Source: Liolophura sinensis (Eukaryota > Mollusca > Polyplacophora > Chitonida > Chitonidae). Taken from it: 64,000 bases of DNA. The stretch's first letter is position 1, and each line of letters starts with the position of its first letter. Shown in pieces: positions 1 through 64,000 of this stretch. A model generated the notes under the pieces. That model searched no databases. It saw only the letters and a list, made by a program, of their open reading frames with translations, and was not told where the DNA came from. Both the position numbers and the translations under genes were made by a program. The stretch is taken from the NCBI RefSeq assembly GCF_032854445.1, contig NC_088301.1:38737187-38801186 (forward strand), read 5' to 3'.

Positions 1-1849
1 GGCCAAACTACATCTAGCTTATATCTTCTTTTTTCATTAGGCCTTCACGGTGCTCGAAAAAAAGGCCATGATTAAACAAACCATAAATAAAGGCCTATAT
101 AACGAGCTTCTAGTCGCGTCACATGACGCTTGGAATAAACTTTGCAAACGTAGCCATTACCCGAGTAGACTTTCACATGCATATTAATGCAATCGGATAT
201 GGGGTTCTGGAGAAGAGAAAAATTTTCTAGATATTTGGAGGTACTTCTCCAATAAGGTGGCCAAGTAGCATTGAGAGGTGCGTAAAGTAGCTTAATAACG
301 TCTCGTATGCGCAGTTTTCTAGGGAGATCGGTAAAAGAGGGTGCAGGAGAAAAAAAATATTCTTCCGAGCAAGAACAATTATAGTTTTCCAAGCCTTTAG
401 TTTCGTAGCCTAATGAGAGAAAAATAGATGTACGCGGGGGGAGGATAAATTTACATCGTACGTAAGACTACGTACTTAAAAAAGCAACAACAAAAAAGAC
501 TAGGCACTTTTAACACTGGGTTAACTAAGAGTTACAAGTACAAGCAAAATACAAACGATGACAAACACAGAAAATACGTCATACAAAAAGGAGTGATGTT
601 AAAGCACTTTTTGCCAGTAAGCCCTGGACAAGCCACTTGGCATTTTTTGTCCTTTGGTCACGAATTTACAACTAATGTTAAAGCATACTCCTATTGATGG
701 CGTCAAGGGAATTATCTCCCTTACAACCACTCTTTCGATCACGCGGCAACCATCCGGGTACTTTTGTTGGTAGGTGACATCGTTACACACAAAGTGCGTT
801 CGGGAGCTCCCGAATTTAGTTCATTTTTGAGGTAAGTTTCACACTGTCCAGACCTAAGACGAGGCTGAGTATGGTTTGAACGATTTCTTTATATGGGGAA
901 GTTGTTAATGTTGTCCAGTGTGTTAGTGAATTGAAATGGGATGCCATGCCTCGGCTCTGGTCTACTTTGTAGTGGTACCGTGGTTCATGATAACTGGAAT
1001 TCACGCAGGCGTGCCACTATTGTCTTCCTTCACGGATTGTGATTCCAAGTATAAACATTTGTTATTTTGATTCCGTATTTTATGAGTGACGTGCCTGCGA
1101 CATTAATTTTCGTATTAAGACTAAATTTTGCGAAGTCTTCACTCAGCCTGCTTTTGTATTAATAGTAATTTTGTTTCCTTGTTCACTTGTAGGGCACTTC
1201 AGTCGTATCACTTCGTTGGTTATAGCTTGTGTGTCTCATGGTCATATCCTTATAATTACGAAACGATTACAAGGATTTGCTCCTTAAACAAAATTCTGAG
1301 AACTTAATACATAACTTTGACTGATTTTTCAGGATTTGGGTTTCTTGTATTAGACTAGTAGTATGTTTAGGTATTGTGACCTGCTAGCTGTGAATATATA
1401 ATCTCTACCTTTGCTTACACTCCGGTAGAGCTATGGATCCTTACATTTACTTTTCTTGGAGTTGTGACATTTCTGTTGCCTTGCATCTCGGGCACTTTTT
1501 TTGTGTCTCCTAAAAGTAAAGATCTGTGCAAATATGCATGCTGCAGTTTCAGAAGTCTCTATGCTTACTTTAACGATTTCCCATTTTTTGTCATGGTTAA
1601 TTCTTTTAAAAACTGTATATCTTTAGTACATCTTTTTTGTAAAGCCCAAATCTTCTCTTGGCATTTTCAAATATATGGCACTCTGTCTAGAACTAACCAA
1701 ACTGTCGTGTGGTGGATTACTTAGATTACATTTCTCACAGACCACAATATGTTTAATTTATTGCCACCTATCATGATACAAGTTAGGAAAATATTACAAG
1801 AAATTATGAAAAACTGTTCCTAATTGATCTCTTATTTGATTTTGCATAG
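1..1849. other. Region upstream of elongin C; probable promoter and untranslated first exon
   Basis: No convincing coding exon is seen here. The elongin C start codon lies only 22 bases after a clear splice acceptor (AG at 1848-1849), so an untranslated first exon must lie upstream. One good donor, GAG/GTAAGT with the exon ending at 831, lies just after a perfect 16-base palindrome (799-814) and is the best candidate. Transcript data would be needed to confirm it. Two minus-strand open frames (72-392 and 599-790) match nothing I recognise. Confidence 0.4.
799..814. promoter_or_regulatory. Perfect 16-bp palindrome near putative elongin C first exon
   Basis: TTCGGGAGCTCCCGAA equals its own reverse complement. 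It lies 17 bases before a consensus splice donor at 832 and about 1 kb upstream of the elongin C start codon. A site for a dimeric transcription factor is possible, but I know no factor with exactly this site, so the role is inferred from symmetry and position only. Confidence 0.3.
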
Positions 1850-1859
1850 GTCATTGTGA

Positions 1860-3804
<1,945 letters not shown>

Positions 3805-4964
3805 ATTGTGCTGCCTGTCTGAGTTCCATGGCATTATAGAAGAGACGCTGGCTGTGTGAACTATGGCATATAAAGTGTATAAATAGGCCCTTGTTCATCC
3901 AAGCATTTCTAGTGTTGTGGCAATGTTAACAGAATACTCCCTTTGTGAAACACTGCCAGAATGTGTTAGTGTTCACTACAGAAATATGGCACAGATACCT
4001 TGGATTTTTCTACTGGAAACTGGAAAATATGGCTGCTTGAAATGAAATATTGTATCCTAGTTGTAGATGTGATCAGAACAGGCTTAAAAGAGCTGTCTTT
4101 AAAGTAGTTCCTTTATTTCTGTTAACTGAGACTCCGACATGGAATGCATAAACCAGGTTTGTTTATAAATTTCTGAATTTGTAGAAAAGAAATCTAGGAT
4201 ATTAAAGTAGGAAGGGGGTGTGTTTGAAGCTCCTCGTAATTTCTGCTAATGAAGAATAGTAATGAAATGAAAACAGCTTATTATTGTGGTGTTTTTTAAC
4301 ACTTGTCAACAGTACTTGCAGCATGCAGACGGATCTTGTCTGTAATGCTATGAAAATTAAGCAATAGTTTTGTTCTTCTTCCTTTACTAAATTCTCATTT
4401 TTAAAGGTACATATAGTCCATTGTTTAAGTTAAGTTTTTGATCTGTTAGCTGGATGCTTATATTGTTGGTTTCTTTCAATCAATGATTGTAGCATGAATA
4501 GCACAGCTATTTCATTGGTAAACATGTGTCCAGTATCCATGTTATCACCTTGTAAAGCCCTGTAAAACATGTATTATATCACAGTGTCTCATTATTTCTG
4601 GTCTTTTTTTATATATAAATATTCAGCTTCCCTTTTATGTAGGGCAAAGAGAGTGGTGTTTCACTATAGTACCGTTCGAACTATGTATTTATTAAAACCT
4701 CGTCAAAAAATTATGCTATTAAGGTTTGTAAAAGTAGTTTCATTTATACTTTTAAGTTGAAAGTGTATTTAGTCTTGATCGTTGTAAAACTCCTGCATGC
4801 TTGAGTTTGAAACATCAGAGAGAGAATTAAAGTCCTATCTATATATAGATTTGAATGGGTTGGTCACTTAATAAGTGTACTGTTTTTATGCATCCCTAGC
4901 TCCATGCAAATGTGTTTTCTTGCCTGAAACCTTTCATTTCCTATCGTTTTACTTGAATACTGAA

Positions 4965-5210
4965 GTAGTCTCAGATGGTTGAAGCGCAAGCTCAATGCAA
5001 CCGTCAGACTAAAGGTCTTTTGTTCGAATCTGTGTAGCCTTGAGGTTTTGGCTACAGCTTCCCATTCAAGAGGTTTGTCAAATACGTAGGGAAGGTTAAT
5101 GGTTTACTCAGGAGCTCTGGTTTCCCCAACCCATATACCTGAGTGCTGCCATATGTGATTGTGAAAAATGCTTGAGCACGCCATTATACCACCGATCAAT
5201 AATACGGGAT
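4965..5210 (+). mobile_element. Old tRNA-derived SINE copy
   Basis: The head reads like a tRNA: TCTCAGATGGTTGAAGCGC (box A) and TTTTGTTCGAATC (box B). The body ends in a worn version of the family tail, with a gene-less CTCTGGTTTCCCC block, TGCTTGAGCACGCC and ACCGATCAATAATA. It encodes no protein. Confidence 0.55.
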
Positions 5211-5377
5211 GGTATTAATTAAGGGGAGACGAAAATGTTACGAAATCAGTCAATCCAGCTCCAGCAACATACACATCTTACACCTGCACTGGTATATGTT
5301 TGACATGTTCGCTCTTAGATTATTGTTATTTGATTTTATGCTTGGCTCTCCAATTCAAAAGTGGCTAATATTTGCTC

Positions 5378-5480
5378 GGGACAGCTGTGGCTCAGATCGG
5401 TAAGGCGCTCTCTCGCTATGACTGTTTGGCCTTTGACCAGTGAAATTCAGCGCTACTCTGTTTCCTCTGTGGCTTTAAAA
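5378..5480 (+). mobile_element. tRNA-like SINE head fragment
   Basis: GCTGTGGCTCAGATCGGTAA is a good tRNA-like box A region. The rest of the element is too worn to follow. It is probably a remnant of the same SINE class and not a working tRNA, since no acceptor stem pairs up. Confidence 0.35.
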
Positions 5481-6577
5481 GGATACGGTACATGAAAAGG
5501 TACTATAAAATCTTAAGAGTGGTTTTAAGGAAAATGAGGAAAGTTATTAAAAAAAAAAAAACATGACCAAATTTCTTTAGTTTTTTTAGGCTTGTTTTTT
5601 TATGTTTCTTAATCTCTCAATTTTATACATACTTTTGTTATACTTTATGTTAGGCCACATCATATACTCCATATCAATTTAAGTCCATATTCTTAAGTCC
5701 GGAGGCTTGTCTGGTATTTGGCAAAGGGTGAGGCTTTACATCGGGCTTTCTGGTTTCCTCCACCTGTAAATCGGGGTGCCGTCATCAATCCCTCTACCTC
5801 ATTTAAGACATTTGTAACTGGTTTGAAGCAAGTTGTTCTTTGTTTTTTTTTTACAGGAACTTGTGTTGGCTGCGATTTTGCTCGTCGATCCAAAAAGCAG
5901 TTGACGGCAAGTCAGTAGTGTAGTGAGGCCGATGTAGTATTTAGAGAAAGTAAAATTAACTGGACTCTCCGGCTAAGACCAGTATCAAGGTCTGGTCAAA
6001 CTGAGCCTGTCAAAGTCTTCTCTGGAAAAGTTTCCAAAGTGTTTTTGCCAGGTCACATTTTGAGGCACAAACTCATTGGCATTATTCACAACCAGAGTAA
6101 GAACATCGGTAATTCTCAATAGGTATTTTGATCAAGCGTGAGGTTGAAAAGGCTTTCTCCCAAATGGAATATAAATATATACATATATGTTGATGTGATA
6201 CTAACATCAAGGGCGTGTAGCTTAAAGAGAATAACAGCTTTGGACAAAGCCGGTTGTTTGCAAGTCTTAAAGGAGAAGAGAATTTAATTATCAAACAAAT
6301 ACCATTGAAAAGAGTATGCATTTCCTTGCATGTGGAAAAATTCTAATATGTACCTCGAGTTCATAAATTATAAATAAATTCAGCGCCAAAAGCCGCTGTG
6401 GGCGTTTCCATTTTGCCGAAGAAACTAGTCCTGAAGTCTCCTGTGTTAGGAGGAGAATTTCTGTTGGAAACCACCGAAGTGCGGTTCGTACATTACCGGA
6501 AATGTACGTTACCTGCCAACCTCGTGTACTTTGCGTTGCTTCGGTGATTTCCGCTTGGCGATCGAGGAATCGGAATC

Positions 6578-7024
6578 TTGGACGTAGGTTCCGAGTTTAC
6601 TGGTTCTAATTATAACGATTATAGCCGGTTTAAACAGTATACTATCAGGAGGCCTTCAGAGAAACGTAGTAATGACTTTAAATCCACCAAAAACAACAGA
6701 TTTACTGCCCTAGCTGATAACCAGTCGGCCAGCGAGTCTATAGCTGGCCTAAATAACCTGGAAATTCTTAGCAAAACGATATCATTTTCGAAATGGATTC
6801 TAGCTACAAAGAAGCAAATATACTGCCGTATCAATTTGACCCATATAGTGGACGACGTTGAAGTTTCGATTTATGACATTGACATCTCGGCCAGACTTCA
6901 CATTCCGAGCTTTCACAGAATTTTTTGTCTTCATCCAGGCATTTCCCACCGCACTGGCAATATACGGACTGGTAATCTACAACATGACCGTGTGTTACTC
7001 TGTACATTTCGTGTATTTACATAA
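6578..7024 (+). other. Unassigned open frame without an ATG
   Basis: A 148-codon open frame with no in-frame ATG, opening from a TTG and preceded by a stop about 30 bases upstream. It is rich in Asn, Ser, Arg and Lys in its first half (for example KSTKNNRFTALADNQSASE). That composition recalls nucleic-acid-binding ORF1 proteins of retrotransposons, but the resemblance is only compositional. It could also be a single exon or chance. A GC-richer stretch just upstream (6390-6570, with CCGGAAAT and GCGTTGCTTCGG) could be a promoter or the 5' region of a mobile element. Confidence 0.2.
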
Positions 7025-7164
7025 GATGTAATATTTATTTACTATTCTCTTCGCAATAAATACCATTCTATACCCCGAGGGATTCTAAATTCATACCTAT
7101 ATGCGATGACAACTAGCGGTACATGCTATTGTCGGCATTCCGAATACACACTTAGAAAAGAAGG

Positions 7165-7480
7165 TGCAGCCATAGAACCTTTAGGGGTTCCATGGTTTGC
7201 CTCTGTGGTGGCACCCTCTAATGTTCCATATTCAACCTTATTTGTAGGGTTCCATTTAGCACCACACATGGAAGGTTCCAAGTTGCACCCCAAAGGTACA
7301 ATACAGACATCTTTATTCGGTGCAATTGTACAACCTTTAAAAGGGTTAAGGCTTTACATCAGCCGTGGAAGACACTAGATCAGCATAGATCCTTATTGGT
7401 AGGTTTCAGTATAGCACCAATGGAAAAGGTTACGTACTGTACCCACAAGTTCAATATTGGTGCCATTCAAAGGTTCAAGA
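7165..7480. repeat. Degenerate short tandem repeat rich in GGTTCCA and GCACC
   Basis: GGTTCCA/AGGTTC and AGCACCA words recur roughly every 25-40 bases (about 7186, 7248, 7260, 7274, 7411, 7471), as in an old, much-diverged minisatellite. No coding signal is seen; the open frame running through part of it lacks features of a protein. Confidence 0.4.
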
Positions 7481-8499
7481 TAGATTCAAGACCAGCACCC
7501 AGTATTGTTGAACATAATTTCTGTAAGGTTTAATCTGACATTCAATAATGAAACCAAAGGGTTAGTTTTAATTGGCCACCTCTGGGATTAACACAGTAAG
7601 AATTCAATGATATTTACTGAGTGTAATTCCTTTGCAAAAATATGTACAACAAATAACATTTTACTTTCTAGGATTTCAAAAAGTGAAATGGTTCACATAT
7701 TGTCTTTTTCACGGATACTAACATTAATACCAGTTGCTTTATATCGCACTGACCTGAGTTTCGTGGTCAGCAATTTAAATTCCATGGCCTGCAATAAAAC
7801 TGCCTCATTCACACGTACTGCACCACACTCCTTTTCATATTCAATTAGAAAATACATGTACATGGTACCATAGTAGTCAACTCTCCACTTTTTTTTTGTT
7901 TTGAAGAATGTATATTCAAGACAAACACACTTTGATTCAAAAAATTAAAGCCATTGATAATTCCTATAACATAATTACAGGACATATTTTACCTTAATTC
8001 AAATAGTCTGACAAGGAGCATCTGTGATGTACATTATTATATTTGTACAAAAGTTATATGCCTTTGAAAAAATCTCCATGGAGAGTTTTAAATGCCTTTT
8101 CTTTTGATGTTTCCTTCATCCGTACGTTTAGCTTCACATAAATCTGAGGTAGTGTACCTGTAAGTTCATTATTAAAATTTCAGACATTACTAGGTACAAA
8201 AAAATTATGCATACATATATACAAGTATATGCAAGAATGCATTGCCAAAGTATGATTTTCATCAAAAGTATCGCTATACATTCACTTTGTGTCACTTAAT
8301 TTGTGAGAATTCTAAACTTTACACAAGACAAAGAGGTGGCCAACTGAATAGTCAACATTTTTTAAATCTAAGATTTAATACTGTTATAACAGTAAAGGTA
8401 AACTAGTCCCAAATTTTGTTACAGTAGCAGTAGCTTTGTCCAGGGCACCATTGTAATAAACAATAAAGTTAACATGTAATTAAAATCTATGGTCAAAAT

Positions 8500-8805
8500 G
8501 ATTGAACCGGCTTCGGAAGCGGTAGATCCAGGGTCAATCCTGGGTCGAGTAAACCATAAGACTTTAAAAGAGGAAGTTGTAACTTCCTTGCTTGGCGTTC
8601 AGCGTGAAGAGGATAGGGCAACGATTGTATAACAACTCGGGCGGGGCAGCTTACTTGCCTCCGGTAAGGCGTCTCAGTGAAGCAGCACTAGATACAAGAG
8701 CGGTGTAAGTCCGTCCTGCAACAAGGAGGCACTCTAAGGATTCCTTCGTGTCGTCTGACTGAAAAATTACGACGTTAAACCCCAAGCACTCACTCACTGA
8801 AAATA
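8500..8805 (-). mobile_element. Interspersed repeat, family B
   Basis: This stretch is the reverse complement of 63140-63480: both share GGGTCAATCCTGGGTCGAG, GGAAGTTGTAACTTCCT, AGGCGTCTC-GTGAAGCAGCA and the end ACGTTAAACCCCAAGC. The two copies are over 50 kb apart in opposite orientation, which shows a dispersed repeat. No transposase frame is seen, so it is a non-autonomous element or a fragment. Confidence 0.75.
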
Positions 8806-9344
8806 ATAATGCATACTCTTAATTTACCGGTTTGTAAAAAATTAGTCAGCTCAGGGCAAGTATAATCAACGATTTAACCAGGTCAAAATGAATCAGATCA
8901 CAATGCTGGTACACATATATGACTGTTTATACGAATTAAGGACATAAGTTTTATAACAACCAGGCAGAAAGATTTGTACATGTACATATTTTATGGACAA
9001 CCAACCATAACTCTGCAAACAATTGTCAGATAAGTGTAAAAAATATGATCTTCCATATATAAAGCACCTTAATATATGTGGAAATTCGTCAAGAAGGGTG
9101 GCGGAGTAGGAAGAGTAGAAAGGTTAGGAAGAAAGACTTAACTCTTTGAATCCCTAATGCGCATGTATAAATTTATCAATGTTTTCATGCAGGTACAAAG
9201 ACCCTGATGACAAGCTGCGGTCATGATACTGATTTTTGAACAGCCAAATCTTGGATATGGATACAGTCAAAACAGTATACAGAAAATGCCTAAACAACTG
9301 TCAGATACATTTAAAATCCTAATACATGTACTATTCTGTTTGAT

Positions 9345-9500
9345 TCCCTTTTTTCTTTGAATGGGTGTTTTATGCCGTACTACAGTTATCTCACAGTATA
9401 TAACGTTGCAATGAGAGGACGCCAGGCAGTGTCAGGGAGAACTTGGATTCGACCATGCATTTTCCTCAATGGTGAGAGTCTAAGACCATGCTGCCACTGA
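9345..9500 (-). mobile_element. Old SINE copy, reverse orientation
   Basis: Read on the minus strand it has a tRNA-like head (CTCAGTGGCAGCATGG, then GGTCGAATCC) followed by the family tail in worn form; on the + strand this shows as GGGTGTTTTATGCCGTACT. It encodes no protein. Confidence 0.55.
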
Positions 9501-10571
9501 GGGTCTCACAATATCAATTTGATTTGGGGTTTTCCGTTATACAGTTATATTTCACCTAAAGTTTTTACCCCAAAATGGACTGTTCAGTGGCACACGGAGT
9601 ATTACAAATTAAAAACATATTTTTAAGAGGTTGAGTGTACTTGTGTGCAAATAGCCGAGTACCTTAAATTAGACCTCACAGCCACAGAGGGTCGTGTAAG
9701 TTTGAAAATCCTACGTATGTTATACCATAAACGAAATGATATGAATTGAAATGATATAAATGATGTTGTTATATCAACTACTCAAAAATCAAAATATGAC
9801 AAGCATCACTTCAGGTAATCTTGCACAATTTGTACGAGAACATATGCCATAAAAGTCAAAATGTGTCCAGCACAGGCCTGTGCTTGTACAGGCTATAGCT
9901 TGTGCCTAAAGGGGCGTATATAGTCGTGTACAAGATAAATACATGCACGATGTGGATGTCGGCGTTATAGAGTGTATAGACGTTTACTGTCTGTCAGTTT
10001 TCAGTTCAGTTAATAGTATTTTATAAATACTGTGTACAGTTGCCGTTGTGGAAATTCAGCCGTATTCCTGTCACAGATTAATCGTTTAATAAAGAATGTG
10101 AAGCTGAAACACCCATCGTTTGGTGTTTATATTTTGACTCCTCGATTCGTCCACACATATGATGGGCGCCATATGCTTAAATATAATGCAGTAAGCAAGA
10201 GAATTATCTTTTTCTTTTTAAATTCATGTTTGTTGAGAATGGTATTGAAAAGTGAAGAATTGTAGGCAGTTATTTCATGTTGCCTTAAACTACCAGAACA
10301 CTTATGTACGGTTGAAGACAGAGAGCATGTATAATATGTTTTGTTCAATTTCTTGAAATACAGATATGAAGTTCATATAAACCTGTCTCGAGGAATAAAA
10401 CTGGTTATAATGAAAGAGAAGAAATTCTCTGTTAGAATACCAAGGCAGAGAATACACCAAAAACTACATGGTAAAGTAGTCCACACACGCTCAGTATTTT
10501 CGTGGAAAGTGGACGAAAACTGGCAGTGGTACCTCCATCGTGAAAAATTTAGCTACAGCAGTTTACTTAGA

Positions 10572-10832
10572 TTTTTTTTTTTTTTTTTTTTTGATTGGTG
10601 TTTTACGCCGTACTCAAGAATATTTCACTTATACGACGGCGGCCAGCATTATGGTGGGTGGAAACCGGGCAGAGCCCGGAGGAAACCCACGACTATCCGC
10701 AGGTTGCTGGCAGACCTTCTCATGTACGGCCGGAGAGGAAGCCAGCATGAGCTGGACTTGAACTCACAGCGACCGCATTGGTGAGAGACTCCTGGGTCAT
10801 TACGCTGCGCTAGCGCTTTAACCGACTGAGCC
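10572..10832 (-). mobile_element. Near full-length tRNA-derived SINE with target-site duplication
   Basis: This is the best-kept copy of the main SINE. On the minus strand it runs from a tRNA-like head (CTCAGTCGGTTAAAGCGC, then GTGAGTTCAAGTCC as box B) through the body (CTTCCTCTCCGGCCGTAC, GTATAAGTGAAATATTC) to a poly(A) tail of about 20, seen here as poly(T) at 10572-10592. Both sides carry the same 13 bases, CAGTTTACTTAGA, at 10559-10571 and 10833-10845. That target-site duplication is direct evidence of insertion by reverse transcription. Transcription would be by RNA polymerase III, with enzymes borrowed from a LINE. Open frames across it are not genes. Confidence 0.93.
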
Positions 10833-11081
10833 CAGTTTACTTAGAGAATTTCGTAATAGCGACCCAGGTGATTATAAGAACTGTTTTTATCTCTATCACT
10901 GTATTATCTTCCGATTTGATCTTTCATATAAGCATGGTAGCTCACGGTATGGTTAAAAAATCTGTATTCAGTCTTGACGTAGGACAATATGTATTGGCTG
11001 GTATGTGGGCTAAATTTAAACTCCCGCCATTATACTATTCTCGCGATAATAGCAAGTTCCGGCGAGATCGCCCGTGGGAAG

Positions 11082-11107
11082 GCCTTTTCTGTCGCCGCCT
11101 CAGCAAG
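11082..11107 (+). promoter_or_regulatory. Possible RPS7 transcription start with 5' TOP tract
   Basis: The stretch CCTTTTCTGTCGCC starts with C and a pyrimidine run, as 5' TOP messages of ribosomal protein genes do. It follows a GC-richer patch containing CTCGCGATA and GGCGAGATCGCC. AAG/GTTCGT at 11107-11108 could serve as a donor, although it is not a strong one. The RPS7 start codon sits directly after an acceptor 3 kb downstream, so an untranslated first exon is required; this is one candidate for it. A second possible donor, CTCAG/GTGAGC, lies near 13071. Confidence 0.28.
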
Positions 11108-13279
11108 GTTCGTGTGGGCAATGTATACGAGGCTTTAAAATAAATGTTTCTTATATCTTTACCAATGGTAGATATACCGTTAGCGGTCCAGAAACAACTC
11201 AACAGGTCATTTGCAGTTATATCTGAGATATTTTAGAAACTGATGGATGTTTTGAAGTGGGATTGAGGGGGATTTGAACAGGCATGACATCTGGACAAGT
11301 CCATTGACTGTCGTTGCTGTTGCAGCGAGGTAGTAAACATAGTTGTTTTCACGTTTTGTAGTATTTTGACTTTGTTGTGTTATTGACAAAGATGTTATAA
11401 GTATCGCATTCATGAAACAGTAGGGGCGAGGGAATCTAAATCGAATGAATCATTATTTTTGAATCTACTTGTCTTGTCAGCTTCCAAACTGATGGAAGTG
11501 AATGAAACCTATGCCAAAAGGGATTTCTTTTTGGTAAATTTTATTGACAACTACATTGTGATTGGATACTTTAATGGGACTAAAGTGTATCCACTGTTCA
11601 GAGTATAACCTGTTACCATTTGTCGTCTCGGACTTCCTCCCACATGTGTTTCCCACAGTTCAGTTAAATTAAACGTTGGGGTCTGTTTTTAACAATGCTT
11701 GATATTTACCTACCTCACCGCTTTTATCACTGAACTGGACAAAATCCTGTCGGTCCATTCCGCAGCGCACCTCAAGTCAGCCTGCCCTCACTGGAAAAGG
11801 CCTGCCATCATAGCCTTAATCCACCTGCCCACAGTTAATGTTCAACAGAGCCAAATATTACCAACTAAAATGCCTTCGACGGAATGGATGACACAATGAA
11901 GCACAAGCATAACATATATCGTATAAATTGATCCTTCTCCTGTCTTGGTCATGCTAGTTTAATTAAATTAAAAACTAAGATTTATAATTTTCAACAATTT
12001 CTGACATCTACCTGTCTCAACGCTTATTCGTTGAATTAAAAAGCCTGGTAGGTTCATTCTGCTAAATCCATTTTGAAACGGTTGAACACGCCAATTTCTG
12101 GCGTGCATTAAAGAGAATAGGACCTTTACTACCACTCCGAGTGTAAATCCATTCCCGGGTCGAAATGTGTTTGAAATCCACAGAAATATTTCCTTCTCCC
12201 TCGTCAAAATATTTTGCTGTAATGGCAAGTCTGGTGTACTTAAACATCAGAACTGTGTGCGAAAAGATACAGAGATCAACCTGACAAGACAAGACCACAA
12301 ACACAGTGTTAAATGACATTTAGCGATTATTTCATCTGTCTTTGTGGATGTAGAATGCAAGGAACAATTTGCCGAGTCAGTCGATGCTAAAGGTTCCAGT
12401 CTGGACTTGCGGACACCATGTGCACATGTTTTCTGCCTGTGGCCTCAGATAAAATATGAATTTGGAATGCACCCAATGTGTCGTGTGTGCACACCATGAC
12501 ACTGAAAAGAAACAGAGTCACGGAAAACACAGAAAACTTCCTCGCCCACTGAAACTCTTGTGTGGCAGAGGCACGTTTGTCGAGTTAACAGCAGAAGAGT
12601 AATAGTGTAACATGTGACATCCATACGACTTGAATTTAATTGTAGAAAATGGGTATCCAGAAAAATGATCCTATAACATGCTAGCAGCGATTTTTGCCTG
12701 CATTTGGCGTGCAGGCAGGCATTAAGTTACATTGCATTGGCTATTGAACTAACGTATTTACCATCGTCACATATGCTACCTGGTTGAAAGCTGGAAGTTC
12801 GTACCCACTCCTTTCCATTCAGGCTACTGTCCTTCGTGGGAAACAGATACACTGTGGAAGCCCGTTTCCTAATCGTATTTTCCCCACATCAGAGCTGTTC
12901 CTCACTAGAAACAAAATACTTCCCGCTCGCTCACTTTAGTGTATCACTGTCAACCATGTCATCATAATTCACTGATCGCCAGATTCTGCATGATACCTTG
13001 TCATTCTTGCTGTTGGTGCATCCTGTACCGTTAACAGTGGAACTGTAGCTTTATGTAAGTGAACTGCTCAGGTGAGCTAGTGGGAGGTATTTCATTTCTG
13101 TTGAGGTACAGCAGTGATGTGGGGGGGGGGGGATATGATTAGGTGGCTTGCATCCCAAGTGTTTCTTCTGGCAAAGGCTGGCCTAATTGAACGGTGTACG
13201 CACTTCCAGCTTTCCAACATGCCTTGCAGAGCAGCTGATCCATAAGACGTATTTTACAAAGCATGCATAACTCTATGGA

Positions 13280-13950
13280 AATTAAACTATTGTGATAGTG
13301 TTAACATAGAGTTCATCTAGATGCACTCAGTGGGTTATTTTAAAATTCTGACATTCATCGTAACACCAGGTTAACTCCCACTCTCAAAAAACAATACGTA
13401 GATTTCAAATTTCTGTATCCTTCCCATTCTTAGCAATCAGACTCCTCTCCTCTCCTCAAATCGATGTAGTTTTGTGTTAGAATATTGAATATGTTCCTCC
13501 TAATTTACTATTCTCACAGATGAAACTAATGAATTTGCTGCCTTGTGGTCACATTGACTGCCAGAACTTTGGTGATATAGTACCTTGCCATTTACTGCCA
13601 TTTTGAAGTGACACTTGACCTACTTGTGAATTTGAAATGTAGCTGAGTTTAGGCATTGGAATCTGCCAGAAAACTATTATATTTGCATAGCTGTCTTATA
13701 AGCACCGCTTCAATCTTAATTCAAACCAGAAGGGCCAAAAAAGTACATGTATTTTTAGTGCGTGTAAGATTAGGAGCCATCAACGTGGACCTCACTGAGA
13801 TAGTTCCACTGAGTTGGATTTTGAAATTTGTTTTTTTATTGGAGGAGCAGGGATAGACTCCATAAGACTATGGATGTCAGAATTTTAAAGGAGCACATTG
13901 AGTACAGCTAGATGGATTGGTTAACAATGCCTACAATACTTGCTCCCAAC
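13280..13950. repeat. Inverted repeat pair upstream of RPS7
   Basis: The left arm (about 13280-13420) and the right arm (about 13815-13950) are diverged reverse complements. The best shared block is CATCTAG.TG.ACTCA followed by TTTAAAATTCTGACAT.CAT, with further similarity on both sides (TGTTAAC outside; AAAAAACAA and ATTTCAAA inside). The arms flank about 400 bases of unique sequence. This fits two oppositely oriented copies of one repeat or an old long-TIR element; no transposase is seen. Confidence 0.6.
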
Positions 13951-14125
13951 TGTATTTGTTCTGTGTATAGTCTGTTGTCTGTTGAGTTCCATCTAAACTT
14001 GTTCAAATTACACTTGTTAGTTAGTCCTATGCAACATGACTGTGTTATATATTGACCTCTCCAAGTTGTTACAGAAGCTTTCCTTATGTGTGAGTTAAAG
14101 TTTCAGTGTTCATTTTTGTTAACAG

Positions 14126-17100
14126 ATGTATTCGGCGAGCGCTAAAATAGTGAAGCCTCAAGGCGAGAAGGCTGATGATTTTGAGTCATCAATCTCCCAA
14201 GTGAGTTTCTGATTGTTAAATATGAAATGTTTGCAAATGATGTGTTGTATAGTGAAAAGCAACACTTAGTGACAGAGTATATCTGTCACTAAGTCAACTT
14301 TCTAAATAATATATAAATTTATATATAATATATCATGTATTAATTGTTCACAGAAGGACTTTTGTTGGGCGCTCACTTTGTAGAGGCATAATACAAGTAA
14401 TGGTCTAACCGTTGGTATAGTAATTGGTTTTCTTACTTGTGTAGAAGATCGTACTTGAGCTTGGCATAATTTATCAATCTTTCTGTTATAAAAATAATAG
14501 ATAAGTTCAAAACACAGACTAAAAGGATTTTCCACAATGAATTCATTGTTATAGAAAAACCAGACATGATTAGTTTTGACAGGTTGTGAGTGTACTCACT
14601 ACATTCCTTATGTTAAATGTAGGAATTGAACCGCAGATGATGTTCATATTGTTTTGTTATCGGGTTTCATTGTATGTGAAACACAATTTTATTGCCTATT
14701 TTAGGCTCTTCTGGAGCTGGAGATGAACAGTGATCTGAAGGCACAGCTCAGAGAGCTCTACATAACTGGTGCCAAGGTAGGTAATTTTGCAGGGTGGATT
14801 TTTGTGCATTGTATAACAAAATCTTAGTTTATGGTTTTTCTGTTATTGAATTTGACTACATATTGATGTTTTTGTAGTGTAGCTCTGTTTTCATCCAGTG
14901 CCATGGAGTCTTTGCTGTAATTGATAATTATCTGTATTTTTCCAAACACATGGTTATTATGGAAATATTGGCATTTTATGGGGGGTGCAAAATGAACTAG
15001 AACATAAAGAGGTATTTGCCACATGCTTCCAGGAAATTGACATTCAGGGGAAGAAGGCCATCATCATTTTTGTGCCAGTACCACAGTTGCGTGCCTACCA
15101 AAAGATCCAGACCAGACTTGTGCGGGAACTCGAGAAAAAATTCAGCGGCAAGCATGTTGTATTTATTGCCCAGGTAAATATTTTCTCATTTTTATTATAT
15201 AAATAGGCACATTTTATGATGGACAGGCATTGTTGGTATTGCATGTACATCCTCGGAATTGTTCATGGTGTCTGAAATGATGCCCTGCTCTGCAGAATTA
15301 TGTTCATGTCAGTGACTGAAGTAAATAAATAGGAATGTTACATGTGTTTTGATGGAACAGTCTTCGATACTCTGATACATGTACACAGTGTTCTGTGAGA
15401 AATGGCTTAGGCTTGTTTCCTTTGCTGTACACTTGTTTCCTTTGCTGTGCACTTATTCGGTCTCCTGTACCTGGGACTTTATTTGTCCCAGCCTGTACAA
15501 ATTACACATTCATTCTCCAATATAAAGAGGGAAAGCATTGTTAAGGTAAATGTCAGGGTCTCCCCAATGCTCTGCCCAGTTTCCTCCCACCATAATGCTG
15601 GTCGACGTCATATAAGTGAAATACTCTTGAGTATGGCATAGAACACCGATCAAATAATTAAATACTACACGTATTCATCAGAGAGTTTCTATAATGACAT
15701 AAGAATAATGTCCATCGTTGATGCTGTGTATGCATGAATAGCTATAAATGACAAAATTGACGCCTTGTGTACATATTGTGTATTAAAATCAGTGTTCAAG
15801 TAAATATTGGGGATGGCATCTAAAAAAATAGTGGATGTGTTTTGCTTGTGTGTTTATTACCATATATTGCAAAATTCTTGATCTTTATTATATTAGAACT
15901 TTTGTTGAGGTAAATGTTTCAAGACTTGATGTATTGAGAGGAAGTTTTGCCTTCATGTACCTCCAACAGTCACGCTCTTTGATAGCCTAACTACGAAAAA
16001 ACAATGCATAACCTACAAATGCAGCAGAAATTTCTGGATAGATGTGTTATAGATACTTTCAAAGTTTCCCAACTAAACATGAGTTTGCAAGCTGTATTTT
16101 TTTTTTTGTTTTAACATTTTCCAAGAATGAAAAGTTGGGATGGAAATGTGATCTGTATATATGTAGTTAAGGGGTAGAGAAAAGAATTCTCCTATCATGC
16201 TTTTTAATGGTAATTTAACAATTCCTTGCAGCGCCGCATTTTGCCCAAGCCTACGAGAAAATCGAGGAGAAAGAGCAAACAAAAGAGGCCAAGAAGGTAA
16301 AGACGGTTACACAAAGGTTCCACAGTTTGAAATTTCCACTCTAGTCCTGTAAATGTCAAGGGCAAGCAGTTTGACCCATTGATCTGTTTTTCAGAATTGT
16401 GTTGATATGCAGATAATAATCATTTGTATTAGAAGAAAGCAGTAAATATTCTATGGTCTACCAACTGATCTAGTATTTGTAGTTGGAAATCCATTAGCAT
16501 TTGATGGGAACTTCTATTCATCAGTGATGGCATCGAAATCCTCAGATATGTAATAATTCCTTAATCTCAAAACAGGCACTGATATTAAATCTTTACATTC
16601 TGAGTCGAATCGTGGCAATATCTCTCTTTTTGAGTTGATTAAAACTTTTTGGGATACACAAGAGTTTGTTGCGAGGAGCCTAAAATAGTTAGATTGAACA
16701 TCCCAAAGTGTGATTCTCTTGCATCACTTATTTATGACAATAGTGGAAGAGCAGAGTAATGTCCCTTTGTGTCACCATCTGGCAAATCCTTAAAGATTAA
16801 TCGAGATGCATGCACAAAATGGTAAGTTTGGAAAAACAAGGCTTGGGTGTGAAGCATTGAACACAAGGTTTGATTTTGTGTTAAGTGTTGTTGACACTTC
16901 CATGCTGATTGGCAAGAAGCCAATGCCAGAAGGGTGCTTAATTTAATAGACTTTAAAACAGAAGGGAACATAATTCTTTTGTATAATGCTATGGCACACG
17001 TTACAGTAGTAAGGCATAAGAAATGATACATTCTTCCACACTAACTCAGATGAGGTTTTATTTAGACATTAAAGTCAAAATCCAGAAACTAGAGTGTTTA

Positions 17101-20100
17101 GTTAAGAAGATACCATTGTACATTCGAATGGTTTCATCTGCATGGGTAAGAAATCATACTGTTAAAGGTGAACTACGGAGGTTTTTGATCTGATCTGATT
17201 TTTGGTGTTCCCATTCTATCAAAAACTATTCACTGGCTCTATTTTTAAACTTGTTCTCGCAACGATATGGCTGAAAAATTGCGTAGAAGAAAAAGACAAC
17301 ATCGGACTCAATGTACTGATAAAGTATCTCACATGAAGTTTAAGAAAGCATCACCATTTGTCTTTGTGATGTTGCATGACTGAGGATATTGCAGTTCAAA
17401 GTAGGCAGAATCTCACATATTGAGAAAATGAAAGTGCTGCCATGTTATCAGTTTTGATCAATGAGGCACAAGTTATCTGTATAACACAAAGAGTTCAGCT
17501 GTTTCTGCATATGCTGCCAAAACCCTGGTTTGATTTTGTAGCCATGTGTGAGGGATACAAGTGACACAACTTCATGTTTCAAGGTTGCTTTATCATTTCA
17601 TATTCCATGGCCTCTTAGGAATTCCAGCTTAGAAATTGATTTTTTGAGTTAACAAGTACATTAGAAAAATGGCTGTGGCCATATAGGCCTGTTTCCAGCT
17701 GTTTTCCTGAATAACTCGGGTTATGTTTCTTGAGTCTTTCTTGAAGAGTTGTTTTAGTATCCTTAAATGCCATGACTTAATATCCTTGGGTTTTGGAACA
17801 TCAAGGTATCAGTCACAGGAATTTCTTTAAAAGGTGAATGAAGGGTACAACCAAATAATGATCTGACATTCTAAATACGAAGTACTTGTCAGCCAATTAT
17901 ATTGATTTACATTTAAATTAATTACTGGATTATTTTGGGGCCTGAATGGTCTAGTTAGCATAGCACTCTTGAATCTTCCACCAATGTGGTATTGAGTTAA
18001 AGTTCAGCCCCTCTCCGTTAGGGAAGGACTGCTAGCTCTACCTACAGATGATTGTGGTTTCCCCCCTTGGTTTCTGTCTGGTTTCCTCCCACCATAATGC
18101 TGGTTGCCATTGTATAAGAGAAATAATCTTGAGTGTACGACACCAATTATATATATTAAAAAAAAAAATTAATGAATTATCACCAAATACAATACATGCA
18201 AGTTGATAAGTGTCCATTTTTTTTCTTTGCACAGTCGTACTCTGACAAGTGTTCACGACAACATTCTTGACGACCTGTGTTTCCCAGCCGAAATCGTTGG
18301 CAAGAGGATTCGCATAAAGCTGGATGGGTCTCGGCTCATCAAGGTTCACCTTGACAAGGGACAGCAGACCAACATTGAACACAAGGTAACTTGAACTCTA
18401 CTTGTGTAACTTCTTTATGTATGAAACTTCAACTATTGTCCTCAGTTTTATAAATAGTTTCACTTTATAAGCTTGGCAAGTGAATTAAAGGGTTATCGGG
18501 GTTCACCAAGTTATTGTGTTCTTATGGCAATCACAACCTTAACCATTATGCCCACCTCTTGAAGAGGATTTACTTATCGATTTGTTAATGAGAGGGCAAG
18601 GCACAAAATAAAGCTTTCACAGGTGCGCGCATAAAATAGAGGGTGCACCCAACTTTCACAGCTGACATGCACATTTGAGGGGAATGCTGCAAATAATCAC
18701 TAGCCAATAGTATTTCTTCAGGCTACATGTGACATTGTTCACATCCAGAAAAATTTTTGCGTTGGTGATCAAGATTAGATCCATCTCTGTGCGGTCAGCC
18801 TTCATCAGATATACATATGTACATGTATAAGCGTCAACGTGGAGTAAATGTACCTCCATTGCAGAGGAACAACTGTTTGATCAGTGGACTCCTTAAATGG
18901 TAAAGTATGTGCTGTTCATGTTTAAATACAATAAAACAACAACAAAATACAATGAAACGACAGCAGACTTTTTGTCAAAAAGGGGAAGATGTTGATCCAA
19001 CGCCAGGAGTCTAGTGTACAGCAATAATAACATTGCTTCAATAGTGAAACCCAAACAACAGCACAAACCGATACTCTGTCAACATTAAGTGGTAGTAAGA
19101 CCATTGACATTATACTGGTTCAGACAGTATTTATCCAAGCCTGAGACGTGATTGCAGAGCCTCTATGTCTACAGACAGCCTTTCATATTGTATTTGTTAG
19201 CATGAATTCCACAGCTTCAGTGACGGATTACAATACAGGCAGAGCAGTAAGAACTGTGGTGGGCAGGTGGAAAACAAAGATATAGGCCTAGTACTACATC
19301 ATGTGGGCCCAGAGAGACAAGTCTGGTCAGCAAATGGTGTTTGATAGTACTGACGATTCCTCTTCTGCTAGTCTCACGAAATCACTGTTTGATAACAACT
19401 TGTCTGATAAAATGAGTTGGCCACCATCATGCAAGTGAAATGTTCTTGAGCATGGCGTAAAATACCAGTCAGATAAATAAGTAATGCACTATGTGAACTG
19501 TGTAAAGAAAACATCTACATGTAAAGCAAGGTACCTCAGTTTTAGTCTTTCTCATATAATTTGTGCACTCAAGTTTCAGCTGGTGCATGTACTTAAATGG
19601 GTGCACATTGTGCATGTAAATTTTGCATACTTATTGATAGTTGTTACATTTATATCTGCTCCCATTGGTGTCAGATTTTGAAAAAAATGTGTGCAGTTCT
19701 ATTGTGTGAAACCTCTGATCATATTTGAAAGTTATCCTGATCTGTGCTAAAGTTTCCTTTCTTATTGGTTGTTGCTTGCCATGCTCCAACTCCTCCAAAT
19801 ATTCTGAGTTTTTTAAAATTTTGTTTCAAGTTCAGTTTATGTAACATCAGATCAAGCATGAAAACCAGCTGGATCAGTAAATAAGACCTGCATATTTTAT
19901 TGATTTTGTTCTGATAGGTTGTTAGTATGTGCAATAATTGTTCAATAATATTGTCTAATTTCGATAAAATTTGTGTGCAAGTTCATTCTGTAGGCACTCG
20001 GGTCAACTTTGAACTATCATAAGCAGGGTTGGGAGGCATTGATACTCACGGTCGTCTGATTGTATCTCATCTTGTAATGTCAACCAAGTAATTGTCCTGA

Positions 20101-20279
20101 TATTAATCATTTCATGTTAGACAAATGTAATTAAATCATGGGTAGAACTCCACACATTATTTTTTAAGGAAATTTTTATTTACCTTTCTCTTTGTTTGCA
20201 GTTGGACACCTTCACAGCCGTCTACAAGAAGTTAACAGGAAAAGACGTCAATTTTGAATTCCCTGAGTTTGTCCTGTGA
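14126..20279 (+). CDS. RPS7: Ribosomal protein eS7 (40S subunit protein S7)
   Basis: Coding exons are 14126-14200, 14705-14776, 15033-15173, 16232-16296, 18235-18385 and 20202-20279, giving 193 aa (human eS7 has 194). All introns are GT-AG, and only the fourth splits a codon (phase 2). The match to animal eS7 is plain throughout: [20 protein letters not shown], the block [38 protein letters not shown], the basic stretch [40 protein letters not shown], and the C-terminus [15 protein letters not shown]. eS7 is a structural protein of the small ribosomal subunit, placed on the solvent side, and is needed for 18S rRNA maturation. The ATG follows the acceptor directly, so the 5' UTR comes from one or more upstream untranslated exons. 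The 3' UTR is probably short, as is usual for this class, but no AATAAA is obvious before the SINE fragment at 20562. Confidence 0.98.
14264..14294. repeat. Perfect 13-bp hairpin in RPS7 intron
   Basis: ACTTAGTGACAGA (14264-14276) and TCTGTCACTAAGT (14282-14294) are exact reverse complements around a 5-base loop, in the intron just after the first coding exon. The stem is too short for a miRNA precursor. It may be a remnant of a small palindromic element or an RNA structure. Function unknown. Confidence 0.7.
15555..15664 (+). mobile_element. SINE 3' fragment in RPS7 intron
   Basis: Only the tail half of the main SINE is present: TTTCCTCCCACCATAATGCT, then ATATAAGTGAAATACTCTTG and CACCGATCAAATAATTAAAT. 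The tRNA head is missing, which is typical 5' truncation. Confidence 0.8.
15670..15815 (+). repeat. Dispersed repeat family C, copy 1
   Basis: TCCATCGTTGATGCTGTGTA and TGTGTATTAAAATCAGTGTT match the two copies at 34.0-34.4 kb (ATCGTTGAT.CGATGTGTGTA; TGTGCATTAGAATCAATGTT). It is diverged and no reading frame is kept. Confidence 0.45.
17938..18168 (+). mobile_element. SINE copy just upstream of RPS7 exon 5
   Basis: A tRNA-like head (GCCTGAATGGTCTAGTTAGC) is followed by the body TTTCCTCCCACCATAATGCT, a worn AAGAGAAATAATCTTGAG block, CACCAATTATATATATT and poly(A). The tail ends about 65 bases before the RPS7 acceptor at 18234. Confidence 0.75.
19425..19475 (+). mobile_element. SINE tail fragment in RPS7 intron
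   Basis: A short remnant with AAGTGAAATGTTCTTGAGCA, GGCGTAAAATACCAGTCAG and ATAAATAAGTA. Head and body are missing. Confidence 0.6.
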
Positions 20280-20561
20280 GCAAAATGTGAAGGCTGTAAC
20301 ATTTATGAGAATAAGAAAAAAATCCGTGCTGAAATCCAATGTGTTCTGTTAACTGATATATACCTCCATGATTAGTGCATGTACAGGCCCTCATTTGAAT
20401 CTGCAGAATAGAACAAAGTCGAGTAGAACAGCTTATAGGATAGCTAGTGTTATGATCGAACATGGGCTTACTTTGCAATGTTTTGTTAACATTTTTATTG
20501 TAGATCAGGAATCGTATGTTAGAAAGGAGGATAGGGCAAAACTTTGATCTTGTTGGAAACC

Positions 20562-20632
20562 TGGGGATGTCGTATTAGTGAAATATTCTTGAGTATAGCG
20601 TAAAACTTCAGTCGAATAAATACATAAACTGA
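20562..20632 (+). mobile_element. SINE tail fragment downstream of RPS7
   Basis: Remnant with GTCGTATTAGTGAAATATTC, TTGAGTATAGCGTAAAAC and a GAATAAATACATAAA tail, the 3' end of the main SINE. Its AATAAA could also serve as a poly(A) signal for RPS7, but that is a guess. Confidence 0.7.
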
Positions 20633-20964
20633 TCGTGTTGCCGTGCAATTTCTGATCAGTGATTGTATGAGAGTTACTAAGAAAAGTTTCTAGCTCTGTT
20701 GAATTAACTACTTTTAATGGAAATCGGCGTGTTCCACAGTTTAGTAAAGCATAATTTGTTCAGGAGTTTAACAGTTACCTCCCCTTGTTCTCGTGGCTCG
20801 GGAAGCTGAACTTTTACACTGTCCGGGAAAAAAATTTGTGATTTTCCTCGGTGTCACTGCTTATAGAGCCTTGGACTTTTGAGCAGCCTAAAGTTACGTT
20901 CGAGACCACTAAAGTACCACCCGTGTGGTATGCAGTAACTTGACAAACTGAAAAGTCAATAGTT

Positions 20965-21055
20965 TACCCAGTGCCGACCGGTTTCCTCCACACAAAAACT
21001 AAGGCCATCGTATATGTGGCGCACCTTTGAGTATAGTGGAAAAAAAACAAAATTT
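20965..21055 (+). mobile_element. Worn SINE-like fragment
   Basis: CCGACCGGTTTCCTCCACAC, then GGCCATCGTATATGTGGCG and TTTGAGTATAGTGG resemble the body and tail of the main SINE with many changes. The assignment is tentative. Confidence 0.35.
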
Positions 21056-24000
21056 ATTGTAGGCTGCCGCCCTTTCGGGATTAGTATTCTGTTACCGGCA
21101 GCAGCCTTACAACAGAAGAGGCTTAGAGAACGGTGCGGTGGTTCTGAGCTAACTTTCCTTCTAAGAACTGATTGCTGCATGCTGAATCGTTTTTCTCACA
21201 CTGCGTAAAAAGAGCACTCCGCTTCAGGCGGACTGGGGTTTTACCAATCGATTGAATATTGCGAGATCAACGGGTATATCTAAAACATGTTGAAGTAAGC
21301 GTTAGGATCAGAGAATTTCGGCAACCACAATGACCAAAGAAAAATCGTCCGGAAAGGTGCAGTTATATCCGCAGGTAAGGTTTAAAAACATACTTTTGGT
21401 GCTGCAATTTGCATTTTGCCAGAGGGATATAATAGTACCTTCCAAACCACCAAATAGACATATATGTTCTGTATATGGTCATTAGATTTCTCAGAATGAG
21501 GCAAATTGAGCCTGTCGTGGATTTTATGTACAATACAATATTTAAATCCAGCCTCCCTAAATTCGTCGTTGGGTAATTACCATCATATGATGGGACCGTG
21601 TTATATATATAAGCATAGGAAATATGTTGATTTCCTATTTGTCGATACCTATAGCCTATCGCAGTTGTGTGGGTGCCAATACCCATGCTTTCATGTGTAC
21701 ATTTCTCTCTAGGGTGAATACCAGTTTTATCCACCATATATACATTTGTGACGTTTAGTCCCTGGGAGGCAGGTCATAATAAAACTGAAAATGCACCAAA
21801 GTGAAACGGTCAGTAATTGTATTCTGTGTAGCGTGATGTTTGTCATTTTGAATAATTTGAGTTGCACTTCATAAATTTGTCGCGAACAATGGTTTCATGC
21901 CGATATAGGCCATTGTCTCAAATTACGTGAAGTGTATTATAACATACACGCACGCAAATCTGATATACACAGTGGATTCGTAATATCGACTTGCATGATT
22001 AGAGGGCCTGAGGCCGGTTTCATGAAGCGAAGCTTGACTCTTCCCTCCATAAACGCTTTGCTCTATGTAAGTAAACGATGAATTTAAACTACGGAACACC
22101 AGTTAAAATTTGAATTAGAACTATCTAACCAAGTATGTACCCCGACAAGATTGGAATTCAGGTGACTGTTTGCCCGGCAGAATAATGTATTTGTCAAACG
22201 TCCCAGACGCAGGCCTACATGCATGAAATGCATGGTTGAACTAAAATCTTTTATGTTCAAGTTTTGAGTTTAAGTCAGAGCAACTTTAAACAGTAGGATG
22301 TAACGTGCAGGTTTGTAAGCAATGATAATCAATGTAATGGATTCTCAACGCTTATGGATAAAACCACATTCAGTATATCAACGAGTGAATAGGCCTAATG
22401 TGCATGTATTAAATAAGTATTAAAGAAGTAGAGTATGATGGTCATGTGATTAGATGGATGTGCTATAGCTAGTAAATATATTTAACATCTTAAATACGAT
22501 AAACAATTTATCAACACGCATTCTGAACGTACATTGTTCACTATAACGGTTTGATCTGTCTGAATAATGACTATGCTGAGGCCCATAAAAAAACGGCCAT
22601 AATTTTATTGCTAAAAATTGATGAAACTGGCCAGAGCTCGAACTTTGTAAACTGAACAGATGAAACGTTGTATACCAAGCTTCAAATCAGAATAACCAAC
22701 AGGAAACAAGCCTTGAAAACTGACATGCCCAAAAACGTGTTATACAAAATTTTGTCAAAAATGGACTGGTTGAATCTCGAACATGATCTCTAACTTTTCA
22801 AGCATAGTAAAGCCATGTATGTACCAATTAGGTTTTGCAAAGAAAAACCGGAAAATGTCAATTCACAAATACTTCAGAGTGCATTGTTCGTGCTCGTGGT
22901 ATATAGGGTTACATGTAACACCAGAGGAAGTGCTTGAAACTCTTAAATAAAACTACATATTTCAGAGAAATAAATCAAATATACCACATTTATTCACTTT
23001 AACATGCATATATATGGTTTTACTATATCAACATCTTTTTTCGATCTGTATATACTGTGTGTATGATGGCTGAATGCCACGCGAAACACTGTAACCTGAA
23101 GTAGGTGTAGATGGTAATATTGCAGTGGCTACAATATCAGGAGGTTCTCAATTGTCTTAACAAATCAAAACATCAAGCTTTTGTGGTCAAATGAAGAGCA
23201 GCTAAAATGTGGTTTCCCACAATTTCACTTTACTTTATTGAGTCTGTACTATAGAGATCTAATCAGCAGAAATCTAACTTCCGGGACAACTAATGGAATA
23301 TGTAACTACGGCGGATGTGGGTTGAAACTTTGCAACTTTTTGGAAATTTGTTAGGCATAAAGCTTGGTACAACAGTATAGACCTCGGATTTTTTTAACAC
23401 TTCTTCACTGCCACGCGTATATAGGCCTCATTTAATATTGTCTTATTGTTACTGTTGCATATATTATAGTTATGGTACCACTTACGTAAACTATGGTTCC
23501 TGATTTATTTATTTACAACATTTAAATTAAAAAGACCGTTGAATTTGGCTTCCCAAGAGGCTGTGTCTAGACGTGTTTCTAAGATATATTATTTTATACA
23601 ATCCAAATCATGGTAGGCACGTTTTAGGGGCAAATCTTATATGTCTCATTATGACAGTCCTCCCTACTAAAGTTTCCCCGTCCTTACCGTTGTACAATAT
23701 TAAGCTTTACTCCCATAACGAAGGCAGGGCAGAGGTTATATACTTAAATTTACGACAGACAGCCGGTACGCTAAGGACTGTATAAAGTCTTTTTTCCAAC
23801 CAACCATCACCCACTCCCCCTCAAATTAGCTAAGGATTTATTTTGTCTTTTATATGTTAGTGAGCACATCCTAAACTTAATATTAAAAATAAAATCATAC
23901 GTTTCATGTATATATCCGTCAAACAACAGAGAAATAAATAAAAACATCTCTTGTTTTCAAACAATTTCCTAGCTCGATCATTGCTTATAAATTTACCCCG

Positions 24001-25104
24001 CGAAAGAGGGCAAATATGAGCAAAATTTTCCGAATAAAGAGACGTCCCTTTGTCATAGCAACCGTTAATGATCCCTGTGTCACGCGCTTGATGACATCCT
24101 CTCCGCCCATGAGTGTGTTGCCATAGTTACCGCACTTACGGCACATTCCGGCTGAAGTTACACTTGGTTGTGCATTTAAAAGACAAATAAATGAAACAGC
24201 TTGACGTCGCGAGGTACAAGGGGATATTGTTAATCCATTCGTTGTACCTACTATTATCTTGTCACTTAGGTTCGTTGTCATCATGAAAAAAAAACAATCT
24301 CTATGTAAAATAAACAAACAAAGTGAAGTCAGAACAACCATAGAGTGCCTTTTGAACAATCATAATATTACTTCCTCTATTACTGTGCTATAAATTGTAT
24401 CTGTATGTATATATTTTTGATATGTTGATATTGCTCGACTTCATGTTGCATATTTATATTTAGATGCTGATGTCCTTATGAAAACAACTATGACCTCAAC
24501 ACGTGTAATTTAATATTTAGGTAGCTAGCGTATATTGTTTGTCTAACAAATAATTTCCTTGACATGAAAAAAAAGTAAGGATGGTGTCGCTTTCAAGAAA
24601 GGTTTGTATTCCTAAATTAAGGTCTGAAAAGATCGGTTAATTGGGACTGGCTACATAACCAAATGATGCCGTAGAACTGATTGTTCGCCATACTCTTCAG
24701 GGAAAGCTAAGTTCATGCAGTCTGTGCAGTGTGAATTAAGCTCAGCTGATTCCCGCAAGGTTATATTGTAAAAAGTACAGTGTATGCGAATTACCATCAG
24801 AATACAACCAAGAAATCAAGACGAAAGAGAGATTCGCCTCAGTCCATAAGTTTGGGTAAGAAATTGTCTGCTTTTTTCCTTTTTCATATGTATATATAAC
24901 TGACATAGAGATAGTAAAAAATGGTTAAAATATTTCTGTAGACAAACATTAGTTCCCCTAAAACATATAGTGTTAGTTAGTAGCACATCACAAGTTATTT
25001 CTATTTGTATTCTCTACCGGTACGCTTTAATTATTTGTCTAACTGCCGGAGTCAGGAAATTCCGTGATCTAAATTCCATTTTTCCGAGTTAAATTATATA
25101 CATC

Positions 25105-25718
25105 GGGTGGGCATAAAAAAATGTGCCGTACTTTGACACTCAATATCTCCGAAACCCTCTGACGTCAGCTTCTAAAAAATTACACACTCAAAAGCCATTA
25201 TGTCCTAAGTATACGGACCAAATTTCAATTTCATCTATTAAGATTTCTGTTCATCGGACCAAAATCAAAAAATAGTCAAAAACACATGTTCCGGACATTT
25301 CAAAATGATGCTCGGCCTTGTTTTACTTGAAAAGGTGATCAATTCCTTGTCCGCCGCAGAGAAAACCATCTTGATTCAGCAAAGCTAGTGCCTATCTAGC
25401 AGAAGAGTTTCTCTGACACTAGAACCAGACAATTTTTCCAGACGACACTTGATTGACGCGTATTACACAGGTGCAGCGCGCTCTCTACTCATGAAACCTG
25501 TCAGGTGATGCAATGTGGGTCACAGGAACGTGCGTTTTTGAGGCTATGTTTTCATTTTAACCCTGTGTACAGACTACTCAAGCTATGGTCTTGAAAATTG
25601 GTCAGTATATTAACAAAACCATGCCATTTGAATGTCTGAAGTTTGAAAAGTTTGAAAGGGTTTGAACAAAGGATAATGGAACAATGCAGCATCAATGTAC
25701 GGCCCATTTTTTATGCCC

Positions 25719-25722
<4 letters not shown>
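25105..25722. mobile_element. Non-autonomous DNA transposon (MITE) with terminal inverted repeats
   Basis: The left end GGGTGGGCATAAAAAAATGT and the reverse complement of the right end, GGGTGGGCATAAAAAATGGG, agree for about 32 bases with few differences and one 1-base gap, both continuing into GCCGTAC.TTGA. The element is 618 bp and contains no transposase frame. The right end abuts an AT microsatellite, which suggests a TA-rich target as used by Tc1/mariner elements, but the exact target duplication cannot be read. Confidence 0.8.
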
Positions 25723-25801
<79 letters not shown>

Positions 25802-25830
25802 TGCACACACCACACACACACACACACTGT
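25723..25830. repeat. (AT)n and (CA)n compound microsatellite
   Basis: A run of AT dinucleotides of about 75 bases is followed by a short CA run (25804-25827). It yields spurious Ile/Tyr-rich frames on both strands. Confidence 0.97.
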
Positions 25831-25939
25831 AGAATAATGAGTGTACTGTAGTATAATGAGTGTGTAGAGAAAGTTCGTAAGTAACTTGTCTAATGTCAGT
25901 AGTTTACTCCGGGCATTGAGTTTCCTTTACCCATTAAAC

Positions 25940-26005
25940 TTATACCGCCACCGTATAAGTGAAAACTTCCTGAGTTTGGCGTTGAACACCAAATAAAATT
26001 AAGTG
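25940..26005 (+). mobile_element. SINE tail fragment
   Basis: ACCGCCACCGTATAAGTGAA followed by GAACACCAAATAAAATTAA is the 3' end of the main SINE, diverged and truncated. Confidence 0.55.
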
Positions 26006-26639
26006 TAGACTGCCGCGGTCCTTCGCTAGCAGAATTCTGGTTCAAATGAATAAATAAAATGCATGCCAACCATGTGAACCGGAGGTCCGGGGTTCATTTC
26101 TGAATTTGCTCAGATCTAGGGCCTGAAAACGAGCAGTTTTGATACCTTGTATTCTCGACTCAGAATCATCATACTTTGGGTTAGTCAAATACTGGTCGGT
26201 TCAGCACCAGTATGGTGCATGGGTAGAGCGCAAGGTCTTGTCTTCTGAATGGCGTACGTTCCGGTAAGCCGGCATGTTAATTTTCAGCGGCATGTTTAAT
26301 TTTTGCAATGCGACAGGCTTGTAGAGTAAACCGTCGTGAAATCAGCGGTTAAACCACATGTATAAACACACGCAAAGCTGCAAGCTACAGTTTACCTTGT
26401 TCTTAGCAGCGTTCACTTTACAGATTTGTTGAAGCGTAGATCTAACGTCCCACCACATCTCAAAGAACACTCAAATAAATATATAAATTTCTCTTCAAAA
26501 AGATTGTTGTATAAATTGAGATATTAGATATATTGAGATAATAGATTGAAGCAAATTATTGAACACGTAAATGAGTGTGACCAGCTGTGATGTACGATAA
26601 TAGATTACACTGCACACTGGATACACACCGAGACAGCCA

Positions 26640-27000
26640 CGACGCTGAGTAGTATACTCAGAGCACACTGTGCGTCTGGACAGTTTCTGTAGTGAGTCGC
26701 ACACTACTTACTGGATACAAATCGTGAATACCCACGACGTATGTACAGTGCTGAGAACACAATTTAGTTAATTCTTTCTTGAGTGCCACACTTTCTGGAT
26801 AGGCTTACACACCCTAAACATCAGTCTGGATATTACGTAGAATACTCAGCGGAGCACACTTTAATTATCAACCGTCTAGCCATTTATGTAGTGAGTCGCA
26901 CACCCACTGAATACACACACCGTGGACATCCACGAATACCCAGAGCTCACTACCTCTCTCTGTCTATAAACGCAGTTAATGTCTGCTTTGAGTCACCCTA
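26640..27000. repeat. Degenerate tandem duplication, about 198-bp period
   Basis: TGTAGTGAGTCGCACAC occurs near 26689 and again near 26887. Other words recur at a similar spacing: TACTCAG..GAGCACAC before it, and GAATACCCA after it. Two worn copies of one unit are visible, with weaker echoes on either side. Confidence 0.55.
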
Positions 27001-27904
27001 ACAATTAGTTTGCCCACCTCGACATACTGAGTCGTCAGTGAAACTTTTCATTAGTATACTGAGCGTAAAAATCACCCAGCATGCATACAAATTCTTACAT
27101 ACTGTAACCAAATTAAAACCGAATTTTCAGTATACTGCGCATTGTTCAAAACTGATGGAGATCCTGAAACTTAATTGGGCAAAACAAGACGCACACTTTG
27201 AGCTCAACAACACTTGTTGGATATTAGGTTTCAATACTCACAAATGTCATCACTTCTTTGTCCAAATATCTTTAAATACAGATTTAATAGCCTGGGTGAT
27301 AATTGCTTAAACATCTTTATAAATGGATAAGATAACAATACTATACATACTATTCAGATTACTCTAATGATTACTAAAACGTTGAATATATGTATACTTT
27401 AGTATTTGTGTCTTAAAGTATGTGTGTCTTAAAGTCTGTGTGTCTGTCAGTCGCTATGACACTCTTGTCAGTTAAATCCCGACCTCCCTTTGATTTCCCT
27501 AGTTCTGTTAAAGCATTCAAATCAATTAAACACATGCGATTGCTTGCATTGTAATCCGTTCCCTATGATTTGCTTGCATATTTCCTGAATGTTAAATCTT
27601 GTTTAACAATTGAGTTACAGCTGTCCAATCTTGGATGCATGGATTGCCAGCTTTGCAAGTTTTCAGTTTAATAAATCAACAATCTATGAACCGGTCGTCC
27701 AGTTAATCTGGCGAAAAGTTAAATCGCTTTAACAACAAACAAGAACCGTGTATACCTGATCAAACGCCCCTGCAGTCGTACACTATTTTCGATTGGATAT
27801 AGATATACTAATTTCACCCCGTCTGCCACCGATGGGCGACGTCATTTATTATAGATCAAGCCGTATATTTTTTTTTACCCCAGTTTGTGGCTGCGGACTG
27901 GTTG

Positions 27905-28253
27905 GAATCACCCCGCCCACACCCGTCCAGAGAGTGGGGTTGTTGTGCATAGAGTGGTGTAGACCCAAACACACTGGAACGTCACGTGCTTTTGTCGGCC
28001 CTTTTCCCTTCTCACCCGAGCCGAGAGTCTGGGCGGAGACTGGATCAGATGTGGCCGTGACTCAGTGGAGAGCACTCGGATAACGGACTGACTGTTCACG
28101 ACTCCTTCAGCCAGCTCGCTTCAGCTGCAGGAGAAGCAAGTCACAAGCATAGGCTTTATACACAGCTTTGCCCCATCGGTTGGGCCCACTGGCTTGATTA
28201 TTACTCATAGCTGATCCCTCTAATAAAAGACACACATTCTGGCGAAAGGAACA
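27905..28253 (+). promoter_or_regulatory. Probable promoter and 5' UTR of the adhesion receptor
   Basis: This stretch is richer in GC than its surroundings. It carries CCCGCCCAC (about 27911), an E-box CACGTG (27983-27988), GGGCGG (about 28031) and an AP-1-like TGACTCA (28058-28064), and leads into the receptor start codon at 28254. The transcription start cannot be placed from sequence. Confidence 0.4.
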
Positions 28254-29722
28254 ATGGATACCAGAACAGTTTGGATATCTTTGGAATTGGTTTTACTTAC
28301 ACTCATCGTCGACAGTTCAGGTGAGTACATCCAAAAGTTTGTTTTTTTGTTAGCTTTTTTACCTTTATTTGTAATTTAAAAAAGATGATGTGGCTTACAT
28401 GTCGTCATTTTACGTAACATTGAATAAGCTGAAGTGACGAGTCCACATGGGGTGAATTAGGGTCGTATTTTCAAACGAACAGTATAGGCAAGGTAAAGAG
28501 ACAATCACTTCGTTTTAAGTTTTATGTGTGCATGAGAACACGCACTGGCTGGATATGCACTGATGTTCTGTACTATGTTTCTGTCTGTGTATTGACCATA
28601 TGGCTGATCCGACTGCATGTGTGTGTGCATGAAGACGGTATAAGGAGTTTGGAGGATATATAGTTCATATATATTTTATACCATACGTACCATATGCATC
28701 TGGAATATAGAAAGATGAATTACTTCTGGACGGGTTCTGAATGTACATGTAGGGTGCTTCATTTATCCATGACAGGACTGATCAATTCCAAGCATGCATC
28801 TGACTATAGGTAAAGTAATAAGGCACAATAAAGGCAATACGAGTCACACACCTCATCACCGCCTTGTCTTATGTCCTTGGTATATAACTAGGCCAATACA
28901 ATGGTGCTGAACAAAAAACCTGTTACCAGAATATTTTCTGACTCCAAGTACCAGTGTATGATAAGTATCGACAAAGTCGCATTAAGTTCCTCTTGGCAGA
29001 TTTAGCCTCGCCCAGCAAAGTATATACTTGTTGATGGTGCTTATTGATGGTGCCTGTTTAATATTTCCTATCATGCAGCATACAATTGTGCTCACTCGTG
29101 ATGGGGCTTGTTTGATAGTTCAAAGCGTACAGTATGCTGTTGTGTCCATCTCAACGTACAGCCAAACGTCCTTCATGGATATTATATTGACCCTAAGTAA
29201 TGCAGTTTCTAGGCCAAAAAGAGAGTTTTTGTTCCGTTTGTTTCACGGGGAATGTAATGTATAGCAGTGTGTTTATCAAACACGACAAAGCGATCCTTGC
29301 TTGATTTACAACTGTTTCCAACACTGAGATGACATCATGTACCCGCAGCTGGTACAGCCGTATAACCTGCTTTTTGAGAACTCCATGTACATTGTTCAAA
29401 AGAAACATGTGGAAGACAATTTAACCTTTAGATAAGTATATGTATTGTGTAAAAAAAACCCTTTTAGAGTTTGTAATGTAATGTTGTGTATGTATGTTAA
29501 ATCGGTGAAATTAGTAGTTTTGTTTTTGTGGTGCTCTTAAACCCTATACGAGGCCAAGACCTTGCATGCACATAAATCAAACTTTGTACTTAGTTCATGA
29601 CGCCCTATACTCTATGCAAAGAAGTCAGGATCTCGTGTTGTGGACAAAAAAGAACCTCCTCACTCTTAACCGTGCCTGGTTTGGTTATAGATAAATACAG
29701 ACACATTTTGTTCAAGGAAATA

Positions 29723-29820
<98 letters not shown>

Positions 29821-32800
29821 TCAACAATCTGAGTCATTCAATGGAGCTAATTCGACTCAGAAAATGAGTCCTATGACTCACGAGTTTTCTGCCTAGACTA
29901 ATACAAATGAGTCAAAATATAGCCAGATGACTCCATTGGATTACTCACATTTTTGAGTCAGTTGACCCAAACTTTTCTCTCAGTACAGTATCTCATTTTC
30001 TCTGCCTGTTCCTGATTGACATTTACTAATGAGTACCATAATGCTATAGGACTGCATTATAGGTAAAACGCCATCGCTCCTAGAAAATGGGTCCCTGTCA
30101 AAGTTGAACTCACAACATCGCTTGTCAAATTTAAAACCTTTTCAGCTGTGTCGAGTCAGCGGATAATTTAATGGTTTTCCTGTTCAGCGAGTTAGTAGGC
30201 TCCTCGAGACATACATGTAGTTCTCAAGTAAAGATTTGTAAAACAATATACAGATTATGAGTCTACGGCAGTATTCTGTAAAGGTCTCGTTGTTCCAGGA
30301 AGTAAGCATTTCGGTGGGAAATGGGCGTTGATCGAGCTGAGCGTGGCTCTGTCGGGACAAAAACAGGCCTTAGTTAGTACTCAGGAGTGACACTGTATAT
30401 GCAGTCTAAACGCCTGCGATACGCTTTCTCAACGATACCAGAACATGTGCCATGTGAAGACTGGGTCAGTTTTTTCGTGAACATTCTTCAGGGAAATTCA
30501 AACGATTCAAACGATACAGAAAGCCATTCTTGATCGTATCCGTTGTACAGAAGATTCCATAGGTAGAAGTTCTTCTGAGCATATCTGGAAGTGCTATGGT
30601 TTAGTATATATATGCTTAGATATCAATGAACACAAGCTACAATTAATAGTCAAATATACATGTCAGTCCTTAGCTATCCAGAAAATTAAATATGTGAATT
30701 CTAATGTGGAATAAAAAAAAGGAAGAGTAAGGGTCTCCCCGAAAATTTGGTAATGTCACGCAGTTGTGAATTAAGATTTGTCTCAACTCTCTTGATATAT
30801 AGATTAAGATGTTTGCGGCAGCAGTCACTTATAACTGTTAGCGTCAATTACTTTAAGCAAATGACGTAAATGACCTATAAGCTCAAAGCACAGTGTGGTA
30901 TAAGCGCTGGGCATACTGCTAAAAAATACTGTGGGAGAAATGGTCGTGAGTCAGATTATATTTCATGAGTCCTTACTGAAGGAATTTACAAATTTTCCCA
31001 GATGTTGTTGCCGGTTAGATTTCTACCAGACTCGATAAGCGAGATAAATAACGGCGGATCAAGACCTTTGATTCTATGTATGGCAGTGTATAGCGTTCTT
31101 GTGTTTCTCATATGGGCATGGTATAGAATAATCTGACAACGTATTTCACGCCTGAAAATTTGACACCTGAAAATTTGACACTAGGCTGACATGAAATATT
31201 TAACCCTTTTCTCTTTTCACATATCATAACTGTTTCATCACACTCATCAACCATTTTTTTTTGGACAATATATTTCTCCTTTTGTTATACACCCAACACC
31301 CATGCATGCAGCCCTCTTTGATAGTGAACATATGTTTTGTCTATCTGAACAGATGTTCCCTGCTCGTAAGCGTTTTGACCCTTTCCAAGCTCTTCCCAGT
31401 TTAGCTTGTCATATAAGCCAGCCTATGTGAATAATGTTTCTCGAGACTATGAACACAATAGTAATCGTGATCAAACTGCACAAAGAAAAAGGCGATGACA
31501 CTGCTTGTCTAACATCTATGAATTACTAATTGGATGTATTAATTTTTATGTCTTTTGCACACTTACAAAAAACAGGTATTTGTTGAAGATGGAGTACTGT
31601 ATACTAGGTATTACATTGATCTTGTGCTTCATATTTAGACTGCTTATTCCTGGCACCTTACAGTCATCAGGTTATTTTATGCACTAATTTCCTGGAATCT
31701 TTTCTAATATATGGAAGCTTTTGCATGTGTTAACTTCATTTCAGTTAATTGTAAAGGCTGTTGATATCCGCTCATCTGTTCTGATTAGCTCACATGGTTT
31801 GTGTTGCCGTGTGAAAGATAAGCAAATTTCCTATTCTTGAACTATATGCATGTAAGTACTCTCGGTGTCCAATCTGGACCAACACAAATCGCATGTCTCC
31901 AGATAATAGTACATAAACTTCAGTATATATTTTTTTACACATGCTAGGATGTAGTTTGTATAGAAAAATAGTTCTAAAGACTTGGCATAAATGATGTTCA
32001 GACCTTTTAATACCACGTCTACCTCGCAATACTAATTGTGATCAATTGATTTGTCGATAATTTAATGTGTATTCTTCTGCTTTTACGTATTGGTAGCTCA
32101 TATGCACGCTGGGAGAGATACGTGAAGAAAAGTTTATGATATAAAGGAATTCACTCACATGATTATGGTTTTTTTGCACCTTGCTTCAAATAGCTACAAA
32201 TCTTCCGTAAATTCTTGTAAGTGCACGAATGCTAAAAGTAGGCTATATTTAGTTCATTGAATTCTATTGTTTACCCTTGTGTGCAACTGAACGCGGTATG
32301 TTTATGTAAACACGGTTAACTATATGTCCTTAGGACCTGAGAAGTCCTATTATAATATTTCCATGGAAATTATGTTGAGGAGTTGAAGTGTTTTCTAGGC
32401 CAAAGTAGTCTGTAAGCGTTCCTCAGCCACAGCCCTTGTTAAATCTGATAAATGAGAAAGAGACGAGTGTACGACCCCACTCTGACCGGTACCCCCGGAA
32501 GTGAACTCTTAGCGACCGTCCCCGTATTTATGCATCGGCTTCAGGGCTTTGAATTATTATACAGCATCCTCTGTTAATGCGGATTAATTACCAAAAGTGT
32601 CATAATTTGATGTCTAAAACAACAACAAAGACATCCTGTTTTTATCTGGAAAAATCTTTGAGCTAAATGGGACACTCCTGTCCTTTGACCTTTTAAGAAG
32701 CTATGGGCGCCACAAGGCGTCAACATAGTACTTGAAGAGTTCGGAAGCAAGGATAGAAAATAAAGAATCATACTGTTTTGTATTACTTAGAAACTCATTT

Positions 32801-35800
32801 TCGACATCTACGGCAGAGACATTAAGACTGAATTGTAGATTATATTTTTATGTGTGTGAAAGCAGTGCATGTTTAATATTCAAGGTTGTAACCGATGTTA
32901 TTTTATCAATGTGAGGAGTACACACTTACAAGTAGTTAGGCATGTGCGCCTTTCTGTAGCTGTTGTCTATATATGTCGACAAACGAATTCCACTCATGTA
33001 TCAAAAAGGCCTGAATAAAATAAATACTAAACTGTTATGGCCCATGTATATCTTTTGTCCCAAGGTCATTATCAAACATGTCTGAAGGTGGGGAGTATAT
33101 AGCAAACCATATCACTAATTTGTGACATTGCTTTAAGATTTAATTGTAAAAATACAAGGTTCACTTGATCGGTCGCTCATGCATGAGGTTGGTCCACATA
33201 TTTTAATGTCTGATAGTAGGGAATATGAGAATCTGCGGAGCGGATCTGTGACATTCTCTGCTTTTAGACTGGAATAGGTCACCATTTCCCCTGGGTCTTC
33301 ATCAAAAAGACAGGGCTAATGATGCCTGAAACTGGAGAATATGACAAATTTGGTCGCCATTCTGTGACATTCTCTACTTTCAGATTGTTTTATCCGGAAA
33401 TATGTCATTTTCCAAAATTGTCTCTTGACTTGCCCTGCATGTCAATATGATCATATCTCAGTTTGGATCGTGGTTGTACCAGTTGTTTATGTGGCAAAAC
33501 AAGAGAAACCAATTTAAGAAATGTTTCAACAGATGACCGACAGTAGCTATTGGACTTAATATAAACAAGGACATATGTTCAGGGTAGGACATTGTTTCAT
33601 TCTCCGTCACAGATTACCTCTCCATCCGAAATGCACGGACTAACTGTCTATCGCAAACCAACCGACTAAAGGTTCATCCCATAACTAACTGTCCATCACA
33701 GATTGACTGACTAACTGTCCATCCCGGATCAAATGATTAACTGCCTATTGGAGATTGACTAACTAATTGCTCATCCCGGGTCGATTGACAAACTGTCCAT
33801 CCACAAGTGACACACTAACTGTCCATTCCAGATCAATTACCGACTAACTCTCCATCGAAGATTGACTGACTAACAGTCCATCCCAGACCAACGAACTTTG
33901 TATGTTTCTCTCTCGAATCATAAGTTTTAAAACATGGTCTTCAGTTTTATTCTTATTTTTTAAGAGCTGTGACAATGTTTAGGCGTAGTTGGTATGATAT
34001 CCTGAGCGGCAACATCGGCGTTCATTAACAGGGCAATGTTATCATGGTATCTTAAAAAGTACTGCAGGTATTGAGCTCAGGTTTTGCACACATGTAGAAC
34101 ATAATAACACGAGAGGGGTGTTCTATCGTTGATTCGATGTGTGTATATTAATTACCGTAAATGTCAAAATTCATAACTTAGTGTGGTGTGCATTAGAATC
34201 AATGTTAAACAAAATGTTAGTGGTGGTTTCTTTAAAAGGTACTGCATGTATTGACCTGAAGCTTTACATGCGTATAAAGCACAATGATACGAGAAGAAAG
34301 CTCCATCGCTGATGCTCTGTGTGTATATTAATTACCGTAAATTACCAAATTCATTATTTCGGTACTGTATGTATTGAGATGACGTTTTGTAGCTCTTTGA
34401 TTGCTAGCCTTACTGCCAACTCTGTTTCCTTTGTCGCATTCGATATATTATGAATGAGTCTAGCACTCTTGCTATGTCGATTTCACATCACGCCGCTTCT
34501 CTGATATTGATAACCTTATAAAACTGCAGTAAGGCATTTGGGTCACTTGCAGCGCGAAGGTAAACACAGATGCGTGTATGGAGGGTAATCTTATACATGG
34601 GAGTAAAGGTCGTTTATTTTCTGTCCGGTAGTGCTGCCAAACCTCCAGTTGATGGTATTAATGATAAAAAAATGTCCTTATTAACCCTAATAATTCTTAT
34701 CTGAAAATACTACTCGGATTCTGTCAGTTAATTAAGTCGCTACATAAAATGCTGAGAAATTCTAAACCCGCATCTAATTTCCACCGTGAACATTAAGCCC
34801 TATCATGAATGCTTAAACTTTAGTTTACTTTGTATCGTCAGTGAAAGTGCGATTTATTTATTTATTTATTTGATTGGTGTTTTACACAAGAATATTTCAC
34901 TTATTCGACGGCGACCAGCATTATGGTGGAAAGAAACCGGGTACAGCCCGGGGGAAAACCACGACCATCCGCAGCTGGCAGGCCTTCCCACGTACGGATG
35001 AAGGTGTGAACTTAAGCTGCAGGTCCTATACTAATTTATTTATCAGTATTTTTCATGAATATTTGGAATACAAGGTCAAATTCTTGATGCAAGTAATAGG
35101 TTTACCATAGGTTTATTTATTACAGTTCCAGGCCGGACTAAAGGTCAAGCTTATTTCCGAGATTACAATACCTTTGTATATGTTCCTTTTCCGGCGGGTC
35201 ATAATTGCGTCATTTTACGTATATATATGCATCAGGAAGTACTTGAACATGTACCTTCCACAAACTCTCATACTGTATATATTATCCAAATGAACTAATT
35301 TTTATGGACATATAAATATGCTGAAATCTGCTGAAATGTTGGTCTGCCTATAACAACTCATTCCTCAAACGCTGCATGGCACAAACTTACAGATTGGTTT
35401 CTCGTTGTTTAGTTAAACCTCGCGAGATTCCGTCACGTATGTTTACAGAAGTTCTGCCGTGCAGAAGTCGTTTAAAAAATTTAGCGTACAAGCGCAGATC
35501 GAGTTTCCTCTACAACTGTGTCGGAATGGGTCAATATGTCATCCCTTAAGCTCTCAGTTACCATGGAAACGCGGAAAGGGCGGGAAAGGTCTAGCCTAGG
35601 CGCATTTGTCTCCATACAACCAGCATCATGTACCACAAATAACTGAAATTATCAAGATAAGAGACTTTAGCCTATGGTATAGATTTCATTTTCCCCGTTT
35701 AGCAAAACGGCCGGAGACATTAAATCAAGATGGCAGTGAAATGTGGAAAATGTAGGTCAAAATTTTATATGCTATCAAACGTAATCCATTTATACATGGG

Positions 35801-38800
35801 ACCTTTATGGCAGTAGTTATTACAAATGCCAACAATAAAACAGTAATTACTGAATCAGCAGATGGATATCACTCCTGTTGCGAGTCATACAGGATATTTA
35901 TTATGTAATATATTGCTATATTATATATAGAGCTATAAATTGTCAGAGTAAAAAAAAATGATACTAATTTCTTCTTTTGTAGGATTTCGAATTCTGTTTC
36001 TTGGTTTTCTTTATGAGTGTTGCTGGTTCGGGTACTGGAACCAGCAAAGGAGGTCGCTCTCACTACTTCGGCTGCGAGTCAGGGTTTTTTTCATTCCGAG
36101 CGCTCCTGTTTAGCCGTATAGTCATATATGTGAAGACCAAGCAAATAAATACATTAGTAAATAGGTAAATAACCTTATTGCTGAGAAGAGGGGGGGGGGG
36201 GCGGATGTAAATGCATTAGGTCGCTTATAACATGAGAGTGTTGAGGGGCTATCTGAAACAGTGAACATTCTTATATACTGAGCCAAGTTCTCCCATATAG
36301 TTCGTGTAGGCACCACGCTGCAAATGAGAGGGAAACTCGTCACTTCGAAGGTCGAGATAATCATTTTATAGTGAATGCACGTGGGACCGAACCATGGACA
36401 AGTGTTAACAGTAGTCATGTCACAAGAAACGGGATGATTGAATTTGTGTTAACAAGAATGGTACTTGTTAACTGCAGAGCGGCTTTTTTCATGCGTTTCT
36501 CGATTCGGTTAAACTGTATATCTAAGAATACATGATGTGATGACTAAACGAAATTGATTTGAGAAAATCACACAAAAATGACTATCTGCGTTATGACAGT
36601 TTGCTCTGATTGGTTCTGTGTGCTTACAAAAGGGTTCTCGTGCACTTAAGTCAGCACTACTTTGATTGGCAAGAGTGACATGCATTTGCAACTGATCAAA
36701 ATCATATAACCAAGTTTACACTTATAATGAAAGAAAGTCAATTCGTGGAATAATGTTGATTACTCTCAGACAACTAGTGTAGAGTATAAACAAGAACCTA
36801 CTCAAGTGTGTCCTTGTTTTTACTCTCAGTGTTTACAGAAAACTTATACTGTCTTTGAATGTTTTCACAAATCATATATGTAACCGGTGAAGCCACTTAA
36901 CGTTGTAATTCCGACTACTGGTTAAAGACTTCCGTATTTTAGCGATGAGGGTTCTTCCTGGTGAAAAACGTTAGATTTGGGTGAACAAACTCTCCCCTAA
37001 TTCTCGACAGTCTTTAATTAAGAGCATGTGTATACTGAACTTGAAATGACCTAGTGTATATTTCTGAAGCTTGAAAGTAAAGAGGAATATTGTCCAGATA
37101 CGGCAGGCAAAATGGAGGAATGGAATGGACGTCAGTGAAAATTTTTTTTCTTGGGAAATGGCCCCTGACGGTATAGGTGTCTGTTTTCACGCACAACGAT
37201 ATGGTTTTGAATGCTGTCTGGCGCCAAACGGGGTGGAAATCTTAAACTGGGGCATGGTGCACACGAGAGCCGTTTCGAGTGCTTCCTTACATATTATGAC
37301 TGCGATGGTTTCTACATTACCGGTAGCCAACCCCGCATATTGTTTACGAAGTAATTAATAAAACTGACCTGGAATACACACGCATACACGTACGCTCCCG
37401 CATATACACGATAGCCAACTTGGATGGCTGTGTATAATGGGTCATCGGAGAGGGCAAATTAATTTTTACGCAAGTGAATGATGACACAGTGCAAGTTGCA
37501 GTAGCTAGATAAAAAAAAAAGCTCCAAGATAGCATGTATATGAAACCTATTAGAAACAGTCTGTTACCCGGGATTAAATGACACCGACAGGATGGAAATT
37601 CAGTGTTAGGTTGATTAGCTCAAACATTAAAATGCTAAAAAGAAATGTAAGGGTACAGAGTAGAGAAGATGCATGACGACTGGTACAGAAATGACAGAAT
37701 GGTTGAAACTTAGTGATGGGATTTTAAGCTCTTATGGAGCAGTCGTTACAGAATGGTAAGGTCACACAGAGGAGTAGTGACAGGGTGTTAATTAAGCTCA
37801 CACAGAGCGGTAGTGACTGGATAGTAGAAAGGTATGGCAAATAAGCCTGACGGTAGAAAAGTGCAGACAGGATGGTAAGGTCACACGGAACTGTAGTGAC
37901 CAGATGGTCAGCTCACACAGAGCATTACTGACAGGATGGTAGAAAAGTGGTGACCGAAAGGTAAGCCCACACGGAGCAGTAGTGACAGGATGGTAAGCTC
38001 ATACAGAGCAGTAGTGACAGGATGGTCATTAAGCTCCCACAGTACATTACTGACAGGATGGTACAAAAGTTGTTACTGGATGGTAAGCTCACACAGACCA
38101 TTACTAACAGGATGGTAGATAAGTGGTGACGGAATGGTAAGCTCACACGGAGCAGTAATGACAGGATGGTCAGCTCACACAGAACATTACCGACAGGATA
38201 GTAGAAAAGAGGTGATGAGATGGTGAGCTCACGTAGAGCAGGAGTGACATTATGGTAGAAAAGTGGTGACGGGATGGTAGGCTCACACAGAGCAGTAGTG
38301 ACAGGATGGTCATTAAGTTCCCACAGTACATTACTGACAGGATGGTAGAAAAGTGGTGACGGGATAGTAAGCTCACACAGAGCAGTAGTGACAGGATGGT
38401 CATTAAGTTCCCACAATATATTACTGACAGGATGGTAGAAAAGTGGTGACGGGATGGGAAGCTCACACAGAGCAGTAGTGATAGGATGGTCATTAAGCTC
38501 CCACAGTACATCACTGACGGGATGGTAGAAAAGTGGTGACGGGATGGTAGGCTCACACAGAGCAGTAGTGACAGGATGGTCATTAAGCTCCCACAGTACA
38601 TCACTGACAGGATGGTAGAAAAGTGGTGACGGGATGGGAAGCTCACACAGAGCAGTAGTGACAGGATGGTCATTAAGTTCCCACAATATATTACTGACAG
38701 GATGGTAGAAAAGTGGTGACGGGATGGTAGGCTCACACAGAGCAGTAGTGACAGGATGGTCATTAAGCTCCCACAGTACATCACTGACAGGATGGTAGAA

Positions 38801-41800
38801 AAGTGATGACGGGATGGTAGGCTCACACAGAGCAGTAGTGACAGGATGGTCATTAAGTTCCCACAATATATTACTGACAGGATGGTAGAAAAGTGGTGAC
38901 GGGATGGTAGGCTCACACAGAGCAGTAGTGACAGGATGGTCATTAAGCTCCCACAATATATTACTGACAGGATGGTAGAAAAGTGGTGACGGGATGGAAA
39001 GCTCACACAGAGCAGTAGTGACAGGATGGTCATTAAGCTCCCACAGTACATCACTGATGGGATGGTAGAAAAGTGGTGACGGGATGGAAAGCTCACACAG
39101 AGCAGTAGTGACAGGATGGTCATTAAGCTCCCACAGTACATCACTGACAGGATGGTAGAAAAGTGGTGACGGGATGGAAAGCTCACCACACAGAGCAGTA
39201 GTGAAAGGATGTTAAGCCCACACAGAGCACAAAAGTGACAGGATAGTAAGTTCACAGAGCACAGCGACGGGATAGAAAGCACAGGGAAGCGACAGGATAG
39301 TAAGCTGACGGAGCACAGAAGTTACTGGATAGTGAACTCGCAGTACACAGAAGTGACAGGATAGTAAGCTCACAGAGCACAGGAGTTACAGGATAATAAA
39401 CTCGCAGAGCACAGAAGTGACAAGATAGTAAGCTCGCAGAACACAGAAGTGACAGGATAGTAAGCTCACAGAAGTGACAAGATAGTAAGCTCGCAGAACA
39501 CAGAAGTGACAGGATAGTAAGGTCACAGAGCACAGAAGTGACAGGATAGTAAGGTCACAGAGCACAGAAGTTATTGGATAATAAGTCCACAGAAGTGACA
39601 GGATAATAAACTCGCAGAGCACAGAAGTGACAGGATAGTAAGCTCACAGAGAAAGGGAGTTACAGGATAATAAGTCCACAGAAGTGACACGATAGTAAAC
39701 TCGCAGAGCACAGAAGTGAGAGGATAGTAAGCTCACAGAGCACAGAAGTTACTGGATAGTAAGTCCACAGAAGTGACAGGATAGCAAACTCACAGAGCAC
39801 AGAAGTGACAGGATAGTAAACTCGCAGAACACAGAAGTGACAGGATAGTTAGCTCACAGAGCACATAAGTGACAGGGTAGTAAGCTCACAGAGCACAGAA
39901 GTGACAGGATAGTAAGCTCACAGAGCACAGAAGTTACAGGACAATAAGTCCACAGAAGTGACAGGATAGTAAACTCGCAGATCACAGAAGTGACAGGATA
40001 GTAAGCTCACAGAACACAGAAGTTACAGGATAATAAGCTCACACGAGTGACGGAATAATAAACTCGCAGAGCACATAAGTGACAGGGTAGTAAGGTCACA
40101 GAGAAAAGGAGTTACAGGATAATAAGTACACAGAAGTGACACGATAGTAAACTCGTAGAACACAGAAGTTACAGGATAGTAAGTCCACAGACGTGACAGG
40201 ATAGTAAACTCGCAGAGCACAGAAGTGACAGGATAGTAAGCTCGCAGAACAAGGCAGTGACAGGATGTCAATCTCAGATAGAACGATAGTGATAGGATGG
40301 TAAACTCACATTATACAGTGGTGATAGGATGGTAAGCTCACATATAACAGCACTGACAGGATGTTAACCTCACAGAGAACAGCACTGACAGGATGTTAAC
40401 CTCACAGAGAACAGCACTGACAGGGTGTTAAACTCACAGAGAACAGCCCTGACAGGATGTTAACCTCACAGAGAACAGCACTGACAAGATGTTAACCTCA
40501 CAGAGAACAGCACTGACAGGGTGTTAAACTCACAGAGAACAGCACTGACAGGGTGTTAAACTCACAGAGAACAACACGGAAAGGATGTTAAAGTCACACA
40601 GCACAGTAGTGGTAGGACCTTAAGGTCACGAAACGAGATATCAGTTTCGGTATTTTAATCTAAGACAGCACAGCAATGAGAGCATGTTAGCATGGATTGT
40701 AGATTGTGACAGCATAGCAGTGACTGTAAATGTTAAACACAATATGTATCTATATATTTTCTTTAAATAAAGACATAACGTATGTTTGACTAATGGGCCC
40801 TTTCCTTTAGTGGTTATAGTTCGTCTGCATGGACGTGTATCATGTAATGTGTACCAAATGACACGACACGTTTAAGAACTAGTAATGCGACTGAGAAGAT
40901 GTTGAACTTTGAAACTGGTACCACATGTTTACTTGGTGTATTCCGCAAGAAAACATTCTCGGACCCTGAGACATATCACCCTTGCAGTGCATATACAGAT
41001 GTAGAACTTGTCAAAAATCACAGATAAAATGTCATATAATGCCTTATAAAGTTTATATTATAGTCATTAAGGACCCCTGCATGTTTGCTCCGCGCATTAT
41101 GCGCCCTTCTCCTGCCGTTATAAACCGAATCTTACTTATAGGCTATGTCTAGATAAGAAAGTATTAACTTGTGTATAATTAGGCGGATCATTCAGACATT
41201 AGATTCTCTTATATCTTATTAGATACTGTTTAGATTACGACTAGTATCACTCAATCAAAAAGTCGATTTAATTATTAGAGTCTTTTCACAAATTTTGCTA
41301 CATGCAGTCACGACTTCGCGACAAAAGCGAAGTAGAATTAACTGTTTGTTTACAACCTCAAATGTGTAAACCAACACAGATTTGTGACTACAGTAATCAT
41401 GTCTAATATCCGGTGCCGTGTATCATCCAGTCATCTGTTACAGCTAGCATTTTTAATGTATATCATAACCTCCAAAAAGATTAATCCATTGATATCTAAT
41501 GAATGCCTAAATGGAAGACAAATTTTGATGGAGGTAATGGTGCATAAATTATAATATTTAAATTTTGTACTTGCATAAGGATAATCTTCATATCTGTTTG
41601 TCAGATAATGAATCATTCAGTAACTAGGAACAGATTTTTCATATTTTGGGATTACCTGCATATATTTTACATTTCCCTAATCTATCTAGGCTCCTATGCT
41701 AACAACCCAAATTCCAAGTGACTGAAACATGGCGGCAGCTGCGAAAACAGTTGGCAAGGATATTATGGAATATTATCCGTATTTATCAAAATTGTGGTTT

Positions 41801-44800
41801 ATTTTATATCCAGAGTAAGTCATTTCATCATTTCAACTTTGACCTTTCCTTTCCGAAGCAGTCAATAAAAGTGTTGTGTCCCACACGCACTGTTGGAAAG
41901 TCAAGCTGATAGACTGCTTAAAGTCTCGTATCAAGACCTGTGTATATCATTTCCCATGATAACGGATGAATAAGAGCGTTGTAGAATACTTGTTGACACA
42001 AAGACTATCATCATCTCATTACTCTCGTAACAGTGAGAGAAGTTCCACTGTTTGGTCCACATGTCTGGCTTATTCAGGCCTTAAGTATTACGTTCAACTA
42101 GAGGTAATGAAGTGAAAACAAATTGACTAGCTATAACCAATTTTTGCTACATAAAATTCGGATGAAAATCTAATATGTCAACATTTATTTTGAATGATTT
42201 CCTCTCCAACATACCGAACTGAGATAAATAACCTTCTTTGCCGAAAATTATGGAAACCTATAGAGGGACTTTTGCGATCTTGCTATTTCATCTTGTATTA
42301 CAATGGTGAAGGCAGTAGTGCAATGAAATGGATGTAGCAGTGAATCACCTCACTTCGCAACTTATACCTTGCTTGGCTACCTTTTTACCTCACGTCTGCG
42401 CTACCTCGTCATGCATTATACAAATCCAGGTAGTTACGCCCGGGTAGCCAAGTAGCGAGGTTCGAAACAGATTTCGAAAATAGATTGCTTGTAAAGTTGT
42501 TGGATCACCTGAGTTATTTCAACGCTTGCTTCCATGTTTCCTAATATTTAAATGGTCGGCATGTGAAGATTTGTGTTTACTCCTCTGTGTAGTGTGAGTG
42601 TTTGTGTAAATATGCAAAAACAGGCACAAAATATTGACATTTCCGCAGGTAAAAATTATTATCTCGGGTGTGTTGATCATGGCATATGCTTATGGAAAAG
42701 CGCTGAGGTAAGAAAGTTGCCTCATGGATGTACCGGTACTTCCTGATGATACAAAATGTACGTTTGAACATCTTATTAACGACTATACGTGTAAAATACT
42801 GTGCTACGTAAACGCTCCTCCGTAACTTATTGCCAAGAATTTATGTGATCCAACATTTTGTCAACTAATAATGCCTTACTTCCATACAAAATGTGGTGCA
42901 AGTTATGTAATCTATATTATAATCTTAGCATAAATTAGCTTATCCACATATTGTTGATATTCGGTGAACACCCGTTCAAGTACCGACCGGGATATAATTA
43001 CTCTACTAGGTACACATAGTGTTACTATTACACCATTTCGAGCATTGGGTGTAAATAATGTGCATGGAAGCTTGACCTTCTCAATCTAACCCACATTAGT
43101 ACTCGATATTTCAATGTTGCTCATACTATATTGTTTTACATCCAGTACACCAGAAGCAAATAATACATGGAAACTTGCAGCATGCATGTTAGAAAAGCAT
43201 AGTTTACAGCTTTAATCTGATTTTCTGTGAAAGATTTTTGTCTGTCCTTCAGGCTTGCAAATCAGATGCGGTGATGGAGACTGGATTCAGGTCCATCGTG
43301 GATGCTATTGCTTTGAATTGGAGCAGAAAACGTGGTTGGAAGCCAAACAAGAGTGTCAAAATCGTGGAGGCTTTTTGCTTTCTATTGGCTCTGTGGCCGA
43401 GCTTGTAAGTGACCATCAGTCTTCTATCTTCACTGTCTGTTTCCATATTCATAAATAATTTAACGGCTGAAGGCCAAATTAGCCATGCTAATTCAGGTGC
43501 ATGGCGTTCTGATTTATAACGCACTCTTATATAGATCCGGTGAAATGGGTTCAATAATAAGTCATGTGATGGCTTTAAAATCAGCGATCGTGTAAATGGT
43601 ATATTAATGTCAGCATTACAAATGATTTACTTAACAAGTGGCTCTTAGTAGAAAAATTACAATGTAGCAAATAGTGACTAATGGACCAGCAAAATTTTAT
43701 CCGTTAATTCTCATTGGCAGGAAAATATCAGTAAAAAACTGAAACCTATGATAAAAGATGAAGATCATCTTAATTGGTGGGTTGGACTAGAGGCAGACCC
43801 TGTCCAAGCTGGTCGTTGGAAGTGGGCTGATGGAGGGGAGTTTAGTCGAAGGGTTAGGTAAGATAAGATAAGAGTTTGTAGTCCCTTGTTGTGAAATTTG
43901 AATCACTAAAGCAATAAAGCTTTGGGCTAAATATACTTGCCTTGTCACGATCAATATCCATAAACCAGTACATGCAATCCAGTCTTTAAAAAAATATTAT
44001 AGCAATGACAACCTGTTATAGTTGGTTAGATGATAAAAGCTGTGATTTTCTGATTTCTGTTCAGCCCTTGGAGTCCTGGGGAACCTAACAACGCTGGAGA
44101 CAAGGAGAAGTGCGTAGAGCTGAATTACAAAGGAAAACTCAATGATGCCGCTTGTTCAGAACTGAATCCATTTGTGTGCGAGAACATGGGACGTAAGTAT
44201 ATGGCAAAAATGTTGCTCAGTTTAAGTAGTTTTGCGACCAGCATCAATGTATTTTGACCTAAACTCAAGTTTTTTACTTTTTTTAACAAGGAAATAAATT
44301 CCCCAGCTCTCACTGTTTTCGAGGGGCTGAGGGTTGGGGGTGATGGCAAAACGTGGTCGGCGAAACTCGGGTTGTCCTTTACGCAGTCTAGCGTTCGTTG
44401 GTTTACCCAGAGCACTGCGTGGGTTCCTCCTCACATACATGTAAATGACCAGCACCTTAAAATTCTGGCGAAAATTTGTCTTTTGTCACATGAATGGTGA
44501 AAAATATGATGTGTAACAAGCATGAATGAAATAATCCGTCATTTTCTTTTTTACAGACCGGTTTCAACCAAAATTAACATATAACAATGTCCCGCTAGAG
44601 TTCATTCCAAAATTTATTATCTTCAAATTGTTTCTTTTTCTTCAAGCGCCTCTGGGTAGGATTGCTTGGCTGCCAAGTATGTCAAGCTCTGAAAATGCGG
44701 TCTCTTTGATAACTTTTGCACGTCATGCTATCCTATCAAATGTCCACATATTTGACAACTGATGTATGCAGACATACTGTAATTTCAGAAACTCTTATAC

Positions 44801-47800
44801 CTGTGATCATATGCATCTACAGAACGTTTAAGCAGATTCCACACCCGCGGCGTTAAATGTGTGTGTAATGTCTAAACATGAGCGTCTTTAAATCAGGAGA
44901 AAGGATGGCAACGATTGGGAGCCGCATACCGCGTGCACCTTTAAAGGCGAAAGCCTTCCGCACATATTTCCTATTTCGTCTATTGTTGTTGTGAACTCTC
45001 TTCCTCCATCATTCTGTCTTACTTTAACACGAGGTAAATATTTCCTACCTATATACCACTGCATGGGCTTTCATATATAAAGTTTTAAGCGTTAAGCCAT
45101 ACAATAAGGATCTTTCGAGTAAATGTGGTTTGGTATGCCAGAAAGCACTTTGATGTAAAATGACTTAACTCTGTCTAAACTTATCTTTTGTTTCTTGCTA
45201 TCCTGAAACGAACTTAATTGTGGTCTTCTAACATTAAATACAAAATGCTGTGTTTCAGAAAGCCTATATAAAAACAGGCAGAAATTAAATCGTAATTTCA
45301 GAATCTGATTCACGTTACCTTGCTGTTGATTTTACCTCCTGTCATTTATTGTCTCTTACCATAATTATATACGTGCTGAACATGTCAACCAAGGTACGTG
45401 CTATGCAATAAAAATACTGCTGAGTAAGATCATATCAGGAACAATCAGTCATGGGTTGCTGTTATTTTCAGATAAATTATAAACATATATATTTAAAACA
45501 TTTTATTAAGAAATTTTTTGACACTATAATACTCATCTATACCAGTTTTAGACAAACTTGAGCGAGGTAAATCTAATTAGTACTGAAACGGTTGTCTTGG
45601 TAATGTATATATAAGCCTGTTTATGCTCGCTTCCTCTCCGGCCGTATGTGGGAAGGTCTGCAGTAACCTGCGGATGGTCGTGTGTTTCCCCCCGGACTCT
45701 GCCCGGTTTCCTCCCACCAAAATGCTGGCTGCCGCCGTATAAATGAAATATTCTTTTGTACGGTGTAAAACACCAATCAAATAAATAAATAAATAAACCT
45801 GTTTATATCCCGTCCTCAGATACAACTACCACTGATATGGGCACAATCTTGACAACAACGGTACAGTCTTCAGCGGAGACCAGACAGACTTCGACGGAAT
45901 TGCCCGTGGAGACTGATCCGAGTACGGCCAAGGAAAACACGGTTTCACAGATTAGGTCGGAATCCACCCGGAAACGGGACACAAAGGGCCCCCCCACCAG
46001 AATAACAACGCCTCGTCTTCCCGAGGCTGCTCCCCCTAATACCACAGTACAATCCACAACTATCAGCGATGAGATGGAGATCATTACTGTACCATACACG
46101 GAGAAGATAAACGAGATAATCACAGATCTAAATGTAAGAGCAAAAAGATTGTGATTTAATTACTAATATCGAAAATGAAGGTACAAATGTCAGGCTTCAA
46201 ATTATATGACAATCAGGGTAAAAATACACAGTTGTGATTTTTGCATGGTTCAGTCTGTCTCGTATTTAAAAGTTATGCAAACTGAAACATACAATGTTAT
46301 ATTCTCCAATAAATATACTGATATATGTGAGAAGCATTGTTTTAGCAAGATGTACACATTTTGTTCTTTTTTAGGAAAAACAAAGTGCTAAAACCGTGGC
46401 AAAGGCTGCCTCCTCATTAGCAACGGTAATCACTCAAAAGAAAATCCTTACATCCAAAGAGGTTGCGTTAACAGCTCGAAAACTTAGTGAATTGGCAACC
46501 AAGGTTGATTTGACTAATAGCTCTGCTAAAGAAATCGAAGAGGTCGTATCGGTAAGTCTGTGTTCTTGTTTTTTTTTTAAATATATATATATATATATAT
46601 ATATTAGAGGGGTTTTTCTCTCTTTTTTGTCTTTTGGGGTTTGGGGGGGGGGGGCTTTGGGGTCAGTACTGACTTCCAGGGTTTCTAGTTTAATAGTTAC
46701 TTCTCCATGACATAAAACTCTCTTTTGTCGTCGGAGGTGCATATAGAGAGTTCTGAGGGCTGGGAGATTTATCACCGCCTATACGAGCTAATTATTTGAA
46801 AATCCTTGTTTTACCGCATTTTAGATGATGCCAGGACTGAATTAAACTTTTAGGACAATTTGTGGGAGGGGAGGGGGGAGGGGTGATAGATTGCCTGTGT
46901 GTCGATCTAACTACATGGTTAGTGTTATTACTATACACTTCACGAATAAGACATTTTTGATTACCTGTCTTCGTCAAAATTGAATACATACATTCTTCTT
47001 TTTCAGGAAGTGTTTAAGGCAACAAGTAACCTCATGTCTACAAACAAAACACAGACGTGGTCAGAGTTATCAAGAAAAGATCAGCGTGAGTCGGCTGAGT
47101 TAATTCTGCAAGGAGTTGAAAGCAGTGCTTTTGTCTTTGCCAAGTCTATTGAAAGCCCTGATACAATCAACAAGAAGGAGGATAACATCGGTGAATTTTC
47201 CTTTTTTTTTCATATGGAAAGTTAGGAATAAAGGCTTGTCTTGGATACTATAGTGTCAGAATGAGTTCACTAAATTTTTATACTAAATTATTTAACCCTT
47301 AAATTTTATTTCTTTTGTTGGTCAGTTTGCCAAGGAATGTTTATCCCGTTTAATACATTTATTAAAACTGTTATAACAGCTATAGTGTTTCTATGATTTA
47401 ATGTTTCAGAAATGGAGTTACAAGTTCTAGGGCCAGAGCAGTTAAACAAATCGAAAATCGTATACGAACCAGAGGATAAATCTGATGTGTTCGTTCTTCC
47501 AAGCGACATGCTGAAAGACAATGAAGATGGGGGTAAGGCTTACGAAAATGAATAATTAGTTAAGCGTTCTAGGATTCATGCAGTCGCTGTATCAACGTAT
47601 ATAAATTCTGATATTTCAATTACTCGTTCATTCAAAATCTGTAGGCATCACCAAAACATTCAGATGTTTCCTCTCTTTTATAATAGGAGAAAGAAGAATC
47701 GCCTTGCTTTGTACGCGTGGAACGTAATCTCAAGTCCCCTGCTTTCACTAGCTGTGGGGCATTGGTGATAATAAGTGGTCGAGGATGCTCGTGTGACCCT

Positions 47801-50800
47801 TTGCGCAATCTTACGTTTCTTGAAAACCACGTGTCTTCCACCGATATGGTCTGCACATTTGTTCATCACTTATGAGTTGGGAAGTTCGTCAGTAATGATT
47901 GTCATGAGGGGGGCCCCGGTTTCGCCCACCCATAAGCCTGACGACCTTAAAATAAATATAAATAAATAAATGCCCATAAAAGTGACTCCCATCGTAGGCC
48001 TAAATGTGAATAATTTATGAATGTACCGTTAAGTGAAAACCAAATAATAAAGATAAATAATAAGTATAATTATTAATAAGTATTTAATTCTTAAAACTTT
48101 ACAATCCTTCACAGGCCTCACCAAGGTGGTTTTTGTCACCTACCATAAAATTGCGGACTTGCTGCAGCCAGAGGCCGACAAAAGTGGACCGGATGAAGGC
48201 GAGGTAGACCGCCCGTCTGAAGCTCAGCAACTTGTCGTTTCTAACGTTATATCCGTTTCCGTCCTGGGAAAGACATTTCAAAACTTGGAAACACCCATTA
48301 AATTCACCATGAAGCATACTAAGGTAAATGAAGATGGATAATTCATTTTCTTTTTATTTCATCATGGTTAAACGGATCAGTTTGTTGATTTACAATTGCC
48401 TTATGCTGAATGTCACTTGCAGGAATTACATTACCAGTGTTCATGTAAACATGACTTGACAGTACAAGTGATGCCAAAATGGCAACATTTGTTTGTTAAA
48501 TCTTAGCCACGGCACTTTCTTTTGAGCTTAAGGTCTTTATATTACGTATATTACAGTAGAAATATATAAAAAGCTACTTATATATTTTTTGTTTTGTTTC
48601 CAGAAAACTCAGAGCTATCCAGGAAGTGGCAACCCATCTTGTGTTTTCTGGAAATTTGCCAAGAGGTAAGTGTGAAACCTATTACGCAATGCCCTTATAC
48701 ACTGCCATAATATTTATTGTAAAGATCGAGCAAAGGTTGCCTCGTGGTGTTTGAAAACACTGCGAGGTAGAAGATAGGGGATTTGCTTCACTTTCTTACT
48801 GCAGATCATTTTATAAAAGGGAACTATGTGAGATGGGAATATCCTTTAATGAAGTTTCACAGCATTACGAAGGCTTCCTAATTTATGGAAATATGTAAGG
48901 TTCATGATTAGAAAGCAAATGGAAACAACTTGTAATCGATGCTCTTTGATCTAATATATTTCGTGTGAATTGTAAAAATAAATTCATCCAGGTTGGTTAA
49001 AATGATCAAGAGACCATAGTACATCATATGTTCCACACCACATCCTTACTTTTTGCATTCACTTTTTTAGGAATTGTGGTCTTAGTTATAATTAACTTGT
49101 TTGGCAATCTTATGATCACAATAGTTGAGAGAGAGAGTATCAAATTCCTAATTTACATACTTTAGCTCACCGTTGATCGCCTGTTATTCGTGCATATGAT
49201 ATTGATGAAAACATCCCCATATGCACGTGTGTCCACTCGCATGCATGCTACGAATGCGTGGAATTCTAGGCATCTATTTAACTGTGTATAACACACAGCT
49301 TTCACATTACTTCTCGCCAATGCGCACGCAAGGCCAGGTTAGTGCTAAATGCTGACAGACATTGTTCGTCCAGGATTTACGAGGAGTATGTGGCAGGAAA
49401 GCATCCGCAGGATATTAATATGTGTTTTGGGTGGTCAGTTACACCAACATATTCTTCGTCTGGGTGATGAAGTGGGTTTACACTTTTTACCACGTGGGAT
49501 TGTTTTTCTTCTAGCCTTTAGCTGTCTGCAGTGCCTATTTTCGTTTCTCTCCATGGAAGATTTGGGATTATTTACTGCTTGGCTTGCAAGCTTTACTCAC
49601 CACCTTTCCACAGTGGAAGAGGGCTTGTTACCCGCTGCTTTTTAAGTATATACATGATGAGTTAAAATAAAATCCTGACTGAGGTAAATTTATAACAGGC
49701 CTGATTTCAACGGTAATACCTGTGACCATTTGCCACATATCACGCTGTCGTCACTGCTATGATGGGTTTACCTTCTACCATGTGGTCTTTTGTATTTTAT
49801 AAAGTTGCATAATTTAATGTCCCTTCGTCTAGGTATAATATACCTAAAATCTTCAGGGTCCTCCTAGAGTGATTTCTGTACAAGGATACTTGCTTTTCCC
49901 TGTTGGCTATCTACATTATTTTCAAGTTGGATCAACAAAATGGATAAAACTGGCTACAAGAATGGATTTTTTTGTGCGTACACGTGTTTGTATATGAGAG
50001 AAATGGTATACAGTGACAGGTGACATTAAAGAAACAGAATTTAACAGTTCTTTGATACACAATGTGCAGAGTTACAAAGTTAAATAAGGCAGAAACCCAA
50101 GCAGCTGTTGTCTATTGTGACCTACTTAATTTGTTTGTTTGTTGTCATTGTGAATAATTGGATAAAGTTCGGTAAGATTTTTTACCATAATGCCTGTTGT
50201 TTGAAATGGGACAATGTGGTTGACATGTGTGATCACATGTGACATTATCAGATTCGGTGAATAAAACTGAACATTAAATGAGAAGCTCAGGTAAGAGAAC
50301 TTCGTATACAGATCATGTAATCAGAGTTTTAAGTCTACCAATAATTACCTTTTAATGTTTACCTGACATTGTTGCCGCTATCTCGGCTAACCGAACCACA
50401 CTGTTGTCATGAAACGGGATAACATGCTCTTGTCCCAACACTAAATTGCTGAAAGTCGTGTTGCGCTATTGGTCATTGTCAAACTCTGTTAAAACACGTC
50501 AAAGCTAAATGCAAAGCTAAAGGTATAAACCATGGAACCAAATCAGTGGGAACTCAGTGAGCATTACAAAAGGAGAGAGCATTCTGATTTATCTGATTTA
50601 GCTGTTGTGTCATGTGATCTAAACAAAGTCTCCAATCCATGCCAGCTGGCTAAAATCCGCTATTGCCAAGCATTAAGTATAAAATTGCAAATCTTATACA
50701 CGTTGGCCATTATGAATTCCCAAATCCTTAAGTCACATAGCTGTTTCCGTTTCCTTTATTTTAATTCCAAGAAGTCAAAACCTCTCAAGCATGTCAAGAG

Positions 50801-53800
50801 GATTATGAAGTTGACTTAGGATTAGCAGATATTTAATCTTAAGTTTAAAATGTCATGACAAAAATGAAAATCAAATGGTTTAGGTGAAACAGAAATAAGG
50901 TCACAAGTAAAGATAGCGCTAAGATTAAGGTAGCGTTTTTATCCCGGTCTGAACCACTTTCATCGATACGCGTATATAGCTTCCCATCTCACTTTAAGAC
51001 GCCTTTCCTGCTATAAGTTAATTTATATATGTGTTGGCTATCTGCATTTACCTCACTTCACAGGAATCAATTTGAATTTTGCTGTTTTAAAGGTTTGACA
51101 TCTGTGAAATCTCACAATGAACCTGATGACAGTACCCTATCGCATCAATGTACATGCATATGTGTACCCATATTTAATCTTTATGTTTATATTGGTCACA
51201 GCTCTGAAACGTCCGGGAAATGGTCAGAAGAGGGCTGTGGAGTGGTCAAGACCAACTCATCTCACACGGTTTGTGAGTGTAACCATCTGACCCACTTTGC
51301 CGTGCTCATGGATGTCCAGGGTGTCAAGGTATCATCATGAACAGCCGGTATTTTCGTCAATAGTGAGATGACTATATGTGGTGATTAATGGATCCCAGCT
51401 TTGATAAAATATTTAATCGTGAATGAGGCGAAAATTTTTGAATATTGATGAGTTGTATAGGGGTATAGTGTAAAACAGTGTATAGGTTTTTACCTTTTTT
51501 AAATGGCTGCTGAAATTCGATATTTGTTATCAATAGATTGGCACTTGACAGTGGTACTCTTGCAAGAATTATGGTGATCAGTGGTGGCGACATCATAAAG
51601 TACATTTTGTCCGTTTTGTTTGTTTATTTATTCGATGCTAATTTATTTCCAATTGTATTTATGCTTATTTAGCTGACATATTAATTCGTCTGTAATTTTC
51701 TCCTCGAATTGTGTGTTATAAATGTGTCACCGATAACTTATACCTTTTGAAAAGCCCGCTCTTCTTCAGTGTTATATTAAGGTCATGATAGCATTTCTCT
51801 TGTCCAGAGGCGAGTTGTTCAAAAGTGTATTAAAAGCCAAGCCACGTTTAAATGATAATGGACTAAAGCTAATACCGAGCTAACATCCTAATACACCCTT
51901 GAACAACTGAACCGTGAACAATATCAAATGCATGCAGTTCTAGGGTGTATCTGTGATGTAATCGCCAGGTATCAGACGACCACGATATGCCTCTACAGCT
52001 TATCACTTACGCAGGATGTATTGTGTCCGCCGTATGTTTGGTCATCAGCTGGCTTACTTTCCAGTTTCTTAGGTAAGTACCCAATCATGTTATTCAGTCA
52101 ACTCCGGCTAAAGTTTCTATATCACAAAGGTACAATCATAAGTGCACAGATGAGTGTTTTTTTTTATTTGACTGAAGTTTTACTCTGTTCTCAAGAATAT
52201 GTTACTGACACGACAGGGCCAAACATCATGTTGAAAAGAAACCAAGTAGAAAATAGAAAAAAAAACCAGGACCTTCCGCAGGCCATCGACAGACCTTTGA
52301 CGTACCGCAGAGAAACCCAGCATGGATGCACAGAAGCATTGAGAAATTGTCCAGTGTGTTTTAATTCACTGTAGGGATTACTGGGAAATAATAATATTAA
52401 CATTTGTACAAACAAAAAAGTCTTAACTTTGCTTTGACCTGAGACTATGTGAGACAACAACGGCATCTTTATGCGGCTAAACTATCACCTTGTGCATGTA
52501 TATAGACGGGTGTGTCGATGGATGAAGATGTAGACCAAGATATAGTACTCCCTGTACATGACATGCAATCTCAGTTAACGTTACCGGATTACTTATCGAA
52601 AATGCCCAGCCAAGCGCTCGTACCCGATGGAATATCATCTTACCGAGTAGTATTTTTTCTGGAAAACTCAAAAACTCTGTCGTGGTTTGATAAACAGCTC
52701 GTCTCTGTGTAGGAGGGCTAGACGGAAATGGGACACCAATGTAGGCCCATTCAAAAGTGTATTCCTACATTTATTTTATAAGTATACATTTATTTATGAG
52801 TCTCATTGCATTTATCATGCTAAGTTCATTAAAAAGGTTTATAGTTGTATAAGGTAATAAACCTAGTCATGGCGAAAAAAACATTTAAAAAAATATTATA
52901 TGCGTCCTTACCTTGAATGCAGAAACGAAAGCGATAAACCCTGTGCATTAATTCTGCTATAAAAATGTGTAATTTATGTCTCCGTTTTAACTCATATATT
53001 AAGTAGTGTATAGATATTTAATATATAATATAAATAACCTACATATGACCTTGGTTCCGCCAGGGCATGTCTACGAGAGATAGACGACAGTTACAAGACA
53101 TAATACAAAGTTTATAAGAATTAGTATATTTTCCTGTTCGCCGTGCTACGTCATTGTTGTCTAGATAATTTTAGCCAAATACGACTCGTCAAAGAGATGT
53201 GTCATTCATTAGTATAACTGGACTTAAGTTTATCAAACTTATGCCGATTTTCAACAAGGTTTTATCTTTTGTCATATCTTTGTCCAGGTGTCTTCATGGC
53301 GAACGCAACTCGATCCACAAAAATTTAGTTTTCTGCCTATTCGTGGCAGAAATGCTGTTTTTATTTGGAATCGACAAAACATGCAATAAGGTAGGTCAAA
53401 GTGCTTGCTTTATTCTGGAAGATTGAGTTTTATTTCACCTCACGAAGTTTCTTGAGGCAAAATAACGTGTTCTGTAACCAAAAAATAATCCTCGATATGC
53501 ATGCTTGGAGTTTTTATTTTAATTTTATTAAATATTTTTATACTCGTGTTGAAATGATATCAAAAGTCTTTTCTGCCTCTTGCAATTCCGTATGCAGATT
53601 CTTTGCGCAGTCCTGGCAGGATTGATGCACTACTTTTTCCTGGCCTCTTTTACATGGATGTTTTTGGAAGGCGTTCACATCGTGGTAATGATAGTCCAGG
53701 TTTTTGACGCCGCTAAATCGCCGCTCCTTTGGTACTACTTGGCTGGTTACGGTAAGCGTAATATAATTGCTTAAAGGAAAAGACAACTCAAGATCGAAGT

Positions 53801-56021
53801 AGGCACCTCTAGCTAGCCAACTTAAAAAGTATTTCTCTGGTCGGAAGTGGTAAGGTCTGCCAGAAACCTGCGGATTGCCGTGGGTTTCCGCCGGGCTCTG
53901 CCCGGTTTCCTCCCACCATAATGGTGACCGCCGTCGTATAAGTGAAATATTCTTGAGTACGGCGTAAAACACCAGTCAAAAAAATAAATTAATAAGTAAA
54001 TAAATAAATAAAAACTATTCATTAAAATACCAGCATTGATATTTTTACATTTTTTTCAAAAGTGTTCAAGGCATTCAAACACTCTTATTCTACGGTGGAA
54101 TTTATGGACCATACTATCAGTGTTTAAGAACTCTGACCTCAAAGAAAGTTTTTCCAACTGTAAACGCGACATTAAATGTTTTTACCAGATTTGTAAAAGA
54201 TTACCGAAATAATGTTCTGAACAAATCCTTCCTTCTGGTGAGCGTAAGGAAAAAAGGCGATGTGACGTCAGAGTTTATTAATACTGTCAGTGTGGTCAAT
54301 ATGGTTCACCGTAGAATTCAAACATTTTAATATCTTGAGTGCTCTTCAAACATTTAAAAAGATAAATGACGGTATTTTTTAAACATAATTTTCAGTTGTC
54401 TGTCTGGTGAATCTTACCTCATATTATAGCTTATTTTGCTTTAACAAACAGGCATTTATAAATGAAACGGTCTTGACAAATGGGGTACTTCAAAAGTACT
54501 GCAGTTATACATGCATATAAAGCACAGTGACACAATGGAGATGTTCCATGGCCACCTGTGTGCGTAGTAATTATCATAAATTATCAAATTCACGACTTCA
54601 GTACTTTATGTATGAAGCTGAAATTTTGCAGTCTTGTGTTTTCTAAAATCGAGTCCTCCACCCATTCGTGCAAGCATAAACAATTCCCTGTGGGTGTATA
54701 AAATGTCCAGCGGCGTAAAGAAAACACCTATGAAATATATAACTAAATGAACATATAAACAAGACAAATGTATATATAATGGAGAGATTAAACATCTAAT
54801 TTACGACATCCACAACATCAAAGGATCGATTTCGACTCCACCACACTAGTAAATTAGGCTAGAGAGCACCAGAATAGATTTGTTTCTTTGTTTGTATTTT
54901 TAGGGGATTAACGTCGTTTTTAGAATTATTTCGGTCATATCAGGGCGGCCCATCCTTGGCCGGACCCAGTTCCGACATATTTATGGTGCTGCCTCAATTG
55001 TACACCATGCCGGAGACACCAGACACGACGTCAATCTAGTCACATTATACTGACACCGGTCGACCAGTAATTGGTCTATTGCAAAGACGCCTACGAATTA
55101 ATATGTGATTTACAACCTACTATATGTGGTTAAATTTGATGTGTCATTTGTTGATACAATATGCAAAGATTGTACCAGTCATCATTCATTTATGAGCAAA
55201 AAATTAAGTCATGGAAGAAGTAGCGTGGTAAAATTGTTGTCTCCTTTTACTCTATATAGGCATTCCTCTGACCATCGTATCAGTGTCAAGTGGTGTCAAC
55301 TATGAGGGCTATGGGACAGAGCATTAGTAAGTCAGCTAGAAAGTTAAGCAATCTTTGTAATATGGACTTAGTAATCTGACATCAAGGTTTTCGTGTGTAT
55401 TACATGACAATTCAGAGAGGCGCATAAGTCGCCAGGTGAGCTAATTAGCGACATCCGGTTGCTATCTTTAACGGCACAATTGCAATTCATGTATTTTGTT
55501 GGCTGGAAGTTTTGTATTTAAAAGTAGGCTAGCTAGACTGCCAGAGGAAATAAAGATGGGATACTCGACTTTTAATATGCAAACAAATATCCCATTATAT
55601 ATGTATAGAATAAAATAGAATGAAAACAAAACATGAAATAATTCGCAGTTTGTATTATAGGCTGTTAGTCTATGGTGTTTTAACTTTTGGTTGTATTGCT
55701 TGATTAGTAACGTCGTTTTCATGAGGGTCCTCGCTGGCTCAGAGGTTAATAAAGGGCTGTCCGGACCTCATTTTGGTCGCGGCTTTAGGATGGTTCAGGC
55801 ACTTGGTACTTGGGGAAGGGCGGTGGTTTATTCCATGACAGCTGACAGCTTACAAATGCGGTCGCTATGAGTTCAAATCCAGCTCATGCTGTCTTCCTCT
55901 CCGGCCGTTCGTGGGAGGTCTGCGGATGGTCGTGGGTTTCCACCGGTTTCCTCCCACCATAATGTTGGCCGCCGTCGTATAAGTGAAATATTCTTGAGTA
56001 CGGCGTATAACACCAATAAAA

Positions 56022-56068
<47 letters not shown>

Positions 56069-59000
56069 ATATTTCTTAACGCCGCTAAAGATCAAGCAAA
56101 TAAATAATTTTTCATCAACTATATAAGAATATGAACGTTTTGGAGGTTTTGTTAACGCTTCCTGGACATTTCAGTTGTTGGCTGTCCGTGGATAATCTGT
56201 TCATCTGGAGCTTTGCGGGACCCGTTGCGGTCATCCTCCTGGTAAGTACCTGACCCCCAATAAAGAAATCTTCCAACATGTTCCTTATACCTAGATAATC
56301 GGGTGAATGGGGAAAGGGCTATATGCATTATGAACCATCATATCATTCACGTCAGTATATTTATTGGAGAATTCACTTCATAGTCAACATTGTGAACAAG
56401 CTAAAATTCCGCATAAACATTTTAGGATTGTCAATCTTCATTTTACTTATATACTTATATTTGACTGTGCATGGTCTGTAGTTGGTTTCTGACATTAGAG
56501 ACTCAGAGGCATCTGGGATCCATCATATGGTATATGGATTGCCGGGTGCTGTCAAATTAAGTTTAACATCACAGACGATGGGATAATGACTTTTAAATGC
56601 CCTTTAAAACTTGCAAATGTCGCCGGAGTTATGTCCGGTTCCTTCAACTCTCGCCAAATTAATTCGAGCGTTCTTGAAATTCAAAATGCCATAGAAATGG
56701 GACCCTGACTCGCCAGTCTCATTAGACGAGGTTAAGACTACTGAAAATCCTATTAATCTTTATATTTCATCCGTCGAGTTGCTGCCGATAATATCTTTTT
56801 AAGTATCAACCGTTTTAAATGTTAATGCTGAATAAAGGCAATTCGTTGAATGGCAAAGGAGATTTTATGACAGGCGTGTGGTCTAAGCAAAGACGCGTTT
56901 TGCGCATGTACGTCTGTGGCATGGTTCATTTTATTCTAAATAGTTCTTATTTAATTAGCATAGCAGAACGAAGTCCATATGAATCAGTTTCCTTAGTACT
57001 AGCTCAAATACACGTAGAATAAACATAGAATATATTTAGATCATCTTCCACGGTATAACACCATTACATTTAACATAAATTTTTCGTTTCTAAAATAACT
57101 GGTTAAATTGACTTGGCACAGGATTTGAATGCCCATTCCTTGTATCTTTTCATCACCATTGAAAACTGTTAACTGTTGATCCTGATATCTTAATGCTTAT
57201 ACCTTCTTAGTTCTTTGGTTTAATACTCTTTTGGAAATCAGCCGTATGACTATTGACCCAGAACGTCTATTCTGGTGACGGTTGGCTGGTCTATGTGAAT
57301 GTTTGTTCCGAGGCATATATGCTAAATTTTGCTTATTATCTCAATAACTAAGTGTGGTTAAGATTTCTTGATATTGTATGCGTATGTTAAAGAACTAGAC
57401 CTACATACTTTTGATGCTCATGCAAAATTTTCCATTTGCATATGATTTATGATAGGCTGTAAGCCATTAACAGATGAAAGTGACTCGAGGTGGTCACATG
57501 AAACAAAGTCCTATAGGATATTATTCCATACATCCAGGAACAAAATGGAAGAACAGTGAGCCGTATTCAATACACTGACTTAAACACAGGGTTTAGTCTG
57601 AATGTTATTATAGTTTTATAGTACTTTTTCATTTTTACTTGAAAACATTAGGAAACATCTGTTTCTTCAAAACTGCTGAACGGCATTCTGTGAAATTCTC
57701 CATATTTGAACTCACTGCGCAGGCCACTTTGTAATACAGTATATGAGGGCTCAACAGTGAATCCATATATATGGAATTTACTTGCCTTTGGTAGTTTTGA
57801 AGATACCATGGCAACAAGCCAAATATGAACTTGGATGACCTGAGAGACCAGGTCCAAGTCCGTTTGCGCTGAAAACGGACTGTATTAAATAGCGATTAGA
57901 GCCTTAACCTATTTTCTCAGGGCCGGGTCCATGTCCGGCTTGTTACCATTATATTCTCAAAAAGAATTAGGCGAATTCATTGAATTTTCAAACATACATT
58001 CACTGGTGTTTTCTATACGTTAATATTTGAGTGTTCGGCCCTTTTATAGACAGTGCCTCTAAAACTGTAGGCTGGGCAGTAATGTATCAAATACTAGTTT
58101 TTGAGATTGCAGTGTTAAATATTAATTGTCCTGAGATGTAGAGCCGAGAGGTTAAGATCTTACGTGCGACCTGTAATGCACAGCTGTTTTTATCTATTCT
58201 CATTTTAAAGTCTATTGCAGAAGTGCTAAAATGTCACTATTTCTGTGAACAAGATTAGAGTGTTAGTGACGAGGATATCTTACATTTGATTATATGATAT
58301 AATGAAAAATGTTAAATAAAAAATGTCGAATTTTTTGAAGTCCAGGGCTTGATGACGCGTCGGGTGCTCTATTTTAAGGAATACGTGGCTGGCCCAAAAC
58401 GCTTTCGCCCAACATTTATGCTAAAGTCAGTTTTTGTTCGTTATCTGTGAGTGCTATTGTAATGGATAACATTAGGGGCATTTATAGTACATGTATGTGT
58501 GCTTAAATGAAGACATTCTCTGACATGTAACGTGTCTTCTCCTTTATACAGCTCTCTGCTTTCGCCATCCACTGAAAAAGGGCTGGGCAACAATATTCGA
58601 GGAGCAATGTGTGTGTTTTCCCATTCAAATCAATTAGTTAATTAAACATATTGCCAGAAAATATAGCATTGTGTATGCTCGACCATGCATTGGCTGGTAT
58701 ATAATAAAGGTATTCACCTTTATCTGCCCATAGCTTTGTATGTGGCCATAGCTTTGTATGTGACCATAGCTTTGTATGTGACCATAGCTTTGTATGTGGC
58801 CATAGCTTTGTATGTGGCAAATTTATGGGGAATTATGTTTTCTTGTTCTAAGCTGGGATCATGTTTTTGTTTTAAATCGCAGCTTGGACCAAACACTTTT
58901 TGTTACTGTTACCTCATTAATTCTAAAATGAATTGCAATGTGCATTTCTTCTGCCTATGTGTGTGCTTTAGGCCTACATGTGTAGCGAAATATGAGAGTT

Positions 59001-61051
59001 GTATCATAATGGAATATGTCCTTATTCTAATAATTCGAATTATCCCATTGTCGCAATATTACTCGGAAGCAATGAAGCCTTGTCAGTATTTCAGGTTTTT
59101 GTTTGGACATAACTTTGTACTATTAAGAATGATCGAAAGTTTCAGTCAACTACACCATTAAATTAATTGTACCACGCACATTGCAGCAGATTAAAAAAAA
59201 GGACACGCATCCTGTTTAGGTATCTCTGGTCTTATTTTTTTTTTAACGTTTCATATACATGATTTGTGGAAAATGCTGCTCTGTATACGTTGGAAAGCGT
59301 GTGGTGTGATGTAGAATCATCAGTTTGGACAGTGTTTACTAGAATAATGAGTCGAAACATTTTGATCAACCTGTTGATTTGACTGTTTCATGAATGAATA
59401 TATCTACATATGCATACACGTGTTGACTGTGATAATGTAACTTACTTACAGGTGAACGCTACCATCCTCACGTATGCCATGAGCACTGTGTGTAAACATT
59501 CGGAGTACGTCATTAAAGAGAAAACCCGCTCGGATAGTACCAGGTGAGTTTAAGATGATTGTGTCAGTATTCGTAGTGTTGGTCCATAGTTTACCAACTG
59601 AAATATATTTTCTTACAGTAATAGTCACCTTGAGGCGGAATTTGGCTTTACTTTTAAACATGAAAGATTTAAGTTGGGGCGATTTAATTCACTCATGTCC
59701 ATAAACAACTGTTTATATATAGGCATATTCAGGGTGTTCAATAACCCCGCCTTCACATTTCACACATGTACGCCGTCCCGACTCTTTTCTATTACCTCGT
59801 CGATGTGGCCGAGGTGGTTAGCATGCCAGCATGTTGCAATGACACAGGCGGATTTCACCAATGCGGTCGCTGTGAGTTCAAGTCCAGCTCATGCTGGCTT
59901 CCTCTCCGGCCGTACGTGGGAAGGTCTTCCAACAACCTACGAATGATTGTGGGTTTCCGCAGAGTTCTACCGGTTTCCTCCCACCATAGTGCTGGATTAT
60001 CGTTTATGGCCGTTTTAGGAGCCTAATACGACTCTGAGAGCCAGTGTTTTCCACCTATATGGTCATATTTTTACGTCTTTACACTGGATTTTATAGTCCT
60101 ACGTCGGGCACTCTGGTTTCGTGTATGGTAATAGTCAAATATTCTGGATCTGACATATCTGAGCGGGCAGATAAATAAAGGTTTTCACTGTATGGAGACG
60201 TTTAAACGCGGTTATATTGTTACCTCTCTGACGACATTAATCAATGATACATTTTTCAGGGCTTGGATCCAAGGTGCGCTGGCGTTAGAGGTTCTGCTGG
60301 GTCTGACATGGGTGTTCGGGTATTTCTATATAAACGACAAGATGGTCGCCATGGCCTACGTATTCACTGTGCTTAATAGCCTTCAGGGTCTCTTCATCTT
60401 TTGTTTCCACTGTCTCCTCAATAATAAGGTATATACATCAGTTAATAGTAATGTTTACATTTATAAAATTTATTTCACTTGATAAAACACGCCTTTTGGC
60501 TATCTACACGATCTGACTCTTACACGAAAGATCTGCATTCGTCCGCGAATCCGATATTGCAAAGACTATCAATCTCCTTTGCTTGTGACTTGGCCTTTAA
60601 TGAGAGAACACATACAAACGTTAGTTGCCATGGTTTCAGGGTATTTTATCTGAGGTGTCATATCTGGTGGCCCTATAGATGTGAGGAAATGTTGCCTTCC
60701 TGCTATACAATGAGAGCAAGAAAATGTGCATAATATTGCGTATGCTTACTTTATATTCAGTATATACATATACATCTTAATTGCCGCAAAATGTCAACGA
60801 CAAATAACACTTCAGTTGGCTGTATACTTAACAGCATAGATTTAATCCCGACTAAAAATACTAATTTTAGAACTACATTTATACTTCTGACAGTTGTCTT
60901 GCAAAGTTATCCTTTTACAATTTCGTTTCAACAGGTGAGAAAGGAGTACAAGAGGGTGTTGGACATATCTCGCGTCACTACGTCGACAAACACGCGTAGT
61001 GCCACAAGAAGCAGCCTGCATAGAAAGCAAGATCCTTCCTATGAAATGTAG
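28254..61051 (+). CDS. Adhesion GPCR: C-type lectin domain, stalk, GAIN/GPS, latrophilin-like 7TM
   Basis: Nineteen coding exons give 840 aa: 28254-28320, 43253-43404, 43721-43857, 44065-44192, 45820-46133, 46375-46551, 47007-47190, 47410-47532, 48115-48323, 48604-48665, 51202-51328, 51999-52072, 53288-53390, 53598-53751, 55260-55326, 56175-56241, 59452-59543, 60260-60428, 60935-61051. All phases join. Residues 1-22 look like a signal peptide. Residues 24-160 are a C-type lectin domain with WVGL (93-96), EPN (125-127), ND (145-146, LND where WND is usual) and the paired cysteines; EPN plus ND suggests calcium-dependent mannose-type binding. Residues 162-266 form a Ser/Thr/Pro-rich stalk. Residues 267-555 are a GAIN domain ending in a GPS with C510, C530, C542 and C544; self-cleavage is expected between L547 and T548, leaving a tethered agonist starting THFAVLM. 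Residues 561-802 hold seven helices close to latrophilins (SIHKNL, GIDKT, FTWMFLEGV, FIWSF, GLTWVFG), with the C622-C694 disulfide pair. The tail is short (803-840). It should act at the cell surface. Exon 1 rests on phase, signal peptide and context; an extra small exon in the 14.9-kb intron 1 cannot be ruled out. Confidence 0.93.
29728..29819. repeat. (AT)n microsatellite
   Basis: A near-pure run of AT dinucleotides of about 90 bases with one phase break. Open frames through it are artefacts. Confidence 0.97.
33600..33900. repeat. Small minisatellite, about 30-bp unit
   Basis: About ten imperfect units built on GACTAACTGTCCATC and AGATTGACTGACTAAC follow one another, with spacing between about 25 and 35 bases. 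It is non-coding and in receptor intron 1. Confidence 0.8.
34040..34395 (+). repeat. Dispersed repeat family C, two tandem copies
   Basis: Two copies about 180 bases apart share AAAAGGTACTGCATGTATTG-like starts, a CATCG.TGAT block, and TGTGTATATTAATTACCGTA. Further relatives occur near 15.7 kb and 54.5 kb, so the unit is both dispersed and locally duplicated. It is non-coding. Confidence 0.7.
34851..35005 (-). mobile_element. SINE copy in receptor intron 1, truncated head
   Basis: On the minus strand the tail AAATAAATAAATAAATAAAT is preceded by the body (ACAAGAATATTTCACTTAT on the + strand; ACCAGCATTATGGTGG). The tRNA head is missing at the right end. Confidence 0.88.
37560..40770. repeat. 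Large minisatellite array with 32-bp and 90-bp units
   Basis: About 3.2 kb is built from variants of one root unit close to GACAGGATGGTAAGCTCACA plus CAGAGCAGTA. Four zones can be seen. From 37560 to 38280 the units are degenerate. From 38281 to 39180 there are ten indel-free 90-bp units, each made of 32-, 36- and 22-base variants. From 39190 to 40260 the units are 32 bp with shorter forms of about 24. From 40330 to 40600 they are another 32-bp variant (GACAGGATGTTAACCTCACA). Because 90 is a multiple of three, two overlapping minus-strand frames of 343 and 370 codons stay open; they are not genes. Confidence 0.95.
41729..41814 (+). other. Isolated candidate first coding exon inside receptor intron 1
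   Basis: ATGGCGGCAGCTGCG in a good start context (AAACATGG) opens a 28-codon frame that ends at a strong donor, CAGA/GTAAGT. Without splicing the frame stops one codon later. The peptide (MAAAAKTVGKDIMEYYPYLS and on) matches nothing I recognise. Its donor phase (2) does not fit the receptor's second exon, so it is not an alternative receptor start. It may be a retained fragment of another gene or chance. Confidence 0.2.
44300..44460 (+). repeat. Worn interspersed repeat in receptor intron 4
   Basis: Resembles 47745-47970: both have a GGTGAT/GGTCG region, a TT.CGCA.TCT.ACGTT-like block, a GGTTTAC/GGTTTCGCCCACC region and end in GACCA/GACGACCTTAAAAT. Probably an old SINE relative. Confidence 0.4.
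45625..45797 (+). mobile_element. 5'-truncated SINE next to the receptor exon 5 splice site
   Basis: Body and tail of the main SINE (CTTCCTCTCCGGCCGTATG, CGGTTTCCTCCCACCAAAAT, an AAAT-repeat tail) without the tRNA head. CCTGTTTAT occurs on both sides (45616-45624 and 45798-45806), a 9-base target duplication. The right copy lies 13 bases before the acceptor AG of exon 5 (45818-45819). Confidence 0.9.
46575..46660. repeat. AT microsatellite and poly(G) run in receptor intron 6
   Basis: An (AT)n run near 46580-46604 is followed by a G run of ten or more near 46645. No other structure is seen. Confidence 0.9.
47745..47970 (+). repeat. Interspersed repeat in receptor intron 8
   Basis: The stretch ends in GACGACCTTAAAATAAATAT and an AAAT tail, as SINEs do, and shares blocks with 44300-44460. 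The head (GGCATTGGTGATAATAAGTG) is not clearly tRNA-like. Non-coding. Confidence 0.5.
48666..51201. other. Receptor intron 10 (2.5 kb), splitting the GPS motif
   Basis: This intron separates the first GPS cysteine block (CVFWKFA) from the rest of the motif. I see nothing recognisable inside it. The open frame at 49349-49645 matches nothing I know and has no splice support. Confidence 0.6.
51813..51908. mobile_element. 96-bp palindromic MITE in receptor intron 11
   Basis: The left end AGTTGTTCAAAAGTGTATTA and the reverse complement of the right end, AGTTGTTCAAGGGTGTATTA, agree at 18 of 20 positions. The short spacer encodes nothing. Small elements with GTTGTTCAA ends are widespread in marine invertebrates. 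Confidence 0.75.
52155..52345 (-). mobile_element. Worn SINE copy in receptor intron 12
   Basis: TTTTACTCTGTTCTCAAGAA and TTCCGCAGGCCATCGACAGA match the reverse complement of the main SINE with many changes. It starts about 80 bases after the exon 12 donor. Confidence 0.55.
53838..54012 (+). mobile_element. 5'-truncated SINE in receptor intron 14
   Basis: Well-kept body and tail: CTGCCCGGTTTCCTCCCACC, CGTCGTATAAGTGAAATATT, GAGTACGGCGTAAAACACCA and an AAAT-rich tail. The tRNA head is missing. It lies under 100 bases after the exon 14 donor. Confidence 0.9.
54485..54640 (+). repeat. Dispersed repeat family C, copy in receptor intron 14
   Basis: TTCAAAAGTACTGCAGTTAT, CATATAAAGCACAGTGACAC and GTACTTTATGTATGAAGCTG follow the order seen at 34.2-34.4 kb. 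Diverged, non-coding. Confidence 0.6.
54895..55080 (+). mobile_element. Diverged relative of repeat family B in receptor intron 14
   Basis: It begins with GGGGATTAACGTCG and later has CATTATACTGACACCGGTCG, ACCAGTAATTGG, matching the order in the copy at 63.14-63.48 kb (GGGTTTGACGTCG; CATTATACTGATACGGGTCA). The middle part differs, so it may be another subfamily. Confidence 0.5.
55725..56071 (+). mobile_element. Long SINE copy with AAAT tail in receptor intron 15
   Basis: A tRNA-like head (CTCGCTGGCTCAGAGGTTAA) and a second box-B-like block (TATGAGTTCAAATCCAGCTC) precede the standard body and the longest tail in the window, about fourteen AAAT units (56017-56071). The tail ends about 100 bases before the exon 16 acceptor at 56174. 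Confidence 0.9.
56242..59451. other. Receptor intron 16 (3.2 kb)
   Basis: Apart from the 18-bp tandem repeat at 58728-58818 I recognise nothing in it. Confidence 0.6.
58728..58818. repeat. 18-bp tandem repeat, five copies
   Basis: CCATAGCTTTGTATGTGG/A repeats five times with only a G/A change at the last position. The unit is a multiple of three, so frames stay open on both strands (IALYVA or HTKLWP repeats); these are artefacts. Confidence 0.95.
59803..59995 (+). mobile_element. SINE with well-kept tRNA head in receptor intron 17
   Basis: GTGGCCGAGGTGGTTAGCAT is a Leu/Ser-tRNA-like box A region and GCTGTGAGTTCAAGTCCAGC holds box B. The body follows (CTTCCTCTCCGGCCGTACG) but stops after CTCCCACCATAGTGCTGG, without the usual 3' tail. 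Confidence 0.85.
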
Positions 61052-61595
61052 GCACCATCTGTCATCTCTGTGTGGAAGTTTCCATTGCTAAAGAACCATG
61101 ACAAGGCGTGAATTTTGTGTGTGAACAGTCAGTCATTGTCATACTATAACTGTGCCAAAGACTTTACGTGAATCAGCTAATGGGATTCTTTTCGAGACAA
61201 ACTTGCCGAAATCAGTGTACATATATTGTATAAAACTACTTGTAAGCGGCAGCTGTATTTCAGGAAATGCAGTGTCAGTAGCGGTTTGTATTTGGTTTGT
61301 CGCAGTAATGTATACACGTATACTGTTGACAAATCCTACACATTTGTGTATCATGGTTTGGAAGAAAACATGCCTGGTTCCCAAATCTAGATTTAACATG
61401 CATGTAAGAGAGACATCTCTGCAAGCTGAGGGGATGATCGAATTCAAGGAGCGGAATATCTTTTGCTTAGAGGCAGTTTCGCAGCTTAATATTTGTTCTT
61501 TTTCCCTTTATCAGCGGGAAAAGTTCTTGTTCTAATCCATGTGACAATGCATTTTTCATTCTGACCAACCAGTATTCAGTTTATACATTGTAGAT

Positions 61596-61599
<4 letters not shown>

Positions 61600-61641
<42 letters not shown>
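61600..61641. repeat. (AT)n microsatellite in the receptor 3' UTR
   Basis: A run of about 20 AT dinucleotides about 550 bases after the receptor stop codon. Confidence 0.95.
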
Positions 61642-61642
<1 letters not shown>

Positions 61643-62066
61643 AGCAATTTTTGTCATGTCATGTAATGAAACGGAATTGATTGCGAAACGTCAATCCCGT
61701 CGATATTTTAACCTCTATATATTTTGCAAGGCAGTTTAAAGTTGCCCTTTTAATATGCTTGTATTTCCCATGGATATATTTGACATTGTGTATATGACCT
61801 TGATATTTGCTGATGAACTTAAGAGTCAAACATGGAAGATAAGCGGTCAATTGTCCTGCAGAAAAAAACCAAAAAAAAAAAAAAAAAAAACCTTTCTTTT
61901 CGCAACCAAGAACGTAAGCCTCCGCCTTTTCATATAGCTGTGGTTTTGTGTTACTTATCACTTGTGCAAACTGAATACCAGGCTTTACGCGCTTGATATT
62001 TTACTTAGCGTGTTCAGACATTGCAGGGACCCAGACTTATTATTCTTGTGCAGAAAATGCCAAATC

Positions 62067-62072
62067 AATAAA
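62067..62072 (+). terminator. Candidate poly(A) signal of the receptor gene
   Basis: AATAAA followed within 40 bases by a TG-rich stretch (GTGCAATATATGTTGTT), about 1 kb after the stop codon at 61051. Inferred from motif and position only. Confidence 0.4.
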
Positions 62073-63139
62073 AAATTTTAAATTGTGCAATATATGTTGT
62101 TACGTTTATAGTTTTTACATCAGTGCTATCATCAAACAAGTTAGACCTTAACTGTGAGAGACATATAAGCTTTATGACTTCATCATCAGTGCCCTCGGTT
62201 GGGCCTATGTGATAAAAAAAAAATGTTTCAAGTGTCCGTTGGAATACTTTTGAAGAGAAGAATGCATGCGTATGAAGTACTAACAGAAACAACAGCTGAA
62301 CGAGGGCTTCTGACCCCATGCAGTGACCTCGGCGTTGTTCAAGATACATCATATCTCGCTATCATTCAGTCCTCGAAAGCAAAGACTGCATCAACCAATC
62401 ATGCACATCACGTCACACGTCGCGTTCTTCAAATCTTGTCCATATCTTAAAAACGTATGAGGTATTTCGTTTTTGGTTCGATGAGACATTGAACCACTTT
62501 GCTTTCCTTCACTTCTACAAGCAAAGCTATGACTAGTCGATGTATACTTTCGTGATCTCGAGCGATAATGTTGTCGAATACGTCAGAATTAACGGACAGT
62601 TTACAATGTGGCTGGCCTTGTTCAAGTCCCAAATACACTCAGACTTCTTCCTCTTACATGTATACTGACTGAAGAAGACAAGGTTTCCCCAAAATTGGAA
62701 GACTGCCACGATAGATTGGATCATCATGTATTGCATACAAGACAAACTGCTTGGCATCGTTCTGCTTAAGAAAAAAATCACAACACAAATATAATGAAAA
62801 CCAGGAATAACAACTTAGGTGATTTTAAACAGGTCTTTGCTGTGGGAAATGAAATTGAAACATCCGAAGAGCTTTTTGTATAAATGGATATATTTAACGC
62901 CTTCTGTTTGTGATGTGAATTCATTCGAGCAACCCAATTACGAGACACACGTGCCAGACATCCGCGCACATGTATGAACATGCTTGCCTTAAAATACCCA
63001 ATGCTACAGGTACTGCATCTGTTTCTCAGGATTATTGTAACTTCAACCCCGTGCCAGCTTTACGCCTTCCATAGTTTTCTGACTGGTATTGAACGACGTG
63101 CACACGATTTTTTCACATGTATAACGGCGGTCAGGTTTA

Positions 63140-63480
63140 TGGTTGGAGAGCGAGTGCTTCGGGTTTGACGTCGTACCCAACAATTTTTCAGTCATATGAC
63201 GATGGAATTCTTAGGGTGCATGTTATGCGCCTCCTTGTTGCAGGATGGATTTCCACCTCTCTTGATCTAGTGCTGCTTCACCGAGACGCCTTACCGATGG
63301 CAATTAAGTCGCCCCGCCCGAGCCATTATACTGATACGGGTCAACCAGTCGTTGCACTATCCCCTTCATGCTAAATGCCAAGAGAGGAAGTTACAACTTC
63401 CTCTTTCAAAGCTTTAGGTGTGACTCGACCCAGGATTGACCCTAGATCTACAGCTCCCGAAGCGGACGCTCTACTGTGTA
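63140..63480 (+). mobile_element. Interspersed repeat, family B
   Basis: Reverse complement of the copy at 8500-8805. Its order is CGAGTGCTTCGGGTTTGACG, CAGTCATATGACGATGGAAT, AGACGCCTTACCGATGGCAA, GGAAGTTACAACTTCCTC and ACCCAGGATTGACCCTAGAT. It encodes no protein. The palindromic GGAAGTTACAACTTCC is kept in both copies. Confidence 0.75.
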
Positions 63481-64000
63481 TGGTTGGAGAAAAAGGAGGA
63501 CCCGGAATAAACCACCAATCGTCTTCAGGTACATTTACCTGAAAATCGCTACCTGCGAGCAAGTAGAGTCGGCGAAGCCTCTCATATTCATGGGGCCAAA
63601 CACTTCACGAACAGTTTTATAACATCTAATCTTCTGCACGAGACATCACATCATTGCCTTAAATCCAGTCGAGATACAACTGTATGATGCGAAATTGTTT
63701 CGCAAATATGTTATATGCTGATCCCACAAGGGTAAATCATGTAAAGCGATGTTCTCTGCAGGGTTTTCATTCACCACTGCGCATCTGCCAAGTTCCATGA
63801 AAATTAATGAGTTGCGTTGACAAGGTCTCATTTAACCTCATGTCTATATTTGTTCTCAAATAGCAATAACTTGAATTCAGAGAACGCAACCGAAAACTTC
63901 TGGCACATCTACATACTGTTTGCAACAATATCTATTTTTGATAAAATCGGTTGAAAACTTTAGATCTCTCACAATATCTCACTGCATCCAATTCCACATT

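Follow-up and report, generated by a model that had tools for sequence, protein, structure and literature searches.

A predicted latrophilin-class adhesion GPCR with a C-type lectin head in the chiton Liolophura sinensis

The window, a stretch of 64,000 nucleotides from Liolophura sinensis (C7:38737187-38801186 in a 609-Mb assembly of 632 contigs), contains a receptor gene on the plus strand at 28254-61051. The exons of this gene are listed in Table 1. The hand-built gene model consists of 19 exons joined in phase, from the first base of an ATG at 28254 to the last base of a TAG at 61051. All 18 introns are of the GT-AG type, and the predicted product is a protein of 850 amino acid residues that is encoded in one frame with a single terminal stop. 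An earlier note on this DNA had given the same span and the same number of exons. An elongin C exon is located upstream of the receptor gene at 1863-2060 on the plus strand (PDB 1vcb, E = 2.5e-25). In intron 1 of the receptor gene, related units of 32, 86-90 and 121 bp form a large minisatellite at 37852-40611, and the long minus-strand frames found between 37925 and 39554 lie inside it. A SINE-like repeat at 45600-45797 stops 22 bases 5' of exon 5; with this copy counted, the window has 11 matches to it (E <= 1e-6).

Table 1. Exons of the predicted receptor gene, in positions of the window
Feature	Position	Strand	Content	Evidence
Exon 1	28254..28320	+	Start codon and signal-peptide-like sequence, out phase 1; sole phase-1 signal-peptide-like candidate in 28001-43252	
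Exon 2	43253..43404	+	C-type lectin domain, N-terminal part; phase in 1, out 0	
Exon 3	43721..43857	+	Lectin domain, middle; out phase 2	
Exon 4	44065..44192	+	Lectin domain, C-terminal part, with EPN and (L)ND motifs; out phase 1	
Exon 5	45820..46133	+	Thr/Ser-rich stalk without cysteine	
Exon 6	46375..46551	+	GAIN start	Pfam, PDB match
Exon 7	47007..47190	+	GAIN	Pfam, PDB match
Exon 8	47410..47532	+	GAIN	Pfam, PDB match
Exon 9	48115..48323	+	GAIN	Pfam, PDB match
Exon 10	48604..48665	+	GPS, first part (CVFW)	
Exon 11	51202..51328	+	GPS, second part, with motif HL/T and predicted tethered agonist THFAVLM	
Exon 12	51969..52072	+	TM1	
Exon 13	53288..53390	+	TM2	
Exon 14	53598..53751	+	TM3	
Exon 15	55260..55326	+	TM4	
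Exon 16	56175..56241	+	Second extracellular loop and TM5 start	
Exon 17	59452..59543	+	TM5 end and third intracellular loop	
Exon 18	60260..60428	+	TM6-TM7	
Exon 19	60935..61051	+	Short cytoplasmic tail (38 codons) and stop	

When the joined protein is searched against Pfam, a C-type lectin domain (CTLD; Lectin_C, residues 46-158, E = 1.2e-19, 71 bits against a curated cut-off of 22.6), a GAIN domain (PF16489, residues 275-477, E = 1.1e-22, 81 bits against 26.5), a GPS (PF01825, residues 508-553, E = 1e-17, 65 bits against 22.5) and a secretin-type 7TM (7tm_2, PF00002, residues 568-802, E = 1.4e-64, 218 bits against 20.6) are detected, and no further Pfam family is detected in the 850 residues at E <= 0.001. 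The search for these four domains, which the earlier note had proposed as a check, thus places all of them above their curated cut-offs. Their order and the uninterrupted frame agree with its description of in-phase exons that encode a signal peptide, a CTLD, a Ser/Thr stalk, a GAIN domain with a GPS and a 7TM. The stalk corresponds to residues 162-266, of which 33% are Ser or Thr and none is Cys. With a secretin-type 7TM and a GAIN domain that carries a GPS motif in which HLT is present, the predicted protein has the features of an adhesion (class B2) GPCR.

The top PDB matches of the lectin domain are proteins of the mannose-receptor family. Its best single-domain match, as the best of the five alignments shown, some of which are partial, is a CTLD of C-type mannose receptor 2 (5ao5 residues 350-478, 62.8 bits). 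In mannose-type CTLDs, calcium and sugar are bound by the residues of EPN, by the glutamate before the cysteine and by the residues of ND. In the alignment, EPN, the glutamate before the cysteine and ND are all in register with the CTLD of C-type mannose receptor 2. The usual CTLD motif is WND; the domain reads LND, with a leucine at the position of the tryptophan. Cysteines are located at 57, 135, 149 and 157, in such a way that both conserved disulphide pairs are present. The EPN, the ND and the two disulphide pairs are those of a calcium-dependent mannose-type C-type lectin. Judged from these conserved residues, the lectin head is probably sugar-sensing. The exon block that encodes it is symmetric, with phase 1 on entry and phase 1 on exit, and it is therefore a module of the kind that is moved by exon shuffling. 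Formation of the gene by exon shuffling, as had been proposed, is consistent with these phases, which are those expected for a shuffled block.

The GAIN domain and the 7TM were compared with PDB chains by phmmer. For the best chain of each receptor, the 7TM gives 293 bits with ADGRL3, 285 with ADGRL2, 220 with ADGRE5, 206 with ADGRL4, 201 with ADGRE1, 185 with ADGRD1 and 118 with ADGRG6, and the GAIN region gives 118 bits with ADGRL3, 91 with latrophilin-1 and 60 with ADGRG6 as the next, in a ranking in which only receptors with a PDB chain could compete. The GPS reads CNHLTHFAVLM, as compared with CNHLTNFAVLM of ADGRL3, and the 7TM stretches GLTWVFG and NSLQGLFIF are close to those of ADGRL3. 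Among PDB chains, the 7TM is thus closest to ADGRL3 and ADGRL2 and the GAIN domain to ADGRL3 and latrophilin-1, which is the affinity of a latrophilin (ADGRL). The latrophilin-type GAIN/7TM core claimed in the earlier note is borne out, with ADGRL3 as the best PDB match for both parts. The cytoplasmic tail consists of 38 codons; the tails of latrophilins are usually much longer.

SUEL, HRM and olfactomedin domains have no Pfam match in the 850-residue protein. To cover exons outside the model, the introns at 28321-43252, 44193-45819 and 48666-51201 were scanned against Pfam in the three frames of the plus strand, with stops read as X, and neither these three domains nor any other credible domain was detected in them. 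Neither the N-terminal SUEL/rhamnose-binding lectin nor the HRM domain of latrophilins is therefore found in the protein and the three scanned introns, and the claim that the gene has no SUEL or olfactomedin domain stands over the same range. Matches to DUF1889 and DUF6761 in intron 1 are taken as artefacts, because no stretch passes alone and because they lie inside the minisatellite at 37.85-40.61 kb.

When the genome is searched with the GPS profile (38 of 38 candidates scored), 21 matches, seven of which form one array at C7:1.645 Mb, are found at 15 places. Among the four further GPS places examined, the best match to the receptor gene in GPS and 7TM is another latrophilin at C7:1.64 Mb. 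On the strand of its GPS exon, at a distance of 11-13 kb upstream, SUEL matches above the curated cut-off are present (in two of three frames), and none is found in the next 10 kb further upstream. We infer that these SUEL matches belong to the latrophilin gene at C7:1.64 Mb. The exons from GPS to TM7 have closely similar lengths in the receptor gene of the window and in this latrophilin: 127 and 124 for the GPS, 104 and 104 for TM1, 103 and 103 for TM2, 154 and 154 for TM3, 67 and 67 for TM4, 67 and 67 for the TM5 start, and 169 and 169 for TM6-7. Thus, six of the seven exons that can be compared have the same length and the remaining one differs by a single codon; the phases are equal, with exon junctions 10/11, 16/17, 17/18 and 18/19 of the nine GPS-to-TM7 junctions readable from one side only. 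No counterpart of the exon between TM5 and TM6 was detected at the latrophilin locus. Over the 217 columns of the 7TM common to four proteins, the receptor of the window shares 128 identities with this latrophilin, 120 with ADGRL3 and 115 with ADGRL2, the latrophilin shares 134 with ADGRL3 and 132 with ADGRL2, and ADGRL3 shares 166 with ADGRL2. Over these columns, the latrophilin at C7:1.64 Mb is nearer to the vertebrate latrophilins than the receptor of the window is. Given these exon lengths and phases, we read the receptor gene as a latrophilin paralogue that has diverged and bears a CTLD head.

At the latrophilin locus, a minisatellite with a unit of 115 bp (7.2 copies with 95% matches, at about C7:1645172-1646003) repeats the 5' portion of the GPS exon together with its acceptor, and seven of the copies match the GPS family. 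Because 115 is not a multiple of three, an upstream copy of the GPS exon would shift the frame if it were used.

Signal-peptide-like exons were searched for by a simple hydrophobicity-plus-donor scan (ATG, hydrophobic core and donor) at two thresholds, rather than by a trained predictor. Regardless of the threshold, exon 1 is the only phase-1 candidate in 28001-43252. In 2301-28000, no phase-1 candidate is found at the stricter setting and one, with a donor score of 1.1, at the looser setting. In 44193-46374, the region before the GAIN exons, no candidate of any phase is found at either threshold, and the GAIN half thus shows no signal peptide of its own. The scan is not blind, because its any-phase run at the stricter setting gives four candidates at two separate places in the 7.2-kb lectin-to-GAIN stretch of another locus, at C7:59.87 Mb, and six at the looser setting. 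Exons 4, 5 and 6, which encode the end of the lectin, the stalk and the start of the GAIN domain, are joined in phase. The presence of one candidate upstream and the absence of any before the GAIN exons favour one gene. We estimate a probability of about 0.7 that a single gene codes for an adhesion (class B2) GPCR, a latrophilin paralogue that has diverged and in which one mannose-type CTLD on a Thr/Ser-rich stalk replaces SUEL, together with the mechanism and the origin proposed below. The LND in place of WND, the short tail, the low scores of some donors and the alternative 3' exon described below count against this reading.

The same region also bears on an unlikely arrangement in two transcription units, in which exons 1-4 would encode a short lectin, and exons 5-19 would be part of another adhesion GPCR whose start is not seen. 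At 44557-44762, behind an acceptor, lies a possible alternative 3' exon that is open for 68 codons, encodes a hydrophobic run and is closed by a stop codon at 44760-44762. It makes a short isoform of the lectin possible and might also belong to the lectin unit. Nine AATAAA or ATTAAA strings in 44193-46374, four of them in the tail of the repeat copy (45780-45797), would likewise suit the end of a first unit. However, the second unit would have to begin in a region without a signal-peptide-like exon of any phase, although an exon whose donor scores below the looser cut would escape, as would 3 of the 18 donors of the model (by a crude matrix, by which 5 of the 18 score 2.0 or lower), and the in-phase junctions of exons 4, 5 and 6 also argue against two units. 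It is still less probable, and indeed very unlikely, that the gene is an ordinary SUEL latrophilin of which the SUEL exon has been missed. The core is of the latrophilin class, SUEL domains can be divergent, and the domain scan covered three of the 18 introns; nevertheless, a scan of the same design detects SUEL near the latrophilin at C7:1.64 Mb and none in the three introns of the receptor gene, and a signal-peptide-like exon is already located directly before the lectin exons.

Somewhat more probable than a missed SUEL exon, but still improbable, is an adhesion or endocytic lectin for which the 7TM serves as a non-signalling anchor. The very short tail would fit such a role, and placozoan CTLD-GPCRs are treated under scavenger receptors, with both signalling and endocytosis, in the available text of PMC6321704; the conserved tethered agonist and the resemblance of GLTWVFG and NSLQGLFIF to ADGRL3 speak for a 7TM that signals. 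Identity with polycystin-1, in which a CTLD and a GPS also occur together, has a negligible probability. The membrane part of polycystin-1 is not a secretin-type 7TM, whereas that of the receptor gene is (E = 1.4e-64). PKD repeats, REJ and PLAT have no Pfam match in its protein, and polycystin-1 adds PKD repeats and REJ to the CTLD and GPS that the two have in common. A polycystin-1-like locus with a CTLD, PKD repeats, REJ and a GPS is located elsewhere, at C1:22.30 Mb (C1:22295000-22312000, minus strand). A polycystin-1 identity is rejected because of the secretin-type 7TM and the lack of a PKD, REJ or PLAT match.

The preferred reading, a CTLD-headed latrophilin paralogue, is based on the domain order, the intact GPS motif, the latrophilin class of the GAIN domain and 7TM, the exon lengths and phases common with the latrophilin of the same genome, and the phase-1-flanked lectin block, all of which are present in the sequence. 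By analogy with the families concerned, the lectin would bind glycans of the mannose, GlcNAc or fucose type in a calcium-dependent manner on a neighbouring cell, the matrix or a microbe, and the stalk would keep it away from the membrane. The GAIN domain would cleave itself at HL/T. When the lectin-stalk-GAIN fragment is pulled or lost, the tethered agonist THFAVLM would be exposed and would activate the 7TM core, which would signal to a G protein. The gene most likely originated from a duplicated latrophilin in which the symmetric 1-1 lectin exon block was placed after the signal-peptide exon.

The Lectin_C profile gives at least 120 matches in the genome, a lower bound because 150 of 376 candidates were scored. 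A Lectin_C match lies on the same strand and no more than 12 kb upstream at 3 or more of the 15 GPS places: the window, the polycystin-1-like locus and C7:59.87-59.89 Mb. At the last of these (C7:59868000-59897700), a CTLD (E = 9.2e-11, with two exons joined), a GPS (E = 1.9e-15) and 7tm_2 (E = 8.9e-38) are detected. Its partly joined 7TM is best matched by ADGRG6, G2 and G4 at 117-125 bits, with ADGRL2 at 108, and the joined piece of the GAIN region, from a partial gene model, has no GAIN match. This locus may be a second CTLD-GPS-7TM gene with an ADGRG-like 7TM. An intron divides its CTLD at a position that differs from both splits in the receptor gene, which would fit independent capture. 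We tentatively suggest that adhesion GPCR cores have acquired CTLDs on two or more independent occasions in this genome, namely a latrophilin-class core in the window and an ADGRG-like core at C7:59.87-59.90 Mb, though the odds are somewhat against it. If this is true, and if the cases in amphioxus, in placozoans and in a nematode are added, CTLD capture would be a route by which animals that lack adaptive immunity have repeatedly obtained glycan-sensing GPCRs.

A CTLD-headed latrophilin-type gene of molluscs or other lophotrochozoans was not found in the literature, the coverage of which was partial and gives weak evidence of absence. In a snail, adhesion GPCR L2 and C-type mannose receptor 2 are reported as separate genes (PMC8791074, available text), and the main text on bivalve C-type lectins (PMC10140915) contains no GPCR, 7tm, GPS or latrophilin. 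In the available text on sponges, a latrophilin-2-like GPCR is described with no CTLD joined to it (PMC6208332). The words 'lectin' and 'C-type' are absent from the main text of PMC12716839, 'GPCR' and '7tm' from that of PMC8260672, and the word lectin from PMC4302439, which gives no precedent. The available part of PMC13197933 contains no precedent for a CTLD-headed latrophilin, nor does that of PMC3269628, which deals with rhamnose-binding lectins and names a CTLD in a figure legend. GPS and 7TM are named beside CTLD proteins in legends of immune-receptor domain figures (PMC11797021, PMC8242945), the available text of which does not make evident whether they belong to the same protein. A 7tm_2 type 'GPRX' with Lectin_C is mentioned in the available text of PMC8687355. 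According to the part of the review of invertebrate latrophilins that is available (PMC6422961), most of these receptors have RBL and HRM, but HRM/RBL may also be degenerate or missing, and EGF, Ig, LamG and FN3 are examples of extra domains; C-type lectins are not named in its section 9.

The earlier note had regarded polycystin-1 as the main precedent for a CTLD combined with a GAIN domain. A CTLD and a GPS do occur together in polycystin-1, but the account is incomplete, because, as far as the available texts go, CTLD-headed adhesion GPCRs are published for amphioxus (PMC2246102) and placozoans (PMC6321704), and a CTLD with a latrophilin-like 7TM for a nematode (PMC9085898). In 2008, adhesion GPCRs that carry a Lectin C-type domain were described from amphioxus and called unique among GPCRs, and the lectomedin group was reported as missing in that animal (PMC2246102, available text). 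Like the receptor gene, the amphioxus LectinC adhesion GPCR has an N-terminal CTLD (PMC2246102), but, unlike it, it has further extracellular domains (PMC6321704, available text). In placozoans, 28 of 36 CTLD receptors are reported to be adhesion/secretin GPCRs; they combine an extracellular CTLD with an adhesion-family 7TM as the receptor gene does, but differ by their large expansion (PMC6321704, available text). In Bxy|Bu_11124 of the pinewood nematode Bursaphelenchus xylophilus, two CTLDs are combined with a GPS and with a 7TM that is annotated as latrophilin-like invertebrate; a CTLD, a GPS and a latrophilin-like 7TM are thus present in both proteins, but the nematode protein has two CTLDs and the receptor gene one (PMC9085898, available text).

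CTLD-headed adhesion GPCRs are therefore known from a few other animals, and the receptor gene looks like a clean new example rather than a new kind. Because the general idea is already known, the gain is one more clean case, possibly with a second in the same genome. The gene provides a compact example of a GPCR with an adhesive head that resembles a mannose-type calcium lectin, in a genome in which a latrophilin apparently with SUEL is kept. It shares with the latrophilins ADGRL1-3, Cirl and LAT-1 a GAIN domain, a GPS and a 7TM of one class, but differs from them in that a C-type lectin replaces SUEL, in that olfactomedin and HRM have no match and in that the tail is short. Comparison of this gene with the SUEL latrophilin would show how far the class of ligand can be swapped on one signalling core.
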